Program-made: the position numbers and the translations under genes
The notes under the pieces: model-generated
Told to the model about the DNA's origin: nothing
Databases searched by the model: none
The model's input: the letters and a program-made list of their open reading frames with translations, nothing else
Shown here: positions 1 through 64,000 of the stretch, piece by piece
How positions within the stretch are numbered: the first letter of the stretch is position 1
How the letters are laid out: every line of letters starts with the position of its first letter
NCBI GenBank assembly: GCA_026710795.1
Contig: JAPOQK010000106.1
Location: 1-64,000 of the forward strand
Direction of reading: 5' to 3'
Source of the DNA: Candidatus Poribacteria bacterium
Lineage (GTDB): Bacteria; Poribacteria; WGA-4E; WGA-3G
DNA: 64,000 bases

Positions 1-82
1 AACGCCTGGCGGCTTCGGCTTTACTGCCGCCCGCCTCAACAAAATCTAAAACGCGTTTACGTAAGTCTATTGAATATCTCAT
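1..82 (-). CDS. IS630-like transposase, N-terminal fragment (cut by window edge)
   Basis: Reading leftward from the ATG at 82-80, the 27 visible codons begin MRYSIDLRKRVLDFVEAGG and continue with a Ser-Lys-Ala-Glu-Ala-Ala segment. This is the typical start of the helix-turn-helix domain of IS630/Tc1-like transposases, where a short basic helix precedes the S-x-x-E-A-A-R-x-F recognition helix. The rest of the gene lies outside the window, so it cannot be said whether it is intact. No terminal inverted repeat was identified between its start and the dioxygenase gene to the right. The family call rests on the N-terminal pattern only. Confidence 0.55.
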   Translation of the reverse strand, partial: MRYSIDLRKRVLDFVEAGGSKAEAARR

Positions 83-189
83 AATATGGATATTAAATCA
101 AAAATGAAAAACTGTCAACTTATTTCTATAATCTACTATATCGTTTCTTTTGACATATATTTCTCCTTAAAGCTTGAATAGTCTTGAAA

Positions 190-1053
190 TTATTTGGTGG
201 TATTATCCAGCGAATACTGTCGGTTTCCTCCGGGACCACCACCGATTGCCCAAGTACCACGAAATAAGGATTGCCGTTTTGTCGGCATCTGTTCTATTAT
301 TTCATGACTTAGATTCAATCGATACCATTGAGCCCAAATTGAGTTATAACAATTAAATACAGCACAACGCGGGTTGTCAGGATTTGTCCAGTCGTTGGTA
401 GCATGTATAAGGCTCTCAGTGAAAACAATTGCAGATCCTGGAGGACAACTGTAGTCCTCCATCATATCACGTATGTTATCTTCCCAAGGGGATTCACTGA
501 TATTCGGACGACACGGGTCAGGACCTCCATAATTGAAATGCGCCTTATGTGAGCCAGTCAGAAAAGTTGTTCCTCCCTGTCCTGCTTTCACCTCTTCAAG
601 TTCCCAAACCACACGGGTAAGTCCTGCGAATATCTTACTGCCTGCAACCTGATACCGCATTGCATTTGCTTGTTGCGGTGGACGCACAACATGTGGCACT
701 GTAGTGCCTTTTCCATAAGACTTGCTCCATCCAAGTTCTCTAACCGTTGTAAAGGAATTCTCACACCGAAAACCGTAGCAATCATCAAAAATGAAACGTT
801 CATCCGCAACAATTTCACTTAGTATTCCTACAATTGTAGGATGATCCAGTAAATTCTGAAGTGTGCCTTGATAACTATGTTTAGCACCTGCATACACTTC
901 CGCTTTCATCTCCTCAATTTCCGATTCTGTCAATACTGACGGTAATAAAATCCAGCCACGAAGATCAAAGAAAAACTTTTGTTCTGGTGTCATCAACTTC
1001 TCACCTGAAGCCAATGGCATAGGTTCATTAGAATGTCGCACTTCTTTTTTCAT
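190..1053 (-). CDS. Phytanoyl-CoA dioxygenase (PhyH)-like protein, altered iron site
   Basis: This 287-aa cytosolic protein resembles the PhyH family of Fe(II)/2-oxoglutarate oxygenases, which hydroxylate small molecules. The jelly-roll landmarks are visible: GGTTFLTGSHKA (residues 160-171), a distal histidine in SLIHA (H217) and a following arginine (R229) that could bind 2-oxoglutarate. The first metal motif, normally His-x-Asp, appears to read H121-V-V, so the carboxylate ligand is missing or sits elsewhere. In this superfamily, loss of that carboxylate is known in halogenases and in inactive homologues, so ordinary hydroxylation is uncertain. The ATG at 1053 has a weak upstream AGGAT. The gene lies 47 bp downstream of the glycosyltransferase on the same strand and may be read with it. 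Substrate unknown. Confidence 0.75.
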   Translation of the reverse strand: MKKEVRHSNEPMPLASGEKLMTPEQKFFFDLRGWILLPSVLTESEIEEMKAEVYAGAKHSYQGTLQNLLDHPTIVGILSEIVADERFIFDDCYGFRCENSFTTVRELGWSKSYGKGTTVPHVVRPPQQANAMRYQVAGSKIFAGLTRVVWELEEVKAGQGGTTFLTGSHKAHFNYGGPDPCRPNISESPWEDNIRDMMEDYSCPPGSAIVFTESLIHATNDWTNPDNPRCAVFNCYNSIWAQWYRLNLSHEIIEQMPTKRQSLFRGTWAIGGGPGGNRQYSLDNTTK

Positions 1054-1100
1054 AAGATAATCCTAAAAGGTCGTATATACATGGAGTGTTCCTACTAACA

Positions 1101-2849
1101 TTACAACGCTTGTTTCAATCCAGGTAAGAAATAATCCTTAACTACTACTTCCCAACTCATTTGAGAAGCAATTTCATAACCTTCCTTAATTATATCCTCT
1201 ACATCGCGCGGTTTGCGTGGTAACCGTCCAAGCAATTTTGCTGCGATGTCTCTGCTATTTTCAACTTCAATCTGAGTTCTTTCTGCTAAACCGATGTTCG
1301 CTACATCATTTAATGATTTATGCGATGAATTTAGTTTCGTATAATCGGCTATAACGACATTAGGTACTTCACGATTATCGGTTGCGCGTTGGATGAAACC
1401 ACAACACCCGCATACATTGCTAACAACACAAATTGCACCGAAACTTAGCGGTTCCACCTGTGCAATGCCGAAAGGTTCATAAATTGACTGTCCAAATTCT
1501 GCATCACTTCCTTTACGAATATCCATAAATTCCATCTCAATTGGCATACGAGTACCACATGCAGCTTGACTCCAACCGAACTGATTTACAAACACAACCT
1601 TTATCGCCTTAGACTGTAGATTAAAGGCTGAAACGCCATTGTTCAATTCAATCTCTGCACCAACCAGATCCGGATAACCAATTTTATGAAAAACGGGCCA
1701 TCCGTATTCTCGTTCCATTTCATGTATATTTTCGTGCGGACGACCTGTCGCTATCTCTGTAGAGAGGATAAACAGGACAGCGGATTTGTCATTAGATGCG
1801 AGAAGGTTATCTAAATGTGTTAATACTTGTAAATCACGCCACAAACCTTTACTTTTGACAAGGCGTGTAACATGGGTAAAAACATAATCAGGACGGTAGT
1901 CGAGGAGTGTTCTGGCATACTTTTGAAGTCGTGATTTTGACTCTAATTTATCTTCCAAACTTAATTCGAATGCGGGTATGCCGTTATAGACGAGGTTAAT
2001 TGGGAATGATTCAAAAGGTTGTGCTAAAAATCGGAGTTCATCAACGACGAGGTCACCTACAGCAAAAATCGTATCGCAGAGATGTGCTTTGTCAATCAAA
2101 GCATGCTTATAATACCAGAATTGGTCACCAAATACATCTTGGACTAACTTACCTTGTGTTTTTGCTTCTTCTAATGCATTGTAAAAACGTACATCGTGTC
2201 CGGGATGTCCTTCAACAATAGGTCTTATTGTTGCGACTTCGTGTGCGTAAAAAACCGTCCGAATATTTGCTGGAGCATTACCATTTTTTCGTTCAATCTG
2301 TGTTTTCAGCGCAAGAGGCATGCCCATAAACTCATGTGAGATAATATATATAGGGACTTCTGTTTCTTCTTCCATAAGTACCTGAAGTGCACTATATGCA
2401 GGTTCAGCAAGGCGAACATATTCCTCATATTCCCATTCATTTTCATAACGAGTTGAATCAATACCAAAATGTTCATACAGTTGCCACTTGAACTGACTTG
2501 TCAGGTCCTCATTACTGTTTGAGACATTGATTAAGAGAACATCTGTGAGAGTGGTAACCTGTTTGTCTTTATTCACAAATTGACGTTGTCCATATACGAG
2601 TTCGACATGATAGGTCTTTTCAATGTTGCTCAGCACCTCAGCGTGTGGTGTCGTTCCTATACCTTCTGCAGCGTGATACAATATAGAATCTAATGCGTTG
2701 AGATCGGCACCGGAGAAAAGTGGTCCGACAAGAAAAGTCCGTTCAATCGCTTCGTTGTATGTACGGGTTGTTAGTAATCCTTCCAATACTGCTCCGATGC
2801 CACCCATTTTTTGGATGGCTTCGTGCGTGACATGGACAACAATACTCAA
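1101..2849 (-). CDS. Glycogen/starch synthase-like glycosyltransferase (GT5/GT4 fold)
   Basis: 582 aa. The N-terminus carries KMGGIGAVLEGL (residues 14-25), matching the K-x-G-G-L nucleotide-sugar motif of bacterial glycogen synthases. The C-terminal half carries YEPFGIAQVEPLSFGA, the E-x7-E motif of the GT-B fold. Such enzymes transfer glucose from ADP-glucose to a growing alpha-1,4-glucan. The protein is longer than the usual bacterial GlgA (about 480 aa), with insertions between the two Rossmann domains, so a related GT4 specificity is possible. It diverges from the alpha-glucan phosphorylase operon, and glgC lies 4 kb away, supporting a glycogen role. A promoter can be read just upstream on the minus strand. 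Confidence 0.75.
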   Translation of the reverse strand: MSIVVHVTHEAIQKMGGIGAVLEGLLTTRTYNEAIERTFLVGPLFSGADLNALDSILYHAAEGIGTTPHAEVLSNIEKTYHVELVYGQRQFVNKDKQVTTLTDVLLINVSNSNEDLTSQFKWQLYEHFGIDSTRYENEWEYEEYVRLAEPAYSALQVLMEEETEVPIYIISHEFMGMPLALKTQIERKNGNAPANIRTVFYAHEVATIRPIVEGHPGHDVRFYNALEEAKTQGKLVQDVFGDQFWYYKHALIDKAHLCDTIFAVGDLVVDELRFLAQPFESFPINLVYNGIPAFELSLEDKLESKSRLQKYARTLLDYRPDYVFTHVTRLVKSKGLWRDLQVLTHLDNLLASNDKSAVLFILSTEIATGRPHENIHEMEREYGWPVFHKIGYPDLVGAEIELNNGVSAFNLQSKAIKVVFVNQFGWSQAACGTRMPIEMEFMDIRKGSDAEFGQSIYEPFGIAQVEPLSFGAICVVSNVCGCCGFIQRATDNREVPNVVIADYTKLNSSHKSLNDVANIGLAERTQIEVENSRDIAAKLLGRLPRKPRDVEDIIKEGYEIASQMSWEVVVKDYFLPGLKQAL

Positions 2850-2887
2850 GATAACACCTCGTCTGATGAATAAGGTTTAAATGCTAT

Positions 2888-2917
2888 AAAATACCATGTA
2901 AAGCGCGAATATGTCAA
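2888..2917 (-). promoter_or_regulatory. Promoter for the glycosyltransferase gene
   Basis: On the minus strand TTGACA (2917-2912) is followed after 18 nt by TATTTT (2893-2888). It lies about 40 bp before the ATG at 2849, in the divergent region shared with the glgP operon promoter. The -35 is a consensus match; the -10 matches 4 of 6. Confidence 0.55.
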
Positions 2918-2949
2918 GGTGTTTTTAGTATATTTATGGACATAAATGC

Positions 2950-2978
2950 TTGACACATCGCAGAATTGAAAGTATAAT
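2950..2978 (+). promoter_or_regulatory. Consensus sigma-70 promoter of the winged-helix/glgP operon
   Basis: TTGACA (2950-2955), exactly 17 nt, then TATAAT (2973-2978): a perfect housekeeping-type promoter. The expected transcription start near 2985 leaves a leader of about 40 nt, with GGAGG ahead of the ATG at 3025. This suggests strong basal expression of the phosphorylase operon. Confidence 0.8.
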
Positions 2979-3024
2979 TGTTTTGTAATACAACACCATA
3001 ATCCATACATATTCGGAGGGAAAT

Positions 3025-3258
3025 ATGCTTGATGAAATCGGAACAATTGCGGGTGAGATTTGGCAATACCTTAATGAAAATGAGGAGGCATCTGTTGGTA
3101 AATTGACACAAGAACTCAAACATACCGATCGGATGATATTACTGGGTCTCGGATGGTTAGCCCGCGAAGGACAATTGAATATTGTAAAACGGCAAAGAGC
3201 CACCTATTTTCTATTGAATTCAACACCTTCATCTGGAAATGAAGGGAGTTCCTCATAA
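3025..3258 (+). CDS. Small winged-helix protein (DUF2582-like)
   Basis: 77 aa. The sequence EIWQYLNENEEASVGKLTQ, followed by a helix ending in LLGLGWLAREGQL, matches the winged helix-turn-helix proteins grouped as DUF2582, which are small stand-alone DNA-binding-like domains. The C-terminal tail after residue 66 is short and Ser-rich. A strong GGAGG lies 6 nt before the ATG. The stop overlaps the start of the phosphorylase gene (TAATG), so the two are translationally coupled. That pairing suggests a regulatory or accessory role in glycogen turnover, but no binding site or ligand is apparent. Confidence 0.75.
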   Translation: MLDEIGTIAGEIWQYLNENEEASVGKLTQELKHTDRMILLGLGWLAREGQLNIVKRQRATYFLLNSTPSSGNEGSSS

Positions 3259-5867
3259 TGAAGCCTATTCGGCAATTGACTGTTGTTCCAACGCTTCCTG
3301 AAAACCTTGAACCGCTACGCGAATTGGCATTGAATTTATGGTGGACTTGGGATAACGAAGCAGTTGGTCTGTTTCGTCACCTTGACTCAGAACTATGGGA
3401 AGAAACCTACCACAATCCCGTTGCAATGCTCGGAAAAATTTCACAAGAGCAGTTGCAAGCTGCGTCCAAAAATGAAGTGTTTTTAGCACATTTGGAAGTT
3501 ATACACAAAAAGTTTAAAGCCTACCTTTCTGCCCCGTCGTGGTTTGAAAACTTTTCCAATGACAATTCTCTTACAAATATAAAAATTGCCTATTTTTCTA
3601 TGGAGTTTGGTTTGACGGAGTGCATGCCGTTGTACTCTGGCGGTTTAGGAGTCCTGGCAGGCGACCATCTCAAATCAACAAGTTATCTTGGACTTCCATT
3701 CGTTGGAGTTGGTTTGCTATATCAGCACGGTTATTTTCGGCAAACATTGACTTCAGACGGTTGGCAGATGGCCGATTATCCAACAAATGACTTCTACAAT
3801 ATGCCGATTCAACCTGAACAGAAACCAGATGGCACACCACTTTTGGTTGAGGTTGAATATCCAGAAGGAAATGTGTTTGCAAAGGTTTGGCGTGCTCAGG
3901 TGGGACGCGTGCCTTTATATTTGTTAGATACGAATATCCCTGAAAATGAGAAATCAGGATTGCGTGACATCACAGATTACCTTTACGGTGGTGATAAACG
4001 CATGCGTATCAAACAGGAAATTCTGCTTGGAATAGGTGGATACCGCGCGTTATTAGCAATTGGTGTACATCCGACTGTGTGCCATATGAATGAAGGACAT
4101 GCTGCCTTTTTGGCATTAGAACGTATTCGTCAGTTAATGACGGAGACAAACATCACTTTTGAAGCTGCATGTGAGGCAACAGCTGCAGGAAATATCTTCA
4201 CAACTCACACACCTGTTCCCGCAGGAATTGATTGGTTTCCAACAGAGATGGTAAAACACTATTTCAATAGTTATTATGGTAAACTCGGAATTTCAGAGGA
4301 AAAATTTCTCGGTTTAGGAAGAAAGAATCCTTCTGATCTTAGCAGTGAATTCAGCCCTGCGTTAGTTGCACTACGACTTTCAACGATGTCGAATGGAGTA
4401 AGTCAGTTACATGGAAGTGTTTCGCGCAATATGTGGAAAGATCTTTGGCAGAATCTTCCTGTTCACGAGGTGCCTATAAAAGCTATAACAAATGGGATTC
4501 ATACCCGTTCTTGGGTTTCAGAAGATATGCAAAGCCTATTCGATAGGTATCTCGGACCGAAATGGATCGTTGATCTGACTAATCAAGATGTGTGGACACA
4601 AATATCACAAATACCGGATGCGGAATTGTGGCGTACACATGAACGGAGACGTGAACGTCTCATAGCATTCGCACTTCAACGAAAGAATCAGAAATTTCGC
4701 AAAGTTACAGATCAGAACCTTTCTAAGGAAATTCCCAATAAAGAACCTGATTCAACGGAAAGAATACTCAATTCGGGGGCATTGACTATCGGTTTTGCAA
4801 GACGGTTTGCTACCTATAAACGCGCTACCTTATTATTTAACGATGTTGAACGTCTTGATAAAATACTCAATGATCCTGAACGTCCCGTCCAACTCATTTT
4901 TGCTGGTAAGGCACACCCACACGATCACGAAGGAAAGGTCTTAATTCAAAAAATACACAAAATTGCTTCCCAACCGAGATTTAGACATAAAATTCTGTTT
5001 ATTGAGAATTATGACATCTGTGTTGGACGTTATCTTGTTGAAGGCGTGGATGTATGGCTAAATACCCCATTACCACCGAATGAGGCAAGCGGTACTAGCG
5101 GGATGAAAGCAGCGGCAAACGGCGCACTAAATTTGAGTATGGCAGATGGTTGGTGGGTTGAAGCAGAACAATTGGGTGGTGGTTGGACAATTGAAGCCAC
5201 TCCTGAAACTGATGACCCTAAGTCTATCAATACAGCACATGCAAATGCAATTTATGAATTACTTGAAAAGCAAATTGTACCACTCTTTTATGAGAGGGAT
5301 CCTATTGACGATATACCTTACGGATGGGTTGCACTCATGAAGTCAGCGATGCAGAACTTAGCACCTGTATTTAATACCAAACGGATGGTCGCAGAATATG
5401 CAGAACGTCTCTATTTTCCGGCACACCAAAGATGGTTAAAGTTGAATCAGGATAAATCCCGTCGTAGCGTTGCACTTGCGAATTGGAAAGCAAATATCCG
5501 TAAACATTGGGGTAATTTGCGGGTTGAGGAACCTAACAATCAAGTTATGAAAGAACCGCTAAAAGGTATATCAGCATTTAACGTTGGAGAAACTGTTTCT
5601 GTTCAAGCGGTTGTTCACACTGATGCATTGTTTCCAAAGGAATTGTCTGTCCAAATATATCATGGAGTATTAGATTCTACAGGAATAATCCAGAATGGAG
5701 ATGTAACCCAAATGAAGTTTCATGAAGACCTTGGTGATGGTAAATATCTGTTTGAAGGGACAATAGGCTTAGATGAAACAGGTTTGCATGGCTATACACT
5801 TCGTGTGTTACCATCGCATGAGGATTTACAATCTATTTACGATTTAGGACTCTTAACTTGGGCATGA
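3258..5867 (+). CDS. glgP: Alpha-glucan phosphorylase (GT35)
   Basis: 869 aa. It releases glucose-1-phosphate from glycogen or maltodextrin by phosphorolysis, using pyridoxal phosphate. The N-terminal LPENLEPLRELALNLWWTWD is the DUF3417 segment typical of the Thermotoga-type alpha-glucan phosphorylases (shorter and more divergent than GlgP of E. coli). The PLP lysine is K617 in EASGTSGMKAAANGALNLS. HxN-type substrate residues occur near CHMNEGHAAFLALERI. The gene overlaps the preceding winged-helix gene by one base and uses the perfect promoter at 2950-2978. With the divergent glycogen synthase-like gene and glgC downstream, it completes a storage-polysaccharide cluster. Confidence 0.93.
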   Translation: MKPIRQLTVVPTLPENLEPLRELALNLWWTWDNEAVGLFRHLDSELWEETYHNPVAMLGKISQEQLQAASKNEVFLAHLEVIHKKFKAYLSAPSWFENFSNDNSLTNIKIAYFSMEFGLTECMPLYSGGLGVLAGDHLKSTSYLGLPFVGVGLLYQHGYFRQTLTSDGWQMADYPTNDFYNMPIQPEQKPDGTPLLVEVEYPEGNVFAKVWRAQVGRVPLYLLDTNIPENEKSGLRDITDYLYGGDKRMRIKQEILLGIGGYRALLAIGVHPTVCHMNEGHAAFLALERIRQLMTETNITFEAACEATAAGNIFTTHTPVPAGIDWFPTEMVKHYFNSYYGKLGISEEKFLGLGRKNPSDLSSEFSPALVALRLSTMSNGVSQLHGSVSRNMWKDLWQNLPVHEVPIKAITNGIHTRSWVSEDMQSLFDRYLGPKWIVDLTNQDVWTQISQIPDAELWRTHERRRERLIAFALQRKNQKFRKVTDQNLSKEIPNKEPDSTERILNSGALTIGFARRFATYKRATLLFNDVERLDKILNDPERPVQLIFAGKAHPHDHEGKVLIQKIHKIASQPRFRHKILFIENYDICVGRYLVEGVDVWLNTPLPPNEASGTSGMKAAANGALNLSMADGWWVEAEQLGGGWTIEATPETDDPKSINTAHANAIYELLEKQIVPLFYERDPIDDIPYGWVALMKSAMQNLAPVFNTKRMVAEYAERLYFPAHQRWLKLNQDKSRRSVALANWKANIRKHWGNLRVEEPNNQVMKEPLKGISAFNVGETVSVQAVVHTDALFPKELSVQIYHGVLDSTGIIQNGDVTQMKFHEDLGDGKYLFEGTIGLDETGLHGYTLRVLPSHEDLQSIYDLGLLTWA

Positions 5868-5962
5868 TATTTTGATTATCCAATTGTGTATAATAGACTG
5901 TTTCCGTTACGTTTATGTATTTCTGAACGTATAATTTAATGGATAGTTAACCTATCTATGCA

Positions 5963-5990
5963 TTTACAATAGAAAAGACTTGGTTATATA
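5963..5990 (+). promoter_or_regulatory. Possible leaderless promoter of hisB
   Basis: TTTACA (5963-5968), 16 nt, TATATA (5985-5990), only 5 nt before the hisB ATG at 5996. A start point 6-7 nt beyond the -10 would fall on the start codon itself. There is no Shine-Dalgarno sequence in front of hisB, which fits a leaderless transcript. The hexamers are imperfect. Confidence 0.4.
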
Positions 5991-5995
5991 CAAAA

Positions 5996-6583
5996 ATGGA
6001 AAGAAAAGCAGACATTACACGAGAAACCAAAGAAACCCAAATACGACTTAGTCTCAACCTTGACGGAAGCGGAACGTCCACAATTAATACTGGGGTTGGA
6101 TTTCTGGATCATATGTTGGAACTTTTTGCGAAACATGGCTTCTTTGATCTTGAAGTTGAAGCAAAAGGTGATTTGCATATTGATGCTCACCACACAACAG
6201 AAGATGTTGGTATCTGTCTTGGACAGGCTTTTAACAAAGCAGTAGGTGATAAGGCAGGAATGCGACGTTTCGGTAGTTTTACTGTCCCAATGTATGAATC
6301 TCTTGCGAAAGTAGATCTGGACATCTGTGGTCGTCCTTATCTACATTATGAGACTCCACTTGATTTCGGTAAAATTGGTGAGTTTGATATTGAATTGGCA
6401 GAAGAATTCTTCCACGGATTTGTAAACAACAGCGGTACAACATTACATATTAATGTCCCGTATGGCACAAATCAACATCATATTATTGAAGCAATTTTTA
6501 AAGCAGTTGCGAAAGCACTAGATATTGCTACTCTCATTGATACGCGTATATCAGGTGTGTTATCTACGAAGGGTAGTTTATAA
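5996..6583 (+). CDS. hisB: Imidazoleglycerol-phosphate dehydratase
   Basis: 195 aa, the usual length of monofunctional HisB. It converts imidazole-glycerol phosphate to imidazole-acetol phosphate in histidine biosynthesis. The metal-binding signatures are clear: [14 protein letters not shown] near residue 35 and [16 protein letters not shown] near residue 64, with the mirrored second set later ([16 protein letters not shown]). No other his gene is in the window; hisB sits between glgP and glgC, and glgC starts 16 bp after its stop, so hisB and glgC are probably co-transcribed. No Shine-Dalgarno sequence precedes the ATG. Confidence 0.95.
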
Positions 6584-6599
6584 GGATAAGGAGAACACT

Positions 6600-7886
6600 A
6601 TGAGCAATGTTATAGCAGTAATACTTGGCGGAGGTCGTGGTACACGGCTATTTCCATTGACTCGTGACCGCGCAAAACCGAGTGTTCCAATTGCAGGTAA
6701 ATTTAGGTTGGTTGATATACCGATAAGTAACTGCCTACATTCTGGCATGGAACGTATCTATGTCTTAACACAGTTTAACTCTGTCTCCTTAAACAGACAC
6801 ATCGCACAGGCTTACCGATTTGATACCTATCGCCGGGGTTTCGTACAAATATTGGCTGCACAACAGACACTGATGGGTGATGAATGGTATCAAGGAACTG
6901 CTGATGCTGTTAAGCACAATCAACCCTATATCCTAAATCCACGATTTTCGGACGATTATGTCCTAATTCTTGCGGGGGACCATCTGTATCGGATGGATTA
7001 TCGCAAGATGCTTAAGGTACACACTGAATCCAATGCAGATATCACCGTTTCTGTCATACCAGTAAGTAAAGAAGATACAAGCGGTCTCGGTATCCTACAA
7101 ACGGATACCAATGGTCGTATTACCGATTTTGTAGAAAAACCACAAACTGAGGAAGAACTGCACAAATTACGCGTTGAACCTGACGTGTTTACATCACGTG
7201 GAATTAAACCAAAGGGCAGGGAATTCATCGCCTCTATGGGAATTTATATCTTTAATCGTAATGTGCTTCAAGAAGTACTTCAAGATGAGACAAACATGGA
7301 TTTCGGGAGAGACATCATTCCTAATAGCATTAAAACTCGACCTGTTTCCGCTTACTTTTTTGATGGGTATTGGGAAGATATCGGAACAATCCGTTCTTTC
7401 TATTCAGCAAATATTGCACTTACCGACACAACTCCTGAATTCAATTTTTATGATGAGCAATCACCTATTTATACCAACCGTAGACATCTTCCAAGCACCA
7501 AGGTAAATAGTAGTAGTATCCGATCATCCATTCTCGCTGAAGGTTCAATCATTGATGATTCAGAACTTGATAGAACAATTGTTGGTATACGGAGTATAAT
7601 TTCAAACGGAAGTCGTATTTACCAATCCGTTTTGATGGGAGCAGACTTTTATGAGTCCGATGAAATAAAAACAGATAACACAAAATCAGGGATACCAAAT
7701 GTTGGTATCGGACACAAGTGTTTGATTCAGAATGCAATTATTGACAAAAATGCACGAATTGGTGATAATGCTGTGATTGCAAATACGAAAAATCTTGACA
7801 ATTATGATGCAGATGACTATTATATACGCGACGGGTTAGTTATTGTACCTAAAGATGCTACGATACTACCTGACACAGTTATTTAA
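6600..7886 (+). CDS. glgC: Glucose-1-phosphate adenylyltransferase (ADP-glucose pyrophosphorylase)
   Basis: 428 aa. It makes ADP-glucose from ATP and glucose-1-phosphate, the committed step of bacterial glycogen synthesis. The N-terminus has the pyrophosphorylase loop LGGGRGTRLFPLTRDRAKP; AGDHLYRMD and the C-terminal left-handed beta-helix (many I/V-x-N-A-x-I repeats, for example ARIGDNAVIANT) follow. The ATG at 6600 was chosen because AAGGAG lies 7 nt upstream and the conserved sequence begins there; an in-frame extension to 6525 would overlap hisB and is not conserved. It is likely cotranscribed with hisB and provides substrate for the synthase-like gene at 1101-2849. Confidence 0.95.
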   Translation: MSNVIAVILGGGRGTRLFPLTRDRAKPSVPIAGKFRLVDIPISNCLHSGMERIYVLTQFNSVSLNRHIAQAYRFDTYRRGFVQILAAQQTLMGDEWYQGTADAVKHNQPYILNPRFSDDYVLILAGDHLYRMDYRKMLKVHTESNADITVSVIPVSKEDTSGLGILQTDTNGRITDFVEKPQTEEELHKLRVEPDVFTSRGIKPKGREFIASMGIYIFNRNVLQEVLQDETNMDFGRDIIPNSIKTRPVSAYFFDGYWEDIGTIRSFYSANIALTDTTPEFNFYDEQSPIYTNRRHLPSTKVNSSSIRSSILAEGSIIDDSELDRTIVGIRSIISNGSRIYQSVLMGADFYESDEIKTDNTKSGIPNVGIGHKCLIQNAIIDKNARIGDNAVIANTKNLDNYDADDYYIRDGLVIVPKDATILPDTVI

Positions 7887-7957
7887 AATTTCACTTTTCT
7901 AACGGATAGAGACTTATCTCCACCATTATTTAGTCGAAGGACAAAGGAACATTTCAA

Positions 7958-8725
7958 ATGAAAAAAATATTATTACTCACTATTATCTGTTTCATAGTTA
8001 TTTCTCCACAACTGATGGCACTTGATACAGACGGCTTGGTTGGTGCTTGGTTGATGGATGATAAAGGAGACACCGTAAGTGATTCTTCTGGAAATGACTT
8101 GGATGGAAATATAGCAAAAGGAAACCCAAAATGGGTTGATGGCAAATTTGGCGGAGCAATGCAATTTGGTGGTGCAGATATGGTTACTGTCGCCGATGAT
8201 GCTGCACTTGATCTCAAATCTTTCACACTCTCCGCGTGGATAAATATACCTAAAATCTCTGGTGCATGGCAAATTATCGCTTCAAAAGAAAACCGTGGAC
8301 CAACAGGTCGAAACTACGGATTATTCGGTCATATTAATACTGGTGTAGTTCACTACTCTTTTACAACAGGGGGTTGGAAATCCTTTGATGGTAAAACTGT
8401 TATAACTAATGGCGCATGGCATCACGTTGTTGCAACTTATGAAAAACCGGATTTCAAACTTTATATTGATGGAGAAGTAGATGCACAAGTCGCTCCAAAT
8501 ACCGATCCTGACAGCCACGACAATTTTCTTTTCATTGGAGGATGCGACATCGGTAATTATTGGATGACGGGGTCAATTGACGAAGTTGTATTATATAACA
8601 AAGCTCTTGATGCGGACGACATAAACACACTCATGAATAATAGTTTCACCGATGCCCTTGACGTTCAACCGGGTGGAAAACTGGTTACAACGTGGAGCAA
8701 AATTAAACGGAATACTGCATATTAG
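7958..8725 (+). CDS. Secreted LamG-domain protein with C-terminal KLxTTWxxIK motif (copy 1)
   Basis: 255 aa. A signal peptide (about residues 1-21, ending near QLMA) is followed by one concanavalin A-like/LamG domain: DGLVGAWLMDD, DSSGNDLDGN, FTLSAWINIP, GAWHHVVATYEKPDFKLYIDG and GSIDEVVLYNKALDADDIN are all diagnostic of the LamG_3 fold, which usually binds carbohydrate or other surface ligands. The last 20 residues carry PGGKLVTTWSKIK, shared with four other exported proteins in this window. The gene is about 70% identical by eye to the next gene, indicating tandem duplication. It starts 71 bp after glgC; an AAGGA-type sequence precedes the ATG. Exported or surface role inferred; ligand unknown. 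Confidence 0.85.
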   Translation: MKKILLLTIICFIVISPQLMALDTDGLVGAWLMDDKGDTVSDSSGNDLDGNIAKGNPKWVDGKFGGAMQFGGADMVTVADDAALDLKSFTLSAWINIPKISGAWQIIASKENRGPTGRNYGLFGHINTGVVHYSFTTGGWKSFDGKTVITNGAWHHVVATYEKPDFKLYIDGEVDAQVAPNTDPDSHDNFLFIGGCDIGNYWMTGSIDEVVLYNKALDADDINTLMNNSFTDALDVQPGGKLVTTWSKIKRNTAY

Positions 8726-8801
8726 TATTCCATACCAACACTAATAACCATAAGTTAGTTTGAATGCTATGTTTATGTGCTGGTTATTTAAACTTCAATT
8801 C

Positions 8802-8822
8802 ACCGCATTTTTGTAATGCGGT
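8802..8822. terminator. Short hairpin between the two LamG genes
   Basis: ACCGCATT and AATGCGGT form an 8-bp perfect stem with a 5-nt loop rich in T. No run of T follows, so termination is uncertain; it may instead protect the 3' end of the first LamG transcript. Confidence 0.35.
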
Positions 8823-8857
8823 AGTATATGTTAACAGAATAATAAAGGAGAATATTT

Positions 8858-9628
8858 ATGAATAAATTATCACTCATTTTAATTTTGACACTACTTGCAA
8901 TTTCACCAACTTTGATGGCAGTTACCACTGATGGACTTGTTGGTGCTTGGACATTTGAAGATGGAACAGGCGATAAGGTAATGGATTCTTCCGGAAACGA
9001 TTTACATGGAGAGGTTACATTAGGTAGTCCTTCATGGGTTGACGGTAAATTTGGTAGTGCCTTGGAGTTTGGTGGATCAGATATGGTTACCGTTGCCGAT
9101 GCCGATGCACTTGACCTGACATCTTTTACTATTGCAGCATGGATCAATAGTCCGGAAACATCAGGAAGTTGGCATGTTATTGCTGCAAAAGAAGCTCGTA
9201 ACCCAACGGGTCGTAACTACGGAATCTTTGGTCATGTGAATACCGGTGTTATCCACTATTCCTTCACCGCAGGCGGTTGGAAGTCCTATGATGCACAGAC
9301 TAATGTTACTGATGGAGCATGGCACCATATCGCTGCAACCTATGCTAAACCGGATTTCAAACTCTATATAGATGGAGAAGTGGACGCTCAAGTAGCACCA
9401 AACGCAGATCCTGAAAGCAATACCAGTCCTCTATATATCGGTGGATGTGACATCGGTAACTATTGGATGACAGGTGCAATTGACGAGGTAGTTCTGTATA
9501 ACAGAGCACTTAGCATGGACGAAATCGCTGGTCTAATAGATGAGGGAATCGCATCCGTAACATCAGTAGAACCAGCTGATAAGTTGGTTACGACTTGGAG
9601 TAGAATAAAAGCAAACGCAACAAAGTAA
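8858..9628 (+). CDS. Secreted LamG-domain protein with C-terminal KLxTTWxxIK motif (copy 2)
   Basis: 256 aa, tandem paralog of the gene at 7958-8725. A signal peptide ends near residue 21 (TLMA). The LamG domain is complete: DGLVGAWTFED, FTIAAWINSP, GAWHHIAATYAKPDFKLYIDG, GAIDEVVLYNRALSMDEI. The C-terminus SVEPADKLVTTWSRIK plus six residues repeats the motif of copy 1 almost exactly, although the linker before it has diverged, so the motif is under separate constraint. AAAGGAG lies 8-9 nt ahead of the ATG. A strong hairpin follows at 9689-9725. Function presumably surface adhesion or glycan binding. Confidence 0.87.
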   Translation: MNKLSLILILTLLAISPTLMAVTTDGLVGAWTFEDGTGDKVMDSSGNDLHGEVTLGSPSWVDGKFGSALEFGGSDMVTVADADALDLTSFTIAAWINSPETSGSWHVIAAKEARNPTGRNYGIFGHVNTGVIHYSFTAGGWKSYDAQTNVTDGAWHHIAATYAKPDFKLYIDGEVDAQVAPNADPESNTSPLYIGGCDIGNYWMTGAIDEVVLYNRALSMDEIAGLIDEGIASVTSVEPADKLVTTWSRIKANATK

Positions 9629-9688
9629 CCTAATTTAGGTGCGTTCTACGTTTCTGAACATTTATTTCAGTAATACGCGAACTAACAT

Positions 9689-9725
9689 GAAGCACTCAAT
9701 ATATAACTGTTATATTGAGTGCTTC
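9689..9725. terminator. Strong hairpin after LamG copy 2
   Basis: A 15-bp perfect stem (GAAGCACTCAATATA with its complement) with a 7-nt loop. No T-tract follows directly, so it is either a weak intrinsic terminator or an mRNA 3'-end stabiliser for the LamG transcript. Confidence 0.5.
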
Positions 9726-9794
9726 TCATAAACAGTATATAACCCAAAATTACACTACATTTCTGCTCATATTGAAGGAAGGCATACACTTGTT

Positions 9795-10070
9795 ATGGCT
9801 GAATTAAGACAGCAGCTTCTTGTCTTACACTTACACACTCCAGATCTAAATAGCAATGTCGTTGCATGGGCAATGTATGATGGTACAGGTAAAAATCGCT
9901 ACACTACAGGTGATAGTGAAACACCACCCTATAATTCTGTAATTGAAGCAATGATAGATGGTTGGCGGGTAATACAGTTTCCACAACAATTCCCTGCTTA
10001 TCCTGACATGGAGTATTACACTTCATATCTAAGATTTGAATACATCTTAGAGAAGTTGGAGGAAATCTAA
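9795..10070 (+). CDS. 91-aa protein translationally coupled to a PhyH dioxygenase
   Basis: 91 aa, no recognised domain and no signal peptide. The first 20 residues (AELRQQLLVLHLHTPD) are followed by WAMYDGTGKNRYTTG and a C-terminal block GWRVIQFPQQFPAYPDMEYY and an acidic helix. Its stop codon overlaps the ATG of the dioxygenase (TAATG), so the two proteins are almost certainly made together. This suggests a partner, small subunit or substrate-handling factor of the dioxygenase; function is inferred from position only. The gene starts about 70 bp after the strong hairpin, so it belongs to a new transcript. Confidence 0.7.
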   Translation: MAELRQQLLVLHLHTPDLNSNVVAWAMYDGTGKNRYTTGDSETPPYNSVIEAMIDGWRVIQFPQQFPAYPDMEYYTSYLRFEYILEKLEEI

Positions 10071-10888
10071 TGATTGATAAACAACATTTCCTAACTACTG
10101 AACAGATGGCGAATTTCGTAGCCGATGGTTACCTTCGCTTTGACGACTTTATCCCCGATGAATTAAATAAAGCTGCACATGAAGAAATGGCTTCAGGTGT
10201 ATCGGTTCGAGGCGGTGGTGGTACTGTTTTAGACGACGTATGGCAGGACGATTCTGCTGTAGGAAAGGTTTTTCGTCTCCCAAAGGTACAAGGAATTATC
10301 CACAGTCTTGTAGGTGAAGCACCTTTGTTTGACCATCATGCTGTTCACATTGTACGACCACAGAGTGAACATGGACAGATTTGGCACGCGGATGCGATCA
10401 TTGATGTTCGGATGCATTTTGACATCCAATTCTTCTATTTTTCACATGACACTCCTCGTGAAATGGGGGGTACAATGATTTTGCCGGGGAGTCACTTTAG
10501 ACGTGTGTGTGAAACAGACGTTGCACGCTATCAAAACTTCCTTGGACAACACCCAATAGTTTGTAATGCTGGGACGCTTGTTGTCGTTCACCATGGCATG
10601 TGGCACTGTGCACAACCGAATTTAACTGAAGATACCCGTTACATGTATAAACTACGACTTAACCCGACTGTACGTCAAATGAAACTTTGGAATACTGATG
10701 ATGTTGGTTCTGTTGGTGTCGGTGGAATTCTAAGTCGTAACCATAGATGGTATGGTAATGATGTACGGCTTGAAATAGTTAACCGAATTAAACTATGGCG
10801 TTTCCTGAGTGGAGATGAATCGTTTGATGTCGGTTATTGGTTATCTCGTCTGGAAAATATGCCTGAGAATATATCTAATGTTGCATAG
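10070..10888 (+). CDS. Phytanoyl-CoA dioxygenase (PhyH) family protein, canonical iron site
   Basis: 272 aa Fe(II)/2-oxoglutarate oxygenase. The iron triad is intact: H106-A-D108 in IWHADAIID and the distal H179 in HHGMWHCAQPN; R190 in DTRYMYKLRL is the likely 2-oxoglutarate anchor. GGTMILPGSHFRR is the family's conserved turn. This contrasts with the paralog at 190-1053, which lacks the aspartate. It is coupled by a one-base overlap to the 91-aa gene upstream and followed by a perfect 14-bp hairpin terminator. AGGAGG-like sequence (TTGGAGGAAATC) precedes the ATG. The substrate is unknown; such enzymes are expanded in Poribacteria. Confidence 0.88.
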   Translation: MIDKQHFLTTEQMANFVADGYLRFDDFIPDELNKAAHEEMASGVSVRGGGGTVLDDVWQDDSAVGKVFRLPKVQGIIHSLVGEAPLFDHHAVHIVRPQSEHGQIWHADAIIDVRMHFDIQFFYFSHDTPREMGGTMILPGSHFRRVCETDVARYQNFLGQHPIVCNAGTLVVVHHGMWHCAQPNLTEDTRYMYKLRLNPTVRQMKLWNTDDVGSVGVGGILSRNHRWYGNDVRLEIVNRIKLWRFLSGDESFDVGYWLSRLENMPENISNVA

Positions 10889-10927
10889 TTTCTCATGCAA
10901 TGAAGTATTGATTTCTCAATAAACAAA

Positions 10928-10965
10928 ACACCCCGTGAGAATAAATATCACTTCTCACGGGGTGT
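10928..10965. terminator. Bidirectional terminator between convergent genes
   Basis: ACACCCCGTGAGAA pairs perfectly over 14 bp with TTCTCACGGGGTGT across a 10-nt loop. It lies between the dioxygenase (+) and the GspC-like gene (-). The minus-strand exit is T-rich, so termination is probably better for the minus-strand transcript. Confidence 0.75.
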
Positions 10966-10998
10966 ATCATTATATTTGCTATAAAAGTTCGTGGATGG

Positions 10999-11757
10999 CT
11001 ATCGACCTCTACCGCTTCTACGACTGAAATCACCACGTCTCATACGTTCACGTATAGCACCCTCAAATCTTCTTCGCATCTCCTGACTTCTTTCCATCAT
11101 TTCTTTTCTCATCTGTTCATTTCTCAATGCGGTTTCTTTTGCTTTCCGAAGGGCATCATTATTATTCGATGCATTTGAATTCTTGTTGTTATTGTCTGAC
11201 TCTGATCTTGATGATGCACTGCGATTTGAACCTCCAGCTTTTATAGGCTGCCATGTACCACCTTTAAGTGTGATACTCTCTCCATTTTTATCCAATATGA
11301 TCTGATTCTCCTTGATTTCCTTTACGACTGCATCACCAACCTTATCACCGACCATCGCAGTATAAAAGTTGTTTGAGCGACGTTCTTCTAAAAATGCCTT
11401 TGATATAACACCATTCTCATCTGTAGCAGTGCCAATGAAATTATAATCCGGTTCTTTATTCGGTGGTCTCCAACCGAGAGGACGAAAAAGACTATTGTCA
11501 ACTATTGCTTTGTAAAAGTCAGAATCATCCGTTGATTGAGAATCGTTTGAATTATTCTGTTCAGTTCTATTTGAGTTTTGCTGCCAGTTGCGAAAATTCC
11601 CCGTCCGCATAGAGGTTTTGCCTTCGAAATTATCCACATTCGTTGCTATCATACCCCTTCTTTGGGAATTTTGCGCTTGCAGCCGCACCCCAAATACAAG
11701 TAGTAAACCTACTGCACAACCTATAACTAAAAAGATGAGGATTTTTGAAAACTTCAC
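10999..11757 (-). CDS. Membrane-anchored GspC/PilP-like protein with Arg-rich tail
   Basis: 252 aa. A single N-terminal membrane segment (about residues 5-28) is followed by an Asn/Ser-rich linker. A compact domain at roughly residues 80-170 has the hallmarks of the homology region of type II secretion protein C / type IV pilus PilP: IVDNSLFRPLGW, then FIGTATDENGVISKAFLEE, MVGDKVGDAVVKEIKENQII and a final SITLKGG strand. The C-terminal 80 residues are low-complexity, then strongly basic (RRRFEGAIRERMRRG). No other secretion-system gene is nearby, so whether it works in secretion cannot be told. Assignment is by pattern, not by search. Confidence 0.6.
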   Translation of the reverse strand: MKFSKILIFLVIGCAVGLLLVFGVRLQAQNSQRRGMIATNVDNFEGKTSMRTGNFRNWQQNSNRTEQNNSNDSQSTDDSDFYKAIVDNSLFRPLGWRPPNKEPDYNFIGTATDENGVISKAFLEERRSNNFYTAMVGDKVGDAVVKEIKENQIILDKNGESITLKGGTWQPIKAGGSNRSASSRSESDNNNKNSNASNNNDALRKAKETALRNEQMRKEMMERSQEMRRRFEGAIRERMRRGDFSRRSGRGR

Positions 11758-11990
11758 AATTTTCTCCTTATGGTCAGTTCAAGTGAGCTATCAACAATTA
11801 ACTTTCGTGTTTATATAGAGATTAGACTAATATAGTTGAAAAAAGTTCAATTTTTCTTATTTCTCTGTGTTTCACCTATCTAATACACATAATTTTAACA
11901 CCTAAAATCTTCGTTGTCAAGTTATTGTGGCAATACACCAGGGTTATTCAGTTTTCAGAATCTTATGGTTTCCAATATTAATCCTTTCTG

Positions 11991-12181
11991 TGTAGGAACG
12001 ACCCGGTGAATCATGCAGAATACCAAACGCGTATTCTGCCAATGGCATTCATACCCGTCGAATACCATACGCGTATTCGGCGTTGATTTGGGGGAACGCC
12101 TACAGGCGTTCATACCGTTGATTTCTTGATTTCCAGGTCGCGATTAAAACACATTTATGTGGAATATAGGTCGCTCATACA
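11991..12181. repeat. Palindromic intergenic element with terminal inverted repeats (191 bp)
   Basis: The 524-bp gap between 11758 and 12281 holds no convincing gene. Inside it, TGTAGGAACGACC (11991-12003) and GGTCGCTCATACA (12169-12181) form imperfect terminal inverted repeats. The interior contains three further hairpins, including GAACGCC/GGCGTTC (12094-12111) followed by CATACCGTTGATTT, a block shared with copies at 18.8, 29.0 and 56.7 kb. Two internal hairpins are built on GAATAC/GTATTC. MITE-like; no coding capacity. Confidence 0.7.
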
Positions 12182-12281
12182 GAAGAGGCGTTAACATGTT
12201 TTCAAAATTCACCATAAATAAACCTGGAGTAATACAATCTCAGAAGTAATACTATTAAGATGTTAGATTCTAAATGTGGAT

Positions 12282-13976
12282 TTATTTTTCTTGTAGAAGT
12301 AGAATCTGATTTGCAGGAACGTCCTCAACTATCTGTATATCCCCACTAACCCAACGCACCTTAATCTTATCAACGCTGTCATGATCACCAATTCCAAAGT
12401 GGAGTTTTAATTCTCTTTGTGATAGATATCCGTCACCACTCTGGACTTCACGAATTTGATGTAAATCACCGGTGGTTACCATAACACGCGTCCCTATTGC
12501 ATCCGAGGAAGTTTGCGTAGCCTTGAGTTTGATTTGTAGCCAGTTATTCCGATTTCCACCGTCGTTTCGCAATAAACGTGGAGGCGTATTTGAGTTGGTT
12601 ACCAGAATATCAATGTCACCATCTAAATCGTAATCTGCGAAGGTTGCTCCACGACTAACGTCTTCAAGTATCATACCTGGTCCAAGAGAATTGGAAACAT
12701 CAGTAAATGTCCCATCTTTCTTGTTTAGTAATAATAGGTTTTGCTGTTCGTATGTGCCTTGTAGTCCAAGTTCTGTAAGATTATCTTGTAAATGTCCATT
12801 CGCAACAAAAATATCACCAAATCCGTCATTATCAATGTCTACAAAGGCTGTTGCCCAACCAAGATATGGATATGTGATTTTTGCTGTCTTTGTGGTAGAA
12901 GTTGCATCCGTAAAAAAGCCGTCCCCGTCGTTATGGTACAGGGTATTTGTTTGATCGGCATAATTGGTAACCGTAAGATCTAACCACCCATCGTTATTCC
13001 AATCACCAAACGCAGTACCCATGCCGTTTTCTGCGACACCGTTTTCATTGAGTGCAACACCAATCATAAAACCTACCTCTGAAAACGTCCCATCCCCCAT
13101 ATTGGTAAAGAAGAAGTTTTCTGTTGAGTCGTTTGCGATGTAGATATCAGAATGTCCATCATTGTTATAGTCTCCCCACACAACACCTAACCCTTTTCCC
13201 GTAGGATTAAAGATTCCTGCTAACTTCGTAACGTCAGTAAATGTGCCATCACCATTATTCCTATAGAGAGTATCTGTTTGTGCTTTGAAGTTATCTGGTT
13301 CACAATATGCTCGGATATCTTTCTCTTTAATTCCACACCAAGGATTCTCATCAAGATTATATTCGAGGTAGTTGACAACATAGAGATCAATATATCCATC
13401 TCTGTCATAATCAGCGAATGCACAACTTGTACTCCATCGTGGTTCAGCAACACCAGCTTTTTCTGTGACATCGGTGAAAGTTGCATCACCATTATTTTTA
13501 TAAAGACGATTTGATCCGTAGTTTGTAACGTAAATATCTAAGTTGCCGTCATTATCGTAATCACCAACTGCACATCCGTGTCCATAGCCTATGTCTCCTA
13601 CACCAGCTTTCTGTGTTACATCAGTGAATGTACCATCACCGTTGTTTTCATAAAGTCGATTGGTAGGAATTTCTTCAATAATGTCCCCTGGAAGTGGTGC
13701 TCCATTTACAAGGTATAGATCCGGATCACCATCTGCGTCATAATCAAAAAAAGCTGCACCTGATCCAAGCATTTCCATACAGTATTTTTGCCCACTCCGT
13801 CCATCTATGTGTGTCCAGATAATCCCTGCTTCCTTCGTAACATCAATATATTGAATCAGATTTGATGACACAGTAGGTAATACCAGCAGGAATAATACAA
13901 GAATCAAAATATAACCACGACATGTCAAATACATACTCGCGAGTAAATTACTATTCGTTTTCATTATTAGTCTCAT
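12282..13976 (-). CDS. Secreted FG-GAP/VCBS-repeat protein with ASPIC/UnbV domain (CRTAC1-like)
   Basis: 564 aa. After a signal peptide (hydrophobic stretch YILILVLFLLVLP) the protein is made of repeated FG-GAP units with calcium-binding D-x-D-x-D-G loops (for example DYDADGDPDLYLVN, DYDNDGNLDIYVTN, DYDRDGYIDLYVVN, DWNNDGWLDLTVTN, DIDNDGFGDIFVAN), forming an extracellular beta-propeller. The C-terminal part (LKATQTSSDAIGTRVMV to the last IKVRWVSGD segment) is the ASPIC/UnbV domain. Start ATG at 13976 or 13964; either overlaps the end of the TPR gene by 14-26 bp, so the two are coupled. Such pairs of TPR and UnbV proteins are frequent in marine PVC-group bacteria. Role: probably adhesion or secreted scaffold. 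Confidence 0.85.
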   Translation of the reverse strand: MRLIMKTNSNLLASMYLTCRGYILILVLFLLVLPTVSSNLIQYIDVTKEAGIIWTHIDGRSGQKYCMEMLGSGAAFFDYDADGDPDLYLVNGAPLPGDIIEEIPTNRLYENNGDGTFTDVTQKAGVGDIGYGHGCAVGDYDNDGNLDIYVTNYGSNRLYKNNGDATFTDVTEKAGVAEPRWSTSCAFADYDRDGYIDLYVVNYLEYNLDENPWCGIKEKDIRAYCEPDNFKAQTDTLYRNNGDGTFTDVTKLAGIFNPTGKGLGVVWGDYNNDGHSDIYIANDSTENFFFTNMGDGTFSEVGFMIGVALNENGVAENGMGTAFGDWNNDGWLDLTVTNYADQTNTLYHNDGDGFFTDATSTTKTAKITYPYLGWATAFVDIDNDGFGDIFVANGHLQDNLTELGLQGTYEQQNLLLLNKKDGTFTDVSNSLGPGMILEDVSRGATFADYDLDGDIDILVTNSNTPPRLLRNDGGNRNNWLQIKLKATQTSSDAIGTRVMVTTGDLHQIREVQSGDGYLSQRELKLHFGIGDHDSVDKIKVRWVSGDIQIVEDVPANQILLLQEK

Positions 13977-15612
13977 TGGACTTGATCTCTTTCAAGATTT
14001 GAAGCAATGTGGGGTTATTTGGATCAATCTTTAGCGCAGTATGTAAGGTGTTCAAAGCAAGTTGGTGTTCACCTGCGTGATGGTATGCTAATGCGAGTGT
14101 TTGCATGTATTGTGGAATCGCTACTAATCGTACTGCTTTCTCTGCTAAAACAATTATGTGTTGTGGTTCAACACCATCCGTAATCTGTGTTGCGATATTA
14201 TGCTTTTTGGTATATTTAACATCGAGATAGATTCTTGCTAATCCGTTTAATGCATAGTGTGCATCTGCATCTAAGGTTAGTGTTTCCTGATATGCTTGTA
14301 TTGCTTCCTTTATTTGATTACGTCGGTGATAGATAGCAGCAATTCCACCTTTTGCAATCGCCAATGTTGTGTCATATTTTAAAGAAGTGGTAAAGACATC
14401 AAAAGCATCATTTAGTCGTCCTTGTGCGAAATATACCGCACCTAATCCGGCATAGAGTATTGCCTGTTCCGGTTCAATAGCAATTCCTGCAAGATATGCT
14501 TTTTCAGATTCAGACAGTTTTTTTATCCGAAAATACAACTGTCCAAGTTTATAATGTCCCTCTACAAGTTTAGGATTAACTCGAACTGCTGCTTGATATG
14601 CTCCAATTGCATCATCTGTTCTCTGATATTTTTCATAGATAAGACCAAGTTGATAGCGTTTATGCGGATTGTTCGGTTCCGCCAGAATTGCTCGTTCACG
14701 CATATCAATCTCTTTTGCTATTTTATTTAAATGCTGATATGTTTCCATCACCTTTTTACCTTCATCTGCTTGTTTCAACCTGAACAGTGCCTGTGCAAGA
14801 TTATAGTATGCCCCGGTATGATCTGATTGTTGTGCAATAACAACACGGAAGGTATCTGCAGCACGCTGATATTCACGTTTTTTGATGAGGGCTAAACCAA
14901 GGTTAAAACGGGCAGATGTAAAATTGGGATCATATCGCACTGCACTTTCCAATAGTGGTATGGCTTTATCAAGTTCCCCCTGATTAGAATAGATTGCTCC
15001 CAAGTTGCCATTTGGCATTGGGAGTTTAGGATTCAGATTTATCGCGCGTTTGTAGTATTGGATTGCTTGGTCAAGTTGATCAATTGCTTCATAACACGCT
15101 GCAAGATTTGTCATTGCTTCCGGTAGGTTTGGTGAAAGATTTAGACTAACATGATATGCATTTATTGCATCCTGAAACATGTTTTTTTGCTGATATGCAG
15201 AAGCAAGACCCAACCAAATGCTAACCGCTTTTGGATGATCTTTCGTTAGTTTTTTATAGTTTTCAATTGCCTTGTCAAGACGGGAAGTTCTTACATATAG
15301 ATGTGCAAGATTTGTTTCTGCTTGCATTAAGCCAGGTGTAATCGTCAAGGCATGATTTAGGGCAGTTTCTGCCTTAGCATAATTACCGAGTTGTAGATGA
15401 GTAGTTCCTAAAGCAGCGTGTGCTTTGGCAAAATTGGGATCCTGTTCAATTGCGCGTTGAAAATTTAGCAGGGCAAGATCATATTTCCCTTGTCTTACTT
15501 CCTGTATTCCTCGCACATAGAATTCGTTAGATACTTGTGCAAAACTAACATACCCATAGCACAATAAAACAGAAAAGAGAAACAAAACATAAAATCGATG
15601 TTTTTGTAACAT
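13951..15612 (-). CDS. Secreted TPR-repeat protein
   Basis: 553 aa from the ATG at 15612, chosen because GAGGA lies about 10 nt upstream and the signal peptide (MLQKHRFYVLFLFSVLLCYG, cleaved near SFAQ) starts there. The rest is a series of about 13 tetratricopeptide repeats of 34 residues (for example AKAHAALGTTHLQLGNYAKA, YNLAQALFRLKQADEGKKV). Such exported TPR proteins act as protein-interaction scaffolds. The stop overlaps the start of the FG-GAP/UnbV gene, so the proteins probably work as a pair. No catalytic domain is present. Confidence 0.85.
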   Translation of the reverse strand: MLQKHRFYVLFLFSVLLCYGYVSFAQVSNEFYVRGIQEVRQGKYDLALLNFQRAIEQDPNFAKAHAALGTTHLQLGNYAKAETALNHALTITPGLMQAETNLAHLYVRTSRLDKAIENYKKLTKDHPKAVSIWLGLASAYQQKNMFQDAINAYHVSLNLSPNLPEAMTNLAACYEAIDQLDQAIQYYKRAINLNPKLPMPNGNLGAIYSNQGELDKAIPLLESAVRYDPNFTSARFNLGLALIKKREYQRAADTFRVVIAQQSDHTGAYYNLAQALFRLKQADEGKKVMETYQHLNKIAKEIDMRERAILAEPNNPHKRYQLGLIYEKYQRTDDAIGAYQAAVRVNPKLVEGHYKLGQLYFRIKKLSESEKAYLAGIAIEPEQAILYAGLGAVYFAQGRLNDAFDVFTTSLKYDTTLAIAKGGIAAIYHRRNQIKEAIQAYQETLTLDADAHYALNGLARIYLDVKYTKKHNIATQITDGVEPQHIIVLAEKAVRLVAIPQYMQTLALAYHHAGEHQLALNTLHTALKIDPNNPTLLQILKEIKSNETNNENE

Positions 15613-15694
15613 GGATATCAATCCTCTATGCATTTTTAAGAATGATGTCGTATGTTGCTTATACTAAGGAATGCATGTATGGAATAAGTTGATT

Positions 15695-16558
15695 TTACTG
15701 TGTTGTGTCCATAGCACAGCGAAATCCAATTATCAGTGACCCTGGGTTTCCACCAAAACGGTTAGCACAACGTGTAAAATCTAAATTCTCTGCCCATCCA
15801 CCACCTTTTAGGACATGTCCGTCCCCAGATTCAGGTCCCAATGGATTCTTATTTGGTGCATATTCGTAATAATCATGAGTATACCAATCAGAAACCCACT
15901 CCCACAGGTTACCAGCCATATCAAGTGCACCATAAGGACTTGCCCCTTGTGGAAACTGACCAACAGGAGCAGTGAGTACATACCCATCAATGAGACCCGT
16001 GCCATCATTTCCACTGAGTTTAGTAGCATCCCACTCATTGCCCCAGGGCCAGATACGTCCATCTGTACCACGTGCGGCTTTCTCCCATTCTGCCTCGGTG
16101 GGTAGTCTTTTTCCTGCCCACTTAGCGTAAGCAGCAGCATCGGACCAATCCAGGACAACTGCTGGTTGGTCTTCTGTATTGTGAGGAGGATAATCTAAAT
16201 AGTGTTTGGGTTTGTAACCGGTGTCAGAAAGGAATTGCTTGAATTGTTGATTGGTTACCTCAAGTTTATCAATGTAGAATGCGTCCACATATACTGTGCG
16301 CTGTGGTCGTTCATTGTCAAACCGAGAGATGTCGCGAAGGGGAAATAACTCTTTATACAGTTCAATGTCAGCATCGCTGGTACCCATTAAAAAATCACCT
16401 GATGGCACAAAAACCATCACCGCACCATCTGTGGGTGAAGTAATGGTTTTTATTGGTGATGGGACAACGGTTTGTGATTCCATTCCCTCACTACAGGCAA
16501 AAAGTAGCAGCAAGGGAATAGAAAGAATAATAATGAAACAGAATTGCTTATGTTTCAT
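15695..16558 (-). CDS. FGE/SUMF1-domain lipoprotein, probably not a sulfatase activator
   Basis: 287 aa. The signal sequence ends in a lipobox (LLLLFAC, Cys22), so it is a lipoprotein. The body is a formylglycine-generating-enzyme sulfatase-modifying domain: FLMGTSDAD, RTVYVDAFYIDKLEVTNQQF, KRLPTEAEWEKAARG, YGALDMAGNLWEWVSDWY, HVLKGGGWAENLDFTRCANR. True FGE uses two cysteines in the final block (S-Y-x-C-H-x-S-Y-C-x-R-Y); here the first is replaced and only the Cys of TRCANR remains. It is therefore likely a binding or structural SUMF1 homologue, not an activator of the sulfatases in this window. It lies 4 bp downstream of the gene at 16564-17370. Confidence 0.8.
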   Translation of the reverse strand: MKHKQFCFIIILSIPLLLLFACSEGMESQTVVPSPIKTITSPTDGAVMVFVPSGDFLMGTSDADIELYKELFPLRDISRFDNERPQRTVYVDAFYIDKLEVTNQQFKQFLSDTGYKPKHYLDYPPHNTEDQPAVVLDWSDAAAYAKWAGKRLPTEAEWEKAARGTDGRIWPWGNEWDATKLSGNDGTGLIDGYVLTAPVGQFPQGASPYGALDMAGNLWEWVSDWYTHDYYEYAPNKNPLGPESGDGHVLKGGGWAENLDFTRCANRFGGNPGSLIIGFRCAMDTTQ

Positions 16559-16563
16559 CTTTC

Positions 16564-17370
16564 TTATTTGATTGCTTTCAAGTCACCCCATGTTGTGGTT
16601 AACTTACCATCTGGTTCAACAGAGGTAACTGTTGACTTGAGCCAAATGATAATCTCTGCAGCCACTGCCCCTTTCGGTTCATCACCATTTGCAGTTTGTA
16701 TGGTAGGGATCAGTCTTCCACGATCGCCATCACGTACGATAATTGGATCAGCGCGTGTTCCCGCTTCATTTTGTGCAAGTGATACCTCAACTTCCCAATC
16801 ATTTGCAAGTTGATCAATGTGGAAGGGTCGGTCAGACTGGATCGCAGGTAGACTTGGAGAAATATCTTTACCTTCATCGGTGACTATCATTGGTGTATTG
16901 TCATCCCACATGACGATACCGGGGATGTCCATCATGTTTTGAAGTCCACCTTCAGCATTACGGTTGCCCAATCCCCAGAACATATAATCCGCATGGTTGA
17001 GGATGGCATCTCCATCAGTGCTTTCAATAAACATCTCACCAATTGAACCATCTGGCATAGCATTCCCTTGTGGATAGAGGGTAGGTGGTATATCACCGTA
17101 AAGAACACAGATATCCAAGCCATTGTCGTCAGTTACATCTTCCATCCAATTGGCTAACGCATCCATATCCCCATCACTTTTGTACCATGTGTTATTGATA
17201 CCCGCGTCATTAAGCATGTCAACACATATTTGTGCTTGTTCGTCCGCTGGTGCCTTATCAATCCATTGTGTTGTTCCGGTGTAGATAACCACATCACCTG
17301 CACCAAAAGTCAACGTCAAGGGTGATGCAATTAAAGCAACAAGTGTTAATAATAAAATTGTATTTCGCAT
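16564..17370 (-). CDS. Secreted protein of unknown function with C-terminal KLxTTWxxLK motif
   Basis: 268 aa. Signal peptide about residues 1-23. The mature part begins GDVVIYTGTTQWIDKAP and contains the block GGLQNMMDIPGI, then RPFHIDQLANDWEVEVSLAQ. The strand-helix alternation with ICVLYGDIPPTLYPQGNAMP recalls a flavodoxin-like or ThuA/glutamine-amidotransferase-like fold, but no catalytic Cys-His pair is evident and I do not recognise a named family. The C-terminus, SVEPDGKLTTTWGDLKAIK, matches the terminal motif of the LamG proteins although the rest is unrelated. Its paralog lies 5 bp upstream at 17376-18200; the two are one operon with the FGE-like gene. Confidence 0.75.
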   Translation of the reverse strand: MRNTILLLTLVALIASPLTLTFGAGDVVIYTGTTQWIDKAPADEQAQICVDMLNDAGINNTWYKSDGDMDALANWMEDVTDDNGLDICVLYGDIPPTLYPQGNAMPDGSIGEMFIESTDGDAILNHADYMFWGLGNRNAEGGLQNMMDIPGIVMWDDNTPMIVTDEGKDISPSLPAIQSDRPFHIDQLANDWEVEVSLAQNEAGTRADPIIVRDGDRGRLIPTIQTANGDEPKGAVAAEIIIWLKSTVTSVEPDGKLTTTWGDLKAIK

Positions 17371-17375
17371 TAAAT

Positions 17376-18200
17376 TTACCTCCTGGTTTTAATGTTTCCC
17401 CAGAGTACAGGGAGTTTTTCTTCGGGTTCAACTGCTTGAGCACCTACAGTCTCAAGATAGTAGTTTAAAATAATCTCTGCAATGACTTCACCTTTTGGAT
17501 CATCTTGATTTGCAGTTTGATAGACTTGTATGAGTCGCGCACCTGTTTCTGTGTGTCTAATAATACATGGATCACACCGAGTGGCACCATCTGCTTTTCC
17601 GGTGTTCGTTGCAAATGCAATTTCTAATTCCCAACCGTTTGCGATTTGATCAATGTGGAAAGGACGATCACATGCATAATCCTTAAGTGTAGGTGTTAGT
17701 TTTTCGCCTTCAGGTGTAACCTTCATAGGAGTGTCATCATCCCATTGAAGAATTCCTGGGATATCCATCATATTTTGCAGTCCACCTTCAGCATTTCGGT
17801 TACCCAACCCCCAAAAAAAGTAATCAGCACTATTTGAGAAAGTATTACCTGCATCAAGGAATTCTTCTGCAATAGAACCTTCCGGTTTAGCATTGCCTAC
17901 CGGATAGATCTCTGGAGGAATATCACCGAATAGGACAATAAGATGTTGTCCTTTTTTTACGGTGTGTTTCTCAGTCCATTCAGCAAGTGCATTTGCAGGA
18001 TCATTGACTACATTACCAATTCCTTTTGCTCCTTCAATCATATCAATTAGGATATCAGCTTCTGCTTGAGCGGCTGGTTGTCCAATCCATTGAGTCGTCT
18101 GTGTATAAACAAAAACATCTACCTGTGCATCAGCTTCAGACATACAAAGTATTAACGAAGCAACGCACAAAACGCAAACAAAAATAAAAACTATCCTCAT
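17376..18200 (-). CDS. Secreted protein of unknown function, paralog with degenerate C-terminal motif
   Basis: 274 aa, paralog of 16564-17370 (shared FVYTQTTQWIGQPAA, LIVLFGDIPPEIYPVGNAKP, WGLGNRNAEGGLQNMMDIPG and DRPFHIDQIANGWELEIA). Signal peptide about residues 1-25 (ending SEADA). The terminal segment AVEPEEKLPVLWGNIKTRR keeps the V-E-P, K-L, W-G and I-K positions of the shared motif but lacks the Thr-Thr. The gene leads the operon; a promoter-like sequence lies 350 bp upstream at 18548-18576. The protein is presumably exported; function unknown. Confidence 0.72.
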   Translation of the reverse strand: MRIVFIFVCVLCVASLILCMSEADAQVDVFVYTQTTQWIGQPAAQAEADILIDMIEGAKGIGNVVNDPANALAEWTEKHTVKKGQHLIVLFGDIPPEIYPVGNAKPEGSIAEEFLDAGNTFSNSADYFFWGLGNRNAEGGLQNMMDIPGILQWDDDTPMKVTPEGEKLTPTLKDYACDRPFHIDQIANGWELEIAFATNTGKADGATRCDPCIIRHTETGARLIQVYQTANQDDPKGEVIAEIILNYYLETVGAQAVEPEEKLPVLWGNIKTRR

Positions 18201-18418
18201 TATTCTTCAAATTCTCCTAAAGTAAGTTAATAAAATAAAATAAATATCATACGCGTAATCACTGCAACTTAGAAAAAACTGCGATGACATATAAAGGTCA
18301 GTACTTCTTGTCAACACTGATCTGTAATTGTTGCTTGTTAAATAGGTAATTTAATATAAGGATTATTATTAACAGCTGATGTTAATATATCTAAGAACTA
18401 TGGATATAGGAGGGTAGT

Positions 18419-18523
18419 ATGAAAAACAATATTGAAAACTATACATTAATATATCATTATTGCTATATACACTTTCCTCCGTATTTCAGTTCTGTGTTCT
18501 TCACCATTTCTGTATCTTTGTGA
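18419..18523 (+). CDS. Possible 34-aa small ORF with strong ribosome binding site
   Basis: AGGAGGG (18408-18414) sits 4 nt before an ATG that opens a 34-codon frame starting MKNNIENYTLIYHYC. It is aromatic and hydrophobic (Tyr, Phe, Ile) and could be a small membrane peptide. No promoter of quality was found upstream and no homology is known to me, so it may be chance within the 800-bp intergenic region 18201-19000. Confidence 0.25.
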   Translation: MKNNIENYTLIYHYCYIHFPPYFSSVFFTISVSL

Positions 18524-18547
18524 ATATCATATTTACCCACTCATACC

Positions 18548-18576
18548 ATCATACAAAATTGTCAAAAAAATGTCAA
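18548..18576 (-). promoter_or_regulatory. Promoter-like sequence upstream of the unknown secreted pair
   Basis: On the minus strand TTGACA (18576-18571), 17 nt, TATGAT (18553-18548). The nearest minus-strand gene starts at 18200, giving a leader of about 340 nt if real. The spacer is T-rich and itself contains a second TTGACA-like sequence. Confidence 0.45.
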
Positions 18577-18786
18577 AATATTTTTCTCTTAGATTGTAAA
18601 GAGTAATACCTTCTTTTACTCCAGATTACATTTACCGTTGTGTCAGTTCAATCCACAACCATAGTTGTTTAGAAAGAATCACAACGTATCAGATCACTAA
18701 CACTACTTAAAATACTTATACCAATTCTAATATTTATTGTCCCATTACTGGATTCAACCATTGTTATTGATTGGAAATCTTTCTTC

Positions 18787-18865
18787 TGTAGGATCGACCC
18801 GGTGAATGCCTAAATGGCATTCATACCGTTGATTTACCGGTCGCGACCAGGAGGTCGCTCCTACA
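18787..18865. repeat. 79-bp palindromic element with 13-bp terminal inverted repeats
   Basis: TGTAGGATCGACC at the left end and GGTCGCTCCTACA at the right end pair with one mismatch. The interior hairpin GAATGCC/GGCATTC (18804-18822) is followed by CATACCGTTGATTT, as in the copy at 12.1 kb but with one compensated base pair. This is the most compact complete copy in the window. The rest of 18201-19000 is AT-rich and holds nothing else I can support beyond the small ORF and promoter-like site listed. Confidence 0.75.
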
Positions 18866-19000
18866 AGTAGTTCTCAGCAAATGGCACTTTATTTATTAGA
18901 AATGGTATTACTAAAAGAATAATAAATAAAGGAACCAAATCTCATACATCAAGACAGGTTACAGATAGTATAAAATAGAAATTGGAAGGATATCAGCTGA

Positions 19001-19969
19001 TTACTCGGTAGGTTCTGAGGTTAATGAAAGGAACAGTTCCTCTAAACGTATCTCATCAGTGCGCAACTCATGTATATCCCATCCAGAATCGACAACAGTT
19101 TTAGCCACTTCTGGACGAACATCTTTATCGATTTCATATTGAACATAATATGCATTACTATCATGTTCATCGGATTGTTCTATACTAAGAACGTGAGGTA
19201 TATTGATAAGAGTATCAATTATTATATCAGGTTCTCCACCAGATAACTCAAGCGTTAGTGTTTTGTGGTTAGCATCAATACGGTCATCATTATGTGTAAG
19301 ACTTGATACAGTGCTACCGTTGGACAATGAGACATCGCCAGTGATTTTACCATTACTGATAATGAGTAGTCTTTCACAAGTCATTCTTGCTTCGGGAAGG
19401 ATATGTGTGCTGAAGAGTATCGTTCGCTCTTTACCAAGTGATTTTATCAACTCTCGTATTTCAACGATCTGTCGTGGGTCTAAACCTGATGTGGGTTCAT
19501 CAAGGATTAAAACTTCCGGATCGTGTATGAGTGCTTGTGCTAAACCTACACGTTGCCTGAACCCGCGTGATAGTTGTCCAATAATCTGATTCCTTCGTTC
19601 AGATAAACCACACGACTCAATAGCAATATTCAATTTTTCATTAATTTGCTTCCGTGAAACACTTCGAATTTTTGCCATATAAGTAAGGTATTTGCTAACT
19701 GTCATTTCATTGTAAAGAGGGATGTTTTCTGGGAGATAACCGATCCGTTTTCGTACTTCGCGCGATTCTTTGAATACATCATACCCCGCAACGGTTGCTT
19801 TTCCTTTACTTGCAGGCATAAAACATGTCAAAATCCGCATCGTCGTAGTTTTACCAGCACCATTTGGACCGAGAAAACCAACGATTTGCCCTTTGTCTAC
19901 GCTAAAGGATATTTCTTTGAGTGCTTGAAATGGACCGTAGTTTTTTGATAGATTATTGACTTCAATCAT
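19001..19969 (-). CDS. ABC transporter ATP-binding protein (GldA/ABC-2 type)
   Basis: 322 aa. The N-terminal ATPase is complete: Walker A GPNGAGKT (residues 34-41), signature LSRGFRQRVGLAQAL, Walker B VLILDEPTSGLDP, switch His in LFSTHILPEA. A C-terminal extension of about 100 residues is typical of the GldA-like exporters of gliding or copper/NosF-like systems. No ABC-2 permease gene is present next to it on this strand, so the membrane partner must be elsewhere. It follows the metallophosphoesterase gene by 55 bp. Exported substrate unknown. Confidence 0.85.
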   Translation of the reverse strand: MIEVNNLSKNYGPFQALKEISFSVDKGQIVGFLGPNGAGKTTTMRILTCFMPASKGKATVAGYDVFKESREVRKRIGYLPENIPLYNEMTVSKYLTYMAKIRSVSRKQINEKLNIAIESCGLSERRNQIIGQLSRGFRQRVGLAQALIHDPEVLILDEPTSGLDPRQIVEIRELIKSLGKERTILFSTHILPEARMTCERLLIISNGKITGDVSLSNGSTVSSLTHNDDRIDANHKTLTLELSGGEPDIIIDTLINIPHVLSIEQSDEHDSNAYYVQYEIDKDVRPEVAKTVVDSGWDIHELRTDEIRLEELFLSLTSEPTE

Positions 19970-20024
19970 ATTGGTTATCTACAATCAGATGAAAGGGAAC
20001 AAATAATTGTATAAGGTTATACAA

Positions 20025-20918
20025 TTAATCAACATGGTCTTCGCTTGTACGAGTGATCGTAAATTCTTGATCTCTGGGACGACCAGATAGATATAGATTA
20101 TTATCTTGATTGACGGCTTCCGATTCTGCAAAGACATCGGGTAGGTCTACGCGGATTGACTTAACTTCAATCCTATCTGGATATACAAATACTTGTCGCC
20201 ACATCATCGGGTAGCATATAATACCAGATGTGACAATACACAACATACCTTGCTCTCTAAATACACGGTTTAGATGTAAATGTCCACAGAAGAATCCCAA
20301 AATCTGTTTTTCAAAAGGGGCGACGACTTCTATTATTTCAGCCGAGTTTGCAATCCTTGAACCAATTCCTTGAAATTCCACACTTGGAAAAGGGAGTTGG
20401 TGGGAAAAAATGAGGATTTCTTCACCGTAATCTGCGGCTTTTTTCATTTCACGTTCTACCCAAGCAAGTTGGTTTGTGCTAACATACCCATGCGTCAAGT
20501 CTTTGGGAACTTCTTGTGAATCAAGCAGAATAAACCTGATGTTCTCTTTTACAAAACATGTTGATCCCATTCCGTTAATGCCAAATCTTTCCAAATACGA
20601 AGTTTTAGATCCAGTTTCAGGGTCAAGATCATGGTTGCCGGGGATATAGTAACAGGGCATATTCATACTTTCACCAAGTATTTGAACAGTATGTAATGCT
20701 GTTTCATATTCCTCAACCGACATATCAAAACTATTTCCTCCGCTTACAATATCTCCACCATGAATAACGAATTCGGGTTCAAAAGCGTTAAGTTGTTCGA
20801 TTAACTTCTCATAAAGCGCAACACTGTTTTTTTGCTGTTGCAACCCACCAGCGTAGTTTTGCGTGGCATTAGGATATAGATGTGTGTCTGTAAAAAATGC
20901 GAATTTGAAAGGTGTCAT
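20025..20918 (-). CDS. Calcineurin-like metallophosphoesterase
   Basis: 297 aa. All five dimetal motifs are visible: D11-T-H13, HGGDIVSGG, PGNHDLDPET, IFSHQLPFP and FFCGHLHLNRV. Such enzymes hydrolyse phosphomonoesters, phosphodiesters or nucleotides; the sequence is closest in style to the Icc/cyclic-nucleotide phosphodiesterase branch, but the substrate cannot be read from sequence. No signal peptide, so cytosolic. Its ATG overlaps the stop of the methyltransferase by 4 bp (ATGA), part of a sulfatase-methyltransferase-phosphoesterase cluster. Confidence 0.85.
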   Translation of the reverse strand: MTPFKFAFFTDTHLYPNATQNYAGGLQQQKNSVALYEKLIEQLNAFEPEFVIHGGDIVSGGNSFDMSVEEYETALHTVQILGESMNMPCYYIPGNHDLDPETGSKTSYLERFGINGMGSTCFVKENIRFILLDSQEVPKDLTHGYVSTNQLAWVEREMKKAADYGEEILIFSHQLPFPSVEFQGIGSRIANSAEIIEVVAPFEKQILGFFCGHLHLNRVFREQGMLCIVTSGIICYPMMWRQVFVYPDRIEVKSIRVDLPDVFAESEAVNQDNNLYLSGRPRDQEFTITRTSEDHVD

Positions 20919-21673
20919 GACATAACTCGTTTTCTTAGAATCGCAATGTAAGTTGGTTTGTCTGAATCAATGTAGCGTTCAATTATCCAACCTGTTCCAA
21001 CAAGTATATCTTCCAGTTCCGACTTTGAAACGAATAGATAATCAAACCAAGGAGTAGCATATATTTTGTAGCGTATCCGCAATCTCAGTTGTCCACTCAT
21101 TCTACCGCGCTCACGATTATATTGATGATATGCAAGATGAATAGGATTTTCAGTTCGGTATGGATCCATCGTCTCAGCGATAATTATACCATCATTTGGT
21201 GTCATAGAAGAAAACCGTCTCAATAACCATTTTGCCCTCTTATAACTGCCAACAAGACCAAAATTGTGTCCCATCATAATGATAGTGTTGAAAACACCGA
21301 ATTTTGAATTAAGCTTCGTAATTGGAACAGCCGAAGTGTTTTTAAGTTTCCTTTGTTTGCAAACTTGTATGGCTAATGGTGAATTATCTATTCCCAAAAC
21401 CTCATGTCCCTGTTGCTGCAAATAGAGAGAATGTCGTCCTGCTCCACAACCGATATCTAAAACCCGTCCACATGCATGTTTTATAGCAGCTTTTTGGTGG
21501 TCTTCCCAATCAGAGAATTCAGCAAAATAGGTGGTTGGTCCCATCCGACTTGTGTCAAAATAACCGTCTTCTCTTTCTACGATTTCAACATTATCAACAC
21601 CATTATAAAAATCATATAGCAGGTGTCCATAAGCATCCTGCCTGTCGGATAACACACCACTACCCTTTGACAT
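20915..21673 (-). CDS. Class I SAM-dependent methyltransferase
   Basis: 252 aa. SAM motif I is GRVLDIGCGAGRHSLYL (about residues 70-86), followed by the acidic end of beta-2 in EVLGIDNSPLAI. A post-motif segment FNTIIMMGHNFGLVG corresponds to motif II. The acceptor is unknown. The start overlaps the end of the sulfatase by 14 bp and the stop overlaps the phosphoesterase start by 4 bp, so the three are translationally coupled. Confidence 0.82.
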   Translation of the reverse strand: MSKGSGVLSDRQDAYGHLLYDFYNGVDNVEIVEREDGYFDTSRMGPTTYFAEFSDWEDHQKAAIKHACGRVLDIGCGAGRHSLYLQQQGHEVLGIDNSPLAIQVCKQRKLKNTSAVPITKLNSKFGVFNTIIMMGHNFGLVGSYKRAKWLLRRFSSMTPNDGIIIAETMDPYRTENPIHLAYHQYNRERGRMSGQLRLRIRYKIYATPWFDYLFVSKSELEDILVGTGWIIERYIDSDKPTYIAILRKRVMS

Positions 21674-23018
21674 AACCTGTGGTTCCGTTGCGTTCTTCTT
21701 TATGTGCTTCCCAGTAATTTTCTATACCTTGTCGCCATGTTTGTGTCACTTCTGTCAGTTCAGCGGTGATTTCAGGATGTTCATCCTTCAAATTTGTCGT
21801 TTCACCCATATCGGTTTCAAGGTTTGCAAGGTGAACATCGTCTTCGGGTGGTGCACCTTCAACTAATCGACCATTAAGTACTAATTTCCATTTGTCTCGA
21901 CGCATTGCAGTCTGGTTTCCCATCTCCCAAAAAATATCAGTGTGCGGAGAGAATTGACCATCACATACCATCGGTATTAAGTCTTTCCCATCAAGTTCAT
22001 ATTTGGAGAGATCTCCATCAGCGGCGGATAGAAAAGTCGGAAACACATCCATTGCTGCACCCATTAGTTTTGATTGACTTAATACGTTTCCGGGAGGAAT
22101 TTCTTTAGGCCATTTCATAATCCCTGGTGAGCGGATACCACCTTCATAGAGGCTGAATTTATGTCCTTTAAGTTTGCCTGCACTTCCACCATAATATGGG
22201 TCTTGTGTACCATCTAACCAATTTCGTGTTTCGCGCGATGGTCCGTTGTCACTCTGGAAATAGGAGAAGGTATTTTCAGCAACACCAAGTCGTTCAAGTT
22301 CAGCGAAAATCTCACCAACGCTATCATCAACTGCACTTAACATTGCTGCCATAATCTGTCTGTCCCAAGGTAGATTGGGAAACCTATCAACATATTCCTG
22401 GGGTGCATGCATTGGGTAGTGTGGGGCATTGTAAGGTACATACAGGAAAAACGGCTTATTTTGCTCAACTGCATTTCGAATATATCTCACTGCATATTCA
22501 GTTATCAACTCAGTAAAGTATTCACCGTTTCTGTATATTTCCTCTCCGTTTTCCCATAGGTCATGCGTTTGGTCAAAATCGGGTCGTCCCAATGCCCAAT
22601 AAAAGATATGTGAATAAAAATCGATGCAACCCGCTAAAAATCCAAACCAATCGTCAAACCCATGATCTTCTGGACGTGAACCTTCTGCAAGTCCAAGATG
22701 CCATTTTCCGGACATTGCAGTATAATAACCGAGTTCCTTAAGTGCTGTCGCCAGTGTAGGTACGGAAGGTGGCAACCCCGTTGCTGTTCGGTGTCCTGCT
22801 AAGATAGAACGAACACCTGCATGGCACGGATACCGTCCGGTTAATAACGCAGCACGAGATGGTGAACAGACAGGTGAATTGGAGTACCAATCTGTAAAAC
22901 GGATACCTTCAGAAGCCATTCTATCCAGATGCGGTGTTCTGAAATCTGTAGCACCCATACAGGAAAGGTCACCGTAGCCTTGATCGTCTGTCAAAAAAAT
23001 AATAAAATTGGGTTGCAT
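21660..23018 (-). CDS. Formylglycine-dependent sulfatase (arylsulfatase family)
   Basis: 452 aa. The sulfatase signature C-x-P-S-R is present at C51 (VCSPSRAALLTGRYP), so the cysteine should be converted to formylglycine. Metal ligands D11 and D12 (FLTDDQGYGD) and the later SDNGPSRETRNW are intact. It hydrolyses sulfate esters, possibly of sulfated polysaccharides. No signal peptide is visible, unusual for secreted sulfatases but common in this group. No dedicated anSME or active FGE gene is nearby. First gene of a coupled cluster with the methyltransferase and the phosphoesterase. Confidence 0.9.
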   Translation of the reverse strand: MQPNFIIFLTDDQGYGDLSCMGATDFRTPHLDRMASEGIRFTDWYSNSPVCSPSRAALLTGRYPCHAGVRSILAGHRTATGLPPSVPTLATALKELGYYTAMSGKWHLGLAEGSRPEDHGFDDWFGFLAGCIDFYSHIFYWALGRPDFDQTHDLWENGEEIYRNGEYFTELITEYAVRYIRNAVEQNKPFFLYVPYNAPHYPMHAPQEYVDRFPNLPWDRQIMAAMLSAVDDSVGEIFAELERLGVAENTFSYFQSDNGPSRETRNWLDGTQDPYYGGSAGKLKGHKFSLYEGGIRSPGIMKWPKEIPPGNVLSQSKLMGAAMDVFPTFLSAADGDLSKYELDGKDLIPMVCDGQFSPHTDIFWEMGNQTAMRRDKWKLVLNGRLVEGAPPEDDVHLANLETDMGETTNLKDEHPEITAELTEVTQTWRQGIENYWEAHKEERNGTTGYVKG

Positions 23019-23081
23019 TCGGTCTCCTTGATATCTTGTAATGTTTTCTTAACTCTATTTACTGCACACTGGAGAGTGATT

Positions 23082-24620
23082 TTATTTTTTCCAAAAGCTC
23101 CGATCTAAACTCCGATATTGTATTGCTTCAGAGACGTGTACCGCATCTATACTTGGGTTCTCGTCAAGGTCTGCAATTGTGCGCGATACTTTCAAAATAC
23201 GGTCATACGCTCTTGCACTCAAACCTAACTGATTGATAGCGATACGCAACAAGTCTTGTGCCTGTGATTCAATCTTACAATATTCACGGATCTGCTTGGA
23301 TTCCATATTAGCATTAGCATGTATAGATGTTCCATCAAAACGTTGATGTTGCAAACGACGTGCAGCTTCCACACGTTTACGAACAATAGGTGACGCTTCT
23401 CCTGTCACCTCTGCTGAAAGTTCAGCATATTTCACTGCTGGTACTTCAACTTGGATATCAATCCTATCTAACAGCGGACCAGATATACGTGAAACATACG
23501 TCTGTATCTGTTTGTGTGTGCATTTACACTCTCGATTTGGATCGCTAAAGAAACCACAAGGACAAGGGTTCATCGCTGCAACTAACATGAAATTTGCAGG
23601 ATATGTGAGTGATGCAGCAGCCCTTGAAATTGTCACATGTCCATCTTCTAACGGTTGTCGCATGACTTCAAGCACGTTCCTACGAAATTCTGGAAGTTCA
23701 TCAAGAAAGAGAACACCGTTATGTGAAAGACTTACCTCTCCCGGACGAGGAACATTCCCTCCACCGATCAATCCAGCATCAGAAATCGTGTGGTGTGGTG
23801 AACGAAATGGTCGAGTTGTAACTAACGGAGTATCACTCGGTAGAACACCGATTATACTTTGAATTTTCGTAGTTTCCAAAGATTCATCCGTGGATAACTT
23901 CGGTAGGATTGAAGGAATCCGTTTAGCAATCATCGTTTTACCGGACCCAGGGGGTCCGATCATAATTATATTGTGTCCTCCCGCAGCTGCTACCTCAACT
24001 GCACGTTTCACATGTTCCTGTCCTTTAACATCAATTAAGTCAAGATATGTTTGTGTATCTTCTGAATTTACTGCATTACTTAGAGTGTATGTTTCTGGTG
24101 ATATTTCTTTTGCAGAGTTTAGAAAGGCAGCAGCATCAGTTAGACTTTCAACAGGGAAAACACTCAAGTCATCAACAATTGCTGCTTCCTTCGCATTTGC
24201 TGCTGGTAGAATCAAGTTCTTTATACCATTCTGTTTTGCTGCTATTGCGATTGGAAGTCCTCCCTGTATACTCCGAATGGTACCATCAAGAGCGAGTTCA
24301 CCCAAAACCATAGTGCTTTCAAGATTAGCTAAATCCACTTGATTCGTGGCTGCCATAACGCCGATTGCAATAGGGAGATCAAATGCAGAACCTGTTTTTC
24401 GAATATCAGCCGGAGCTAAATTGGCAGTAATTCTGCTGGGTGGAAAGTAAAACCCAGAGTTTTTTATTGCAGCTATAACCCTATCTCTGCTCTCTTTGAT
24501 AGCACTGTCCGGTAAACCGACTGTGCTGAATGCTGGTAAACCATCTGATACATCCACCTCTACCTTGACAACATAAGCATCAATACCTAACACCGCGCTA
24601 CTGAGAACAGTTGCAAGCAT
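23082..24620 (-). CDS. comM: ComM/YifB-family AAA+ helicase-like ATPase
   Basis: 512 aa. The N-terminal Lon-like fold (YVVKVEVDVSDGLPAFSTVG, NLAPADIRKTGSAFDLPIA) is followed by an Mg-chelatase-like AAA+ core: Walker A GPPGSGKTMIAKRIP, Walker B FLDELPEF, zinc-type cysteines in NPCPCGFFSDPNRECKC, and the C-terminal helix RAYDRILKVSRTIADL. ComM is a hexameric DNA helicase that promotes branch migration of recombination intermediates in natural transformation. Length and order match the family. It stands alone between the sulfatase cluster and the K+ channel. Confidence 0.92.
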   Translation of the reverse strand: MLATVLSSAVLGIDAYVVKVEVDVSDGLPAFSTVGLPDSAIKESRDRVIAAIKNSGFYFPPSRITANLAPADIRKTGSAFDLPIAIGVMAATNQVDLANLESTMVLGELALDGTIRSIQGGLPIAIAAKQNGIKNLILPAANAKEAAIVDDLSVFPVESLTDAAAFLNSAKEISPETYTLSNAVNSEDTQTYLDLIDVKGQEHVKRAVEVAAAGGHNIIMIGPPGSGKTMIAKRIPSILPKLSTDESLETTKIQSIIGVLPSDTPLVTTRPFRSPHHTISDAGLIGGGNVPRPGEVSLSHNGVLFLDELPEFRRNVLEVMRQPLEDGHVTISRAAASLTYPANFMLVAAMNPCPCGFFSDPNRECKCTHKQIQTYVSRISGPLLDRIDIQVEVPAVKYAELSAEVTGEASPIVRKRVEAARRLQHQRFDGTSIHANANMESKQIREYCKIESQAQDLLRIAINQLGLSARAYDRILKVSRTIADLDENPSIDAVHVSEAIQYRSLDRSFWKK

Positions 24621-24720
24621 TTATATTCTATCCTAGTTCTCTCCCCAGTTTCCACTCTATGAATCATATCAGAAAAGATATGACATTTTATATGTTATTA
24701 AATATAGAAAGTAAATCTTT

Positions 24721-25740
24721 TTATCGTGTATCTTCGGTGAGTTTATGAAGCAATTGCAGTTGCTTTGGATCGGATATTACGAACAATGCATCCTCAGCCT
24801 CTATTCTCCAATTTCCATCAGGATTGTAGATATATTCACCATCTTTACTTCGGATTGCGATAACAACCAATCCTGTTTCTTCTTTGATACGGGCATCTTC
24901 TATGGTAATCCCATCAAGTAAAGAATCTGGTTGTATAATAGATTCTGCAAAACGTGTTGTTTTTCTATTAACCTGCATCTTGGCAAAAAAGTCTATTAGA
25001 TGAGGTTCAAGTATGCCTGAGGCAAGTCTAATTCCACCGATATGGTCTGGTAAAACGACTTCGTCTGCACCTGCAGTCTCTAATTTTGCTAAGGAGTTAT
25101 TCTCTACTGCTTTGGAAGCGACACGTAGACTTGGATTGAGTTTTTTTGCTGAAATGACAACAAACAGGTTATCTTGGTCACGACTAAGGCATGCCACAAG
25201 ACCTTTAGCACGTTCCACACCAGCGCGTAGAAGCATATCGTCATCAGTAGCATCTCCGTGAAGGTATAATAAATTATGGGTTTCCGCGATGTGTTCTAAA
25301 CGATCCTCATCCAATTCAATACAAACGAAATGGGCATCTGCTTTCAACATCTCTTCAACTACATGTATACCAGTGTCACCGATTCCACAGACTATATAAT
25401 GATTTGATAATTTTTCTACATCTCTTGCCATTTTTCTATGTTTGAAAAAACTCAGTAATTGTCCTTCAAGTAGGTAGGTTGTTGCTAAGGTAATGCTATA
25501 GAAAAAAACACCAATACCTCCGAAGATTAAAAACAGCGTGAATACTTGTCCTGGAAAACTTATATCCATATCGTCATAGCCGACTGTAGTCACCGTTATT
25601 ACGGTCAGCCATACGGAGTCGAAAATACCCCAATCGCGATGTGGATTATCTTTTTCAAGAATTGAAAAACCGATTGTTCCTATGGTAAGAAGACCTAACA
25701 ATAGACAAACGGCAATAATAATCTTACGTTGGTAAAACAT
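24721..25740 (-). CDS. Two-TM potassium channel with RCK (TrkA-N/TrkA-C) domains
   Basis: 339 aa. Two membrane helices flank a pore loop with the K+ filter TVGYDD (residues 52-57). The cytoplasmic part starts with a Rossmann RCK domain (HYIVCGIGDTGIHVVEEML) that could bind NAD(H) or nucleotides, followed by a TrkA-C domain ending near the stop. Architecture as in MthK/KtrA-gated channels, usually tetrameric. The ATG at 25740 is preceded by a GGAGGATA sequence. No partner gene is near. Confidence 0.9.
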   Translation of the reverse strand: MFYQRKIIIAVCLLLGLLTIGTIGFSILEKDNPHRDWGIFDSVWLTVITVTTVGYDDMDISFPGQVFTLFLIFGGIGVFFYSITLATTYLLEGQLLSFFKHRKMARDVEKLSNHYIVCGIGDTGIHVVEEMLKADAHFVCIELDEDRLEHIAETHNLLYLHGDATDDDMLLRAGVERAKGLVACLSRDQDNLFVVISAKKLNPSLRVASKAVENNSLAKLETAGADEVVLPDHIGGIRLASGILEPHLIDFFAKMQVNRKTTRFAESIIQPDSLLDGITIEDARIKEETGLVVIAIRSKDGEYIYNPDGNWRIEAEDALFVISDPKQLQLLHKLTEDTR

Positions 25741-25819
25741 TATCCTCCGTTCTTATGTGTCTTACAAGAAAATATCATAGACATCGGTTAGAAATGGCAG
25801 ATCTATCAGGAATTGCTGC

Positions 25820-26212
25820 TTATTCTTCGTTTGTTGTTTCTTCTAACTCAGGTGTTCTGTTATCCTCATTTGATACATCATCTTCACGTTCTTCTTCTGG
25901 TGCTGCTAAGTCTTGTTCTGGGGAATCCTTTTGACTATTGACAGCACGGACATATCCCATTCTCAAATCATACAGAGAATTTGCCAAAAAATTTGATTCC
26001 GGTGCTGATAAGTTGCCTTTAGTTTTTTCTTCAAGCATTTCTATGGTATCAATCATTCGTTTTGCTAATCCGAGATTGATAATAACGTTGTCAGTTTCAG
26101 GGTCCTTAAATCCTTGAAGATATAGATGAGTTGTTGTAACAAGATCCGTAATAAAAGAAATAAAATCTACAGATGGGAGTTGTGTTTCCTCTTGAGTTGT
26201 GTTATCTTCCAT
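25820..26212 (-). CDS. DUF1844 protein
   Basis: 130 aa. The central segment matches DUF1844: FISFITDLVTTTHLYLQGF, then NLGLAKRMIDTIEMLEEKTK, GNLSAPESNFLANSLYDLRM. The last 40 residues are acidic and Glu-rich (EEEREDDVSNEDNRTPELEE), a frequent tail in this family. Function is unknown in the family; cytosolic. An AGGAGA-like sequence lies about 8 nt before the ATG. Confidence 0.8.
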   Translation of the reverse strand: MEDNTTQEETQLPSVDFISFITDLVTTTHLYLQGFKDPETDNVIINLGLAKRMIDTIEMLEEKTKGNLSAPESNFLANSLYDLRMGYVRAVNSQKDSPEQDLAAPEEEREDDVSNEDNRTPELEETTNEE

Positions 26213-26294
26213 TTAACTTCTCCTGATCTGACATAAATACTTCAATGAGAATGTATCGTTAGGGCATTAATATATTGTTTATGGATTAGTGATA

Positions 26295-26663
26295 TTATTC
26301 TTCAAAAATAATAATTTGTGCAAGTAGACTTCCCGCTTGATTGTTATTATTAGGATTTTCGTTCATAGCCAGAAAAATAACACCGTCTGCAGGGGCAGGA
26401 TTATCGTATCGTGACCCAACAGCGAATACGCTACTCCCGATTCTTGCAATCAACGCACCAATGTTGGTCCCTGGTAAAAGGTAGCCATCTCCACCTGGTG
26501 TTTTTGGGACACCGTCAGCACCACACCATCCCGTTCGATTTTGCAAATCCGGTGACCATGCACCCTCAGCATCAATTACGAGACGTTGACCTTTTTCAAT
26601 GCGTACATAACTCTCTTGCCAAACAGGGCTCGGACGTGCTGTCCGAATAACAGTGAATGCCAT
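26295..26663 (-). CDS. LecA (PA-IL)-like calcium-dependent lectin
   Basis: 122 aa, the length of Pseudomonas aeruginosa LecA. The fold-defining features align by eye: an N-terminal beta strand, the GWCGADG turn, LLPGTNIGALIARIGS (LecA has a similar GALVMKIG), FAVGSRY, and FLAMNENPNNNNQAGSL, where LecA places its Ca2+ and galactose ligands (a D/E around residue 102 and the Asn pair at 107-108). No signal peptide is present, as in LecA itself. A galactose- or glycan-binding lectin is the natural reading. It lies between the cyclophilin lipoprotein and the DUF1844 gene on the minus strand. Confidence 0.72.
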   Translation of the reverse strand: MAFTVIRTARPSPVWQESYVRIEKGQRLVIDAEGAWSPDLQNRTGWCGADGVPKTPGGDGYLLPGTNIGALIARIGSSVFAVGSRYDNPAPADGVIFLAMNENPNNNNQAGSLLAQIIIFEE

Positions 26664-26724
26664 TCAATTTTCCTTTCAATTTTCATATAGGACTGTAAAT
26701 ATATGAAGGAACATCCTATAACAA

Positions 26725-27366
26725 TTATTCCTCAGTGCGTTCACGTATTGTAATATCCAATATTTTATCATACTTTACAATACTATCTAATACCTCTAAA
26801 CCACTGATTACTTTACCGAGAGTTGTATAGTCTTCATCCAATGCTATTGCATCCTTACAAATAAAGAATTCATCTCCATCAGAAACAGTTTCCCCAGGGG
26901 TCTTTGCCAATAGTACGACACCTCTAACAAGCTGATGATCACTTTTTTCAATCGGTATTGTATCATTAGCAAGTTTGGAACCTGCTTGGATGAAAAGCTC
27001 CTGAACATCATGAAAATGCTCATTTCTGTAATTCGCACTGTTCGCGTTTTTGATAAAATTCTTTGATGCTAATGGGGCATCGGAGGCATAGAATTCAAAC
27101 TCTATATTACCTTTCGCAGTTTGTATAACAGCTATTGCATTCGCGGGATCTATATCACGGATAATCTTCCTCTCTGCTTCCGCAGGTTCCTCCGCAGGTT
27201 TGATAACTGTCTGTTGTGTTTCAGCCTCAGGTTGTGCAGTTTCTTCTGTAGTGGTTTCTGATGTCTCTTTGTTTTGTTGTGAACAACTGAAAAGAAAAAG
27301 CAGAGACAGACATGACAATACGATAAGTAAGATGGGATATTGCTTAACTTTCTGATGACTTAACAT
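26725..27366 (-). CDS. Cyclophilin-type PPIase-like lipoprotein, active-site arginine lost
   Basis: About 213 aa from the ATG at 27366, chosen so that the lipobox (SLLFLFSC) sits near residue 27; in-frame starts extend to 27408. A Glu/Thr/Ala-rich linker leads to a cyclophilin domain (AVIQTAKGNIEFEFYASDAP, GKVISGLEVLDSI). The catalytic F-H-R of CypA-type enzymes reads F-H-D (HFHDVQELFIQAG), and G-S-Q-F-F is G-D-E-F-F, so prolyl isomerase activity is doubtful. Its start overlaps the end of the next cyclophilin gene by 23 bp, so the two are coupled. Probably a periplasmic folding or binding factor. Confidence 0.8.
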   Translation of the reverse strand: MLSHQKVKQYPILLIVLSCLSLLFLFSCSQQNKETSETTTEETAQPEAETQQTVIKPAEEPAEAERKIIRDIDPANAIAVIQTAKGNIEFEFYASDAPLASKNFIKNANSANYRNEHFHDVQELFIQAGSKLANDTIPIEKSDHQLVRGVVLLAKTPGETVSDGDEFFICKDAIALDEDYTTLGKVISGLEVLDSIVKYDKILDITIRERTEE

Positions 27367-27913
27367 ACTTTGACTTTGCCTCCAATCGGATTTTAGTGAT
27401 GACATCACCCATTACTAAGTTATCAACGACTTCCATACCTTGTATAACGCTACCGAATGTAGTATAACCTCCATCAAGATGAGGTTGTGGTTTCAGACAA
27501 ATGTAGAACTGACTTCCCGCAGAATTCGGTCTATCTGGTCGCGCCATTGCTATAGTACCTCTTAGATGTTTCCGTTGGTTTGGATTCGTATACTCGTCAA
27601 CAATAGTCCAACCTGGACCACCATATCCATCTCCATTCGGACATCCTCCTTGAACGACACTCAAACCTGGTGTTTTCAATATCCTATGAAATATCAATCC
27701 ATCGTAGAACTTTAGGTCAATCAATTTTATGAAGTTTTCGACTGTTTTGGGGGCAGATTCTGGATAGAACTCTACAACGAATGTCCCTTTAACAGTTTTG
27801 ACGACAGCAACCTGTTCCTGTGGGGATTCCTCCCCTCCAAAAGGCAATAGTGCACAACCTGTTATGATTTGAAATATAGCAATTAATACTAATAGATATG
27901 CAAAAGTCTTCAT
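27344..27913 (-). CDS. Cyclophilin-type peptidyl-prolyl isomerase, lipoprotein
   Basis: 189 aa from the ATG at 27913, chosen because AAAGGA lies 7 nt upstream and the lipoprotein signal (LIAIFQIITGC) follows. The active-site segments are complete: DGLIFHRILK (catalytic Arg present), GTIAMARPDRPNSAGSQFYI and GGYTTFGSVIQGMEVVD. It accelerates cis-trans prolyl isomerisation in the cell envelope. It is the catalytically competent partner of the degenerate gene that overlaps its end. The LamG gene upstream ends 17 bp before. Confidence 0.88.
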   Translation of the reverse strand: MKTFAYLLVLIAIFQIITGCALLPFGGEESPQEQVAVVKTVKGTFVVEFYPESAPKTVENFIKLIDLKFYDGLIFHRILKTPGLSVVQGGCPNGDGYGGPGWTIVDEYTNPNQRKHLRGTIAMARPDRPNSAGSQFYICLKPQPHLDGGYTTFGSVIQGMEVVDNLVMGDVITKIRLEAKSKYVKSSES

Positions 27914-27930
27914 CAATTTTCCTTTGTTGT

Positions 27931-28722
27931 TCATCGTGATTTGATACGTGCCCATGTTGTCGTTAACTTGTCGTCAGTAGGAGTAACATTAGCACTCGGA
28001 TTATCCATATCCAACATCAGTTCCTCTTGGGTTAACGCATAATCATAGATCTTTATCTCATCAAGGGCACCATTGACAAATCGTTGGTTTCCACCACGAG
28101 CACCAATAAAAAGCGGTTCATTGTTAGATGTCAGCTTTCCTTTGCATTCCAATTCTTTATTGAGTTCACCATCAATATACAACTTAATTGTGGTACCATC
28201 CCAAGTGCCTGCAAGGAAGTGCCATGTTTCATCCTGTATGTTATCGCCAATATTATGTTCACGACAATTATCAGGTAAATCGAAGAATTGAAGAAGCGAG
28301 CCTCCACGATACCATGCAGCAAGCGTAAATAATCCAGCTTTCCAAGAGTTTCCTTTTTCAACACCTGTCTGAACATCTGAACCTGCTCCACCAGCGCTTG
28401 GACGCAAATTTGCCCAGAATTCAACCGTAATACCATCAACAACATGCAAACTATCGTGATCTTCAACTTCTCCCCACGATGCTCCATCTAACTCAATCGC
28501 TTTTCCAAACATACCATCAACTAATTTATGGTTGCCATTGAACTCTGCATCATTATTGTATCCTGACAAATCACTTACCACATCCCCATTTATTTCATCA
28601 AAGGATAAGTGCAGGATTAGGTCTTCAGCCGAACATATACCAGTCAGCAAGATAGTTCCGAAGATAATAATGTACATACTAAAACAAGTAATAAAACTGT
28701 ATCTTTTCGTCAAAAAGTTCAC
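27931..28722 (-). CDS. Secreted LamG-domain protein with C-terminal KLxTTWxxIK motif (third)
   Basis: 263 aa. The long N-terminal region has a signal peptide (TCFSMYIIIFGTILLTG, cleaved near CSAED). The LamG domain is recognised by LILHLSFDEINGDVVSDLSG, ITVEFWANLR, ETWHFLAGTWDGTTIKLYID and GALDEIKIYDYALTQEEL. The C-terminus reads TPTDDKLTTTWARIKSR, the same terminal motif as the tandem LamG pair at 8-9.6 kb. A promoter lies at 28830-28858. The two cyclophilin lipoprotein genes follow on the same transcript. Confidence 0.87.
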   Translation of the reverse strand: MNFLTKRYSFITCFSMYIIIFGTILLTGICSAEDLILHLSFDEINGDVVSDLSGYNNDAEFNGNHKLVDGMFGKAIELDGASWGEVEDHDSLHVVDGITVEFWANLRPSAGGAGSDVQTGVEKGNSWKAGLFTLAAWYRGGSLLQFFDLPDNCREHNIGDNIQDETWHFLAGTWDGTTIKLYIDGELNKELECKGKLTSNNEPLFIGARGGNQRFVNGALDEIKIYDYALTQEELMLDMDNPSANVTPTDDKLTTTWARIKSR

Positions 28723-28829
28723 ATCTACACTCCATTCAAAGTTTTTTATAGCGTTACTTAAACGTTTATTGTATTGTCAGATATTTCACCAATATAATCA
28801 AAATTTCCTACGCAGTCATTTACATATTA

Positions 28830-28858
28830 AGGATACCAAAAGTTTTTGAAAAAGTCAA
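28830..28858 (-). promoter_or_regulatory. Promoter of the LamG-cyclophilin operon
   Basis: Minus strand: TTGACT (28858-28853), 17 nt, TATCCT (28835-28830). The start would be about 28823, giving a leader of about 100 nt to the ATG at 28722. The hexamers match consensus at 5/6 and 4/6. Confidence 0.55.
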
Positions 28859-28909
28859 GTGGTTTATTAGATATAACATGAGTTTGGTATATCAGAAGTG
28901 AATGAGATT

Positions 28910-29085
28910 GTAGGTTGAGTTGAAGAACGAAACTCGTAGTTGTCAGTTTAAGAAAAAATTTCTTGATTTTTTCTTCTGGAAGGGCTTCTAAGTCCGACAT
29001 CTTACATTCTGTAGGAGCGCGGCGAATGTCAACAGGGCATTCACAACGTTGATTTATGGGGTTCGCTCCGCTCTACTCAACCTAC
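28910..29085. repeat. Composite element: outer inverted repeat with a nested second repeat
   Basis: GTAGGTTGAGT (28910-28920) and ACTCAACCTAC (29075-29085) are perfect inverted repeats. Between them lies another element: CCGACATCTTACATTCTGTAG, cut at 20 here, then GAATGTC and GGCATTC arms (29024-29042) and a GTTGATTT block shared with the 12.1, 18.8 and 56.7 kb copies. The arrangement suggests one palindromic repeat inserted into another. No coding capacity. Confidence 0.6.
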
Positions 29086-29168
29086 ATCTACATTTGTGTC
29101 TAATTATCAAACTCACGTTTGCATTAACTAAACCAGCTTTGATGTTTGCTTATTTTCTCGATTCTGAC

Positions 29169-29231
29169 AAAAAACTGAAAACTGAAAACTGACCACTGAA
29201 AACTGAAACATACATGAAACATACATGAAAC
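29169..29231. repeat. Short tandem repeats (ACTGAAA units and a CATGAAA unit)
   Basis: Units of the form ACTGAAAA are repeated five to six times with one interruption, then the unit ACATACATGAAA occurs twice. It is a simple-sequence stretch inside the non-coding region 28723-29989, which otherwise holds the repeats and 149-nt elements listed here. Confidence 0.6.
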
Positions 29232-29337
29232 GTATTGTTCCGAACCCCACGTCTCCCTTCCAACCTCCCAAACCACGTGTTATAATACTATCACTATGAA
29301 AAACACAACCACATACAACCCCAACATAACCGTGTTC

Positions 29338-29429
29338 GTAGGTCGGAGCGAGCAAAGCGACCTCCGACATCTTACATTCTGTAGAGGCGACCTCCGACAT
29401 CTTACATTTTGTAGAAGGAACCTCCGACA
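29338..29429. repeat. GTAGGTCGGAG-type palindromic repeat with tandem tail
   Basis: GTCGGAG and CTCCGAC flank the sequence CGAGCAAAGCGAC; the tail CCTCCGACATCTTACATT is then repeated, giving three copies of CCTCCGAC separated by TCTGTAG-like spacers. Related copies are at 29606-29638 and 56579-56640 and, decayed, near 46800. Confidence 0.65.
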
Positions 29430-29443
29430 AATAGCCAAAAACA

Positions 29444-29592
29444 AAAGATACAGTTTTTCAAGTTTTTTTTTACACAGTAAACCGATAAGAATAACCCATA
29501 AACCCAGACAGGAACTAAAACCAGACCACAACACAGTAAAGATACAGTTATGTAAAAAAAGGCACAAAACTGTATCTTTTTAATACGGAGGA
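29444..29592. ncRNA. 149-nt structured element A (candidate RNA or mobile DNA structure)
   Basis: Strand undetermined. The left arm AAAGATACAGTTTT (from 29444) is repeated internally as AAAGATACAGTTATG (29538-29552) and inverted at the right end (AAAACTGTATCTTTTT, 29566-29581). A 29-nt core at 29496-29524 (starting CCATAAACCC) is identical to element B. The right arm can pair with either the outer left arm or the internal copy, so two alternative helices are possible. CGGAGGA closes the unit, like a ribosome binding site. Exactly the same length as element B, 90 bp further on. Confidence 0.5.
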
Positions 29593-29605
29593 AAACAACA
29601 CGATT

Positions 29606-29638
29606 CGTAGGTCGGAGCGAGCGAAGCGACCTCCGACA
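29606..29638. repeat. GTCGGAG/CTCCGAC palindromic repeat (short copy)
   Basis: GTAGGTCGGAG and CTCCGAC flank GCGAGCGAAGCGAC. It sits between the two 149-nt elements and may have inserted into the sequence that follows element A. Confidence 0.6.
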
Positions 29639-29681
29639 GGATATTAGACAATTCAAAAAACAGACAAAAATCAAGCAGAAC

Positions 29682-29830
29682 AAAGGTTACCGTTTTTGAT
29701 TTTTTTTACATTCAAAAAAAGTTATAAAAACAATCCATAAACCCAGACAGGAACTAAAACCAGTGAAAAATCCCAAAAGGTACCGTTATGCAGAAATTAG
29801 GCACAAAACGGTAACTTTTAAATCGGAGGA
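29682..29830. ncRNA. 149-nt structured element B, arms covarying with element A
   Basis: Same architecture and length as element A: left arm AAAGGTTACCGTTTTT (29682-29697), internal copy AAAGGTACCGTTATG (29776-29790), inverted right arm AAAACGGTAACTTTT (29805-29819), identical 29-nt core (29735-29763), terminal CGGAGGA (29824-29830). Where A has GATACAG, B has G(T)TACCG at all three sites, with the inverted arm changed to match, so the pairing is kept although the bases changed. After the GGAGGA an ATG opens only a three-codon frame. No known family recognised. Confidence 0.5.
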
Positions 29831-29960
29831 TAATTCCAATGAAATTATAAGACAAAAACAAACAATTCGCAGTCAAATCTGATATCTGAAATTCTGTGCA
29901 TGATGTTTCCATTGTTATTTTTATGCAAGAAACTTTACATACCTTAACAAAAAGGTGCAC

Positions 29961-29989
29961 TTGTCAAAAACCACATTTTCAACTACAAT
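29961..29989 (+). promoter_or_regulatory. Promoter abutting the FemAB-like start codon (leaderless candidate)
   Basis: TTGTCA (29961-29966), 17 nt, TACAAT (29984-29989). The next bases are the GTG at 29990 and an in-frame GTG at 29996, exactly where transcription would begin. No Shine-Dalgarno sequence is present. Confidence 0.45.
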
Positions 29990-31015
29990 GTGCATGTGTA
30001 TACCTTAGAACCTATTACATCCCAAAACGTAAATGTATGGGATTCTTTAATCCAACAAAGCACAAATACCACCGCATTCCAAAGTGCTACATGGCGAAAT
30101 ACGCTTACGAATTCTTTCAAACAACTTGATCCGGTATATCTACTTGTCAAGGAAGATAACAAGTTGATCGGTGGAATACCTGCGTTTGTTTTTCAACCGA
30201 TACCGGGTATCCGTTTATGGCAATCAATACCGTGGAACCTGTTTGGGGGACCCCAAATCATTGATTCGGTAAAAGTTAACCAAATCAAATTGATTTCTGC
30301 AATTGTGTCCTATATTGAAACTAAAGCAACAGAAAATGGGTGGTGTGAATTGTATTGGACGTTTTCACCAGATGAAACCCAAACATACGGTGACTTTCTC
30401 ACAGAACTCGGATATGAATCGACCGAAAGGTTTACACATATATTAAAGACCAATGAAAATATCGATTCTATTTGGACTGCATATAATAAACGAGTACGTG
30501 GAGCAGTCCGTAAGGCAGAAAAATCAGGTGTACAAGTCACCGTCACTGAAAAAATCGAAGACTTGACTGATTTCTATGATATGTACCTAATGACCGTTAA
30601 ACGTTTAGGTGGGACACCGAAACCACGCAAGCTTATGGAGATGCTCCTTCAGCAAGGTATTGCTAAACTTGCAATTGCTTCTTATGAAGAAAGAATAATA
30701 GCCGGACTACTCTATCTATATTATAATCACACTGTGACTTTATGGTGTGAGGCATCATTACCTGAGTTTTTACAATATCGTCCAAATAATGCTATTTTTC
30801 ATCATATTATCACATGGGCATGTAAGGAAGGTTATGAATGGGTTGATTTTGGAGCATCACCTCCAGAAAATGAAGGGTTAATTGCACACAAAGAACAATA
30901 TCGTGCCAAAAAGACTAACTTTAGTAGTTATACTAAAGTTATTTCACCATACAAACGTTCACTATGGACACGGAGTGAAAGCGTACTGCGGAAAATATAT
31001 ACATGGCTGCAGTAA
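29990..31015 (+). CDS. FemAB/BioF2-like GNAT acyltransferase
   Basis: 341 aa. The duplicated GNAT fold is recognised by WNLFGGPQII, the central KRVRGAVRKAEKSGVQVTV segment, IAGLLYLYYNHTVTLWCEAS and the C-terminal YEWVDFGASPPENEGLIAHK. This combination is typical of the FemAB/FemX-related acetyltransferases that add amino acids to peptidoglycan or act in exopolysaccharide (PEP-CTERM/XrtA-type) clusters. The GTG at 29990, or 29996 if leaderless, follows directly after a promoter. No signal peptide. It heads a run of plus-strand genes (sulfatase, phosphodiesterase). Confidence 0.75.
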   Translation: MHVYTLEPITSQNVNVWDSLIQQSTNTTAFQSATWRNTLTNSFKQLDPVYLLVKEDNKLIGGIPAFVFQPIPGIRLWQSIPWNLFGGPQIIDSVKVNQIKLISAIVSYIETKATENGWCELYWTFSPDETQTYGDFLTELGYESTERFTHILKTNENIDSIWTAYNKRVRGAVRKAEKSGVQVTVTEKIEDLTDFYDMYLMTVKRLGGTPKPRKLMEMLLQQGIAKLAIASYEERIIAGLLYLYYNHTVTLWCEASLPEFLQYRPNNAIFHHIITWACKEGYEWVDFGASPPENEGLIAHKEQYRAKKTNFSSYTKVISPYKRSLWTRSESVLRKIYTWLQ

Positions 31016-31063
31016 TAGAAATATTAGCATAATACCTCAATGTTAACAGTAATAGGAGAAATG

Positions 31064-32416
31064 ATGGAACGTAAACCTAATTTAATTTTCGTATTTGGAG
31101 ACCAGCACCGTCAATGTGATGTCGGATGTGCAGGCAATCCACAAGTACAAACTCCCGCTATGGATCAACTTGCACAGGAAGGCATGTTTTTTCCAAACAC
31201 CTTTACCAACGTCCCGATATGCGTGCCTGCGCGCGGATCTTTGATGACAGGGAAACATCCCTTAAGCCACAAAGCAGTTTCCAACGACTTACCACTTCCA
31301 TTGACAGAAACAGGTATCGCACAGGTATATAAAGATATTGGATACGAAACAGGATATATCGGCAAATGGCATCTCGGAGGGGTTCCAAGAGATAAGTTTA
31401 TTACACCTGAGATGCGGTTCGGTTTTGACCATTGGGTTGGATGGAATTGCCATCATAACTATTTCAACGCACCTTATCACGATTCCGATGGGAACAAAAT
31501 GCAGATTGAGGGTTATGAACCAGATTTTCAAACCGATCAAGCTATACAATACTGCCGCGACCACGCTGATGAACCTTTTTGTCTATATGTCAGTTGGGGA
31601 CCACCGCACAATCCTTATGAACATGTCCCAGAAAAATATAAAGAGATGTATCCACCCGAGGATATCCAGTTGCGTCCAAACGCTGTAGATACACCCGCAA
31701 TACGTAAGGATATATCAGGTTACTACGCACATATCACTGCATTAGACGATAACTTAGGTCGCTTGATGACAGCCCTTGATGAAATCGGGATTGCTGAAGA
31801 TACTATCCTTGTATATACATCTGATCATGGGGATATGCTTGGTAGCCACGGACACAACAGAAAAGAACGTCCGTGGGACGAATCAAGCCGTATACCATTT
31901 ATGATCCGTTATCCACGCAAAATTCCAACAGGGGTTACCCGCGATACCTTACTAAGCCTTGTTGATTTTATGCCATCAATGCTATCTTTGTGTGATTTGC
32001 CAATTCCTGAAGGTGTTGAAGGTATTGACCTTTCAGATGCAATGCTTGGAAAGGAAATTGACGAACCGCAATCCGTTTTGCTTGAATTGCCTATGCATGG
32101 GGGAGAGGGTAACAATTTCGGTCTCACCGAATGGCGAGGAGTCCGCACTCACCGTTATACCTATGCGCGCCATTACGATGGAACAGGTTGGCTTCTCTAC
32201 GATAACGATAATGACCCGTTTCAGATGAACAACCTAATTGATGATGCGAACTCACAATCAATTCGGGATGAGTTAGAGGAAGAACTTCACCAATGGTTAA
32301 AACGAATAAACGATCCTTGCATCGCTGGTATAGACCACATCCGACAACTCGGTTTAGCTGAATTGTGGAATCTCAGTGAGCAGCGATTGGGTGGAAGAAA
32401 ACCGCGTTGGGCATAA
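31064..32416 (+). CDS. Formylglycine-dependent sulfatase, C-x-P-A-R type
   Basis: 450 aa from ATG 31064, which has AGGAG 5 nt upstream; ATG codons at 31061 and 31040 are alternatives. The signature is C53-V-P-A-R (PICVPARGSLMTGKHP), the C/S-x-P/A-R variant used by many bacterial sulfatases. Later motifs YTSDHGDMLGSHGH and the Asp/His metal residues are present. The N-terminal metal position reads FVFGDQHRQ, lacking the first Asp of the usual D-D pair seen in the other sulfatase here. No signal peptide. It probably acts on a sulfated substrate in the cytosol or after non-classical export. Confidence 0.88.
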   Translation: MERKPNLIFVFGDQHRQCDVGCAGNPQVQTPAMDQLAQEGMFFPNTFTNVPICVPARGSLMTGKHPLSHKAVSNDLPLPLTETGIAQVYKDIGYETGYIGKWHLGGVPRDKFITPEMRFGFDHWVGWNCHHNYFNAPYHDSDGNKMQIEGYEPDFQTDQAIQYCRDHADEPFCLYVSWGPPHNPYEHVPEKYKEMYPPEDIQLRPNAVDTPAIRKDISGYYAHITALDDNLGRLMTALDEIGIAEDTILVYTSDHGDMLGSHGHNRKERPWDESSRIPFMIRYPRKIPTGVTRDTLLSLVDFMPSMLSLCDLPIPEGVEGIDLSDAMLGKEIDEPQSVLLELPMHGGEGNNFGLTEWRGVRTHRYTYARHYDGTGWLLYDNDNDPFQMNNLIDDANSQSIRDELEEELHQWLKRINDPCIAGIDHIRQLGLAELWNLSEQRLGGRKPRWA

Positions 32417-32425
32417 GGAAGAAGC

Positions 32426-33823
32426 ATGAAAAAACGGGTGATGGTTATCGGATGGGATTGTGCTGCCCCTGAATTGGTATTTGATGCATTCAAAGACGAC
32501 ATGCCAAATACACAACGGTTGATGCAGGAAGGTGTCTATGGACAATTGGAAAGCACTATCCCACCTATCACCGTACCTGCGTGGATGTGTATGATGACAA
32601 GTCGTGATCCGGGTGAACTCGGTATCTACGGCTTTCGTAACCGTCAAGATTATACTTATGATACACTCACCATTCCCAATTCAGATGCCATCAAAGTACC
32701 AACACTCTGGGAACTGCTTGGACAAGAACAAAAACGTTCTGTCGTTTTAGGTGTGCCACTCACCTATCCTGCCAAACAGTTCCCCGGATGGATGGTTACC
32801 AGTTTTCTAACACCAGTTGATCCAAACTATCCTTTGACAGAAACCAATCTGCAGTGGACATTTCCACCACGACTGAAACGAGAAATTGCGCAAATTGCAC
32901 GAGACTACATGATTGATATACCACATTTTCGCACGGATAAACGTGCTGAGTTGGAAATGCAGTTACTGAAAATGACACGTGCGCGTTTCAAATTCGCAAG
33001 GTATCTACTTGAAAAAAAATCGTGGGACTTCTTTATGATGGTGGAAATGGGTTCTGACCGACTTCATCACGCATTTTGGCGTTATTGGGACAAAACACAT
33101 CCTAAATATGAACCGAATTCACCATTTACAAATACGATGCGGAACTACTATCGCACACTTGATGAAAAACTTGGGAAAATGTTGTCCTGTGTTGATGAGG
33201 AAACGACTGTTATAATTGTTTCTGATCATGGTGCGAAAAGGATGGATGGTGGTATATGTGTCAATGAATGGCTAAGGAAACACGGTTATCTGACACTTAA
33301 GACCGAGCCGAAAGATATAACACGGTTTACTCCTGATATGGTAGATTGGGATCAGACAATGGCATGGGGAGAAGGGGGCTATTATGGTCGGATCTTTCTC
33401 AACGTTGTTGGTAGAGAACCAAATGGTATTGTCAAAGCAGAGGATTATGAAATCGTTCGTGATGAGTTAAAAACGCAACTTGAGGGAATTACAGACGAAT
33501 CGGGGCAGAATATCAATACGCGGGTATTTAAACCGCAGGAGATATATCGTGAGTGTAACAACATTCCACCAGATCTTATTGTCTACTTCGGCGATCTCTA
33601 TTGGCGTTCTGTCGGAAGTGTTGGATACAATAGCATCTATACTTATGAAAACGATACCGGTCCTGACGATTGTAACCATGCTGAAATGGGTATGTTTATC
33701 ATCAATGGGAACAGACACCTGCACGGACTTCACCGGACGAAAAGCATATACGACATTGCCCCGACTGTGCTAAAAGAATTTGGCATTGACATCCCAGATG
33801 CAATGCAAGGCGTTCCAATTTAG
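32426..33823 (+). CDS. Alkaline phosphatase superfamily phosphodiesterase / nucleotide pyrophosphatase
   Basis: 465 aa. The fold is identified by VIGWDCAAPELVFD (metal Asp11), PPITVPAWMCMMT (probable nucleophile T49), IVSDHGAKRMDGG and NCHAEMGMF-like NHAEMGMFIINGN. Similar proteins are annotated as type I phosphodiesterase/nucleotide pyrophosphatase. The gene follows the sulfatase by 9 bp with AAGGAAG before the ATG, so the two are one operon and may process related sulfated or phosphorylated molecules. No signal peptide. Confidence 0.85.
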   Translation: MKKRVMVIGWDCAAPELVFDAFKDDMPNTQRLMQEGVYGQLESTIPPITVPAWMCMMTSRDPGELGIYGFRNRQDYTYDTLTIPNSDAIKVPTLWELLGQEQKRSVVLGVPLTYPAKQFPGWMVTSFLTPVDPNYPLTETNLQWTFPPRLKREIAQIARDYMIDIPHFRTDKRAELEMQLLKMTRARFKFARYLLEKKSWDFFMMVEMGSDRLHHAFWRYWDKTHPKYEPNSPFTNTMRNYYRTLDEKLGKMLSCVDEETTVIIVSDHGAKRMDGGICVNEWLRKHGYLTLKTEPKDITRFTPDMVDWDQTMAWGEGGYYGRIFLNVVGREPNGIVKAEDYEIVRDELKTQLEGITDESGQNINTRVFKPQEIYRECNNIPPDLIVYFGDLYWRSVGSVGYNSIYTYENDTGPDDCNHAEMGMFIINGNRHLHGLHRTKSIYDIAPTVLKEFGIDIPDAMQGVPI

Positions 33824-33832
33824 ATATAAGAA

Positions 33833-33861
33833 TTGATAATCACACGATATAGTGATAGAAT
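33833..33861 (+). promoter_or_regulatory. Promoter of the AAA-nuclease gene
   Basis: TTGATA (33833-33838), 17 nt, TAGAAT (33856-33861). The start near 33868 leaves a leader of 18-24 nt before the ATG codons at 33886 and 33892, with only a weak AGG as ribosome binding site. Confidence 0.5.
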
Positions 33862-33885
33862 TACATAATAAAAACTGAAATAGGT

Positions 33886-35490
33886 ATGATTATGAGAACT
33901 TTTGAGACTCAAGGTCCTGTAACACCTGTTCGGAACTACGTGGTTAGACGAAAGATGGAAATCTCAGATTTCGTTAACCGCGTAAAACAGGGACGTTATA
34001 TCGTAATTTTTGCTCCACGACAGACTGGCAAGACTACTTTTTTTAGATGGGCATTAAATGCTCTCACAGGTGAAGACTCAATCTATTTTCCAATTCAACT
34101 GGATTTTGAAGAGTATAAAAACGTCAGTTCTTCCGACTTTTATAACTACCTATACCAAGATATTCGTAAAGAAATTGAGGAAGTCTTCAAAAAACGGGAC
34201 ATGCAGCTATCTGATCAACTTTCCCAATTTCTTGAGAACATAGAAATTATCAATCACGTTGCGTTGAGACATTTTTTTGAAAAACTTGCGGTAATATTAG
34301 AAAACCAACGAATCATTATCATTATTGACGAGTTTGATGGGATCCCACAAGATGCAGTGTCTGATTTTCTTCACTCGTTACGTCGTATCTATCTATCTGA
34401 TCCAGAAACACGATGTATCCATAGTCTTGGAATCGTTGGGGTGAAAAGCATTGCACAACTCAACTATGATCGGTCCATCTCACCATTTAACATACAAGAC
34501 GAATTTGCCTTACCGAACTTTACTCTGGAACAAGTTCGTGAACTCTTTGCTCAATATATGCAAGAAGTCGGGCATAATATTACTCCTGATGTAATTGAAG
34601 CAATCCACAAACATACGGCTGGTCAACCGTTTCTCGTGAATAGATTAGCACAAATTCTCACTGATGAACTAAATATCCCAGTAACTGATACGCTTCAAAT
34701 GCAGCACTTTACACAAGCACACACGCGACTCCTTCGTGAACGGAATACTAACATAGATCATCTTATAAGTAATATACGGCGAGATCCGAGTTTTGAAGGT
34801 ATACTGATGAATATTGTTTCCTATGATAAAGGTATAGGATTCAATCTGGATAATGAACTTATTGATGAACTCACAACTTACGGAATAATTGCAGAAGGTT
34901 CTGACGGTATGTGTGAAATTGTCAACCCAATATATCACCATCGTATCATGCAGACGTTTCAACCACTTATTAACGGATTGGAGAATGAATACTTTTCTGA
35001 TGAAACAGCAAATACTTTCTTAGATTATCTAACCTCAGAGGGTCAGATTCAGATGCAACCGCTTCTTGATAATTTTCAGGATTTTATTACACGCGCTGGA
35101 CATCGTCTTCTTCAAGTACCACAAACTCCACAGGAATTTGTCGGTCAGTATCTACTTTTCACATATCTTGATCAGTTTGTACGTTTAGTACGTGGTAATA
35201 TGTATCTTGAAGTTCAAACTGGACGTGGAAGAATGGACTTGCTCATTCTCCACAATCAACGAAAGTATATCGTTGAAACCAAAATATGGGAAGGAGAGAG
35301 ACACTATCAAGCAGGTAAGAAACAACTCGCTACCTATCTAAAATTGGAAGGTGCTGATGAAGGTTATTACATTGTATTTGACCACCGTAGTGAACCTGTT
35401 CCACTGGTAGAAACTGAAATTCATGACGAACTCCGGATTCGCAGTTATGTAATTCCTGTTATACAAGAAGTCCCATCACAAATGAATTAA
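33886..35490 (+). CDS. AAA-like P-loop ATPase fused to a PD-(D/E)XK-type domain
   Basis: 534 aa. Residues 40-60 hold a P-loop FAPRQTGKTTFFRWAL; a Walker B stretch RIIIIIDEFDGIP lies near residue 147. The C-terminal 100 residues contain GRGRMDLLILHN and, 15 residues later, YIVETKIWEG, the spacing of the PD-(D/E)XK nuclease motif (D, then E-x-K). Such AAA_35/DUF1703-like ATPase-nuclease fusions occur in multiple copies in cyanobacteria, Bacteroidetes and Poribacteria; some are thought to be mobile or defensive, but the function is unproven. Start 33886 or 33892. It converges on the P1 peptidase with a 13-bp gap. Confidence 0.75.
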   Translation: MIMRTFETQGPVTPVRNYVVRRKMEISDFVNRVKQGRYIVIFAPRQTGKTTFFRWALNALTGEDSIYFPIQLDFEEYKNVSSSDFYNYLYQDIRKEIEEVFKKRDMQLSDQLSQFLENIEIINHVALRHFFEKLAVILENQRIIIIIDEFDGIPQDAVSDFLHSLRRIYLSDPETRCIHSLGIVGVKSIAQLNYDRSISPFNIQDEFALPNFTLEQVRELFAQYMQEVGHNITPDVIEAIHKHTAGQPFLVNRLAQILTDELNIPVTDTLQMQHFTQAHTRLLRERNTNIDHLISNIRRDPSFEGILMNIVSYDKGIGFNLDNELIDELTTYGIIAEGSDGMCEIVNPIYHHRIMQTFQPLINGLENEYFSDETANTFLDYLTSEGQIQMQPLLDNFQDFITRAGHRLLQVPQTPQEFVGQYLLFTYLDQFVRLVRGNMYLEVQTGRGRMDLLILHNQRKYIVETKIWEGERHYQAGKKQLATYLKLEGADEGYYIVFDHRSEPVPLVETEIHDELRIRSYVIPVIQEVPSQMN

Positions 35491-35503
35491 TGGGATTATA
35501 ACT

Positions 35504-36433
35504 TTACATATCAGATACGGAAAAGGTCGTAACCGCTTTAACAATCGCCTCAGAAACAACTTCCGCAGCGAGGATACCGACAGTATTCACGTTGCAGTCG
35601 ATATGTAACCTTGTAGCAAGAGTGAAGAGTGTATCTCCATCAAACATAGTGTGCGATGGACGAATGGCACGCGCCATTCCGTCATGTGCCATCTCAGCAA
35701 CTCGTGTTGCTTCTGTAACAGAAAGTACTGCATTTGTCGCAACAACACCAATAGTCGTATTTGTCCCGGGAACAATATTCGCATCTAAAAGGCGTTCCGT
35801 GACGTCTACGAAACTACCGTCTTTTTTTCCACCAGCGACTATCTCACCTGTTGAAGGATCAATAACATTACCAAGTGAATTCACAACCATGAGAGCAGCA
35901 ACTGTTAGACCGTTATCAAGATTTATACACGCAGAACCTACACCACCCGGAGATGGAATAACACCATGTGCTTTACCGACGGTTGCACCAGTGCCTGCAC
36001 CGACAGCACCCATTGCTACAGGTTCAGATGTTGCATTGAGACATGCTTGATACCCCATCTGTTTATTAGGACGAACATTAGCATCACCGACATGTAAGTC
36101 AAAGATGACTGCAGCAGGAACAATAGGTACACGAACAGACCCAACAGGAAATCCTATACCATACTCTTCAAGATATTGGACAACACCTCCAGCAGCATCC
36201 AACCCAAAAGCACTTCCACCAGTCAGTAAGACGGCATGTGCTTTTTGAATTAAACGACCCGGACGAATAGATTCTGTTTCTCGTGTGCCGGGTGCAGCAC
36301 CACGAACATCAACACCTGCAGTTACTCCCTCCGGACAGAGGATAACGGTGCACCCTGTACGTGCAGTCATATCTGTTTCGTGTCCGACCTGTATTCCCTC
36401 AATCGCAGTGAGTGTCCCATTTGGTATTGTCAT
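35504..36433 (-). CDS. P1/DmpA family peptidase (L-aminopeptidase/D-esterase-like)
   Basis: 309 aa. The Peptidase_S58 signatures are clear: GHETDMTARTGCTVILCPEG, TRETESIRPGRLIQKAHAV, LTGGSAFGLDAAGGVVQYLE, GTGATVGKAHGVIPSPGGVG. Members of this family are made as a precursor cleaved before a serine; here the region VAALMVVNSLGNV offers an Asn-Ser pair that could be the processing site, giving an N-terminal nucleophile. They release N-terminal D- or L-amino acids from small peptides. No signal peptide. Its promoter appears to lie directly ahead of the start codon. Confidence 0.85.
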   Translation of the reverse strand: MTIPNGTLTAIEGIQVGHETDMTARTGCTVILCPEGVTAGVDVRGAAPGTRETESIRPGRLIQKAHAVLLTGGSAFGLDAAGGVVQYLEEYGIGFPVGSVRVPIVPAAVIFDLHVGDANVRPNKQMGYQACLNATSEPVAMGAVGAGTGATVGKAHGVIPSPGGVGSACINLDNGLTVAALMVVNSLGNVIDPSTGEIVAGGKKDGSFVDVTERLLDANIVPGTNTTIGVVATNAVLSVTEATRVAEMAHDGMARAIRPSHTMFDGDTLFTLATRLHIDCNVNTVGILAAEVVSEAIVKAVTTFSVSDM

Positions 36434-36439
36434 ACATAA

Positions 36440-36468
36440 ACTATAACGGAATCAGTCATAATCTTCAA
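36440..36468 (-). promoter_or_regulatory. Promoter next to the P1 peptidase start (leaderless candidate)
   Basis: Minus strand: TTGAAG (36468-36463), 17 nt, TATAGT (36445-36440). The ATG at 36433 lies 6 nt beyond the -10, so the transcript would begin at or next to the start codon. No Shine-Dalgarno sequence is visible. Confidence 0.45.
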
Positions 36469-36554
36469 GACTAATTGTATCCAGATTGTATAGATTACAA
36501 CTGCTTAAGCTGCTATAATTCATTCAGTATAATACGATAAAGGAATTAAGCATC

Positions 36555-39092
36555 ATGAAACATATTTGCCTGTTTTTTATATTACTAATAATTTATGCTG
36601 GCTGTTCCCCTCCAGAACCTGTAGAAATTCCTGACCAAAACTTAGCTGCTGCCATTCGGGAAGTTCTCAATTTGGATGAAGATACACCCATCCGCGAAAA
36701 GGATCTGAAAAAAATTGAAAAACTTAATGCAAGCAACAGTCAAATAAGCGACTTAACCGGCTTAGAAAAAATGACGGGATTAACGGAGTTATTACTTAGA
36801 ATACATCAGATTGTGGACATTACACCACTTAAAGGGTTAGAGCAGCTGACACATTTAGACCTCAGTGGTAATAAAATAGGTGATATTACACCGATAGCCG
36901 AATTGACAAATCTAACGCACCTCACACTCGTATCAAGCGGTATTCAAGACATCCAACCGCTATCAAAATTAACGCAGCTGACAGACCTATTCCTCAATTC
37001 TAATAATATTAATGACATTACACCACTCAAAGAATTAACAAAGCTTGAATCGTTAAATCTGTCCTGGAACCAAATCACTGATCTTTCACCTCTTGCAGAT
37101 TTGACACTACTTAAGGAATTAAACCTTAATTTCATGCCAATCAAAGACCTAACACCTATTGAAAATATGACACAACTAACGAAATTATTGTTGTATGGCA
37201 CCAAAATCAGCGAAATCTCACCTATTGCTGGATTAACACAACTCAAGGAATTAAGGATTTCATCAACTGAAATTCATGATATTACCCCGCTAACAGAGTT
37301 AAAAAAACTCACTACCTTAAGCCTTCACAGTAATAAAATCAATGATTTGACTCCACTCACAGGTCTAACTCAACTGATAGACTTAAACCTTGCAGACAAT
37401 CTCATAGATGACCTGACACCCCTTGCAGGACTCACACAGTTGAACGAACTGGAATTAAGCAATAATATAATTAGTGATTTTTCCCCACTTGCAGGATTGG
37501 GACAACTGACAAAATTATCGCTTGCACGGAATCAAATCATAAAGATCGAATTCATCAGTGGATTTAATAAACTTAGACAATTAAATCTGAGGAATAATAA
37601 CATTCGAGATTTAACATCTTTTGTTGTGTCGCTTGAAAATTTGCCTGAACTTACATACCTCTCCTTGGATAATAACAATATAACAGACATCTCTCCTCTC
37701 GGAAAATTGACGCAAATTATAAGTTTGAACCTTAGTAATAATGAGATCAAAGACATCGCACCACTTGCAAAATTGACACAACTTCAGGATTTAAAACTAT
37801 CAAACAATATGATAAATGATGTCACACCTCTCAGAGGATTAACACAACTTAATCGTTTATCTATTTATTATAATCAAATCACCGACATCACATCACTTAG
37901 TGGTTTTAAATCCCTCCAGCTCCTTTTCCTACAAAGGAACAATATTAGTGATATTTCTCCGCTTACTGGATTAAGTTCCCTTAAAGCATTATTACTCAGT
38001 AATAATCAGATAACTGACATGAATCCGATTTTAGATATGAAAGAACTTTCGACCTTATCGCTTGATAATAATCTTATTACAGATATATCGCCGCTTAAAG
38101 GACATATAAATCTTGAAGATCTCCAATTAAGTAATAATCATATTACCGACATCACGCCACTTGCTGGATTAACAGAACTTACAGAATTATATCTAAATTC
38201 TAATAAGATCAATGATATCACCTCACTCGCTGGATTAACAAAACTAACCCGTTTGGAAATCAATGACAATCAAATTGACAATATTGCACCCATAAAGGAA
38301 TTAACACAACTTACAGACCTATCACTTAACAACAATCAAATCACCGACATTACATCACTTAGTGGAAAAAAAGAACTCAAACAGCTATCACTATCTAACA
38401 ACAAAATTATTGATCTGACTCAGTTAGTAGGATTGAATCAATTAGAAAGATTACGTCTCGAAAATAATATGATTAGTGATTTTTCTCCTCTAACAAGTTT
38501 AAATAATCTGAGCGTCTTGTTTTTGGATAACAATCGAATCAGTGACTTAACATTACCTATGAAATTTAAAACCTTATCAGCTTTATCACTGATAAACAAT
38601 AATATTGAGGACTACACACCACTTTCAGAATTAACGACTCTCACGGAAATTATAGTTGGAGGGAACAATTTCAGGGATCTGTCACATCTCACTTCTGTAT
38701 TGACTGAATTACCACGTTTATTCTTCCTGAATATCACAGAAAGCGAAATTTCTGATATATCTCCACTTGCACAGTTGACAGAATTAAGACAATTAAGACT
38801 TACTAAAAACAAAATTACTGACATTACTCCTATTTCACAATTATCTGAACTTTATGTCTTATTGTTGAATGAAAATCAAATTTCTGACATCACTCCACTA
38901 AAAGGATTAACGCAACTGAGTTATTTAGAACTTAAAAACAATCAGATTCGGGATATTAGTGCTGTAGAGTCCTTGAAGAATTTGAGTCGTTTGCTTGTCA
39001 AGGATAACCCAATCCGTGATATGTCCCCGATTCAACGGTTACGCAAACATAATCCAAAGTTAGAGGTAGATATTGATGGCACCTACAAATAA
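36555..39092 (+). CDS. Very large internalin-like LRR lipoprotein (845 aa)
   Basis: A lipoprotein signal with lipobox LLIIYAGC (Cys17) is followed by a cap IPDQNLAAAIREVLNLDEDT and then about 30 leucine-rich repeats of 22 residues with the internalin consensus L-x-x-L-x-x-L-x-L-x-x-N-x-I-x-D-I-(S/T)-P-L. The array is remarkably regular through to the stop. Such surface LRR domains mediate protein-protein binding, often with host or neighbouring cells. AAGGA precedes the ATG by about 10 nt. A second LRR gene follows 13 bp after its stop. Confidence 0.9.
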   Translation: MKHICLFFILLIIYAGCSPPEPVEIPDQNLAAAIREVLNLDEDTPIREKDLKKIEKLNASNSQISDLTGLEKMTGLTELLLRIHQIVDITPLKGLEQLTHLDLSGNKIGDITPIAELTNLTHLTLVSSGIQDIQPLSKLTQLTDLFLNSNNINDITPLKELTKLESLNLSWNQITDLSPLADLTLLKELNLNFMPIKDLTPIENMTQLTKLLLYGTKISEISPIAGLTQLKELRISSTEIHDITPLTELKKLTTLSLHSNKINDLTPLTGLTQLIDLNLADNLIDDLTPLAGLTQLNELELSNNIISDFSPLAGLGQLTKLSLARNQIIKIEFISGFNKLRQLNLRNNNIRDLTSFVVSLENLPELTYLSLDNNNITDISPLGKLTQIISLNLSNNEIKDIAPLAKLTQLQDLKLSNNMINDVTPLRGLTQLNRLSIYYNQITDITSLSGFKSLQLLFLQRNNISDISPLTGLSSLKALLLSNNQITDMNPILDMKELSTLSLDNNLITDISPLKGHINLEDLQLSNNHITDITPLAGLTELTELYLNSNKINDITSLAGLTKLTRLEINDNQIDNIAPIKELTQLTDLSLNNNQITDITSLSGKKELKQLSLSNNKIIDLTQLVGLNQLERLRLENNMISDFSPLTSLNNLSVLFLDNNRISDLTLPMKFKTLSALSLINNNIEDYTPLSELTTLTEIIVGGNNFRDLSHLTSVLTELPRLFFLNITESEISDISPLAQLTELRQLRLTKNKITDITPISQLSELYVLLLNENQISDITPLKGLTQLSYLELKNNQIRDISAVESLKNLSRLLVKDNPIRDMSPIQRLRKHNPKLEVDIDGTYK

Positions 39093-39105
39093 GAAATATA
39101 GTATC

Positions 39106-41766
39106 ATGAAGCATATTTACCTGTCTTTTATTCTTCTCATTGTGTTCATAGGCTGTTCCCCTCCAGAACCGGTGGATATTCCCGATCCAAATTTAGCTGC
39201 TGCCATTCGGGAAGAGTTAGATTTGTCACCTGATGAACCTATTATGGATAATAAACTAAAAGAACTAACAATGCTGATAGTTTCAGGCAGAAAGATAAAA
39301 GACTTAACATGTTTAGAAAAAGCGAAGGGTCTAACATCTTTATTACTTAACAGTAATCAAATCAATGACCTTACACCCATCTCAGAATTGAGTAAACTTG
39401 AAAAATTAGGACTTAATGATAATGAAATACAGGATATCACACCGCTATCAAATTTAAAGAAGTTGAATTCTATCAGTCTTTCTTACAATCAAATTACAGA
39501 CTTCACTACCCTTTCAAAATTCAAGAAGCTTAAATGGTTAAGTCTCAACAGTAACAATATTAACGATCTCACATTTCTTGCTGGATTGAAGAAGCTTATT
39601 TCCCTAAATCTTTCTCGGAATCAAATTACGGACATCACTCCACTTGCTAAATTGGAACAATTGAGTACGATAGATCTGGAACATAATGAAATCAACGACC
39701 TATCACCGCTCTCTGGGTTGACTCATCTAAGAAATTTACGGCTTTTGAATAATCAAATTCGCGACCTAACACCGCTCAACGGACTAAAGCAACTTTGGTC
39801 ATTAAATCTTGATCTAAATCTCATATCAGACATATCAGGCCTTGGGAACTTGTGGAGGTTGGATAAACTGAACCTTTCTAACAATGAAATTATTAACATA
39901 ACATCACTCACTAACCTGACTGGACTATCAGAATTAAAACTTGAACGTAATGAAATCAGTAATCTAACACCAATCAAAGGTTTGACAAAATTACGAGAGT
40001 TATCGCTAACCAGCAATGAAATCAACGATCTGAAACCACTTGCCAGTTTAACCTCGTTGACACACTTAGAACTTAACCGGAATGAGATCAGCGACCTCAC
40101 ACCCATCAGTGCTTTGACAGAACTTCAATTTCTATATCTTAATTATAATGACATCAAAAATGTCTCTCCACTAACAGGATTGACAAAACTAAAACGTTTA
40201 CAACTTAAATATAACGGAATTACTGACATTACACCATTAACTGACTTAACACAAATGGAATATTTAGAAGTTGGAAACAATCAAATTGATGATATGAGTT
40301 TGGTTGAAGATATTAAACAAACTCGTAGACAAAAATACAACGAGAAACAGGCGAGTCTACCTCCAAAAGACAATCCGATTCAAGACACGTCACTTACTTC
40401 ACAACCTCAGATAATATCTGACCCAAACTTAGCCGATATAGTGAGAAAAGCACTCGGATTAAGTCCAAACGATCCTATTTCTGAAGAAAGACTCAAACAA
40501 TTAAAATCACTATGGGCTTCCAACAAAGGAATAACTGACTTAACAGGATTGGATAAAGCGACAGGTTTAGAGAAGTTATATCTCTCTTTGAATCAAATTA
40601 AAGATGTCACGCCACTTGAAGGGTTGACAAACCTGACATCTCTAAATCTGACAAAAAATCAAATTAGTGACCTCAAACCACTCTCAGGTTTGACACAGTT
40701 AAATATCTTAAATCTGGAAAATAACCGAGTTAGCAACCTAAAACCGATCACAGAATTGAAACGACTGTGGTATCTATCACTCGGAGGTAATGAGATACAA
40801 AACATCAACCCACTCATGGAATTAAATCGGCTAAGAGAGTTAAATCTGCGTATACGAATCTCCTTTGATGGAAGAATTGGTAATAGAATCACCGACATTA
40901 GTCCTCTGAAAGAATTGAAACAACTTAAAACCTTATCAATCAGCAGCGGTGAAATCAGTGACATCACACCGCTTGCAAGTTTAAAGAACTTAACATGGTT
41001 GATGATTGACAAAAATCAAATCACCGACATTACACCACTTGCTGAACTGAGACTTCTTACACACTTATTTCTTGGTGAGAATCAGATAATTGACATCACT
41101 CCTCTCTCGAAATTACAACAGCTTGATTACTTATCTCTTGGAGAAAATCCAATAAACGACCTGACTCCTCTCGGTGAGTTGAAACATCTTACCGACTTAT
41201 TATTCCGTAATATTCATACCCGCGATCTATCCCCATTAAAAGAACTGAAACATCTTAGCTCATTACATATTAGCAAGTTTCAAATCAACGGTATTACGCC
41301 GATCGCTGAATTAAAACAACTGACCAGTTTATCATTTAATGAATGTCAGTTCGGGGATCTAACACTACTTTCAGAATTGAATCGACTCACGCGATTAGGA
41401 CTATTAAGCAATCAAATCAAGGACATTAAAAATCTCCTTCCTCTTTTCACCAAAATAAACCGTCTTACCAATTTATCGCTAAACGATAATGAAATACAGG
41501 ACATCACTCCTCTTGCTGGTTTGACACAAATGACAAGTTTATCACTCGGCAAAAATAAAATCCGAGACATAAGTCCACTTGCAGGAATGACAAAACTAAA
41601 ATTGTTATATATGTCAGATAACCAAATTCGTGACATCAGTCCCATTGAAAACTTGAAGCAGTTAGATGCTCTACATATTAAGGGCAACCCAATTCAGAAT
41701 CTGTCCTCAATTCGTAGAATTCGTAAACAGAATCCAGAGTTGCATTTGGACATTGAAATTGATTAG
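39106..41766 (+). CDS. Second internalin-like LRR lipoprotein, with an internal second cap
   Basis: 886 aa from ATG 39106, chosen because the lipoprotein signal (MKHIYLSFILLIVFIGC) starts there; in-frame starts up to 39073 lie inside the preceding gene. Residues 24-40 repeat the cap PDPNLAAAIREELDLSPDE and the LRR array follows. Around residue 440 a second cap appears (SDPNLADIVRKALGLSPNDP), opening a second LRR array, so the protein is two LRR modules joined in one chain. It is clearly a paralog of the preceding gene. Surface adhesion or recognition is the likely role. Confidence 0.9.
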   Translation: MKHIYLSFILLIVFIGCSPPEPVDIPDPNLAAAIREELDLSPDEPIMDNKLKELTMLIVSGRKIKDLTCLEKAKGLTSLLLNSNQINDLTPISELSKLEKLGLNDNEIQDITPLSNLKKLNSISLSYNQITDFTTLSKFKKLKWLSLNSNNINDLTFLAGLKKLISLNLSRNQITDITPLAKLEQLSTIDLEHNEINDLSPLSGLTHLRNLRLLNNQIRDLTPLNGLKQLWSLNLDLNLISDISGLGNLWRLDKLNLSNNEIINITSLTNLTGLSELKLERNEISNLTPIKGLTKLRELSLTSNEINDLKPLASLTSLTHLELNRNEISDLTPISALTELQFLYLNYNDIKNVSPLTGLTKLKRLQLKYNGITDITPLTDLTQMEYLEVGNNQIDDMSLVEDIKQTRRQKYNEKQASLPPKDNPIQDTSLTSQPQIISDPNLADIVRKALGLSPNDPISEERLKQLKSLWASNKGITDLTGLDKATGLEKLYLSLNQIKDVTPLEGLTNLTSLNLTKNQISDLKPLSGLTQLNILNLENNRVSNLKPITELKRLWYLSLGGNEIQNINPLMELNRLRELNLRIRISFDGRIGNRITDISPLKELKQLKTLSISSGEISDITPLASLKNLTWLMIDKNQITDITPLAELRLLTHLFLGENQIIDITPLSKLQQLDYLSLGENPINDLTPLGELKHLTDLLFRNIHTRDLSPLKELKHLSSLHISKFQINGITPIAELKQLTSLSFNECQFGDLTLLSELNRLTRLGLLSNQIKDIKNLLPLFTKINRLTNLSLNDNEIQDITPLAGLTQMTSLSLGKNKIRDISPLAGMTKLKLLYMSDNQIRDISPIENLKQLDALHIKGNPIQNLSSIRRIRKQNPELHLDIEID

Positions 41767-41845
41767 TAATCATTTTGAGGTAAAGAATGGATCGCAAACA
41801 AGAGATTATCCATACAATTAACTGTATCACAAGGAAGGCATGAAC

Positions 41846-43036
41846 ATGGCAAAATTAGCTATAAATGGTGGTGAACCTGTTGTCAAACACGGGTTAGGTA
41901 AAGGTTGGCCCATTCATGATGAAACAGAAGAGAACGCACTGTTAGAAGTTCTACGTAGCGGTGCGTGGAACAGACGCGAGAAAGTTGATGAAGTCGGTGA
42001 GAAGTTTGCATCCTACCACGATGCAAAATACGGTATTCCTCTTGCAAATGGAACGGTAGCATTGCAGTGTGCCTTAAAAGCAGCTGGTATCACTGCTGGT
42101 GATGAGGTCATCGTTCCCGCACTCACATTTGTTGCTACAGGGACATCAGCAGTATGTGTCAATGCAGTGCCTGTTATCGTTGACATAGACCCACTCACCT
42201 ATAACATCGCACCTGAGGCTATAGAAGCAGCGATTACACCGCGAACACGGGCAGTTATCCCAGTCCATAATGGTGGCTATCCTGCTGATATGGACGCAAT
42301 TATGGAGATTGCAGAGAAACACGATCTCAAGGTAATTGAGGATTGCGCACATGCACACGGTTCCCAATGGCGCGGAAAAGGTGTCGGATCAATAGGGCAT
42401 CTCGGTACATTCAGTTTCCAGATAGGAAAAACGTTGACGTGTGGTGAAGGTGGTATGGTACTAACAAATGACGAGGATCTTGCAAACAGGGCAGGACAAG
42501 TCGCTAACCTCAACATGCGTATGACAAACCTACAGGCTGCGTTATTGTTATGTCAACTTGAACGTCTTGATGAACAGGTAGAGACCCGCGAACGTAATAT
42601 GGCTTATCTTGTTAAAGGAATGGAAGAGATACAGGGAATCGATCCAATCCCGCGTGATGAACGGGTCACACGGTGGTGTTTCTACTACTGGGATTTCCGT
42701 TTTGTGTCGGATGAATTCGGAGGAATTTCACGCGGACGTTTCTTGGAAGCACTCAGCGCAGAAGGTGTTCCGTGTGGTGTCGGTGCTCACGGACAACCCA
42801 TCTATAACGAAGGACCTTTCGGTAGTCCTGAGCAATTTGACCTATTTGGATTACCACGCGAACAGCTCGGTGACCGTGCCATTGATTACAGCAAAGTCCA
42901 CTGTCCAGAAGCAGAACGCGTATATCATGAGGAAGTCTGCAGTTTCGGACATGCCATGTTTTTAGGTGAGACTGACGACATGCAACTTATTTTGGACGCA
43001 TTCCAGAAGATTCGCTCAAATGTAGATGAGTTGTAA
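41846..43036 (+). CDS. DegT/DnrJ/EryC1/StrS-family PLP aminotransferase
   Basis: 396 aa from ATG 41846, 7 nt after AAGGAAGG; an in-frame ATG at 41840 lies too close to the ribosome binding site. Family features: PLANGTVALQCALKAAGI, DEVIVPALTFVATGTSAV, VIEDCAHAHGSQWRG, and the PLP lysine in TFSFQIGKTLTCGEGGMVLT. The family aminates or modifies nucleotide-linked sugars, and some members act in scyllo-inosamine or antibiotic pathways. No sugar-nucleotide gene is adjacent; the sugar substrate cannot be read from this sequence. It converges on the DUF255 gene with a 27-bp gap. Confidence 0.88.
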   Translation: MAKLAINGGEPVVKHGLGKGWPIHDETEENALLEVLRSGAWNRREKVDEVGEKFASYHDAKYGIPLANGTVALQCALKAAGITAGDEVIVPALTFVATGTSAVCVNAVPVIVDIDPLTYNIAPEAIEAAITPRTRAVIPVHNGGYPADMDAIMEIAEKHDLKVIEDCAHAHGSQWRGKGVGSIGHLGTFSFQIGKTLTCGEGGMVLTNDEDLANRAGQVANLNMRMTNLQAALLLCQLERLDEQVETRERNMAYLVKGMEEIQGIDPIPRDERVTRWCFYYWDFRFVSDEFGGISRGRFLEALSAEGVPCGVGAHGQPIYNEGPFGSPEQFDLFGLPREQLGDRAIDYSKVHCPEAERVYHEEVCSFGHAMFLGETDDMQLILDAFQKIRSNVDEL

Positions 43037-43063
43037 ATCATGGTGTTGAATACTGTCCTACGC

Positions 43064-45433
43064 TTACTGGAACTTCAAAGGAACGTCTAATGTTGCTGGG
43101 AACGAACACTCTGTCTCATTACAAGGTTGATAGTCAAGTTTTAATATGATTGTTGAGTCTTCGTTAATCGTAGTATTTGGTTTCTGTTTGAGTTGAATAG
43201 AAATCGTAAATGTCTTTTCATATACGTTTACGGGATCTGGACTAAACTCGAAATGCACCGATTTACCTTTGGGATATTGGACATCGGAAACCACAACTGG
43301 CGCGTCATCTGCAACAGCGATAGTCGTTGGAATTAGGTTGTCCTGACCTGCTGGATTAGCGTTGATGTGCCAACCAGTAGCTATTTTTACCTGCATCTCC
43401 ACTTCAATATGATTATCATTGATCGGTTTTATGATTTTTGCTGTTGCTGTTACAAGTGATTGTGTTGGGTTGCTATTACCTATATCTTCAAGCGGAGAGT
43501 TTGGGAGAATAGATACGTCAAGTTCCGACTTGCCTTTCGGTGTTGAAATATCACCTTTTTCATCTAAATTAAGATAACCATTGAGTGCATATAGCATGTG
43601 CATGAAAGATGACGGTGTTTCTTCCATAGATCTTGTAAAGCTGCGCAATGTCTTTTCTACATAATCTCGGTAACTTGCATCAAGCATTAATAGATTATTA
43701 ACTGCCACTGCGTTACCTGAAGGCACAGCAGAATCGTGTGGTTTTTTGGTGCGAACAATCAACTGTTTTGCATCTGCTTTTGTATAAAAGAAAGCTCCGT
43801 TTTTTGTATCCCAAAAGAGATCTATCATCTTATCGGTTAATGTCTTCGCTGATTCCAACCAACGTCCTTCGCCAGTCGCACTGTGCAATCCTATCAGACC
43901 ACGCACAAAAAATGCATAATCATCAAGATATCCATCATAACTTGCAACATCAGCAGTATATGTATGCCACAATTCTCCATTCTGCTTTGTTAAAGTATCA
44001 AGAATAAACTGGGCTGCATTGGACGCTGCGGTCAGATACTTTTCATCACCTAACACCTCATACCCATAAGCAAGGGCATCTATCATCAAGCCGTTCCAAC
44101 TGACAATAATCTTTGTATCAAGCAGTGGATACTCACGTTTTGAACGCGCAGTCAAAAGTGTATCTCTTGAAGATTTTAGTGATGGTAATAATGCTTCCGA
44201 TTCTGATCCATTTAGCACAAACAACACATTCTTTCCCTCAAAATTTGGTCCTTTATCCACACCGTATACAGCATTGAACTGTTCTACATCTTTCTTAGAT
44301 ACAACTTTCTTTATTTCATCCTCAGTCCAAACGTAATATTTTCCTTCCTCAGCGTCTGTTTCCGCATCTAATGCTGCATAGAAACCACCCTCAGGTGATG
44401 TCATCTCACGCGCTACAAAACTGAATATCTCCTCAGCAACGCGTCGATACTGCGGTTTTTCTGTCATCTGATATGCTTGAAGATAAATCTTTGCCAATTG
44501 TGCATTGTCGTACAACATTTTCTCAAAGTGAGGAACAAGCCACTTCGCGTCAACAGAATATCTATGGAATCCGCCACCGATTTGGTCATACATTCCACCA
44601 TAAGCCATCATATCTAAAGTGTGGGTTATCATTTTTAGAAGTGATTCGTCGGATGTGTATTTATACTCCCTAAGCAGAAATTCCAGATTTGCCGGACTTG
44701 GAAATTTGGGTGCAGTCCCAAATCCACCATAAGCATTACTATAGGTCGTTTTCAAATGCGCGACACCATCATCAATAAGTGAACGTTTGATTTCTGTTGT
44801 AGTAAGAGATGTGAACGCTTTGTTAGTTACCGTATCTATAATGTTGGTGATATTGTTTGCTGTTTCAATTACCTCTGCTTCACGGGTGGTCCAAGCCTCA
44901 TGAACAGCAAACAGAATTGTAGGAAAGCCAGGTCTATTTGGCATATCTGTAGGAGGAAAATATGTACCAGCAAAGAATGGTTTCAAATCCGGAGTAAGGA
45001 ATACAGAGTTGGGCCATCCACCACGTTTTAGCAATATTTGCGTTGCAGTCATATAAATTTCGTCAAGATCCGGACGTTCCTCCCTGTCAATTTTTATGTT
45101 GATATAGTCCTTATTCATCTGTGCTGCGATCTCAGGATTTGAAAAAACTTCTCGTTCCATTACATGACACCAGTAGCATGTAGAATATCCTACTGACAGA
45201 AAAATTATCTTGTTCTCTTTCTTGGCACGATCCAATGCTTCATCTCCCCACGGATACCATTCTACTGGGTTGTGTGCATGTAGCAGGAGATAGGGACTGG
45301 TTTCATTGATAAGTCTATTTGTCCACTTCCAAGTACCGTCTGGATTTTTTAGTGTGCTTTCATCTGCATTCCCCAGACAGGTGATACTTAACAAAATTAG
45401 GCATAAAAGAATGTTTCGTATTATATTCTTCAT
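43064..45433 (-). CDS. DUF255/YyaL-type thioredoxin-domain protein with C-terminal DsbD-N-like domain
   Basis: 789 aa from the ATG at 45433, which starts at the signal peptide ([19 protein letters not shown]) one base after the stop of the Uma2 gene. The N-terminal thioredoxin-like part ([33 protein letters not shown]) keeps the C-x-x-C pair. The middle is the (alpha/alpha)6 part of the SSP411/spermatogenesis-associated-20 family. The last 130 residues ([20 protein letters not shown] and the final strands) resemble the DsbD N-terminal or corrector domain. The combination points to an exported thiol-redox protein. Confidence 0.85.
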
Positions 45434-45434
45434 A

Positions 45435-46037
45435 TTAATTATCTTTACTTTCAGGAAATTTGACACGTTCATATATTTCATGCAGTGGTAATTCACACTG
45501 GATAGAAGCAATCGGAAGAACATCATCAAGTTCACGAAAGGAAGTATAACCCCATTCATCCTGTTTACGGAGATACCTTTCAACATAGACCCTGTCTTGT
45601 GAAACAAGGATGTATTCTTTCAAGGATTCAAGTTGTTGGTAGTGCCATAGTTTTTCACCTCTATCATAAGCCTCAGTGCTGGGAGAGAGCACCTCTACGA
45701 TAACTATAGGGTTGAGGAGTGTGTCAAAAACATCGTCTTCAAAACGTGGTTCATCACAAACGACACCGACATCAGGATAAAAATAGGAATTTGTTAATTG
45801 AATACTAATACGCATGTCGTTAGCGAATACTGCACATCCAGTTCCTTTCAAGAGCGCGCGTAGTTCACCTGACAAATTATTAGTAATCAGATTATGCGAA
45901 AAACTTGCACCAGCCATAGCAACTATTTTTCCGTTGACGTACTCACTTCTGACTGTATCAGCATCAGGTATTGCTTTTCGTTCTAATGTTATATATTCTT
46001 CTGGACTTAGGTATGTTTGAACTGCACTAATTGCCAT
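45435..46037 (-). CDS. Uma2-family (DUF820) endonuclease-like protein
   Basis: 200 aa. Diagnostic segments: [70 protein letters not shown] and [20 protein letters not shown]. The family has a PD-(D/E)XK-like core (P-D-V and V-E-V-L-S) and is widely multiplied in cyanobacteria and Poribacteria, with unclear role. A near-perfect promoter (46068-46096) and GGAGAA before the ATG are visible. The DUF255 gene begins immediately after its stop. Confidence 0.88.
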
Positions 46038-46067
46038 TATTTCTCCATTTGTGTATTTTGATTTTTC

Positions 46068-46096
46068 ATTATAACGCAGGGATGTGAATATGTCAA
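46068..46096 (-). promoter_or_regulatory. Consensus promoter of the Uma2-DUF255 operon
   Basis: Minus strand: TTGACA (46096-46091), 17 nt, TATAAT (46073-46068). The start near 46061 gives a short leader to the ATG at 46037. Confidence 0.8.
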
Positions 46097-46235
46097 GATT
46101 ATTGGGTAAATCGCACAGAACCCTTCAGTTATCACAATATTAATCCTTCCTCTGTAGGAGCGATTTTCTGGTTGCGATCTTTACGACAAATACCTATGTA
46201 TTGAAGAAAACCGATTGAATTTGTGTCATATTTAT

Positions 46236-46312
46236 GTGACGTTTTGCACGTCACTGTGACGTTTTGAATCCAGTCAGAATAAGGAATGTGACGCGATTTC
46301 CGCTTTTTTTTT
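46236..46312 (-). repeat. 77-bp repeat, left copy of an inverted pair (partner at 57213-57290)
   Basis: Read on the minus strand it runs from an A-tract through GCGTCACATTCCTTATTCTG to GTGACGTGCAAAACGTCAC. The copy at 57213-57290 is nearly the same in the plus orientation. Both contain GTGACG/CGTCAC hairpins. The region 46038-47350 has no convincing gene; besides this it holds a degraded TGTAGGAGCGA-type repeat (46153-46190), a GTGCGGTT hairpin (46644-46662), and a decayed GTAGGTCGG-type copy near 46810. Confidence 0.65.
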
Positions 46313-46437
46313 CTCCATTTTGGTTCTATTTTATTTAACATATAAGTGTAAATTTAAAAAATACACCTGTTTTGGTGGAATCAATGCACTTGAACATAAT
46401 TGTCTCATCTATAATCTGAAAATAATATGTAATACTA

Positions 46438-46467
46438 ATTATAACATAAGAAAATAGTGGATGTCAA
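46438..46467 (-). promoter_or_regulatory. Promoter-like sequence pointing outward through the left 77-bp repeat
   Basis: Minus strand: TTGACA (46467-46462), 18 nt, TATAAT (46443-46438). Its -35 context, TTGACATCCAC, is shared with the plus-strand promoter at 56983-57011 that points through the right-hand repeat copy. Confidence 0.55.
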
Positions 46468-46643
46468 GTTAAAATATGCTTTTATGTTATTTTATGTATA
46501 TTTAATGCGTGTTTTTTTAGTGCGAAAACTTTACACACCCGGGTAAGTCGTAGGTTATTTGGTTTTTGGTATTTTTATAGTAAAATTCGTAATTACTTAT
46601 ACACTTTGGTAGATTCGGTTTCCTAACCGGACATGTGTAAATA

Positions 46644-46662
46644 GTGCGGTTAGAAACCGCAC
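46644..46662. repeat. GTGCGGTT/AACCGCAC hairpin repeat
   Basis: A perfect 8-bp stem with a 3-nt loop, preceded by a partial TTCGGTTTCCTAACCG copy 40 bp to the left and followed by CTACTAGG. A short palindromic intergenic repeat. Confidence 0.5.
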
Positions 46663-47350
46663 CTACTAGGGAGTGTGAACATATTTTGGATTTCACTATA
46701 ATTATTACCTATGATGGCTTAGGCTTGTTGCGTTTTTGGGTTTGGTAACAATATGTTTTATGTATATTTAGGTTAGTTATGTGGTTAATGTGGGATTTTG
46801 CGGTTATTCAGCAGTCTGTAGGTTTGAACGAACATAGCGAACTTTGACATAAGTAACTCAATGGAATCATACATGTAGAAGATCCTTTGATCGTTCATAT
46901 CTACGCTTGTCATGTCGTGTGTTGCAATCAATCCTTGACCTATGATTAAAACCCCTTTCGTAAGCATCAACAGAAAATTATTAAAACTAATTAAACCTAA
47001 TAAACCGTAAGTGTAAAAGATTGATTCCAAAGTATAGTAGTTCGTGAAAAATTTTAGCTATACCGGACATAATCCAAATGTTCCTCAGTAAACACTGATA
47101 TATGTGCAGTTAGAATTGAACATTGTGATAAAAACATTATACAATGATCAAATATAAGCTGGAAATTCACATCGGAATATGCTGTACTTAATTTCACTGT
47201 TTTAGAACATGATTATAGAAAAGAAAGATTTTCAAATATCTTTTTTAGAACGTCATTTTAGCAATCCTCAATACTCATTAGGACTAATTCTATATTACCA
47301 CAAAATATCCAATCTGTTAGAAAACCAATATTATTAGAGGAATTTCCATT

Positions 47351-50300
47351 ATGAATAGAAGAATCCAACTCCCAGCTGTAATTGTAATTTATGAAAAGCA
47401 AAGAAAAAACATAATTCAACAGATGATCCAACCTGAAACCCAATTGGAAGTAAGCATTGAAAATTACAAAAAGAATCGTATAGAAGGACACATCCTTAGA
47501 CCAATTAACAGTCGTAAAGAACAAATACTACTTATATATAATAAAACTAAATCTGTTGATGGTTTCAATAAAATTCTACAGATAAAGCAAGATGATTTAC
47601 TTGGCAACTCTAACGATTTCATCGATTTATCAGAGAGGAAATGGATTAAACATCCAAAAATTCCAAAACGAACTATCAACTACAAAAACCGTGTACAGAA
47701 AGTTCTTGACTCTTGGCAAGATACATTTTCATACAAGTCAGAAGACAGAGATAAAGATATAAAAGGGCTGCGTCCGCCTCAAATTGGTGCTGTGCATGCA
47801 GCACATACGCATTGGACTGTTTCTAACGAGGCAGGTACAATAGTTATGCCGACTGGTACAGGCAAGACAGAAACTATGCTTTCCATTCTTGTTTCAAAAC
47901 AGTGTGAGAAATTACTTGTTGTCGTTCCAACTGATGTTCTTAGAACACAAATTGCTAATAAATTCCTAACACTTGGTATCCTAAAAGACTTTAATATTGT
48001 ATCAACTAGGGGACTTTATCCAATTGTAGGTATATTACAACATAGGCCAAAAAACTGTGATGATGTTGATTATTTCTTTGAAAAGTGCAATGTGATTGTA
48101 ACGACAATGCAAATTACCGGACAATGCGGTATTGATGTTCAAGAACGTATGGCTAACCATTGTCCATACCTGTTTATTGATGAGGCACATCATATTTCTG
48201 CGAAAACATGGAAGGAATTTAAGCAGAAGTTTTCTGAGAGAAGAATACTCCAGTTTACAGCCACCCCTTTTAGGAATGACAAACAGCCCGTTGATGGTGA
48301 TATTATATATAATTATCCTTTAAAGATTGCCCAAGAGGAAGGATATTTCAAACCTATCCATTTCACACCAGTTCGGGAATATACAAAGGTTGATGAAGCA
48401 ATTGCCAATATGGCAGTCAAACAACTTCGTGAAGATCTGAAAAAATATGACCACATAATTATGGCACGTGTAGGAAGAATAGAAAAAGCCAAAGAAGTTT
48501 TGTCCATATATGCTAAGTTTGCAGAATTCAATCCAGTCCTAATTCATTCGGGTATAAAATTAACTAAAAGAAATGAGATACGAGAAAGAATAATCAACAA
48601 AGAATCAAGGATTGTTGTTTGCGTTGATATGTTTGGTGAGGGATTTGATTTACCGGAAATGAAAATTGCTGCTTTACACGATATTAGAAAGAGTCTTGCC
48701 GTTACACTCCAACTCGCTGGAAGGTTTACTCGTACTGGGGAAAAATTAGGTAATGCAACTTTCATTGCGAATATCACAGACGTTAAAGTAAAAGACAAAC
48801 TTGAGAAACTATATTATAACAATTCTGATTGGAACGTTTTGTTGAGGGATGCTAGTGAAGAAATCATACAAGAGAAGATTGATTTGCATGAATTTATCAA
48901 TGGGTTTCAGGATTCATTATCAGACATTACATTGAAAAGAATTCGACCAGCAATGAGTACCGTTATATATAAGACAACGTGCAAGAATTGGAAACCTGAA
49001 AATTACAAAAAAGGAATATACGGTTCAGAATCTTATGAGAGGATTGAGCATGCAATTAATAATCAAAAACGGACTTTGGTTATTGTTACTGGTAAAAAAA
49101 TACCAGTTGACTGGGCACAATCAATAGACATATATAATTGGCATTGGGAATTATATATACTATTTTGGGACAAGAGTCAAAACCTATTGTTCATTCATAC
49201 TTCCGATAAAAATGGCTATTATGAAAAATTGGCGAAAGCTATCTGTGATGAAGTTGAACTGATAAAGGGAGGTCCTGTGTTTCGCTGTTTCGCTGGAATC
49301 AATCATTTAAAACTACAAAATGTTGGACTCATAGAACTACTTGGAAGGTTAATCCGTTATACAATGAGGGCTGGTGTAGATATTGAACCAGGATTGACTC
49401 AAATACAGAGGCAACGTGCTTCAAAGTCGAATATTTTTGGATTCGGGTTCGAAAATGGATATAGAACATCTATTGGTTGTTCCTACAAAGGAAGAATATG
49501 GTCGCGAAAGAAAACTAATCTCAATAGTCTGAGAAAATGGTGTAGTAATATAGGACAAAAAGTTTTAGATGATACGATAGATCCAGACGAAGTTCTGAAA
49601 GGCACTTTAGTTCCAAGAATTATTTCACAAAAACCCGATAAGATGCCGATTGGTATAGAATGGCCGGAGAAAATTATCAAAGAAGACGAGACAACTTTTA
49701 GTTTTTTAGTTGATAATAAAGAATTACATCTATACCAAACTGATATAATAATAATTGACCCTTCAGTAAATGGAGATATTAAATTTGCCCTTTTATCAGA
49801 AAATGCAAAAATTGAGTTACAACTGATTGTTTCTAAGAATAATTTCAAATTTGCTGTAATTGGAAATAAGAAAGTCATGGTTAGAAAAAATGCATACTCC
49901 GTTGATATAATTGAGTTTTTTTATAATGATCCACCCAAAATATGGTTTGTTGATGGATCACTTTTAGAAGGTAATATTTATACAGAATTGAATAAAGAGT
50001 ATGATCCTTACCTGCAAGAAGATATTCAGACTTGGAACTGGAAAGGAATAAAAATTAAGAAAGAATCTCAAGGTAAAATCAAACAGAACGATTCAATACA
50101 ATACAAGGCTATTGAGGAGTTAAAAAAGAAAAAATATGATATAATTTTCGATGATGATGGTCCAGGTGAAGCAGCAGATATAATCTGTGTCCGTGATTGT
50201 AAAAAGTCAATAAATGTTGAGTTTTATCATTGCAAGTTTTCCTTGGAAGAAACTCCAGGAGCTAGAATCGCAGATTTTTATACTGTTTGTGGTCAGGCAC

Positions 50301-50596
50301 AGAAAAGTATAAATTGGAAAGAGAAACCTACAGAATTATTTGACCATTTGCTTAGACGAGATGCTATATGGAATGAGGAAAATGGCATAAGTCGTATTGA
50401 GGTAGGCACTCCAGAAGAACTATTGAAGTTTAAGGAAATGACTAGAGAAGTTCCTATTGAATTGAGCATTTTCATTATTCAACCAGGTCTATCAAGATCA
50501 AAAGCAACCAATGATATACTGAGGTTATTAAGTGTTACTGATAATTATTTGAGGGGGACCTACCAGTTAGATTTTGGTGTAATCGCTAGTAATTAA
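47351..50596 (+). CDS. Superfamily 2 helicase fused to a nuclease-like C-terminus (defence candidate)
   Basis: 1081 aa. An N-terminal region of about 140 residues of unknown fold precedes a DEAD/DEAH-type helicase: Walker A MPTGTGKTE (about residue 165), LFIDEAHHI (about 275), QFTATPFRND (about 302), motif V ICVDMFGEGFDLPEM-like and motif VI QLAGRFTRTG (about 455). After a long middle region the C-terminus has EAADIICVRDCKKSINVEFY, then HCKF and a conserved ARIADFYTVCGQAQKS segment; this looks like a PD-(D/E)XK or related nuclease. Large stand-alone helicase-nuclease proteins of this type are candidates for anti-phage defence. GAGG lies 10 nt before the ATG. The gene converges on the metal operon with 16 bp between them and is AT-rich. 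Confidence 0.7.
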   Translation: MNRRIQLPAVIVIYEKQRKNIIQQMIQPETQLEVSIENYKKNRIEGHILRPINSRKEQILLIYNKTKSVDGFNKILQIKQDDLLGNSNDFIDLSERKWIKHPKIPKRTINYKNRVQKVLDSWQDTFSYKSEDRDKDIKGLRPPQIGAVHAAHTHWTVSNEAGTIVMPTGTGKTETMLSILVSKQCEKLLVVVPTDVLRTQIANKFLTLGILKDFNIVSTRGLYPIVGILQHRPKNCDDVDYFFEKCNVIVTTMQITGQCGIDVQERMANHCPYLFIDEAHHISAKTWKEFKQKFSERRILQFTATPFRNDKQPVDGDIIYNYPLKIAQEEGYFKPIHFTPVREYTKVDEAIANMAVKQLREDLKKYDHIIMARVGRIEKAKEVLSIYAKFAEFNPVLIHSGIKLTKRNEIRERIINKESRIVVCVDMFGEGFDLPEMKIAALHDIRKSLAVTLQLAGRFTRTGEKLGNATFIANITDVKVKDKLEKLYYNNSDWNVLLRDASEEIIQEKIDLHEFINGFQDSLSDITLKRIRPAMSTVIYKTTCKNWKPENYKKGIYGSESYERIEHAINNQKRTLVIVTGKKIPVDWAQSIDIYNWHWELYILFWDKSQNLLFIHTSDKNGYYEKLAKAICDEVELIKGGPVFRCFAGINHLKLQNVGLIELLGRLIRYTMRAGVDIEPGLTQIQRQRASKSNIFGFGFENGYRTSIGCSYKGRIWSRKKTNLNSLRKWCSNIGQKVLDDTIDPDEVLKGTLVPRIISQKPDKMPIGIEWPEKIIKEDETTFSFLVDNKELHLYQTDIIIIDPSVNGDIKFALLSENAKIELQLIVSKNNFKFAVIGNKKVMVRKNAYSVDIIEFFYNDPPKIWFVDGSLLEGNIYTELNKEYDPYLQEDIQTWNWKGIKIKKESQGKIKQNDSIQYKAIEELKKKKYDIIFDDDGPGEAADIICVRDCKKSINVEFYHCKFSLEETPGARIADFYTVCGQAQKSINWKEKPTELFDHLLRRDAIWNEENGISRIEVGTPEELLKFKEMTREVPIELSIFIIQPGLSRSKATNDILRLLSVTDNYLRGTYQLDFGVIASN

Positions 50597-50612
50597 CATG
50601 TAATTATATCTG

Positions 50613-51722
50613 TTATTGCACAAGTGCTTTCTGTGCAATGGTGCGTCCTCTATCTGTGAGGGTAAGTTGGGCTGCCTTTTGGGAAACATATCGGTTGTTT
50701 AGCGCATATTTTACAACCTGCGATGCAAATGTTGGTTCCCATTGGAGATGTTCGTGCAGGTGCGCGATCTCCGATTCAGTATGTGCTTCTGGAAGTCCTT
50801 CGTGATTAAAGAGATGAATCACGAGCATCGTCTGGGCAAACTCCCACTTCTGACGGATGTGTCTACGTGCAATTGCAAGAAGTCCACGATTTGGCACTAA
50901 AATAAAAATAAAGGCAAAAACAAGAAGTGTAACAGTCGCTATTAAACCTGCTATAGACACATCCAACACGTAAGCAATCATATAACCAATAACTGCGTTC
51001 ACACATCCTATTACGACACTGAGGATAAGCATACGTGGGAGACTGTCGGTCATGAGATATGCTGTAGCAGGAGGACCAGCGATGAGTGCAACAACCAAAA
51101 TTGAACCAACCGCATCAAATGCGCCTACTGTTGTCATTGAAACTAACGTCATCAATCCGTAATGAATAATAGCAGGTGTGAATCCTAATGTCGTAGCTAA
51201 ACTCGTGTCAAAAGTGATTAATTTTAATTCTTTGTAGAAAATTATTATAAATATAAGGTTCAAAATCAGCAAACCACTCATAACATAAAGAGATGTAGGA
51301 CCTATATCATAGCCAAACACTTTTAAACGATTAAGCGGGGCATAAGCAAGTTCACCAAGCAGGACTGCATCTATATCCAGATGGACACTACTGGCGTGCT
51401 TTGAAATGAGAATAACACCAATACTGAAAAGTGCAGGAAAAGTCAATCCGATCGCAGCATCCTCTTTTACAAGTTTCGTTTTCTGCAACAACTCAACGAA
51501 GACAACGGTGAGTACACCAGTCGCACCAGCAGCAAGAATCAATAACGGTGATGAAAGACTATGTGTAAGGAAAAAGGCGAGAACAATACCCGGAAGTATT
51601 GCGTGACTAATCGCGTCGCTCATCAAGGTCATACGACGTAGTACCAAAAATACACCCGGCAAAGCACAAGCAGATGCAGTCGCAACAGCGATAAGTATAA
51701 TGTCAAGATTTAGATTTGGCAT
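50613..51722 (-). CDS. Metal ABC transporter permease with C-terminal winged-helix domain (TroD/MntD-like)
   Basis: 369 aa. The first 285 residues form the ABC-3 membrane permease (RRMTLMSDAISHAILPGIVL, VVALIAGPPATAYLMTD, eight to nine membrane helices). Residues about 290-369 are a cytosolic winged-helix segment (QTMLVIHLFNHEGLP, YVSQKAAQLTLTDRGRTIA) resembling the DNA-binding part of DtxR/MntR-type regulators. This fusion is known for some TroD-like permeases; it may sense metal or act as a tether rather than bind DNA. Last gene of the operon. Confidence 0.85.
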   Translation of the reverse strand: MPNLNLDIILIAVATASACALPGVFLVLRRMTLMSDAISHAILPGIVLAFFLTHSLSSPLLILAAGATGVLTVVFVELLQKTKLVKEDAAIGLTFPALFSIGVILISKHASSVHLDIDAVLLGELAYAPLNRLKVFGYDIGPTSLYVMSGLLILNLIFIIIFYKELKLITFDTSLATTLGFTPAIIHYGLMTLVSMTTVGAFDAVGSILVVALIAGPPATAYLMTDSLPRMLILSVVIGCVNAVIGYMIAYVLDVSIAGLIATVTLLVFAFIFILVPNRGLLAIARRHIRQKWEFAQTMLVIHLFNHEGLPEAHTESEIAHLHEHLQWEPTFASQVVKYALNNRYVSQKAAQLTLTDRGRTIAQKALVQ

Positions 51723-51727
51723 CGATT

Positions 51728-52666
51728 CTACTTGCTTTCCTTCTGAGGATTTTTCAATAAACGACTCACAGCAAGTTTTAGACTACGCCTATTTCGGAGT
51801 TGCCTAATTCCATCAAATATTATCCCTCGTTTAGGTGCAAATGCAATCGAAATTCCTACAAATAAGGTGGCACAAAGTATAATCATTGGTCCAGTAGGCA
51901 GACCAGTTGTACTACTACTGATAATTGTTCCACTCACACCAGCAAATGCACCGAATCCAGCAGAGAATAACACCATCAAGTTAAGCTTGTTTGTCCATTG
52001 ACGCGCAGCAACTGCGGGAGCAACTAACATAGCACTCATAAGCACTGCCCCCACCGCTTGTAGACCAAGAACTATTGCAATTACCAGTAGGCTCGTCAGC
52101 AAAATATCAAGTAAACGGATTGGAAATCCAAGAGATGCAGCAAATCCTTCATCAAAAATAAGCAGCTTCAACTCTTTCCATAAGATAACCATGATTATAA
52201 TTGCCAATCCACCGAGAATGCCGATTGTTAGGACATCACGTTCCAAAATTGTCGCTGCTTGTCCAAAGATAAAGGTATCTAAACCAGCTTGATTTGCATT
52301 TCCTGTGCGTTGTATCAGTGAAAACAACACTAATCCGAACCCAAAAAAAGTAGATAGAATAAGGGCAAGTGCACTATCATATTTGATACGGGAGAGTCTT
52401 ACGATGCTTAATATAACGAGGGCACCTAACCATCCTGCGACTGCAGCACCAAGAATCAGTATCAATGGTGTCTTGCTACCTGTCAAAATAAATGCAAGTG
52501 CTATACCGGGTAATGCGGCATGCGAAATAGCATCTCCAAGTAGACTTTGTCGTCTTAATACAGCATAAGTACCAAGTGCACCACTAACTGTTCCAAGCAG
52601 TGCAGCACCCAATGCAACAACTATTAATGTATAATCAATGTGGGTAAGGAAGAGAAAATTAGCCAT
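51728..52666 (-). CDS. Metal ABC transporter permease (TroC/MntC-like)
   Basis: 312 aa ABC-3 family permease: RRQSLLGDAISHAALPGIAL is the conserved cytoplasmic-loop signature and MSAMLVAPAVAARQWTNKL is the second. About eight membrane helices. Together with the permease 5 bp downstream it forms the heterodimeric channel for Mn2+, Zn2+ or Fe2+. The last 25 residues are basic. Which metal is moved cannot be decided from sequence. Confidence 0.88.
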   Translation of the reverse strand: MANFLFLTHIDYTLIVVALGAALLGTVSGALGTYAVLRRQSLLGDAISHAALPGIALAFILTGSKTPLILILGAAVAGWLGALVILSIVRLSRIKYDSALALILSTFFGFGLVLFSLIQRTGNANQAGLDTFIFGQAATILERDVLTIGILGGLAIIIMVILWKELKLLIFDEGFAASLGFPIRLLDILLTSLLVIAIVLGLQAVGAVLMSAMLVAPAVAARQWTNKLNLMVLFSAGFGAFAGVSGTIISSSTTGLPTGPMIILCATLFVGISIAFAPKRGIIFDGIRQLRNRRSLKLAVSRLLKNPQKESK

Positions 52667-52723
52667 AATGTCTTTGATGGTATATGCATGTAAATTGTTG
52701 TATACAGATAGTATCTACACAAT

Positions 52724-53467
52724 TTATCTGTTTTTAATGAATGCAATACGTCCACCGTAAGTCTCACGTAAATTTTCAGTAGTGAATGTGTCCTCAACAG
52801 GACCGCTGGCAATTCTACGAATGTTCAATAGTGTTACCCAATCAAAATAATCGGTAACAGTTTGCAAGTCATGGTGTACGACGACAACCGTTTTGCCGTT
52901 TTCACGAAGTTCTTGAAGTAATGAGACAATTGCGCGTTCGGTGGTAGCATCAACACCTTGGAATGGTTCATCCATCAGATATATTGTTGCATCTTGCACA
53001 AGTGCACGGGCAAGAAAGATACGTTGCTGTTGACCACCAGAGAGTTGACTGATCTGTCGTGTAGTATAATTCTCCATGCCAACTTTTTCAAGGGCATGCA
53101 AGGCGAGTTCGCGATCACGTTTTTTAGGTCGCTTGATCCATCCAAGTGCACCATATCTTCCCATCATAACCACATCAAGCACATTTGTCGGAAAATCCCA
53201 GTCAACGCTGCCACGTTGGGGAACGTATCCTACAATACGTCGTTGTGTAACATAAGGTTTATTGTATATTAGCACATTGCCAGCGGCTGGACGGACTAAC
53301 CCTAAAATTGCCTTAATTAGTGTTGTTTTTCCTGCACCATTTGGACCTACAATTGCTAACAGCACACCCGGGGGTACATCAAGGTCTATATCCCATAATA
53401 CAGGTGTCTCCTGATATGCAACGGTCAAATCGGTTACTTCAATGGCTTTTGAATTAAGTGCTTGCAT
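52724..53467 (-). CDS. Metal ABC transporter ATP-binding protein (TroB/MntB/ZnuC-like)
   Basis: 247 aa from the ATG at 53467, one base after the stop of the substrate-binding gene and 8 nt after GAGGA; an in-frame start at 53497 would overlap that gene. Motifs: Walker A GPNGAGKT, signature [15 protein letters not shown], Walker [13 protein letters not shown], switch His in [11 protein letters not shown]. It energises import of a divalent metal. Third structural gene of the operon. Confidence 0.92.
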
Positions 53468-53468
53468 T

Positions 53469-54422
53469 TTAGTCTTCCTCATTGGAAGTGGCTTCATCTA
53501 ACAATGCCTTTACAATCGTATCTATGTTGTGCCGCACCATGCCGATATATGTGCCTTCAGGTGTGCCAGCACGTCCCATAGCGTCAGAAAAGAGTTCTCC
53601 TCCAATTTGCACATCAAATCCTTTGGATTTGACCGCCGCTTTCACTGCCTCAAGGCTTCGTGAAGGAACGGATGATTCTACAAAGATTGCTGGGATACGA
53701 CGTTCCGCTATAAATGTTGCTAATTCTTGAACATCAGAGATCGCTGCTTCTGAAAGGGTACTTATTCCCTGCAACCCTTTCACTTCAAAACCATAAGTGT
53801 TACCGAAGTAGTTAAATGCATCATGAGCAGTAACGAGAACACGTTGTGCAGGAGGAACGCGTCCAGCCTGAGTCTTGACATATTGATGTAGTTCCATGAG
53901 TTCTTTAAGGTAATGCTGTGCATTGGTTTGATAAACTGTCTTGTTATCTGTATCTAACTTACTAAGGGAGTCGCGTACATTTTCCACTACTTTCATCCAA
54001 AGTATAACGTCAAACCATACATGAGGATCGTACTGTCCTTCAAATTCTGGTGGGGATAACAAAAGTGCTTTGTCAATACCATCAGTTACTGCAACTGCTT
54101 TAGTTTCACCAGACATTTTGGAAAGTATATCCCCCATTTTTGCTTCAAGATGCAGTCCGTTATAGAAGATAATATGCGCTGAATTCAGTCTTTCAATATC
54201 CTTTGCTGTAGGTTTATACAGATGCGGATCAACCCCGGGACCCATCATACCTACTGCCTCAACATTCTCTCCACCAACATTCTTGACGACATCGGTAATC
54301 ATTCCAATCGTAGTTACGACGAATATTTTACCAGATGTTGATGTGTCACGTTGTTGCTTTATATCACAACCAATATTCGTTAGAATGATTATTACTAATA
54401 ATATAATTGATAATCTGTTCAT
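53469..54422 (-). CDS. Metal-binding lipoprotein of ABC transporter (TroA/MntA/ZnuA-like)
   Basis: 317 aa. Lipobox LTNIGC (Cys19). The cluster A-1 fold is recognised by [77 protein letters not shown]. Candidate metal ligands are His in PHLY, HVW and AHDAF and an acidic residue near VESSVPS. The short His-poor loop after HVWFDV argues against a ZnuA-type zinc loop and is more like Mn/Fe-type TroA. It starts 3 bp after the ferritin-VIT1 gene ends. Confidence 0.9.
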
Positions 54423-54425
54423 ACT

Positions 54426-55565
54426 TCAAACACCAATAAAGAAATGTTCTAAAACTTTACCCACAATATAACCTACACCAGCCACACCAAGACCAACGGC
54501 AAACATATCAATACCACTCCGAAATAAACCGCGTCCTGTGAAAAGGCTTCGTGCGGCACCGACAGCAAAGTGTGAAAACATCGCAAGCGAAAAAGAGATC
54601 AATATAGCATTAAAACCTGAAGTAAAAAGAAAAGGGGCAACTGGAATAAAAGCACCAATTGCAGTTGCAAGTCCGGTAATCCAACCTTCCCTGATAGGGG
54701 TAGTATGTGATTCCCCGATCTTAAGTTCCGATTGGATTTTTTCTTCTAATGCCCTTTCCGGGTCACGCATCACTTCCTTTGCAATGAGTTGTGCATGCGC
54801 CTTTGGCATACCACGTGAGGCATATATGAGAGTGAGTTCCTGCTCCTCAAGGTCAGGCATCAGACGAATTTCTTCTCTTTCCACCTCAATTTCATGTTCA
54901 TAGACCTCTTGTACGCTTTTAGCTGCAAGATACCCAGAAGCACCCATAGACAGAGAATCTGCTACTGTTCCAACAATACCGGTTATCAGTATAGTAGAGG
55001 GATTCTCTGTGGCTGCAATTACACCTGCAACTAAACCGAAGTTGGCTGTCAATCCGTCATTGAAACCGTATATAATGTTACCCAACATACCACCGGATTC
55101 GGTTTTGTGCCAAGGTTCATCACTTGAACCTGTAAGTACCTGCAAACTTTCCGTGTGCATTGCAGATTCTTTTGCAAGGACAAGTGCTGTTTCTTTTGCA
55201 TCCTCCAATATGCTGTTTTTATGAAGCATTAGGTAATCTTTTACCTCACTTGCTTCTTCATCCAGCATCCGATTTAGTGGAAATTTGTTCCCAAACTTAC
55301 GTGCATACCAAGACCAGAACCTTGCTTTGAATGTTGGTCCTTGCTTTTTTAACTTTACTTCATAAGAAGTTAACATTTCCTCCCAACGTGCAACATGTCG
55401 ACTTTCAACATCAGCAAGCTCAAGTAATATATCTTTCCGATCAGGGTCCGGTTCGAGTTCTGCGAATACGCCATAGAGGTGACTTGCATCTACTTCATCT
55501 TGTAGATGGTGTCTCCATATTTTTATTGTTTTTGCATCAGGTTTAATCTTCTTCTGTTCATTCAT
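54426..55565 (-). CDS. Ferritin-like/VIT1 fusion iron-manganese transporter (MbfA-like)
   Basis: 379 aa from the ATG at 55565, preceded by GAGGGTG; longer in-frame starts extend to 55616. Residues about 1-150 form a ferritin-like/rubrerythrin helix bundle with E-x-x-H motifs (IWRHHLQDEVDASHLYGVFA, ADVESRHVARWEEML, EASEVKDYLMLHK). The C-terminal part is a VIT1/CCC1 membrane transporter (GFNDGLTANFGLVAGVIAAT, SMGASGYLAAKSVQEVYE, five helices). Such proteins (MbfA) export iron, with the ferritin domain as sensor. Its place between a DtxR regulator and a metal importer suggests that import and efflux are balanced by one operon. Confidence 0.88.
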   Translation of the reverse strand: MNEQKKIKPDAKTIKIWRHHLQDEVDASHLYGVFAELEPDPDRKDILLELADVESRHVARWEEMLTSYEVKLKKQGPTFKARFWSWYARKFGNKFPLNRMLDEEASEVKDYLMLHKNSILEDAKETALVLAKESAMHTESLQVLTGSSDEPWHKTESGGMLGNIIYGFNDGLTANFGLVAGVIAATENPSTILITGIVGTVADSLSMGASGYLAAKSVQEVYEHEIEVEREEIRLMPDLEEQELTLIYASRGMPKAHAQLIAKEVMRDPERALEEKIQSELKIGESHTTPIREGWITGLATAIGAFIPVAPFLFTSGFNAILISFSLAMFSHFAVGAARSLFTGRGLFRSGIDMFAVGLGVAGVGYIVGKVLEHFFIGV

Positions 55566-55608
55566 AATTGGCACCCTCATCGGTAATAAGCGCGCATTCA
55601 ATGCGCGC

Positions 55609-56280
55609 TTATGCAATATCTATTGTATCTACTTTATTTACAAATATATTTTTTGCTACCTCCCGTCCGATTACGGCTTGCTGCCCAGCAATATCAATAG
55701 TAAAGGGACCATCAAAAGGTGCAACCTCCAAAACTTGGAATGCTGTTCCAGGATAGAGATTGAAACTTCCAAGATGACGCAGCAATGCTGAATCGTCATC
55801 ACTCACCTCAGCAACAACACACGATTGTCCATTTTGAATATCGGTCATAGGAATGGATTGTGTTTCAGGCACAACACCGTTCTTATCTGGTATAGGTGAA
55901 CCGTGTGGGTCAGCAGTTGGGTACCCCAGAAACTCATCCATTCTTGCTTCCACGTCTTCTGAGATAACGTGTTCCAGTTTCTCTGCTTCTTCATGGACAC
56001 CATCCCATGGCACACCCAGTGCTTTATTCAAATATAGTTCTAATAGACGATGATGTCTAATGATTTCAAGCGCAACGGCTTTACCAGCATCCGTGAGTGT
56101 AACACCTTGGTACCGTTGATGACTGACAAGGTTCATACTTTTAAGCTTCTTGATCATTCCAGTAGCAGATGCAGGTTTAACATCAAGGTATTCTGCTAAT
56201 ATCCCAGTAGAAACTTTGCCACCTTTCTCTTGTAACTTATAGATGGACTTAAGGTAGTCCTCAGCTGCTTGTGTTAGCAT
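55609..56280 (-). CDS. DtxR/MntR/TroR-family metal-dependent regulator
   Basis: 223 aa from ATG 56280, 7 nt after AGGAAAG; a longer in-frame form to 56346 is unlikely. Layout: N-terminal winged helix (AAEDYLKSIYKLQEKGGKVS, VKPASATGMIKKLKSMNLVS), a dimerisation and metal-binding domain (EIIRHHRLLELYL, GVHEEAEKLEHVISEDVEARM) and a C-terminal SH3/FeoA-like domain (FQVLEVAPFDGPFTI). Metal-bound protein represses transcription. As first gene of the operon it most likely autoregulates and controls efflux and import; two palindromic sites just upstream are candidate operators. Confidence 0.9.
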   Translation of the reverse strand: MLTQAAEDYLKSIYKLQEKGGKVSTGILAEYLDVKPASATGMIKKLKSMNLVSHQRYQGVTLTDAGKAVALEIIRHHRLLELYLNKALGVPWDGVHEEAEKLEHVISEDVEARMDEFLGYPTADPHGSPIPDKNGVVPETQSIPMTDIQNGQSCVVAEVSDDDSALLRHLGSFNLYPGTAFQVLEVAPFDGPFTIDIAGQQAVIGREVAKNIFVNKVDTIDIA

Positions 56281-56354
56281 TGTCTTTCCTATCCGCAGGT
56301 TACACTCATGTGTGCAACCCAAAATAGCGGTAAATGGTTGGAACAAACCATGTG

Positions 56355-56416
56355 ATTTAGGTTAAATATGCCATAATATTTAAACATCTCAACAAATTAT
56401 TTTAGGCATAACTAAA
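56355..56416. promoter_or_regulatory. Candidate DtxR-type operator sites
   Basis: Two palindromes lie upstream of the regulator gene: ATTTAGGTTAAAT (56355-56367) and TTTAGGCATAACTAAA (56401-56416). Both start with TTTAGG, the half-site style of DtxR/IdeR boxes (TTAGGTTAGCC-like). The assignment is by resemblance only. Confidence 0.35.
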
Positions 56417-56578
56417 TTATATATTAGCGTCAATTTTAAGTCAACTATTTTAATCGTTAACGCAGGGATATTTAGTTTTAAGAATTCTTTTTTATTGAAG
56501 TTTACTTACTGTTTATACTTTGAATTGGAATGGATAGATATTTAATGGATTCACCTTATATTGTCTGAACCAGTCTTC

Positions 56579-56713
56579 GTAGGTCGGAGTGAGCACAGCG
56601 AAGTCCGACATCTTACATTCTGTAGGAGCACTCTCACAGTCGCGATTTCTTATCCTGAAAATCTTGTAATCCCGGGGAATGCTATATAGCATTCATACCG
56701 TTGATTTCTTGAT
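56579..56713. repeat. Composite palindromic repeat
   Basis: Begins GTAGGTCGGAG, then TCCGACATCTTACATTCTG and GTAGGAGCA; further right GAATGCT/AGCATTC arms (56677-56694) are followed by CATACCGTTGATTT, as at 12.1 and 18.8 kb. The region 56281-57769 otherwise holds the operator candidates, promoter-like sites at 56983 and 57476, the right-hand 78-bp repeat and a GTAGGTTGG hairpin. I see no convincing gene in it. Confidence 0.6.
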
Positions 56714-56982
56714 TTGTAAATCCTGGTTCAGACAAATACAATTTAATATACTAACCCAAGTTTCTACCTACAAAATCTTAGACAGGCGGATACTGTTTTA
56801 ATCAAAAAAGGGCATTATTCTTGAAAAGAATGTAGCAACTTGAGTTATCATAGGCAATTGAATTTGACATTAGAGATTTCTTATCCTGCAAATCCTATAA
56901 TCCTGTAAATCCTGGTTCAGACAAATATTAATATACGAATAAAATACCAATATATATCCAATAAAACATTTCACTTTTTAAT

Positions 56983-57011
56983 TTGACATCCACAAAAAGA
57001 TACTATATAAT
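56983..57011 (+). promoter_or_regulatory. Perfect sigma-70 promoter without an obvious gene
   Basis: TTGACA (56983-56988), 17 nt, TATAAT (57006-57011). About 60 nt downstream AAGGAGGT (57067-57074) looks like a ribosome binding site, but no ATG, GTG or TTG lies at a suitable distance in an open frame. The transcript would run through the 78-bp repeat at 57213-57290. Confidence 0.6.
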
Positions 57012-57212
57012 TAACGGATGTTTAGAATACAGGATTATATCGGTAACACGAGTTGATATACGTTAGAAGGAGGTATAAACACAAATTCACCAAGTGTGTA
57101 GTGCTTGGTTATTGTGACTAAGGAACTGTATATGGGTTTTCTAAGTTTCATATCTTACTCTTACGAATTATGAAGGTAGGTCAAGATAAGAAAAAGAACA
57201 AAAAGGAGCTCC

Positions 57213-57290
57213 AAAAAAAAAGCGAAATTCGCGTCACATTCCTTATCCTGACTGAATTCTTTAAGTCACAGGTGACGTGCAAAACGTCAC
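57213..57290 (+). repeat. 78-bp repeat, right copy of an inverted pair (partner at 46236-46312)
   Basis: An A-tract, then GCGTCACATTCCTTATCCTG and, after a diverged stretch, GTGACGTGCAAAACGTCAC. Compared with the left copy it differs by scattered substitutions and one short gap near TTCTTTAAGTC. The two copies are 11 kb apart in opposite orientations and each is read outward from a nearby promoter-like sequence. Confidence 0.65.
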
Positions 57291-57392
57291 ACTTTATAGC
57301 ACATACTGATAAACAATGTAAGGGTAAATTAACAGATATAGATTAAGCTTCTCTCTATACGATCTACAAGAGATTATGTCATAGATTAATAT

Positions 57393-57429
57393 TGTAGGTT
57401 GGGTTGAGGCACGAAATCCAACCTACAAG
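57393..57429. repeat. GTAGGTTGG/CCAACCTAC palindromic repeat
   Basis: TTGTAGGTTGG and CCAACCTACAA flank GTTGAGGCACGAAAT. A REP-like element of a type common in Poribacteria and other bacteria; related to the outer arms of 28910-29085. Confidence 0.65.
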
Positions 57430-57475
57430 TCTTATATCAAACTCACATTAAAACTAAACAAATCTATAATTAGAT

Positions 57476-57504
57476 TGACATATACCCAAAGATTTGTTAA
57501 AATA
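57476..57504 (+). promoter_or_regulatory. Promoter-like sequence upstream of the first HtrA-like gene
   Basis: TTGACA (57476-57481), 17 nt, TAAAAT (57499-57504). It is about 265 bp ahead of the ATG at 57770, with no gene between, so either the leader is long or the site is not used for this gene. Confidence 0.45.
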
Positions 57505-57769
57505 ATATATACAAAAATGAACACGAAAAATCTAATGTAGCCTGTATCAACACTGAAGAAGTGCCTTTAGTGAATTTTGAAATTAATTAAACATTTTACA
57601 TGTAACATGAGATGCCAAAAATGTGTGTCCATCAAAATTATTAACTGTAGCAATGTAGAATTATTTCTAAACTTTACCATTGTTTTCTGTGAATGTAACT
57701 ATACATTAAAAAATATAAATATCCACGCTACGAAGTAAAATAAACAAGTATTGAGGTATTACAATAAAA

Positions 57770-59131
57770 ATGAAAACCTTCGGTTTTACAATAATATTCA
57801 TAATCGTTACAGTAATCAGTTCGTGTACATCTTTAACCAATCAATCGATAGAGACAAACCAACCAAAAGACATTGAAATAAACCAATCAAAAGACATTGA
57901 AATACTAAGTTCTTTTGAAAGGACAATTAGTAATATTGTCGAACAGAGCAAACCCGCTGTTGTGAGTGTCAAAGTTATAAAAGATGAATTAAAAGATAAT
58001 AAGAAAATTGAGACATCAGGTGGTGGATCCGGCTTTATTATTCGAAATGATGGTTATATCCTAACCAATGAACATGTAGTACGTGGTTCAAAAAAGATTA
58101 CTGTTAGGTTATTAGATGGTAAGACGTATGATGCGAGATTGGTCGGGGGTGACCAAAACACTGATATAGCAGTAATTAAAATAGACCGAAGAAAGGAACT
58201 TCCTTTTCTCAAACTTGCGGACTCATCTGATGTTCGGGTAGGACAATTTGCTATCGCGATCGGTGATCCTATCGGATATAGGTATACAGTGACCGCCGGT
58301 ATCGTAGGTGGTAAAAACCGTTGTTTTCACGAGAAAAACAATCTCTTTCAATATCATCAAAATTACATCCAAACTGATGCTTGGATTAATCCCGGTAGTA
58401 GTGGTGGTCCTTTGCTAAATATAGAAGGGGTAGTCATCGGTATCAATTCCCTAAACCCAGGGGAGGGCTCAACTTTAGCAATTGATTGCGGTCTTGCGAA
58501 AAAAATAAGCCAACAACTGATTAATCATGGAAGTATAATTCGTGGTCATCTGGATGCTGAAATGCGTAGTGTTGCACAAGGTATTAAACTAACAAATGTA
58601 AAACAGAATACTACTGCATCTCAGTGTGGGTTAAAACAGAATGATATCATCGTCGAATTTGATGGAAAAAAGGTTACGGGTATCAACGATTTTGAAATGA
58701 CTATTATAGAATGTCAAATCGGACAACAATACCCAATTAAGGTATTACGACAAAAACAAGAAATCTCGTTGGATCTGACAATTGATGAGATGCGTCCTGA
58801 ATTGGTAGGAAGGTCTATAAGGACCGAGTCAGTTACTTGGAAAACAATCGGGTTAGCTACACGTCAGTGGGTATTTGGAAGTTATCAAAGATACGCATAT
58901 TTGAATGAGGATGATCGTGGCATAATCGTGGAAAAGGTAAAGAAGAATTCTCCAGGAGTTGAAGCAAAAATACCACGAGGGGCACTCATTACTGCTGTCA
59001 ATGGGCAAAAAATCCAAGATGTTGAAACACTTGAAACTTATCTGGATAATGAGAAAGACATTTCAGAAATAACACTTGATTTCATAAGTACTCAAGGCAC
59101 ACAAAAAGCAACGATCAAGTTAATAAATTAA
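57770..59131 (+). CDS. HtrA/DegP-like S1C serine protease lipoprotein (first)
   Basis: 453 aa. Lipobox IVTVISSC (Cys19). Trypsin-fold protease with triad His in LTNEHVVRGS (about residue 101), Asp in NTDIAVIKID (about 131) and Ser in NPGSSGGPLLN (about 210). Two PDZ-like domains follow (GIKLTNVKQNTTASQCGLKQ and RGALITAVNGQKIQDVETLE). HtrA proteases degrade or refold damaged envelope proteins. An insertion after IGYRYTVTAGIVGGKNRCF carries an extra Cys and His not seen in the second copy. The gene is a paralog of the next one. Confidence 0.88.
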   Translation: MKTFGFTIIFIIVTVISSCTSLTNQSIETNQPKDIEINQSKDIEILSSFERTISNIVEQSKPAVVSVKVIKDELKDNKKIETSGGGSGFIIRNDGYILTNEHVVRGSKKITVRLLDGKTYDARLVGGDQNTDIAVIKIDRRKELPFLKLADSSDVRVGQFAIAIGDPIGYRYTVTAGIVGGKNRCFHEKNNLFQYHQNYIQTDAWINPGSSGGPLLNIEGVVIGINSLNPGEGSTLAIDCGLAKKISQQLINHGSIIRGHLDAEMRSVAQGIKLTNVKQNTTASQCGLKQNDIIVEFDGKKVTGINDFEMTIIECQIGQQYPIKVLRQKQEISLDLTIDEMRPELVGRSIRTESVTWKTIGLATRQWVFGSYQRYAYLNEDDRGIIVEKVKKNSPGVEAKIPRGALITAVNGQKIQDVETLETYLDNEKDISEITLDFISTQGTQKATIKLIN

Positions 59132-59312
59132 CAACATACCTCAACAATTTTACGCAGTCTAACATAACTTGATTATATATAAATTCTACAATTGAACAAA
59201 ATGAATAGTATGGTGTCTTATATCACGTGAACCTGTAGGTGTTGAATTAGTGTTTCTCAGCATGTTAAGAGTAATACAATGTTAACACCTGAATAATATA
59301 AAGGGGAATTTT

Positions 59313-60647
59313 ATGTATAAAAAGTTATGTATGTACTTAATTTTATTCATTATTTTGGGATTATTCTCTGCTTGTGTATTACAAAACAAACCCATGACCA
59401 GTATAGAATTATTGGGTGAAATTGAGAATGGATTTGTAAACATTGCAGCACAGACTAAACCCGCAATTGTCGGTATTGTTGTTGAACATACAGAAAGAAG
59501 ATTAAATAAATGGGGATCAGGTTTCTTTTTTCGTGAAGACGGTTATATTATGACAAATGACCATATCGTCCACGGTGGGAAACGATTCCAAATAAAGACT
59601 TTGGATGGTAGTACACTTGATGCAAAATTAGTTGGAACAGATATAATTACAGATGTTGCTGTTTTAAAGGTTGACAGTGAGAACAAATTTCCAATTCTTC
59701 CATTAGCTGATTCAGGAAAAGTGCGGGTAGGACAATTTGCAATCGCCATTGGGAACCCGTTTCAGCTTGACTATACTGTAACAACGGGTGTGGTTAGTGG
59801 GAAAAGTCGCAATGTTTTTGGTGGAATGCCTATCATACGATACCAAAATTTCATACAAACAGATGCCTGGATAAATACCGGTAGCAGCGGAGGTCCACTT
59901 TTAAACATCTATGGAGAAGTGATAGGAATAAACGCACTAATTAGGAAGGTAGAGAATACTCCAGGTCCAGTGAGGGCGGGTGCAGGTTTTGCTATTCCAA
60001 GTAACCTTGCAAATATCATTGGAGGCAAACTAATTGCAAATGGTAAGATTATTCGCGGTTACCTCGGTATTAGTATGCAAGAGGTTGCACGAGGAATTCG
60101 GGTTGAAAGAGTACTATTAGGAACACCCGCAGACAAAGCAGGTCTACAGTGGCGCGATATCATCTATGAATACAACGGAACAAAGGTAAAAGATACACTT
60201 GATTTCCAGATGCTTATTGCTGAATCTACAGTCGGTAAAGAATCGGTCATCAAGGTTTTACGACGTGGACAAGAGAAAACGCTCAGGGTAACTATTGTTG
60301 AGATGCCACCAGAAAGGGCAGGTTTGCCTTTTGAAGATGATTCTGTTTCATGGAATTTACTTGGATTATCTGTCCGAAAGTTGGAAAAGGGTGATTACGA
60401 AAGGTACACATACCTCACAGACAATGATCGTGGTGTAATTGTTGAAAGAGTTAAAGAAAATGCTCCTGGGTTCAATGCAAAGATACCGCGCGGTGCACTT
60501 ATAATCGCAATTAATGAGAAAAAAATAACTGACGTTCAAACACTTGAGGCACTGATTCAGCAGAATCAAAAGGAAGAAAAAGAACTTATTCTTGAGGTAA
60601 AAAGCAGCCACGGAACAGAAAAATTAACGCTTCAGTTAAAAAAATAG
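59313..60647 (+). CDS. HtrA/DegP-like S1C serine protease lipoprotein (second)
   Basis: 444 aa, paralog of 57770-59131. Lipobox LGLFSAC (Cys21). Triad: His in MTNDHIVHGG, Asp in ITDVAVLKVD, Ser in NTGSSGGPLLN. It has the classical GNPFQLDYTVTTGVVSGKSR loop and AGAGFAIPSNLA, then two PDZ domains (GIRVERVLLGTPADKAGLQW, RGALIIAINEKKITDVQTLE). AGGGGA precedes the ATG. Located 180 bp after its paralog; the DinG-like helicase gene starts 10 bp after its stop and probably shares the transcript. Envelope quality control is the expected role. Confidence 0.92.
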   Translation: MYKKLCMYLILFIILGLFSACVLQNKPMTSIELLGEIENGFVNIAAQTKPAIVGIVVEHTERRLNKWGSGFFFREDGYIMTNDHIVHGGKRFQIKTLDGSTLDAKLVGTDIITDVAVLKVDSENKFPILPLADSGKVRVGQFAIAIGNPFQLDYTVTTGVVSGKSRNVFGGMPIIRYQNFIQTDAWINTGSSGGPLLNIYGEVIGINALIRKVENTPGPVRAGAGFAIPSNLANIIGGKLIANGKIIRGYLGISMQEVARGIRVERVLLGTPADKAGLQWRDIIYEYNGTKVKDTLDFQMLIAESTVGKESVIKVLRRGQEKTLRVTIVEMPPERAGLPFEDDSVSWNLLGLSVRKLEKGDYERYTYLTDNDRGVIVERVKENAPGFNAKIPRGALIIAINEKKITDVQTLEALIQQNQKEEKELILEVKSSHGTEKLTLQLKK

Positions 60648-60657
60648 CATTATATGA

Positions 60658-62703
60658 ATGTTAAAAACATTCGAGCCAATCTTAAAAATAGATTGCGGAC
60701 AAAGATATGTAATGGAAAACATAATTGAAACTCAGAAAACGTTGACCCTTAAAGACATTTTCAGTCCGGGTGGTATCATCTCGACGAATCTATCGGGTTA
60801 CGAGTATCGTGAGGAACAACTTCTAATGGCGAACGCGGTCGCTCGCGCATTCGCTGCATCAGAACATCTGGTTGTTGAAGCAGGAACTGGAGTTGGTAAA
60901 AGCTTCGCATATCTTATCCCAGTTATCTCGCATGCGGTCAAAAATGAGCAAACTGTAGTTATTTCCACGAATACTATTAGTTTGCAGGAGCAACTTGTCA
61001 CCAAAGATATCCCCTTTTTGCATCAAGTGCTTCCAAGAGATTTTAAGGCAGTCCTTGCAAAAGGACGACGTAACTACCTCTCACGCAGACGCTTAGAAAG
61101 TCTACTCACTTATGAATATGGATTATTTGACTCTTTAGAAGAAGTAGATCAAGTAAAGCAAATTGTTGAGTGGACGGAAACTACAGAGGATGGAAGTCGC
61201 GCAGATTTGCCGATGGAACCCAATAACCTAATCTGGGATAAAGTGGCATCTGACCGTGATAATTGCCTTAGACGCAAATGTCCTACTTACGATGTATGTT
61301 TCTATTTCAAGGCACGGAACGAGATGCACCAGGCAGACATACTCATAGTAAACCACCATCTACTTTTCAGTGACCTCACACTCAGACAAAAGGATCCTTC
61401 AATCGGTATTCTACCTGAGTATGACTACCTTGTTATTGACGAAGCACATCATCTGGAAGCAACTGCGACTCATCATACCAGCCTTGAAATCAGCAGCACC
61501 AGAGTCAAATGGCTATTAGATGCTCTTCATAACGAAAGAAATGATGCTGGCATAACAGCCCGTTTCGATTCTGAAAATCTAATCGGTGAAGTGGTTCATG
61601 CACGTGAAAATGCCAACCAGTTTTTTAGGGTAGTAGAAGATTACTTCGCTGATTCAGATAGTTATTCAAAGACTCAACGTATCGATGAAGATAATATAGA
61701 CAAAGTCTTTGTTGAAGGTAATACTTTGGATACTCCTTTGTTGAATATTGAAAATACACTCAAGGAGCTTCGTGAAAATGCTGATACGGATGACGATGAA
61801 CAGGAATTGTCTTCATACTATAACCAATGCAGACGACTTAGAGATGAATTAGACCTGATGATACGGCAGTCAGATCCTGACTATATCTATTGGGCGGAAT
61901 CCTCATCTTGGGGACGAATACCAAGGATTCATCTAAACGCTACACCTGTAAATATCAGTGAGATGTTAAGAGAAAACCTTTTTGATGTAAAAGAATGTGT
62001 AGTGATGACAAGTGCAACACTCGCTACAAACCAGAACTTTGACTATTATAAAAAACGCATTGGACTTGATATGTGTAGGGAACTGCTTGTGCACTCTCCA
62101 TTTAACTTTAAAGAACAGGTAAAAATTCATATACCAAATGAAATGCCAGATCCGAATAGTATCGAGTTTATCCCTGCTGCTATTCGTGAAATCAAACACT
62201 ATATTGAAATGACACACGGAAAAGCATTTGTCTTATTTACCAGTTATAAGATGATGGATGAAGTCTATGACGAAGTCGAACCCTATCTTGCTGAAATCGG
62301 TATTGAGGTGTACAAACAGGGTGATGGTATTTCAAGAACAGATATGCTACGTGCATTTAGAGAGGATACGAATTCAGTTCTGTTTGGCACTTCCAGTTTC
62401 TGGGAAGGGGTTGATGTTAGAGGGGAAGCATTGAGTAATGTTGTGATAACTAAATTGCCGTTTGAAGTGCCAACACATCCTATTATGGAGGCACGCGTTA
62501 AACAGATTAAAGAACAAGGTGGAAATGAATTTATGGACTTCAGTTTACCCGAAGCAATTTTGCGACTAAAACAGGGATTCGGAAGGCTTATTCGGACACA
62601 AACTGATAATGGAATAGTTGTTATTCTGGATTCGCGTATCAAGACACGTAGTTATGGAAAACTCTTTTTAGAATCATTACCTCCTTGTGAGATTGTTGCA
62701 TGA
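60658..62703 (+). CDS. dinG: DinG/XPD-family iron-sulfur helicase
   Basis: 681 aa. Walker A AGTGVGKSFAYL (K81). The Fe-S cysteines lie in DNCLRRKCPTYDVCFYFKAR (three of four in a row, the first C about residue 203). DEAH box DYLVIDEAHHLE; motif IV-VI HSPFNF, LFTSYKMMDE, SFWEGVDVRGE, RLKQGFGRLIRT. A 5'-3' DNA helicase that unwinds D-loops and R-loops. Starts possible at 60658 or at M19 (60712); no clear ribosome binding site distinguishes them. The short gap to the HtrA gene suggests co-transcription, though no functional link is known. Confidence 0.92.
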   Translation: MLKTFEPILKIDCGQRYVMENIIETQKTLTLKDIFSPGGIISTNLSGYEYREEQLLMANAVARAFAASEHLVVEAGTGVGKSFAYLIPVISHAVKNEQTVVISTNTISLQEQLVTKDIPFLHQVLPRDFKAVLAKGRRNYLSRRRLESLLTYEYGLFDSLEEVDQVKQIVEWTETTEDGSRADLPMEPNNLIWDKVASDRDNCLRRKCPTYDVCFYFKARNEMHQADILIVNHHLLFSDLTLRQKDPSIGILPEYDYLVIDEAHHLEATATHHTSLEISSTRVKWLLDALHNERNDAGITARFDSENLIGEVVHARENANQFFRVVEDYFADSDSYSKTQRIDEDNIDKVFVEGNTLDTPLLNIENTLKELRENADTDDDEQELSSYYNQCRRLRDELDLMIRQSDPDYIYWAESSSWGRIPRIHLNATPVNISEMLRENLFDVKECVVMTSATLATNQNFDYYKKRIGLDMCRELLVHSPFNFKEQVKIHIPNEMPDPNSIEFIPAAIREIKHYIEMTHGKAFVLFTSYKMMDEVYDEVEPYLAEIGIEVYKQGDGISRTDMLRAFREDTNSVLFGTSSFWEGVDVRGEALSNVVITKLPFEVPTHPIMEARVKQIKEQGGNEFMDFSLPEAILRLKQGFGRLIRTQTDNGIVVILDSRIKTRSYGKLFLESLPPCEIVA

Positions 62704-62798
62704 TAATGTATATAGTTGATTTGTAAACCGTTCCAAATCCACCCATTTTATAACATGGATATTGTATAGTGTAAAGTAGGTCTGTTACTTATTACAAG

Positions 62799-62843
62799 GT
62801 GTGGTCTCGGGGGTATGTCTTTGACATTCCTCAGAGACCACAT
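62799..62843. terminator. Long imperfect hairpin between convergent genes
   Basis: GTGGTCTC pairs with GAGACCAC and an inner GGTATGTC pairs with GACATTCC across a TTT loop, giving a stem of about 19 bp with mismatches. It sits between DinG (+) and the lipoprotein (-) and may terminate both, though no T-tract follows on the plus side. Confidence 0.5.
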
Positions 62844-62970
62844 CCTATAATAGTTAACTGATGACAAAGATTACTCTACACACACCAGCAAAACTATAAG
62901 GTAGATTTAGTAATGATAACACGCACGTCATATATACCTGAATCCTGTTATACGCGAATTACATTACTAT

Positions 62971-64000
62971 TTAATAACGTTGCGGTGAAGGTTGTGCAAC
63001 TCGAATCCCTCTGCTGTGAGTAAATGGAAATTGAAACTCAATTGTTTGATATCGTTGTGCTCCGCCAGGTGGAGGAGCTTTTTCAATTCGAAGAACCACA
63101 CTAAGTTCAAGGGCATTGAGTTTTACTTGTCTGAAAGGAACAAAACCTTCTGCAGATTCACCAGGTTTAACCCCAATGCGATGAGCACCTACATGCCTTT
63201 CAACTATTGGCATACGTTTTTCTAAAAGAATCTCCCGTGCTTTTGCCAAACCGTTTGTTACATATAACCCTGAAGCACGTGACATATAAGTAAAACGTTC
63301 CACCAGATCATCATAATCCAAACTTGGATAGAAGTTATCACCTTGATCAGTCACTTCACACTTCTTGACATTAAAAATGATGTGTTCATTACGATTATTC
63401 GTTATTTTCACATAATACACATCAGTTTTATCACCTTGTCGTAGGGCTTCAGTTTCGTAAAATGGAGAAAATGCATTACCCCGATTATACTTCCGGTCCA
63501 AATCAGTTCTTCGCCAATAACAGATGGAGACGGTTATGCCATCTATTGTTTTTGTGAGGAAAGGTTGTCTTGCCTGTATATCAAAAGTTTTTGGTAAGTC
63601 AGCTAAGAATACGACATCAACTTCTTTCCTATCTTCGTCTGCAGTAGGTAGCTCTATTTGAGGTTGCACCTCAATCCAATCTTTCAAGAAGTTATTCCAA
63701 TCTTCAACAGTATATGCATATTCTGGAGAAGCGAATACATAGGTTAAGGCTTTTGCATTTGCGTCTTTCTTCTCAACTAAACGAAAACCCACAGTTTGAA
63801 GTCCATGCTTTTCTATTATTGGATTTGCCAGTGGGGAAGCAGGAATAGCAGGTACTACCACCTCTGCAGAAGGATTGGTGTCTAATTCCATTTGTGCGTC
63901 AACGATATTTTTCACAGGTTGTATCGGAGACAAACTTTGTAAAGACTGACCACAGCCTAAAACACTCAATCCTAACAGAAAAAGCATCCCAATATTCAAT
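62971..64000 (-). CDS. Lipoprotein of unknown function (5' end at or beyond the window edge)
   Basis: At least 342 aa. The visible N-terminus (NIGMLFLLGLSVLGCGQS) contains a lipobox Cys but no positively charged n-region, so the true start probably lies beyond 64000; a TTG at 63999 and an ATG at 63990 are weaker choices. The first 60 residues after Cys are Pro/Ala-rich and flexible. The core has FDIQARQPFLTKTIDGITVS and DVYYVKITNNRNEHIIFNVK, alternating strands like an immunoglobulin or DUF4352-type beta sandwich, and it ends with a FQFPFTHSRGIRVAQPSP segment. No function recognised. Confidence 0.7.
   Translation of the reverse strand, partial: LNIGMLFLLGLSVLGCGQSLQSLSPIQPVKNIVDAQMELDTNPSAEVVVPAIPASPLANPIIEKHGLQTVGFRLVEKKDANAKALTYVFASPEYAYTVEDWNNFLKDWIEVQPQIELPTADEDRKEVDVVFLADLPKTFDIQARQPFLTKTIDGITVSICYWRRTDLDRKYNRGNAFSPFYETEALRQGDKTDVYYVKITNNRNEHIIFNVKKCEVTDQGDNFYPSLDYDDLVERFTYMSRASGLYVTNGLAKAREILLEKRMPIVERHVGAHRIGVKPGESAEGFVPFRQVKLNALELSVVLRIEKAPPPGGAQRYQTIEFQFPFTHSRGIRVAQPSPQRY

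Follow-up and report, generated by a model that had tools for sequence, protein, structure and literature searches.

A short C-terminal tag shared by unrelated exported proteins of Poribacteria, very probably a sorting signal

The window analyzed here, a stretch of 64,000 nucleotides from a Candidatus Poribacteria genome (contig JAPOQK010000106.1), holds five genes for exported proteins that carry a similar C-terminal tag. Two on the forward strand encode LamG (Laminin_G_3) proteins that are 66% identical: one of 255 aa at 7958..8725 (Pfam PF13385, E 2.3e-27), ending in the tag VQPGGKLVTTWSKIK and RNTAY (8657..8713, core from K to K at 8678-8707; profile E 3.9e-7), and one of 256 aa at 8858..9628 (PF13385, E 9.3e-29), ending in VEPADKLVTTWSRIK and ANATK (9560..9616, core 9581-9610; profile E 7.5e-8). 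A third LamG protein is encoded on the reverse strand at 27931..28722 (PF13385, E 2e-24) and ends in VTPTDDKLTTTWARIK and SR (27934..27990, core 27940-27969; profile E 1.2e-6); its true start is probably downstream of the listed GTG, at an internal ATG that gives 248 aa with a signal peptide. The remaining two, also on the reverse strand, are paralogs with 51% identity: a protein of 268 aa at 16564..17370, ending in VEPDGKLTTTWGDLK and AIK (16573..16626, core 16576-16605; profile E 2.0e-8), and one of 274 aa at 17376..18200, ending in VEPEEKLPVLWGNIK and TRR (17382..17435, core 17388-17417; profile E 1.1e-6). No Pfam or NCBIfam family matches the former above cut-off; its structure model (mean pLDDT 71) finds 4jqs in Foldseek (E 4.5e-5, TMq 0.45), which weakly suggests a fold like that of ThuA-like proteins.

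The preliminary description of this DNA had proposed that these five proteins share a C-terminal motif, and all are present where it placed them, with the ends that it quoted. A pattern search finds V-x-P-x-x-K-L-x-x-x-W-[GSA]-x-[LI]-K at each C terminus, followed by 2-5 residues; the tag of 27931..28722 has one additional residue between the V-x-P element and the K. The upstream element, described earlier as V/T-x-P-like, is V-x-P in 5/5 cases, and the few residues said to separate the last K of the motif from the stop number 5, 5, 3, 3, and 2 in window order. Two patterns run across the whole window give no further frame with the motif near its end. In the AF2 model of 7958..8725, the core blocks mostly have pLDDT above 90 (lowest 74) and the last 25 residues 53-69, and the last 18 residues of the 16564..17370 model have 34-38; in both models the tail lies beyond the well-modeled core, the tag forming a low-confidence helix in the LamG protein and none in the other. 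Against shuffled sequences, the hydrophobic moment of the tag is 0.293 vs. 0.304 for a helix, 0.566 vs. 0.302 at 160 degrees, and 0.122 vs. 0.271 at 180 degrees.

Across the 4.70-Mb genome, TTWxx[IL]K, searched as a degenerate DNA pattern, has 57 matches against 3 for the reversed pattern, and K-L-x3-W-x2-[IL]-K has 87 against 4; as the forward patterns so far outnumber their reversed controls, the recurrence of the motif is not due to chance. Searched with a profile of 19 positions, the genome yields 124 copies, of which 117 have E<=0.01; the consensus is V-[ED]-[PA]-x-[GDN]-K-L-[TA]-T-T-W-G-x-[LI]-K, followed by 1-8 residues. The position is nearly invariant: 122 of the 124 copies lie 1-8 residues upstream of the stop, and the only internal copies, which had been named in advance as evidence against a sorting signal, are two, each followed immediately by a C-terminal sorting domain of type IX (T9SS). 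A stricter pattern applied to all collected loci gives 267 terminal and 0 internal matches, the two degenerate internal copies falling outside the pattern, and in the 80 titled loci among the matches listed for the motif alone, 90/90 in-frame motifs lie within 12 residues of the stop (one of these loci, L264, has no in-frame motif). The residues that close the tagged proteins vary, R, K, Y, and Q being the commonest.

The carriers are predicted to be exported. By our own hydrophobicity rule, applied with the same lenient choice of start to carriers and background, a signal peptide is found in 117 of 118 carriers vs. 50 of 148 neighboring ORFs of at least 200 aa, a background drawn from the window and the stretches around tags and not from the whole genome (Fisher p 1.2e-33). 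Tagged open frames of at least 200 aa number 119; the 118 are what remained once the filters for complete and nonoverlapping ORFs had removed one. Cytosolic carriers, also named beforehand as counterevidence, are thus limited to a single candidate under this home-made rule (C68/L169), and it is one of the two proteins with an additional type IX domain. A simple lipobox pattern finds the cysteine in 0/118 carriers, which removes the lipoprotein reading.

Nor is the tag confined to one family, as it should not be if it is a sorting signal. A different set of carriers, also 118 in number, falls into 22 sequence clusters, the proteins being mostly 200-350 aa long and at the largest 1123 aa (6 of the 124 matches, with an assigned protein below 150 aa, were left out of the clustering; one of these, C34:51684, is a full protein of 260 aa). 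The LamG cluster holds 63 carriers, 62 of which coincide with a LamG match, and the other 21 clusters hold 55; carrier types include LamG, carbohydrate-binding (CBM), beta-propeller, ThuA-like, and other proteins. Of the 69 LamG matches in the genome, 4 have no tag nearby, one of them at a contig end and three in frames of 644-1382 aa. Among 40 LamG carriers, the tag is the best conserved 15-residue stretch, its identity being 0.64 compared with 0.29 in the LamG core, 0.25 in the linker, and 0.21 in the signal peptide. At the nucleotide level, identity by codon position is 0.67/0.78/0.42 within the tag (80 of 107 tags) and 0.28 downstream of the stop. The higher identity of the tag than of domain, linker, and signal peptide, the codon-position pattern, and the low identity past the stop together argue for selection on the tag at the protein level.

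Poribacteria are an uncultured phylum from marine sponges, and the tag is found in 84/84 of the genomes analyzed for it, with 27 to at least 108 copies in each, the best candidates, up to 108 per genome, having been scored. The motif by itself retrieved at least 114 stretches, and among the 80 of these with listed titles, 76 are titled Poribacteria. The tag also occurs on three viral contigs, at least one of them T4-like.

We found no earlier description of the tag. None of the NCBIfam and Pfam models matches it, and no paper describing it was found in the literature passages retrieved, where the sole match to its letters came from a paper on canine filariosis. PEP-CTERM, LPxTG, and GlyGly-CTERM are likewise short C-terminal homologies common to otherwise unrelated exported proteins, with a transmembrane helix between the motif and the C-terminal end. 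The tag differs from these signals of exosortase, sortase, and rhombosortase in that no helix before the end is visible in its tails, and the absence of a C-terminal transmembrane helix asserted earlier stands for the tails inspected by eye. Sortase (PF04203) is found in 0/84 genomes, its model matching 3/14 controls, which takes out the LPxTG/sortase reading. Exosortase (PF09721) is found in 3/84 genomes, the window's genome not among them, against 84/84 for the tag; with no helix seen in the tails, the PEP-CTERM/exosortase reading is out as well.

The closest parallel is the type A domain of the T9SS (TIGR04183, Por_Secre_tail), which likewise marks the C terminus of proteins from many families that are exported by Sec in diderm bacteria, Poribacteria being diderm too. 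That domain is a beta-sandwich of about 70-100 residues, whereas the tag has about 15-20, no sequence similarity to it, and 1-8 residues after its conserved lysine. TIGR04183 has no match in the five window proteins (E<=1), in 22 tagged proteins (E<=0.1), or in one tail alone; in the 22 proteins, the tag fits no model of a C-terminal sorting signal, whether of the T9SS or of another system; and hhalign of the tag against the lineage's own type A domain gives a probability of 0.2%, so that the tag is no part of that domain. As far as the sequence goes, the preliminary description was right to set the motif apart from the type IX beta-sandwich, but the genome does have type IX sorting domains, together with SprA-, PorU-, and PorV-like proteins.

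The PorV family is above cut-off in 84/84 genomes, with 15 matches in the window's genome, and its model matches 1/14 control genomes, below cut-off. PorU-like proteins are found in 84/84 genomes at E<=1e-3 (best seven candidates per genome scored; the model also matches 2/14 controls); one full copy scores 414.5 bits, where the cut-off is 420, and matches Peptidase_C25 at E 3.3e-80, and a PorV2-like gene lies directly behind the full-length copy. SprA_N is found in 78/84 genomes at E<=1e-3 and in only 30/84 above the Pfam cut-off, and the SprA-like protein of the window's genome, 2157 aa long, matches TIGR04189 at E 5e-42 with 143 bits against a cut-off of 200; SprA-like and PorU-like proteins are thus under the NCBIfam curated cut-offs. 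Compared with PDB sequences, the SprA-like protein found no solved SprA and gave one match, at E 0.45, taken as chance, and GldM (TIGR03517), a model run without a positive control, matched 0/84 genomes and no control genome. The exact pattern YPNPFNP marks 23 proteins in the window's genome, of which the one tested passes TIGR04183; as the pattern is exact, this count of type A domains is too low. The tag and a type A domain occur together in two proteins.

Since so many unrelated exported proteins end alike, the tag is very probably a cellular address label, and we hold with good confidence that it serves sorting, targeting, or processing in one way or another; the targeting or processing tag first suggested is supported by the terminal position, the signal peptides, and the 22 clusters. 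That it is a short portable sorting signal likely read by T9SS-like machinery we consider an evenly balanced proposition, and the choice of that reader, taken separately, stands at or a little under even. Carriers would pass the inner membrane by their predicted signal peptides, after which an envelope receptor may bind the flexible tail and route or fix these mostly small proteins at or across the outer membrane. The weakest step concerns the reader, which might combine a SprA-like translocon with PorU-like sortases and a shuttle from the PorV family, of which there are about 15; the tag would then serve as a pared-down signal, while other proteins use the classical type A domain. This set is the likeliest reader because SprA-, PorU-, and PorV-like proteins are present, sortase is absent, and exosortase is rare; co-occurrence cannot link tag and machinery, as both are everywhere in the phylum. 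Passages of PMC11969387 describe short CTDs of Prevotella intermedia with 43-55 residues and motifs B, D, and E (D being G-x-Y, which the tag lacks), showing that a T9SS signal may be cut down in length; the paper further cites the last 22 residues of Hbp35 as the portion without which GFP is not secreted at all. That a signal can be very short is still no given, because motif B of the CTD can be needed too: its mutation in RgpB stopped secretion (cited in PMC11969387).

Alternatively, the tag might be read by separate machinery of the phylum, independent of the T9SS, with its own receptor, protease, transpeptidase, or surface-layer docking site. We regard this as a real but lesser possibility, favored by the unlikeness of the tag to the known C-terminal signals in the models searched, its small size compared with type A domains (about 15-20 against about 90 residues), the absence of sortase and rarity of exosortase, and the excess of 124 tags over 23 (undercounted) YPNPFNP domains. 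The two proteins with both signals point the same way, tag and type A domain being redundant on one protein if both feed one route. Against it, no candidate gene was found, a T9SS-like set is already present, and passages of PMC12618676 describe several shuttles by which the T9SS of Flavobacterium johnsoniae takes on signals of different types. In its fullest form, a dedicated route would use a 15-residue code on about 100 mostly small proteins per genome and a reader unlike known sortase, exosortase, or T9SS, and T4-like phages would carry it to have their LamG protein delivered by the host; this we think rather doubtful.

The tag could instead be an assembly motif that binds tagged proteins or a common scaffold by strand or helix addition and builds a surface matrix. 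The conserved L, W, and L/I, the flanking lysines, and the flexible tail suit docking, and many carriers have binding-type domains (LamG, CBM, propeller), but the proteins differ widely in fold and size and the tail lies outside its own domain in both models, making this improbable. Tail proteases want a defined C-terminal end, whereas the last residues here vary; despite the extreme C-terminal position and the hydrophobic and aromatic residues, a role in handing proteins to an envelope protease for degradation or quality control is very improbable for a tag that over 100 exported proteins carry here, that is conserved across the phylum, and that viral contigs have as well. A conserved end of the LamG family, to which just over half of the clustered carriers belong, or a chance resemblance has next to no probability, contradicted as these are by the carriers in 21 other clusters, the LamG matches without a nearby tag, and the reversed-pattern controls.

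Type IX sorting domains have been seen in Poribacteria without structural genes of the system, according to the passages of Kamke et al. 2014 (PMC3909097), and the SprA-, PorU-, and PorV-like proteins across the phylum bear on this question of the missing genes. If it is a signal, the tag would be the commonest C-terminal one seen in this analysis of an uncultured sponge phylum. It may help to recognize phages of Poribacteria, and it would name the symbiont proteins that possibly meet the host: LamG proteins, carbohydrate binders, and propellers.

Reading frames confirmed the five exported proteins that the preliminary description had singled out, two on the forward and three on the reverse strand. 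The three LamG proteins (7958-8725 and 8858-9628, forward; 27931-28722, reverse) and the two paralogs (16564-17370 and 17376-18200, reverse) end as had been quoted, in V-x-P-x-x(-x)-K-L-x-x-x-W-[GSA]-x-[LI]-K, with 5, 5, 3, 3 and 2 residues after the last K; two patterns detected this motif close to the end of no other frame in the window. The same segment, hereafter the tag, recurs throughout the 4.70 Mb genome (114 contigs, window included), where DNA patterns for TTWxx[IL]K and K-L-x3-W-x2-[IL]-K gave 57 and 87 matches, against 3 and 4 when reversed. A profile of 19 positions, built from 45 tails, gave 124 copies at E ≤ 10 and 117 at E ≤ 0.01, and proteins were read around every profile match outside the window, besides the window's own. 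The stop follows within 1-8 residues in 122 of the 124 copies, most commonly after 3 (54 copies) and then 2 (28). In the other two (C8:26100 and C68:16075), the stop comes only after 91 and 96 residues, and a NYPNPFNPETWIPY domain follows the tag directly; with a stricter pattern, which these two degenerate copies do not match, all loci examined gave 267 terminal and 0 internal tags, so that the proposed confinement to the extreme C-terminus holds. In both exceptions (loci L162 and L169), the slightly degenerate tag directly precedes a domain like that of T9SS type A, which in L169 reads KQFTTWGKVKTTVVYQNYPNPFNPETW; the arrangement looks like one signal appended to the other. Tags also end some very short open frames of 12 to 91 aa (C51:32037, C94:4567, C15:19321, C27:17008 and C114:66784), perhaps frameshifted or broken carriers.

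The tryptophan is present in all 122 terminal tags and the K after it in 121, with R in the remaining one; the leading K is found in 113 and V at -10 in 109, the residue ahead of the last hydrophobic position is free, and in 113 tags the net charge downstream of the last K is not negative. Summed over 15 columns of 121 tails, the relative entropy is 38 bits. Among 40 LamG carriers (two from the window and 38 from named loci), mean pairwise identity is 0.64 in the tag, 0.29 in the LamG domain, 0.25 in the linker and 0.21 in the signal peptide, making the tag the most conserved 15-residue stretch of the protein. At the nucleotide level, tag identity, taken over 80 of 107 tags, is 0.42 at third codon positions versus 0.67 and 0.78 elsewhere, and no relatedness extends into the DNA downstream of the stop (identity 0.28); selection thus acts on the peptide, and a shared DNA element as the cause of the conservation is ruled out. 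In AlphaFold2 models, the tag lies outside the confidently modelled domain both in a LamG carrier (most of the core at pLDDT >90, the last 25 residues at 53-69) and in the family of the window's paralogs (the last 18 residues at 34-38), and the signals for its conformation conflict, with a weak helix in one model versus a strand-like hydrophobic moment.

That the tag is spread over more than one unrelated family was borne out by single-linkage clustering of 118 carriers of at least 150 aa, stripped of signal peptide and tag, which gave 22 clusters with 63, 14, 7, 4 and 4 members, nine pairs and eight singletons. The largest includes the window's three LamG proteins, and 62 of its 63 members coincide with a LamG match in the genome; only 4 of the 69 LamG matches lack a nearby tag, one at a contig end and three in frames of 644, 714 and 1382 aa. 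Pfam searches (E ≤ 0.01) with one member from each of 20 non-LamG clusters found PD40, CBM9, CBM_4_9, NPCBM, DUF1349, DUF4960, LDL-receptor class B, lamin tail and beta-helix families, and F5/8 type C, the last at its Pfam cut-off; eight members matched no family and a few others matched only below the cut-off. No family matched the window's paralogs, the model of which resembles ThuA-like proteins (Foldseek E 4.5e-5, with a TM-score of only 0.45 and a mean pLDDT of 71). Carriers are 200-350 aa long in 111 of 118 cases, and their proposed export agrees with a signal peptide being predicted by a home-made rule in 117 of the 118 tagged frames versus 50 of the 148 ORFs in their neighbourhood (Fisher p 1.2e-33); a simple lipobox pattern matched none of the 118 carriers. 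Elsewhere in the window, at 36555-41766, two large tandem leucine-rich-repeat proteins of 845 and 897 aa have hydrophobic N-termini followed by GC and look, by eye, like lipoproteins.

The tag was found in all 84 genomes sampled from the phylum, across 21 genera (E ≤ 0.01), in copy numbers from 27 upwards; at most 108 were scored per genome, so that the highest counts are lower bounds. When named genomes of 84,980 species were scanned with the motif alone, at least 114 stretches matched, and 76 of the 80 matches listed with titles were Poribacteria, a distribution that almost certainly places the window in that phylum. The other four were bins labelled Pseudomonadota (L217, with two tagged proteins), Deltaproteobacteria (L242) and Thermoprotei (L273), where the tag directly precedes the stop, and Clostridia, where the motif is not in frame. 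Wrong binning, a related lineage, transfer or a broader distribution of this motif could each account for the first three, two of which have some proteins with 27-36% identical relatives among the examined loci. Three more matches came from viral contigs in IMG/VR, each followed by one residue and the stop and ending a LamG-like protein: L355:12770-13696 (308 aa) and L357:5498-6421 (307 aa), both with a hydrophobic N-terminus, and L356:6457-6486, cut off by the contig end. These exported proteins end in KLTTTWGEVKK, and their gene lies close behind one for a DnaB-like helicase. By PHROGs, L355 is T4-like (DNA polymerase, UvsX, DnaB-like helicase, clamp loader), and L357 looks so too from the resemblance of its ORFs to those of L355; no relatives were found among INPHARED phages. 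Such a phage-borne tag is a possible host marker.

The tag is thus a peptide motif under selection, fixed at the C-terminus of proteins from many families with predicted signal peptides, in every genome of the phylum that was sampled. These features match the look of C-terminal sorting signals and, in our judgement, no other ordinary explanation fits as well. Such signals are a known kind, and the present one fits no family compared: neither NCBIfam (five window proteins, 22 carriers and one tail) nor Pfam (five window proteins and 20 others) has a match to it, and a literature search, outside which lay most subscription journals and bioRxiv preprints, found no paper on it.

A receptor in the envelope would read the tag, and it may belong to a T9SS-like set. 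With positive controls matching, sortases were found in none of the 84 genomes and exosortases in three. PorV-family matches above the curated cut-off occur in all 84 (1 of 14 controls matched, below cut-off), with 15 in the window's genome; fewer would be expected in Bacteroidota. PorU-like C25 proteases are likewise present in all 84 at E ≤ 1e-3; no match exceeded the cut-off when the genomes were searched, and 2 of 14 controls matched. One such protease of 2158 aa on contig C34, directly followed by a PorV2-like gene (the pair at L360:3733-11318), reaches 414.5 bits to the PorU model NF033707 (cut-off 420; Peptidase_C25 E 3.3e-80). SprA_N matched 78 genomes, 30 of them above cut-off, and none of 14 controls; a SprA/Sov-like protein of 2157 aa (L342:11688-18161, contig C54) matches TIGR04189 at E 5e-42, its 143 bits falling short of the cut-off (200). 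Intergenic sequence at L342:18309-18836 resembles that at 29296-29583 of the window and has a short tandem unit that translates as NITVFVGRSEQSDLRHL…. The exact YPNPFNP pattern gave 23 proteins in the window's genome and none when reversed, and the one scored passes TIGR04183 (38.7 vs 23 bits); a PorU-like protein on contig C102 also passes (31.3 bits) and is absent from the 23, so the pattern undercounts. GldM was not found in the phylum genomes by a search run without a positive control.

It is this presence of SprA-, PorU- and PorV-like parts, alongside absent sortases and rare exosortases, that points to T9SS-like machinery as the putative reader. Shortened T9SS signals are moreover on record, of 43-55 residues in Prevotella intermedia (PMC11969387) and, as cited there, of 22 in Hbp35, and in F. 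johnsoniae several shuttles serve several signals (PMC12618676). Against such a reader, however, the tag has no sequence similarity to the T9SS signal, and motif B is needed in RgpB (PMC11969387); as tag and machinery are both near-universal in the phylum, their co-occurrence decides nothing. In Kamke et al. 2014 (PMC3909097), type IX sorting domains are reported from Poribacteria and the structural genes of the Por system are given as not found; the SprA-, PorU- and PorV-like matches bear directly on that statement.
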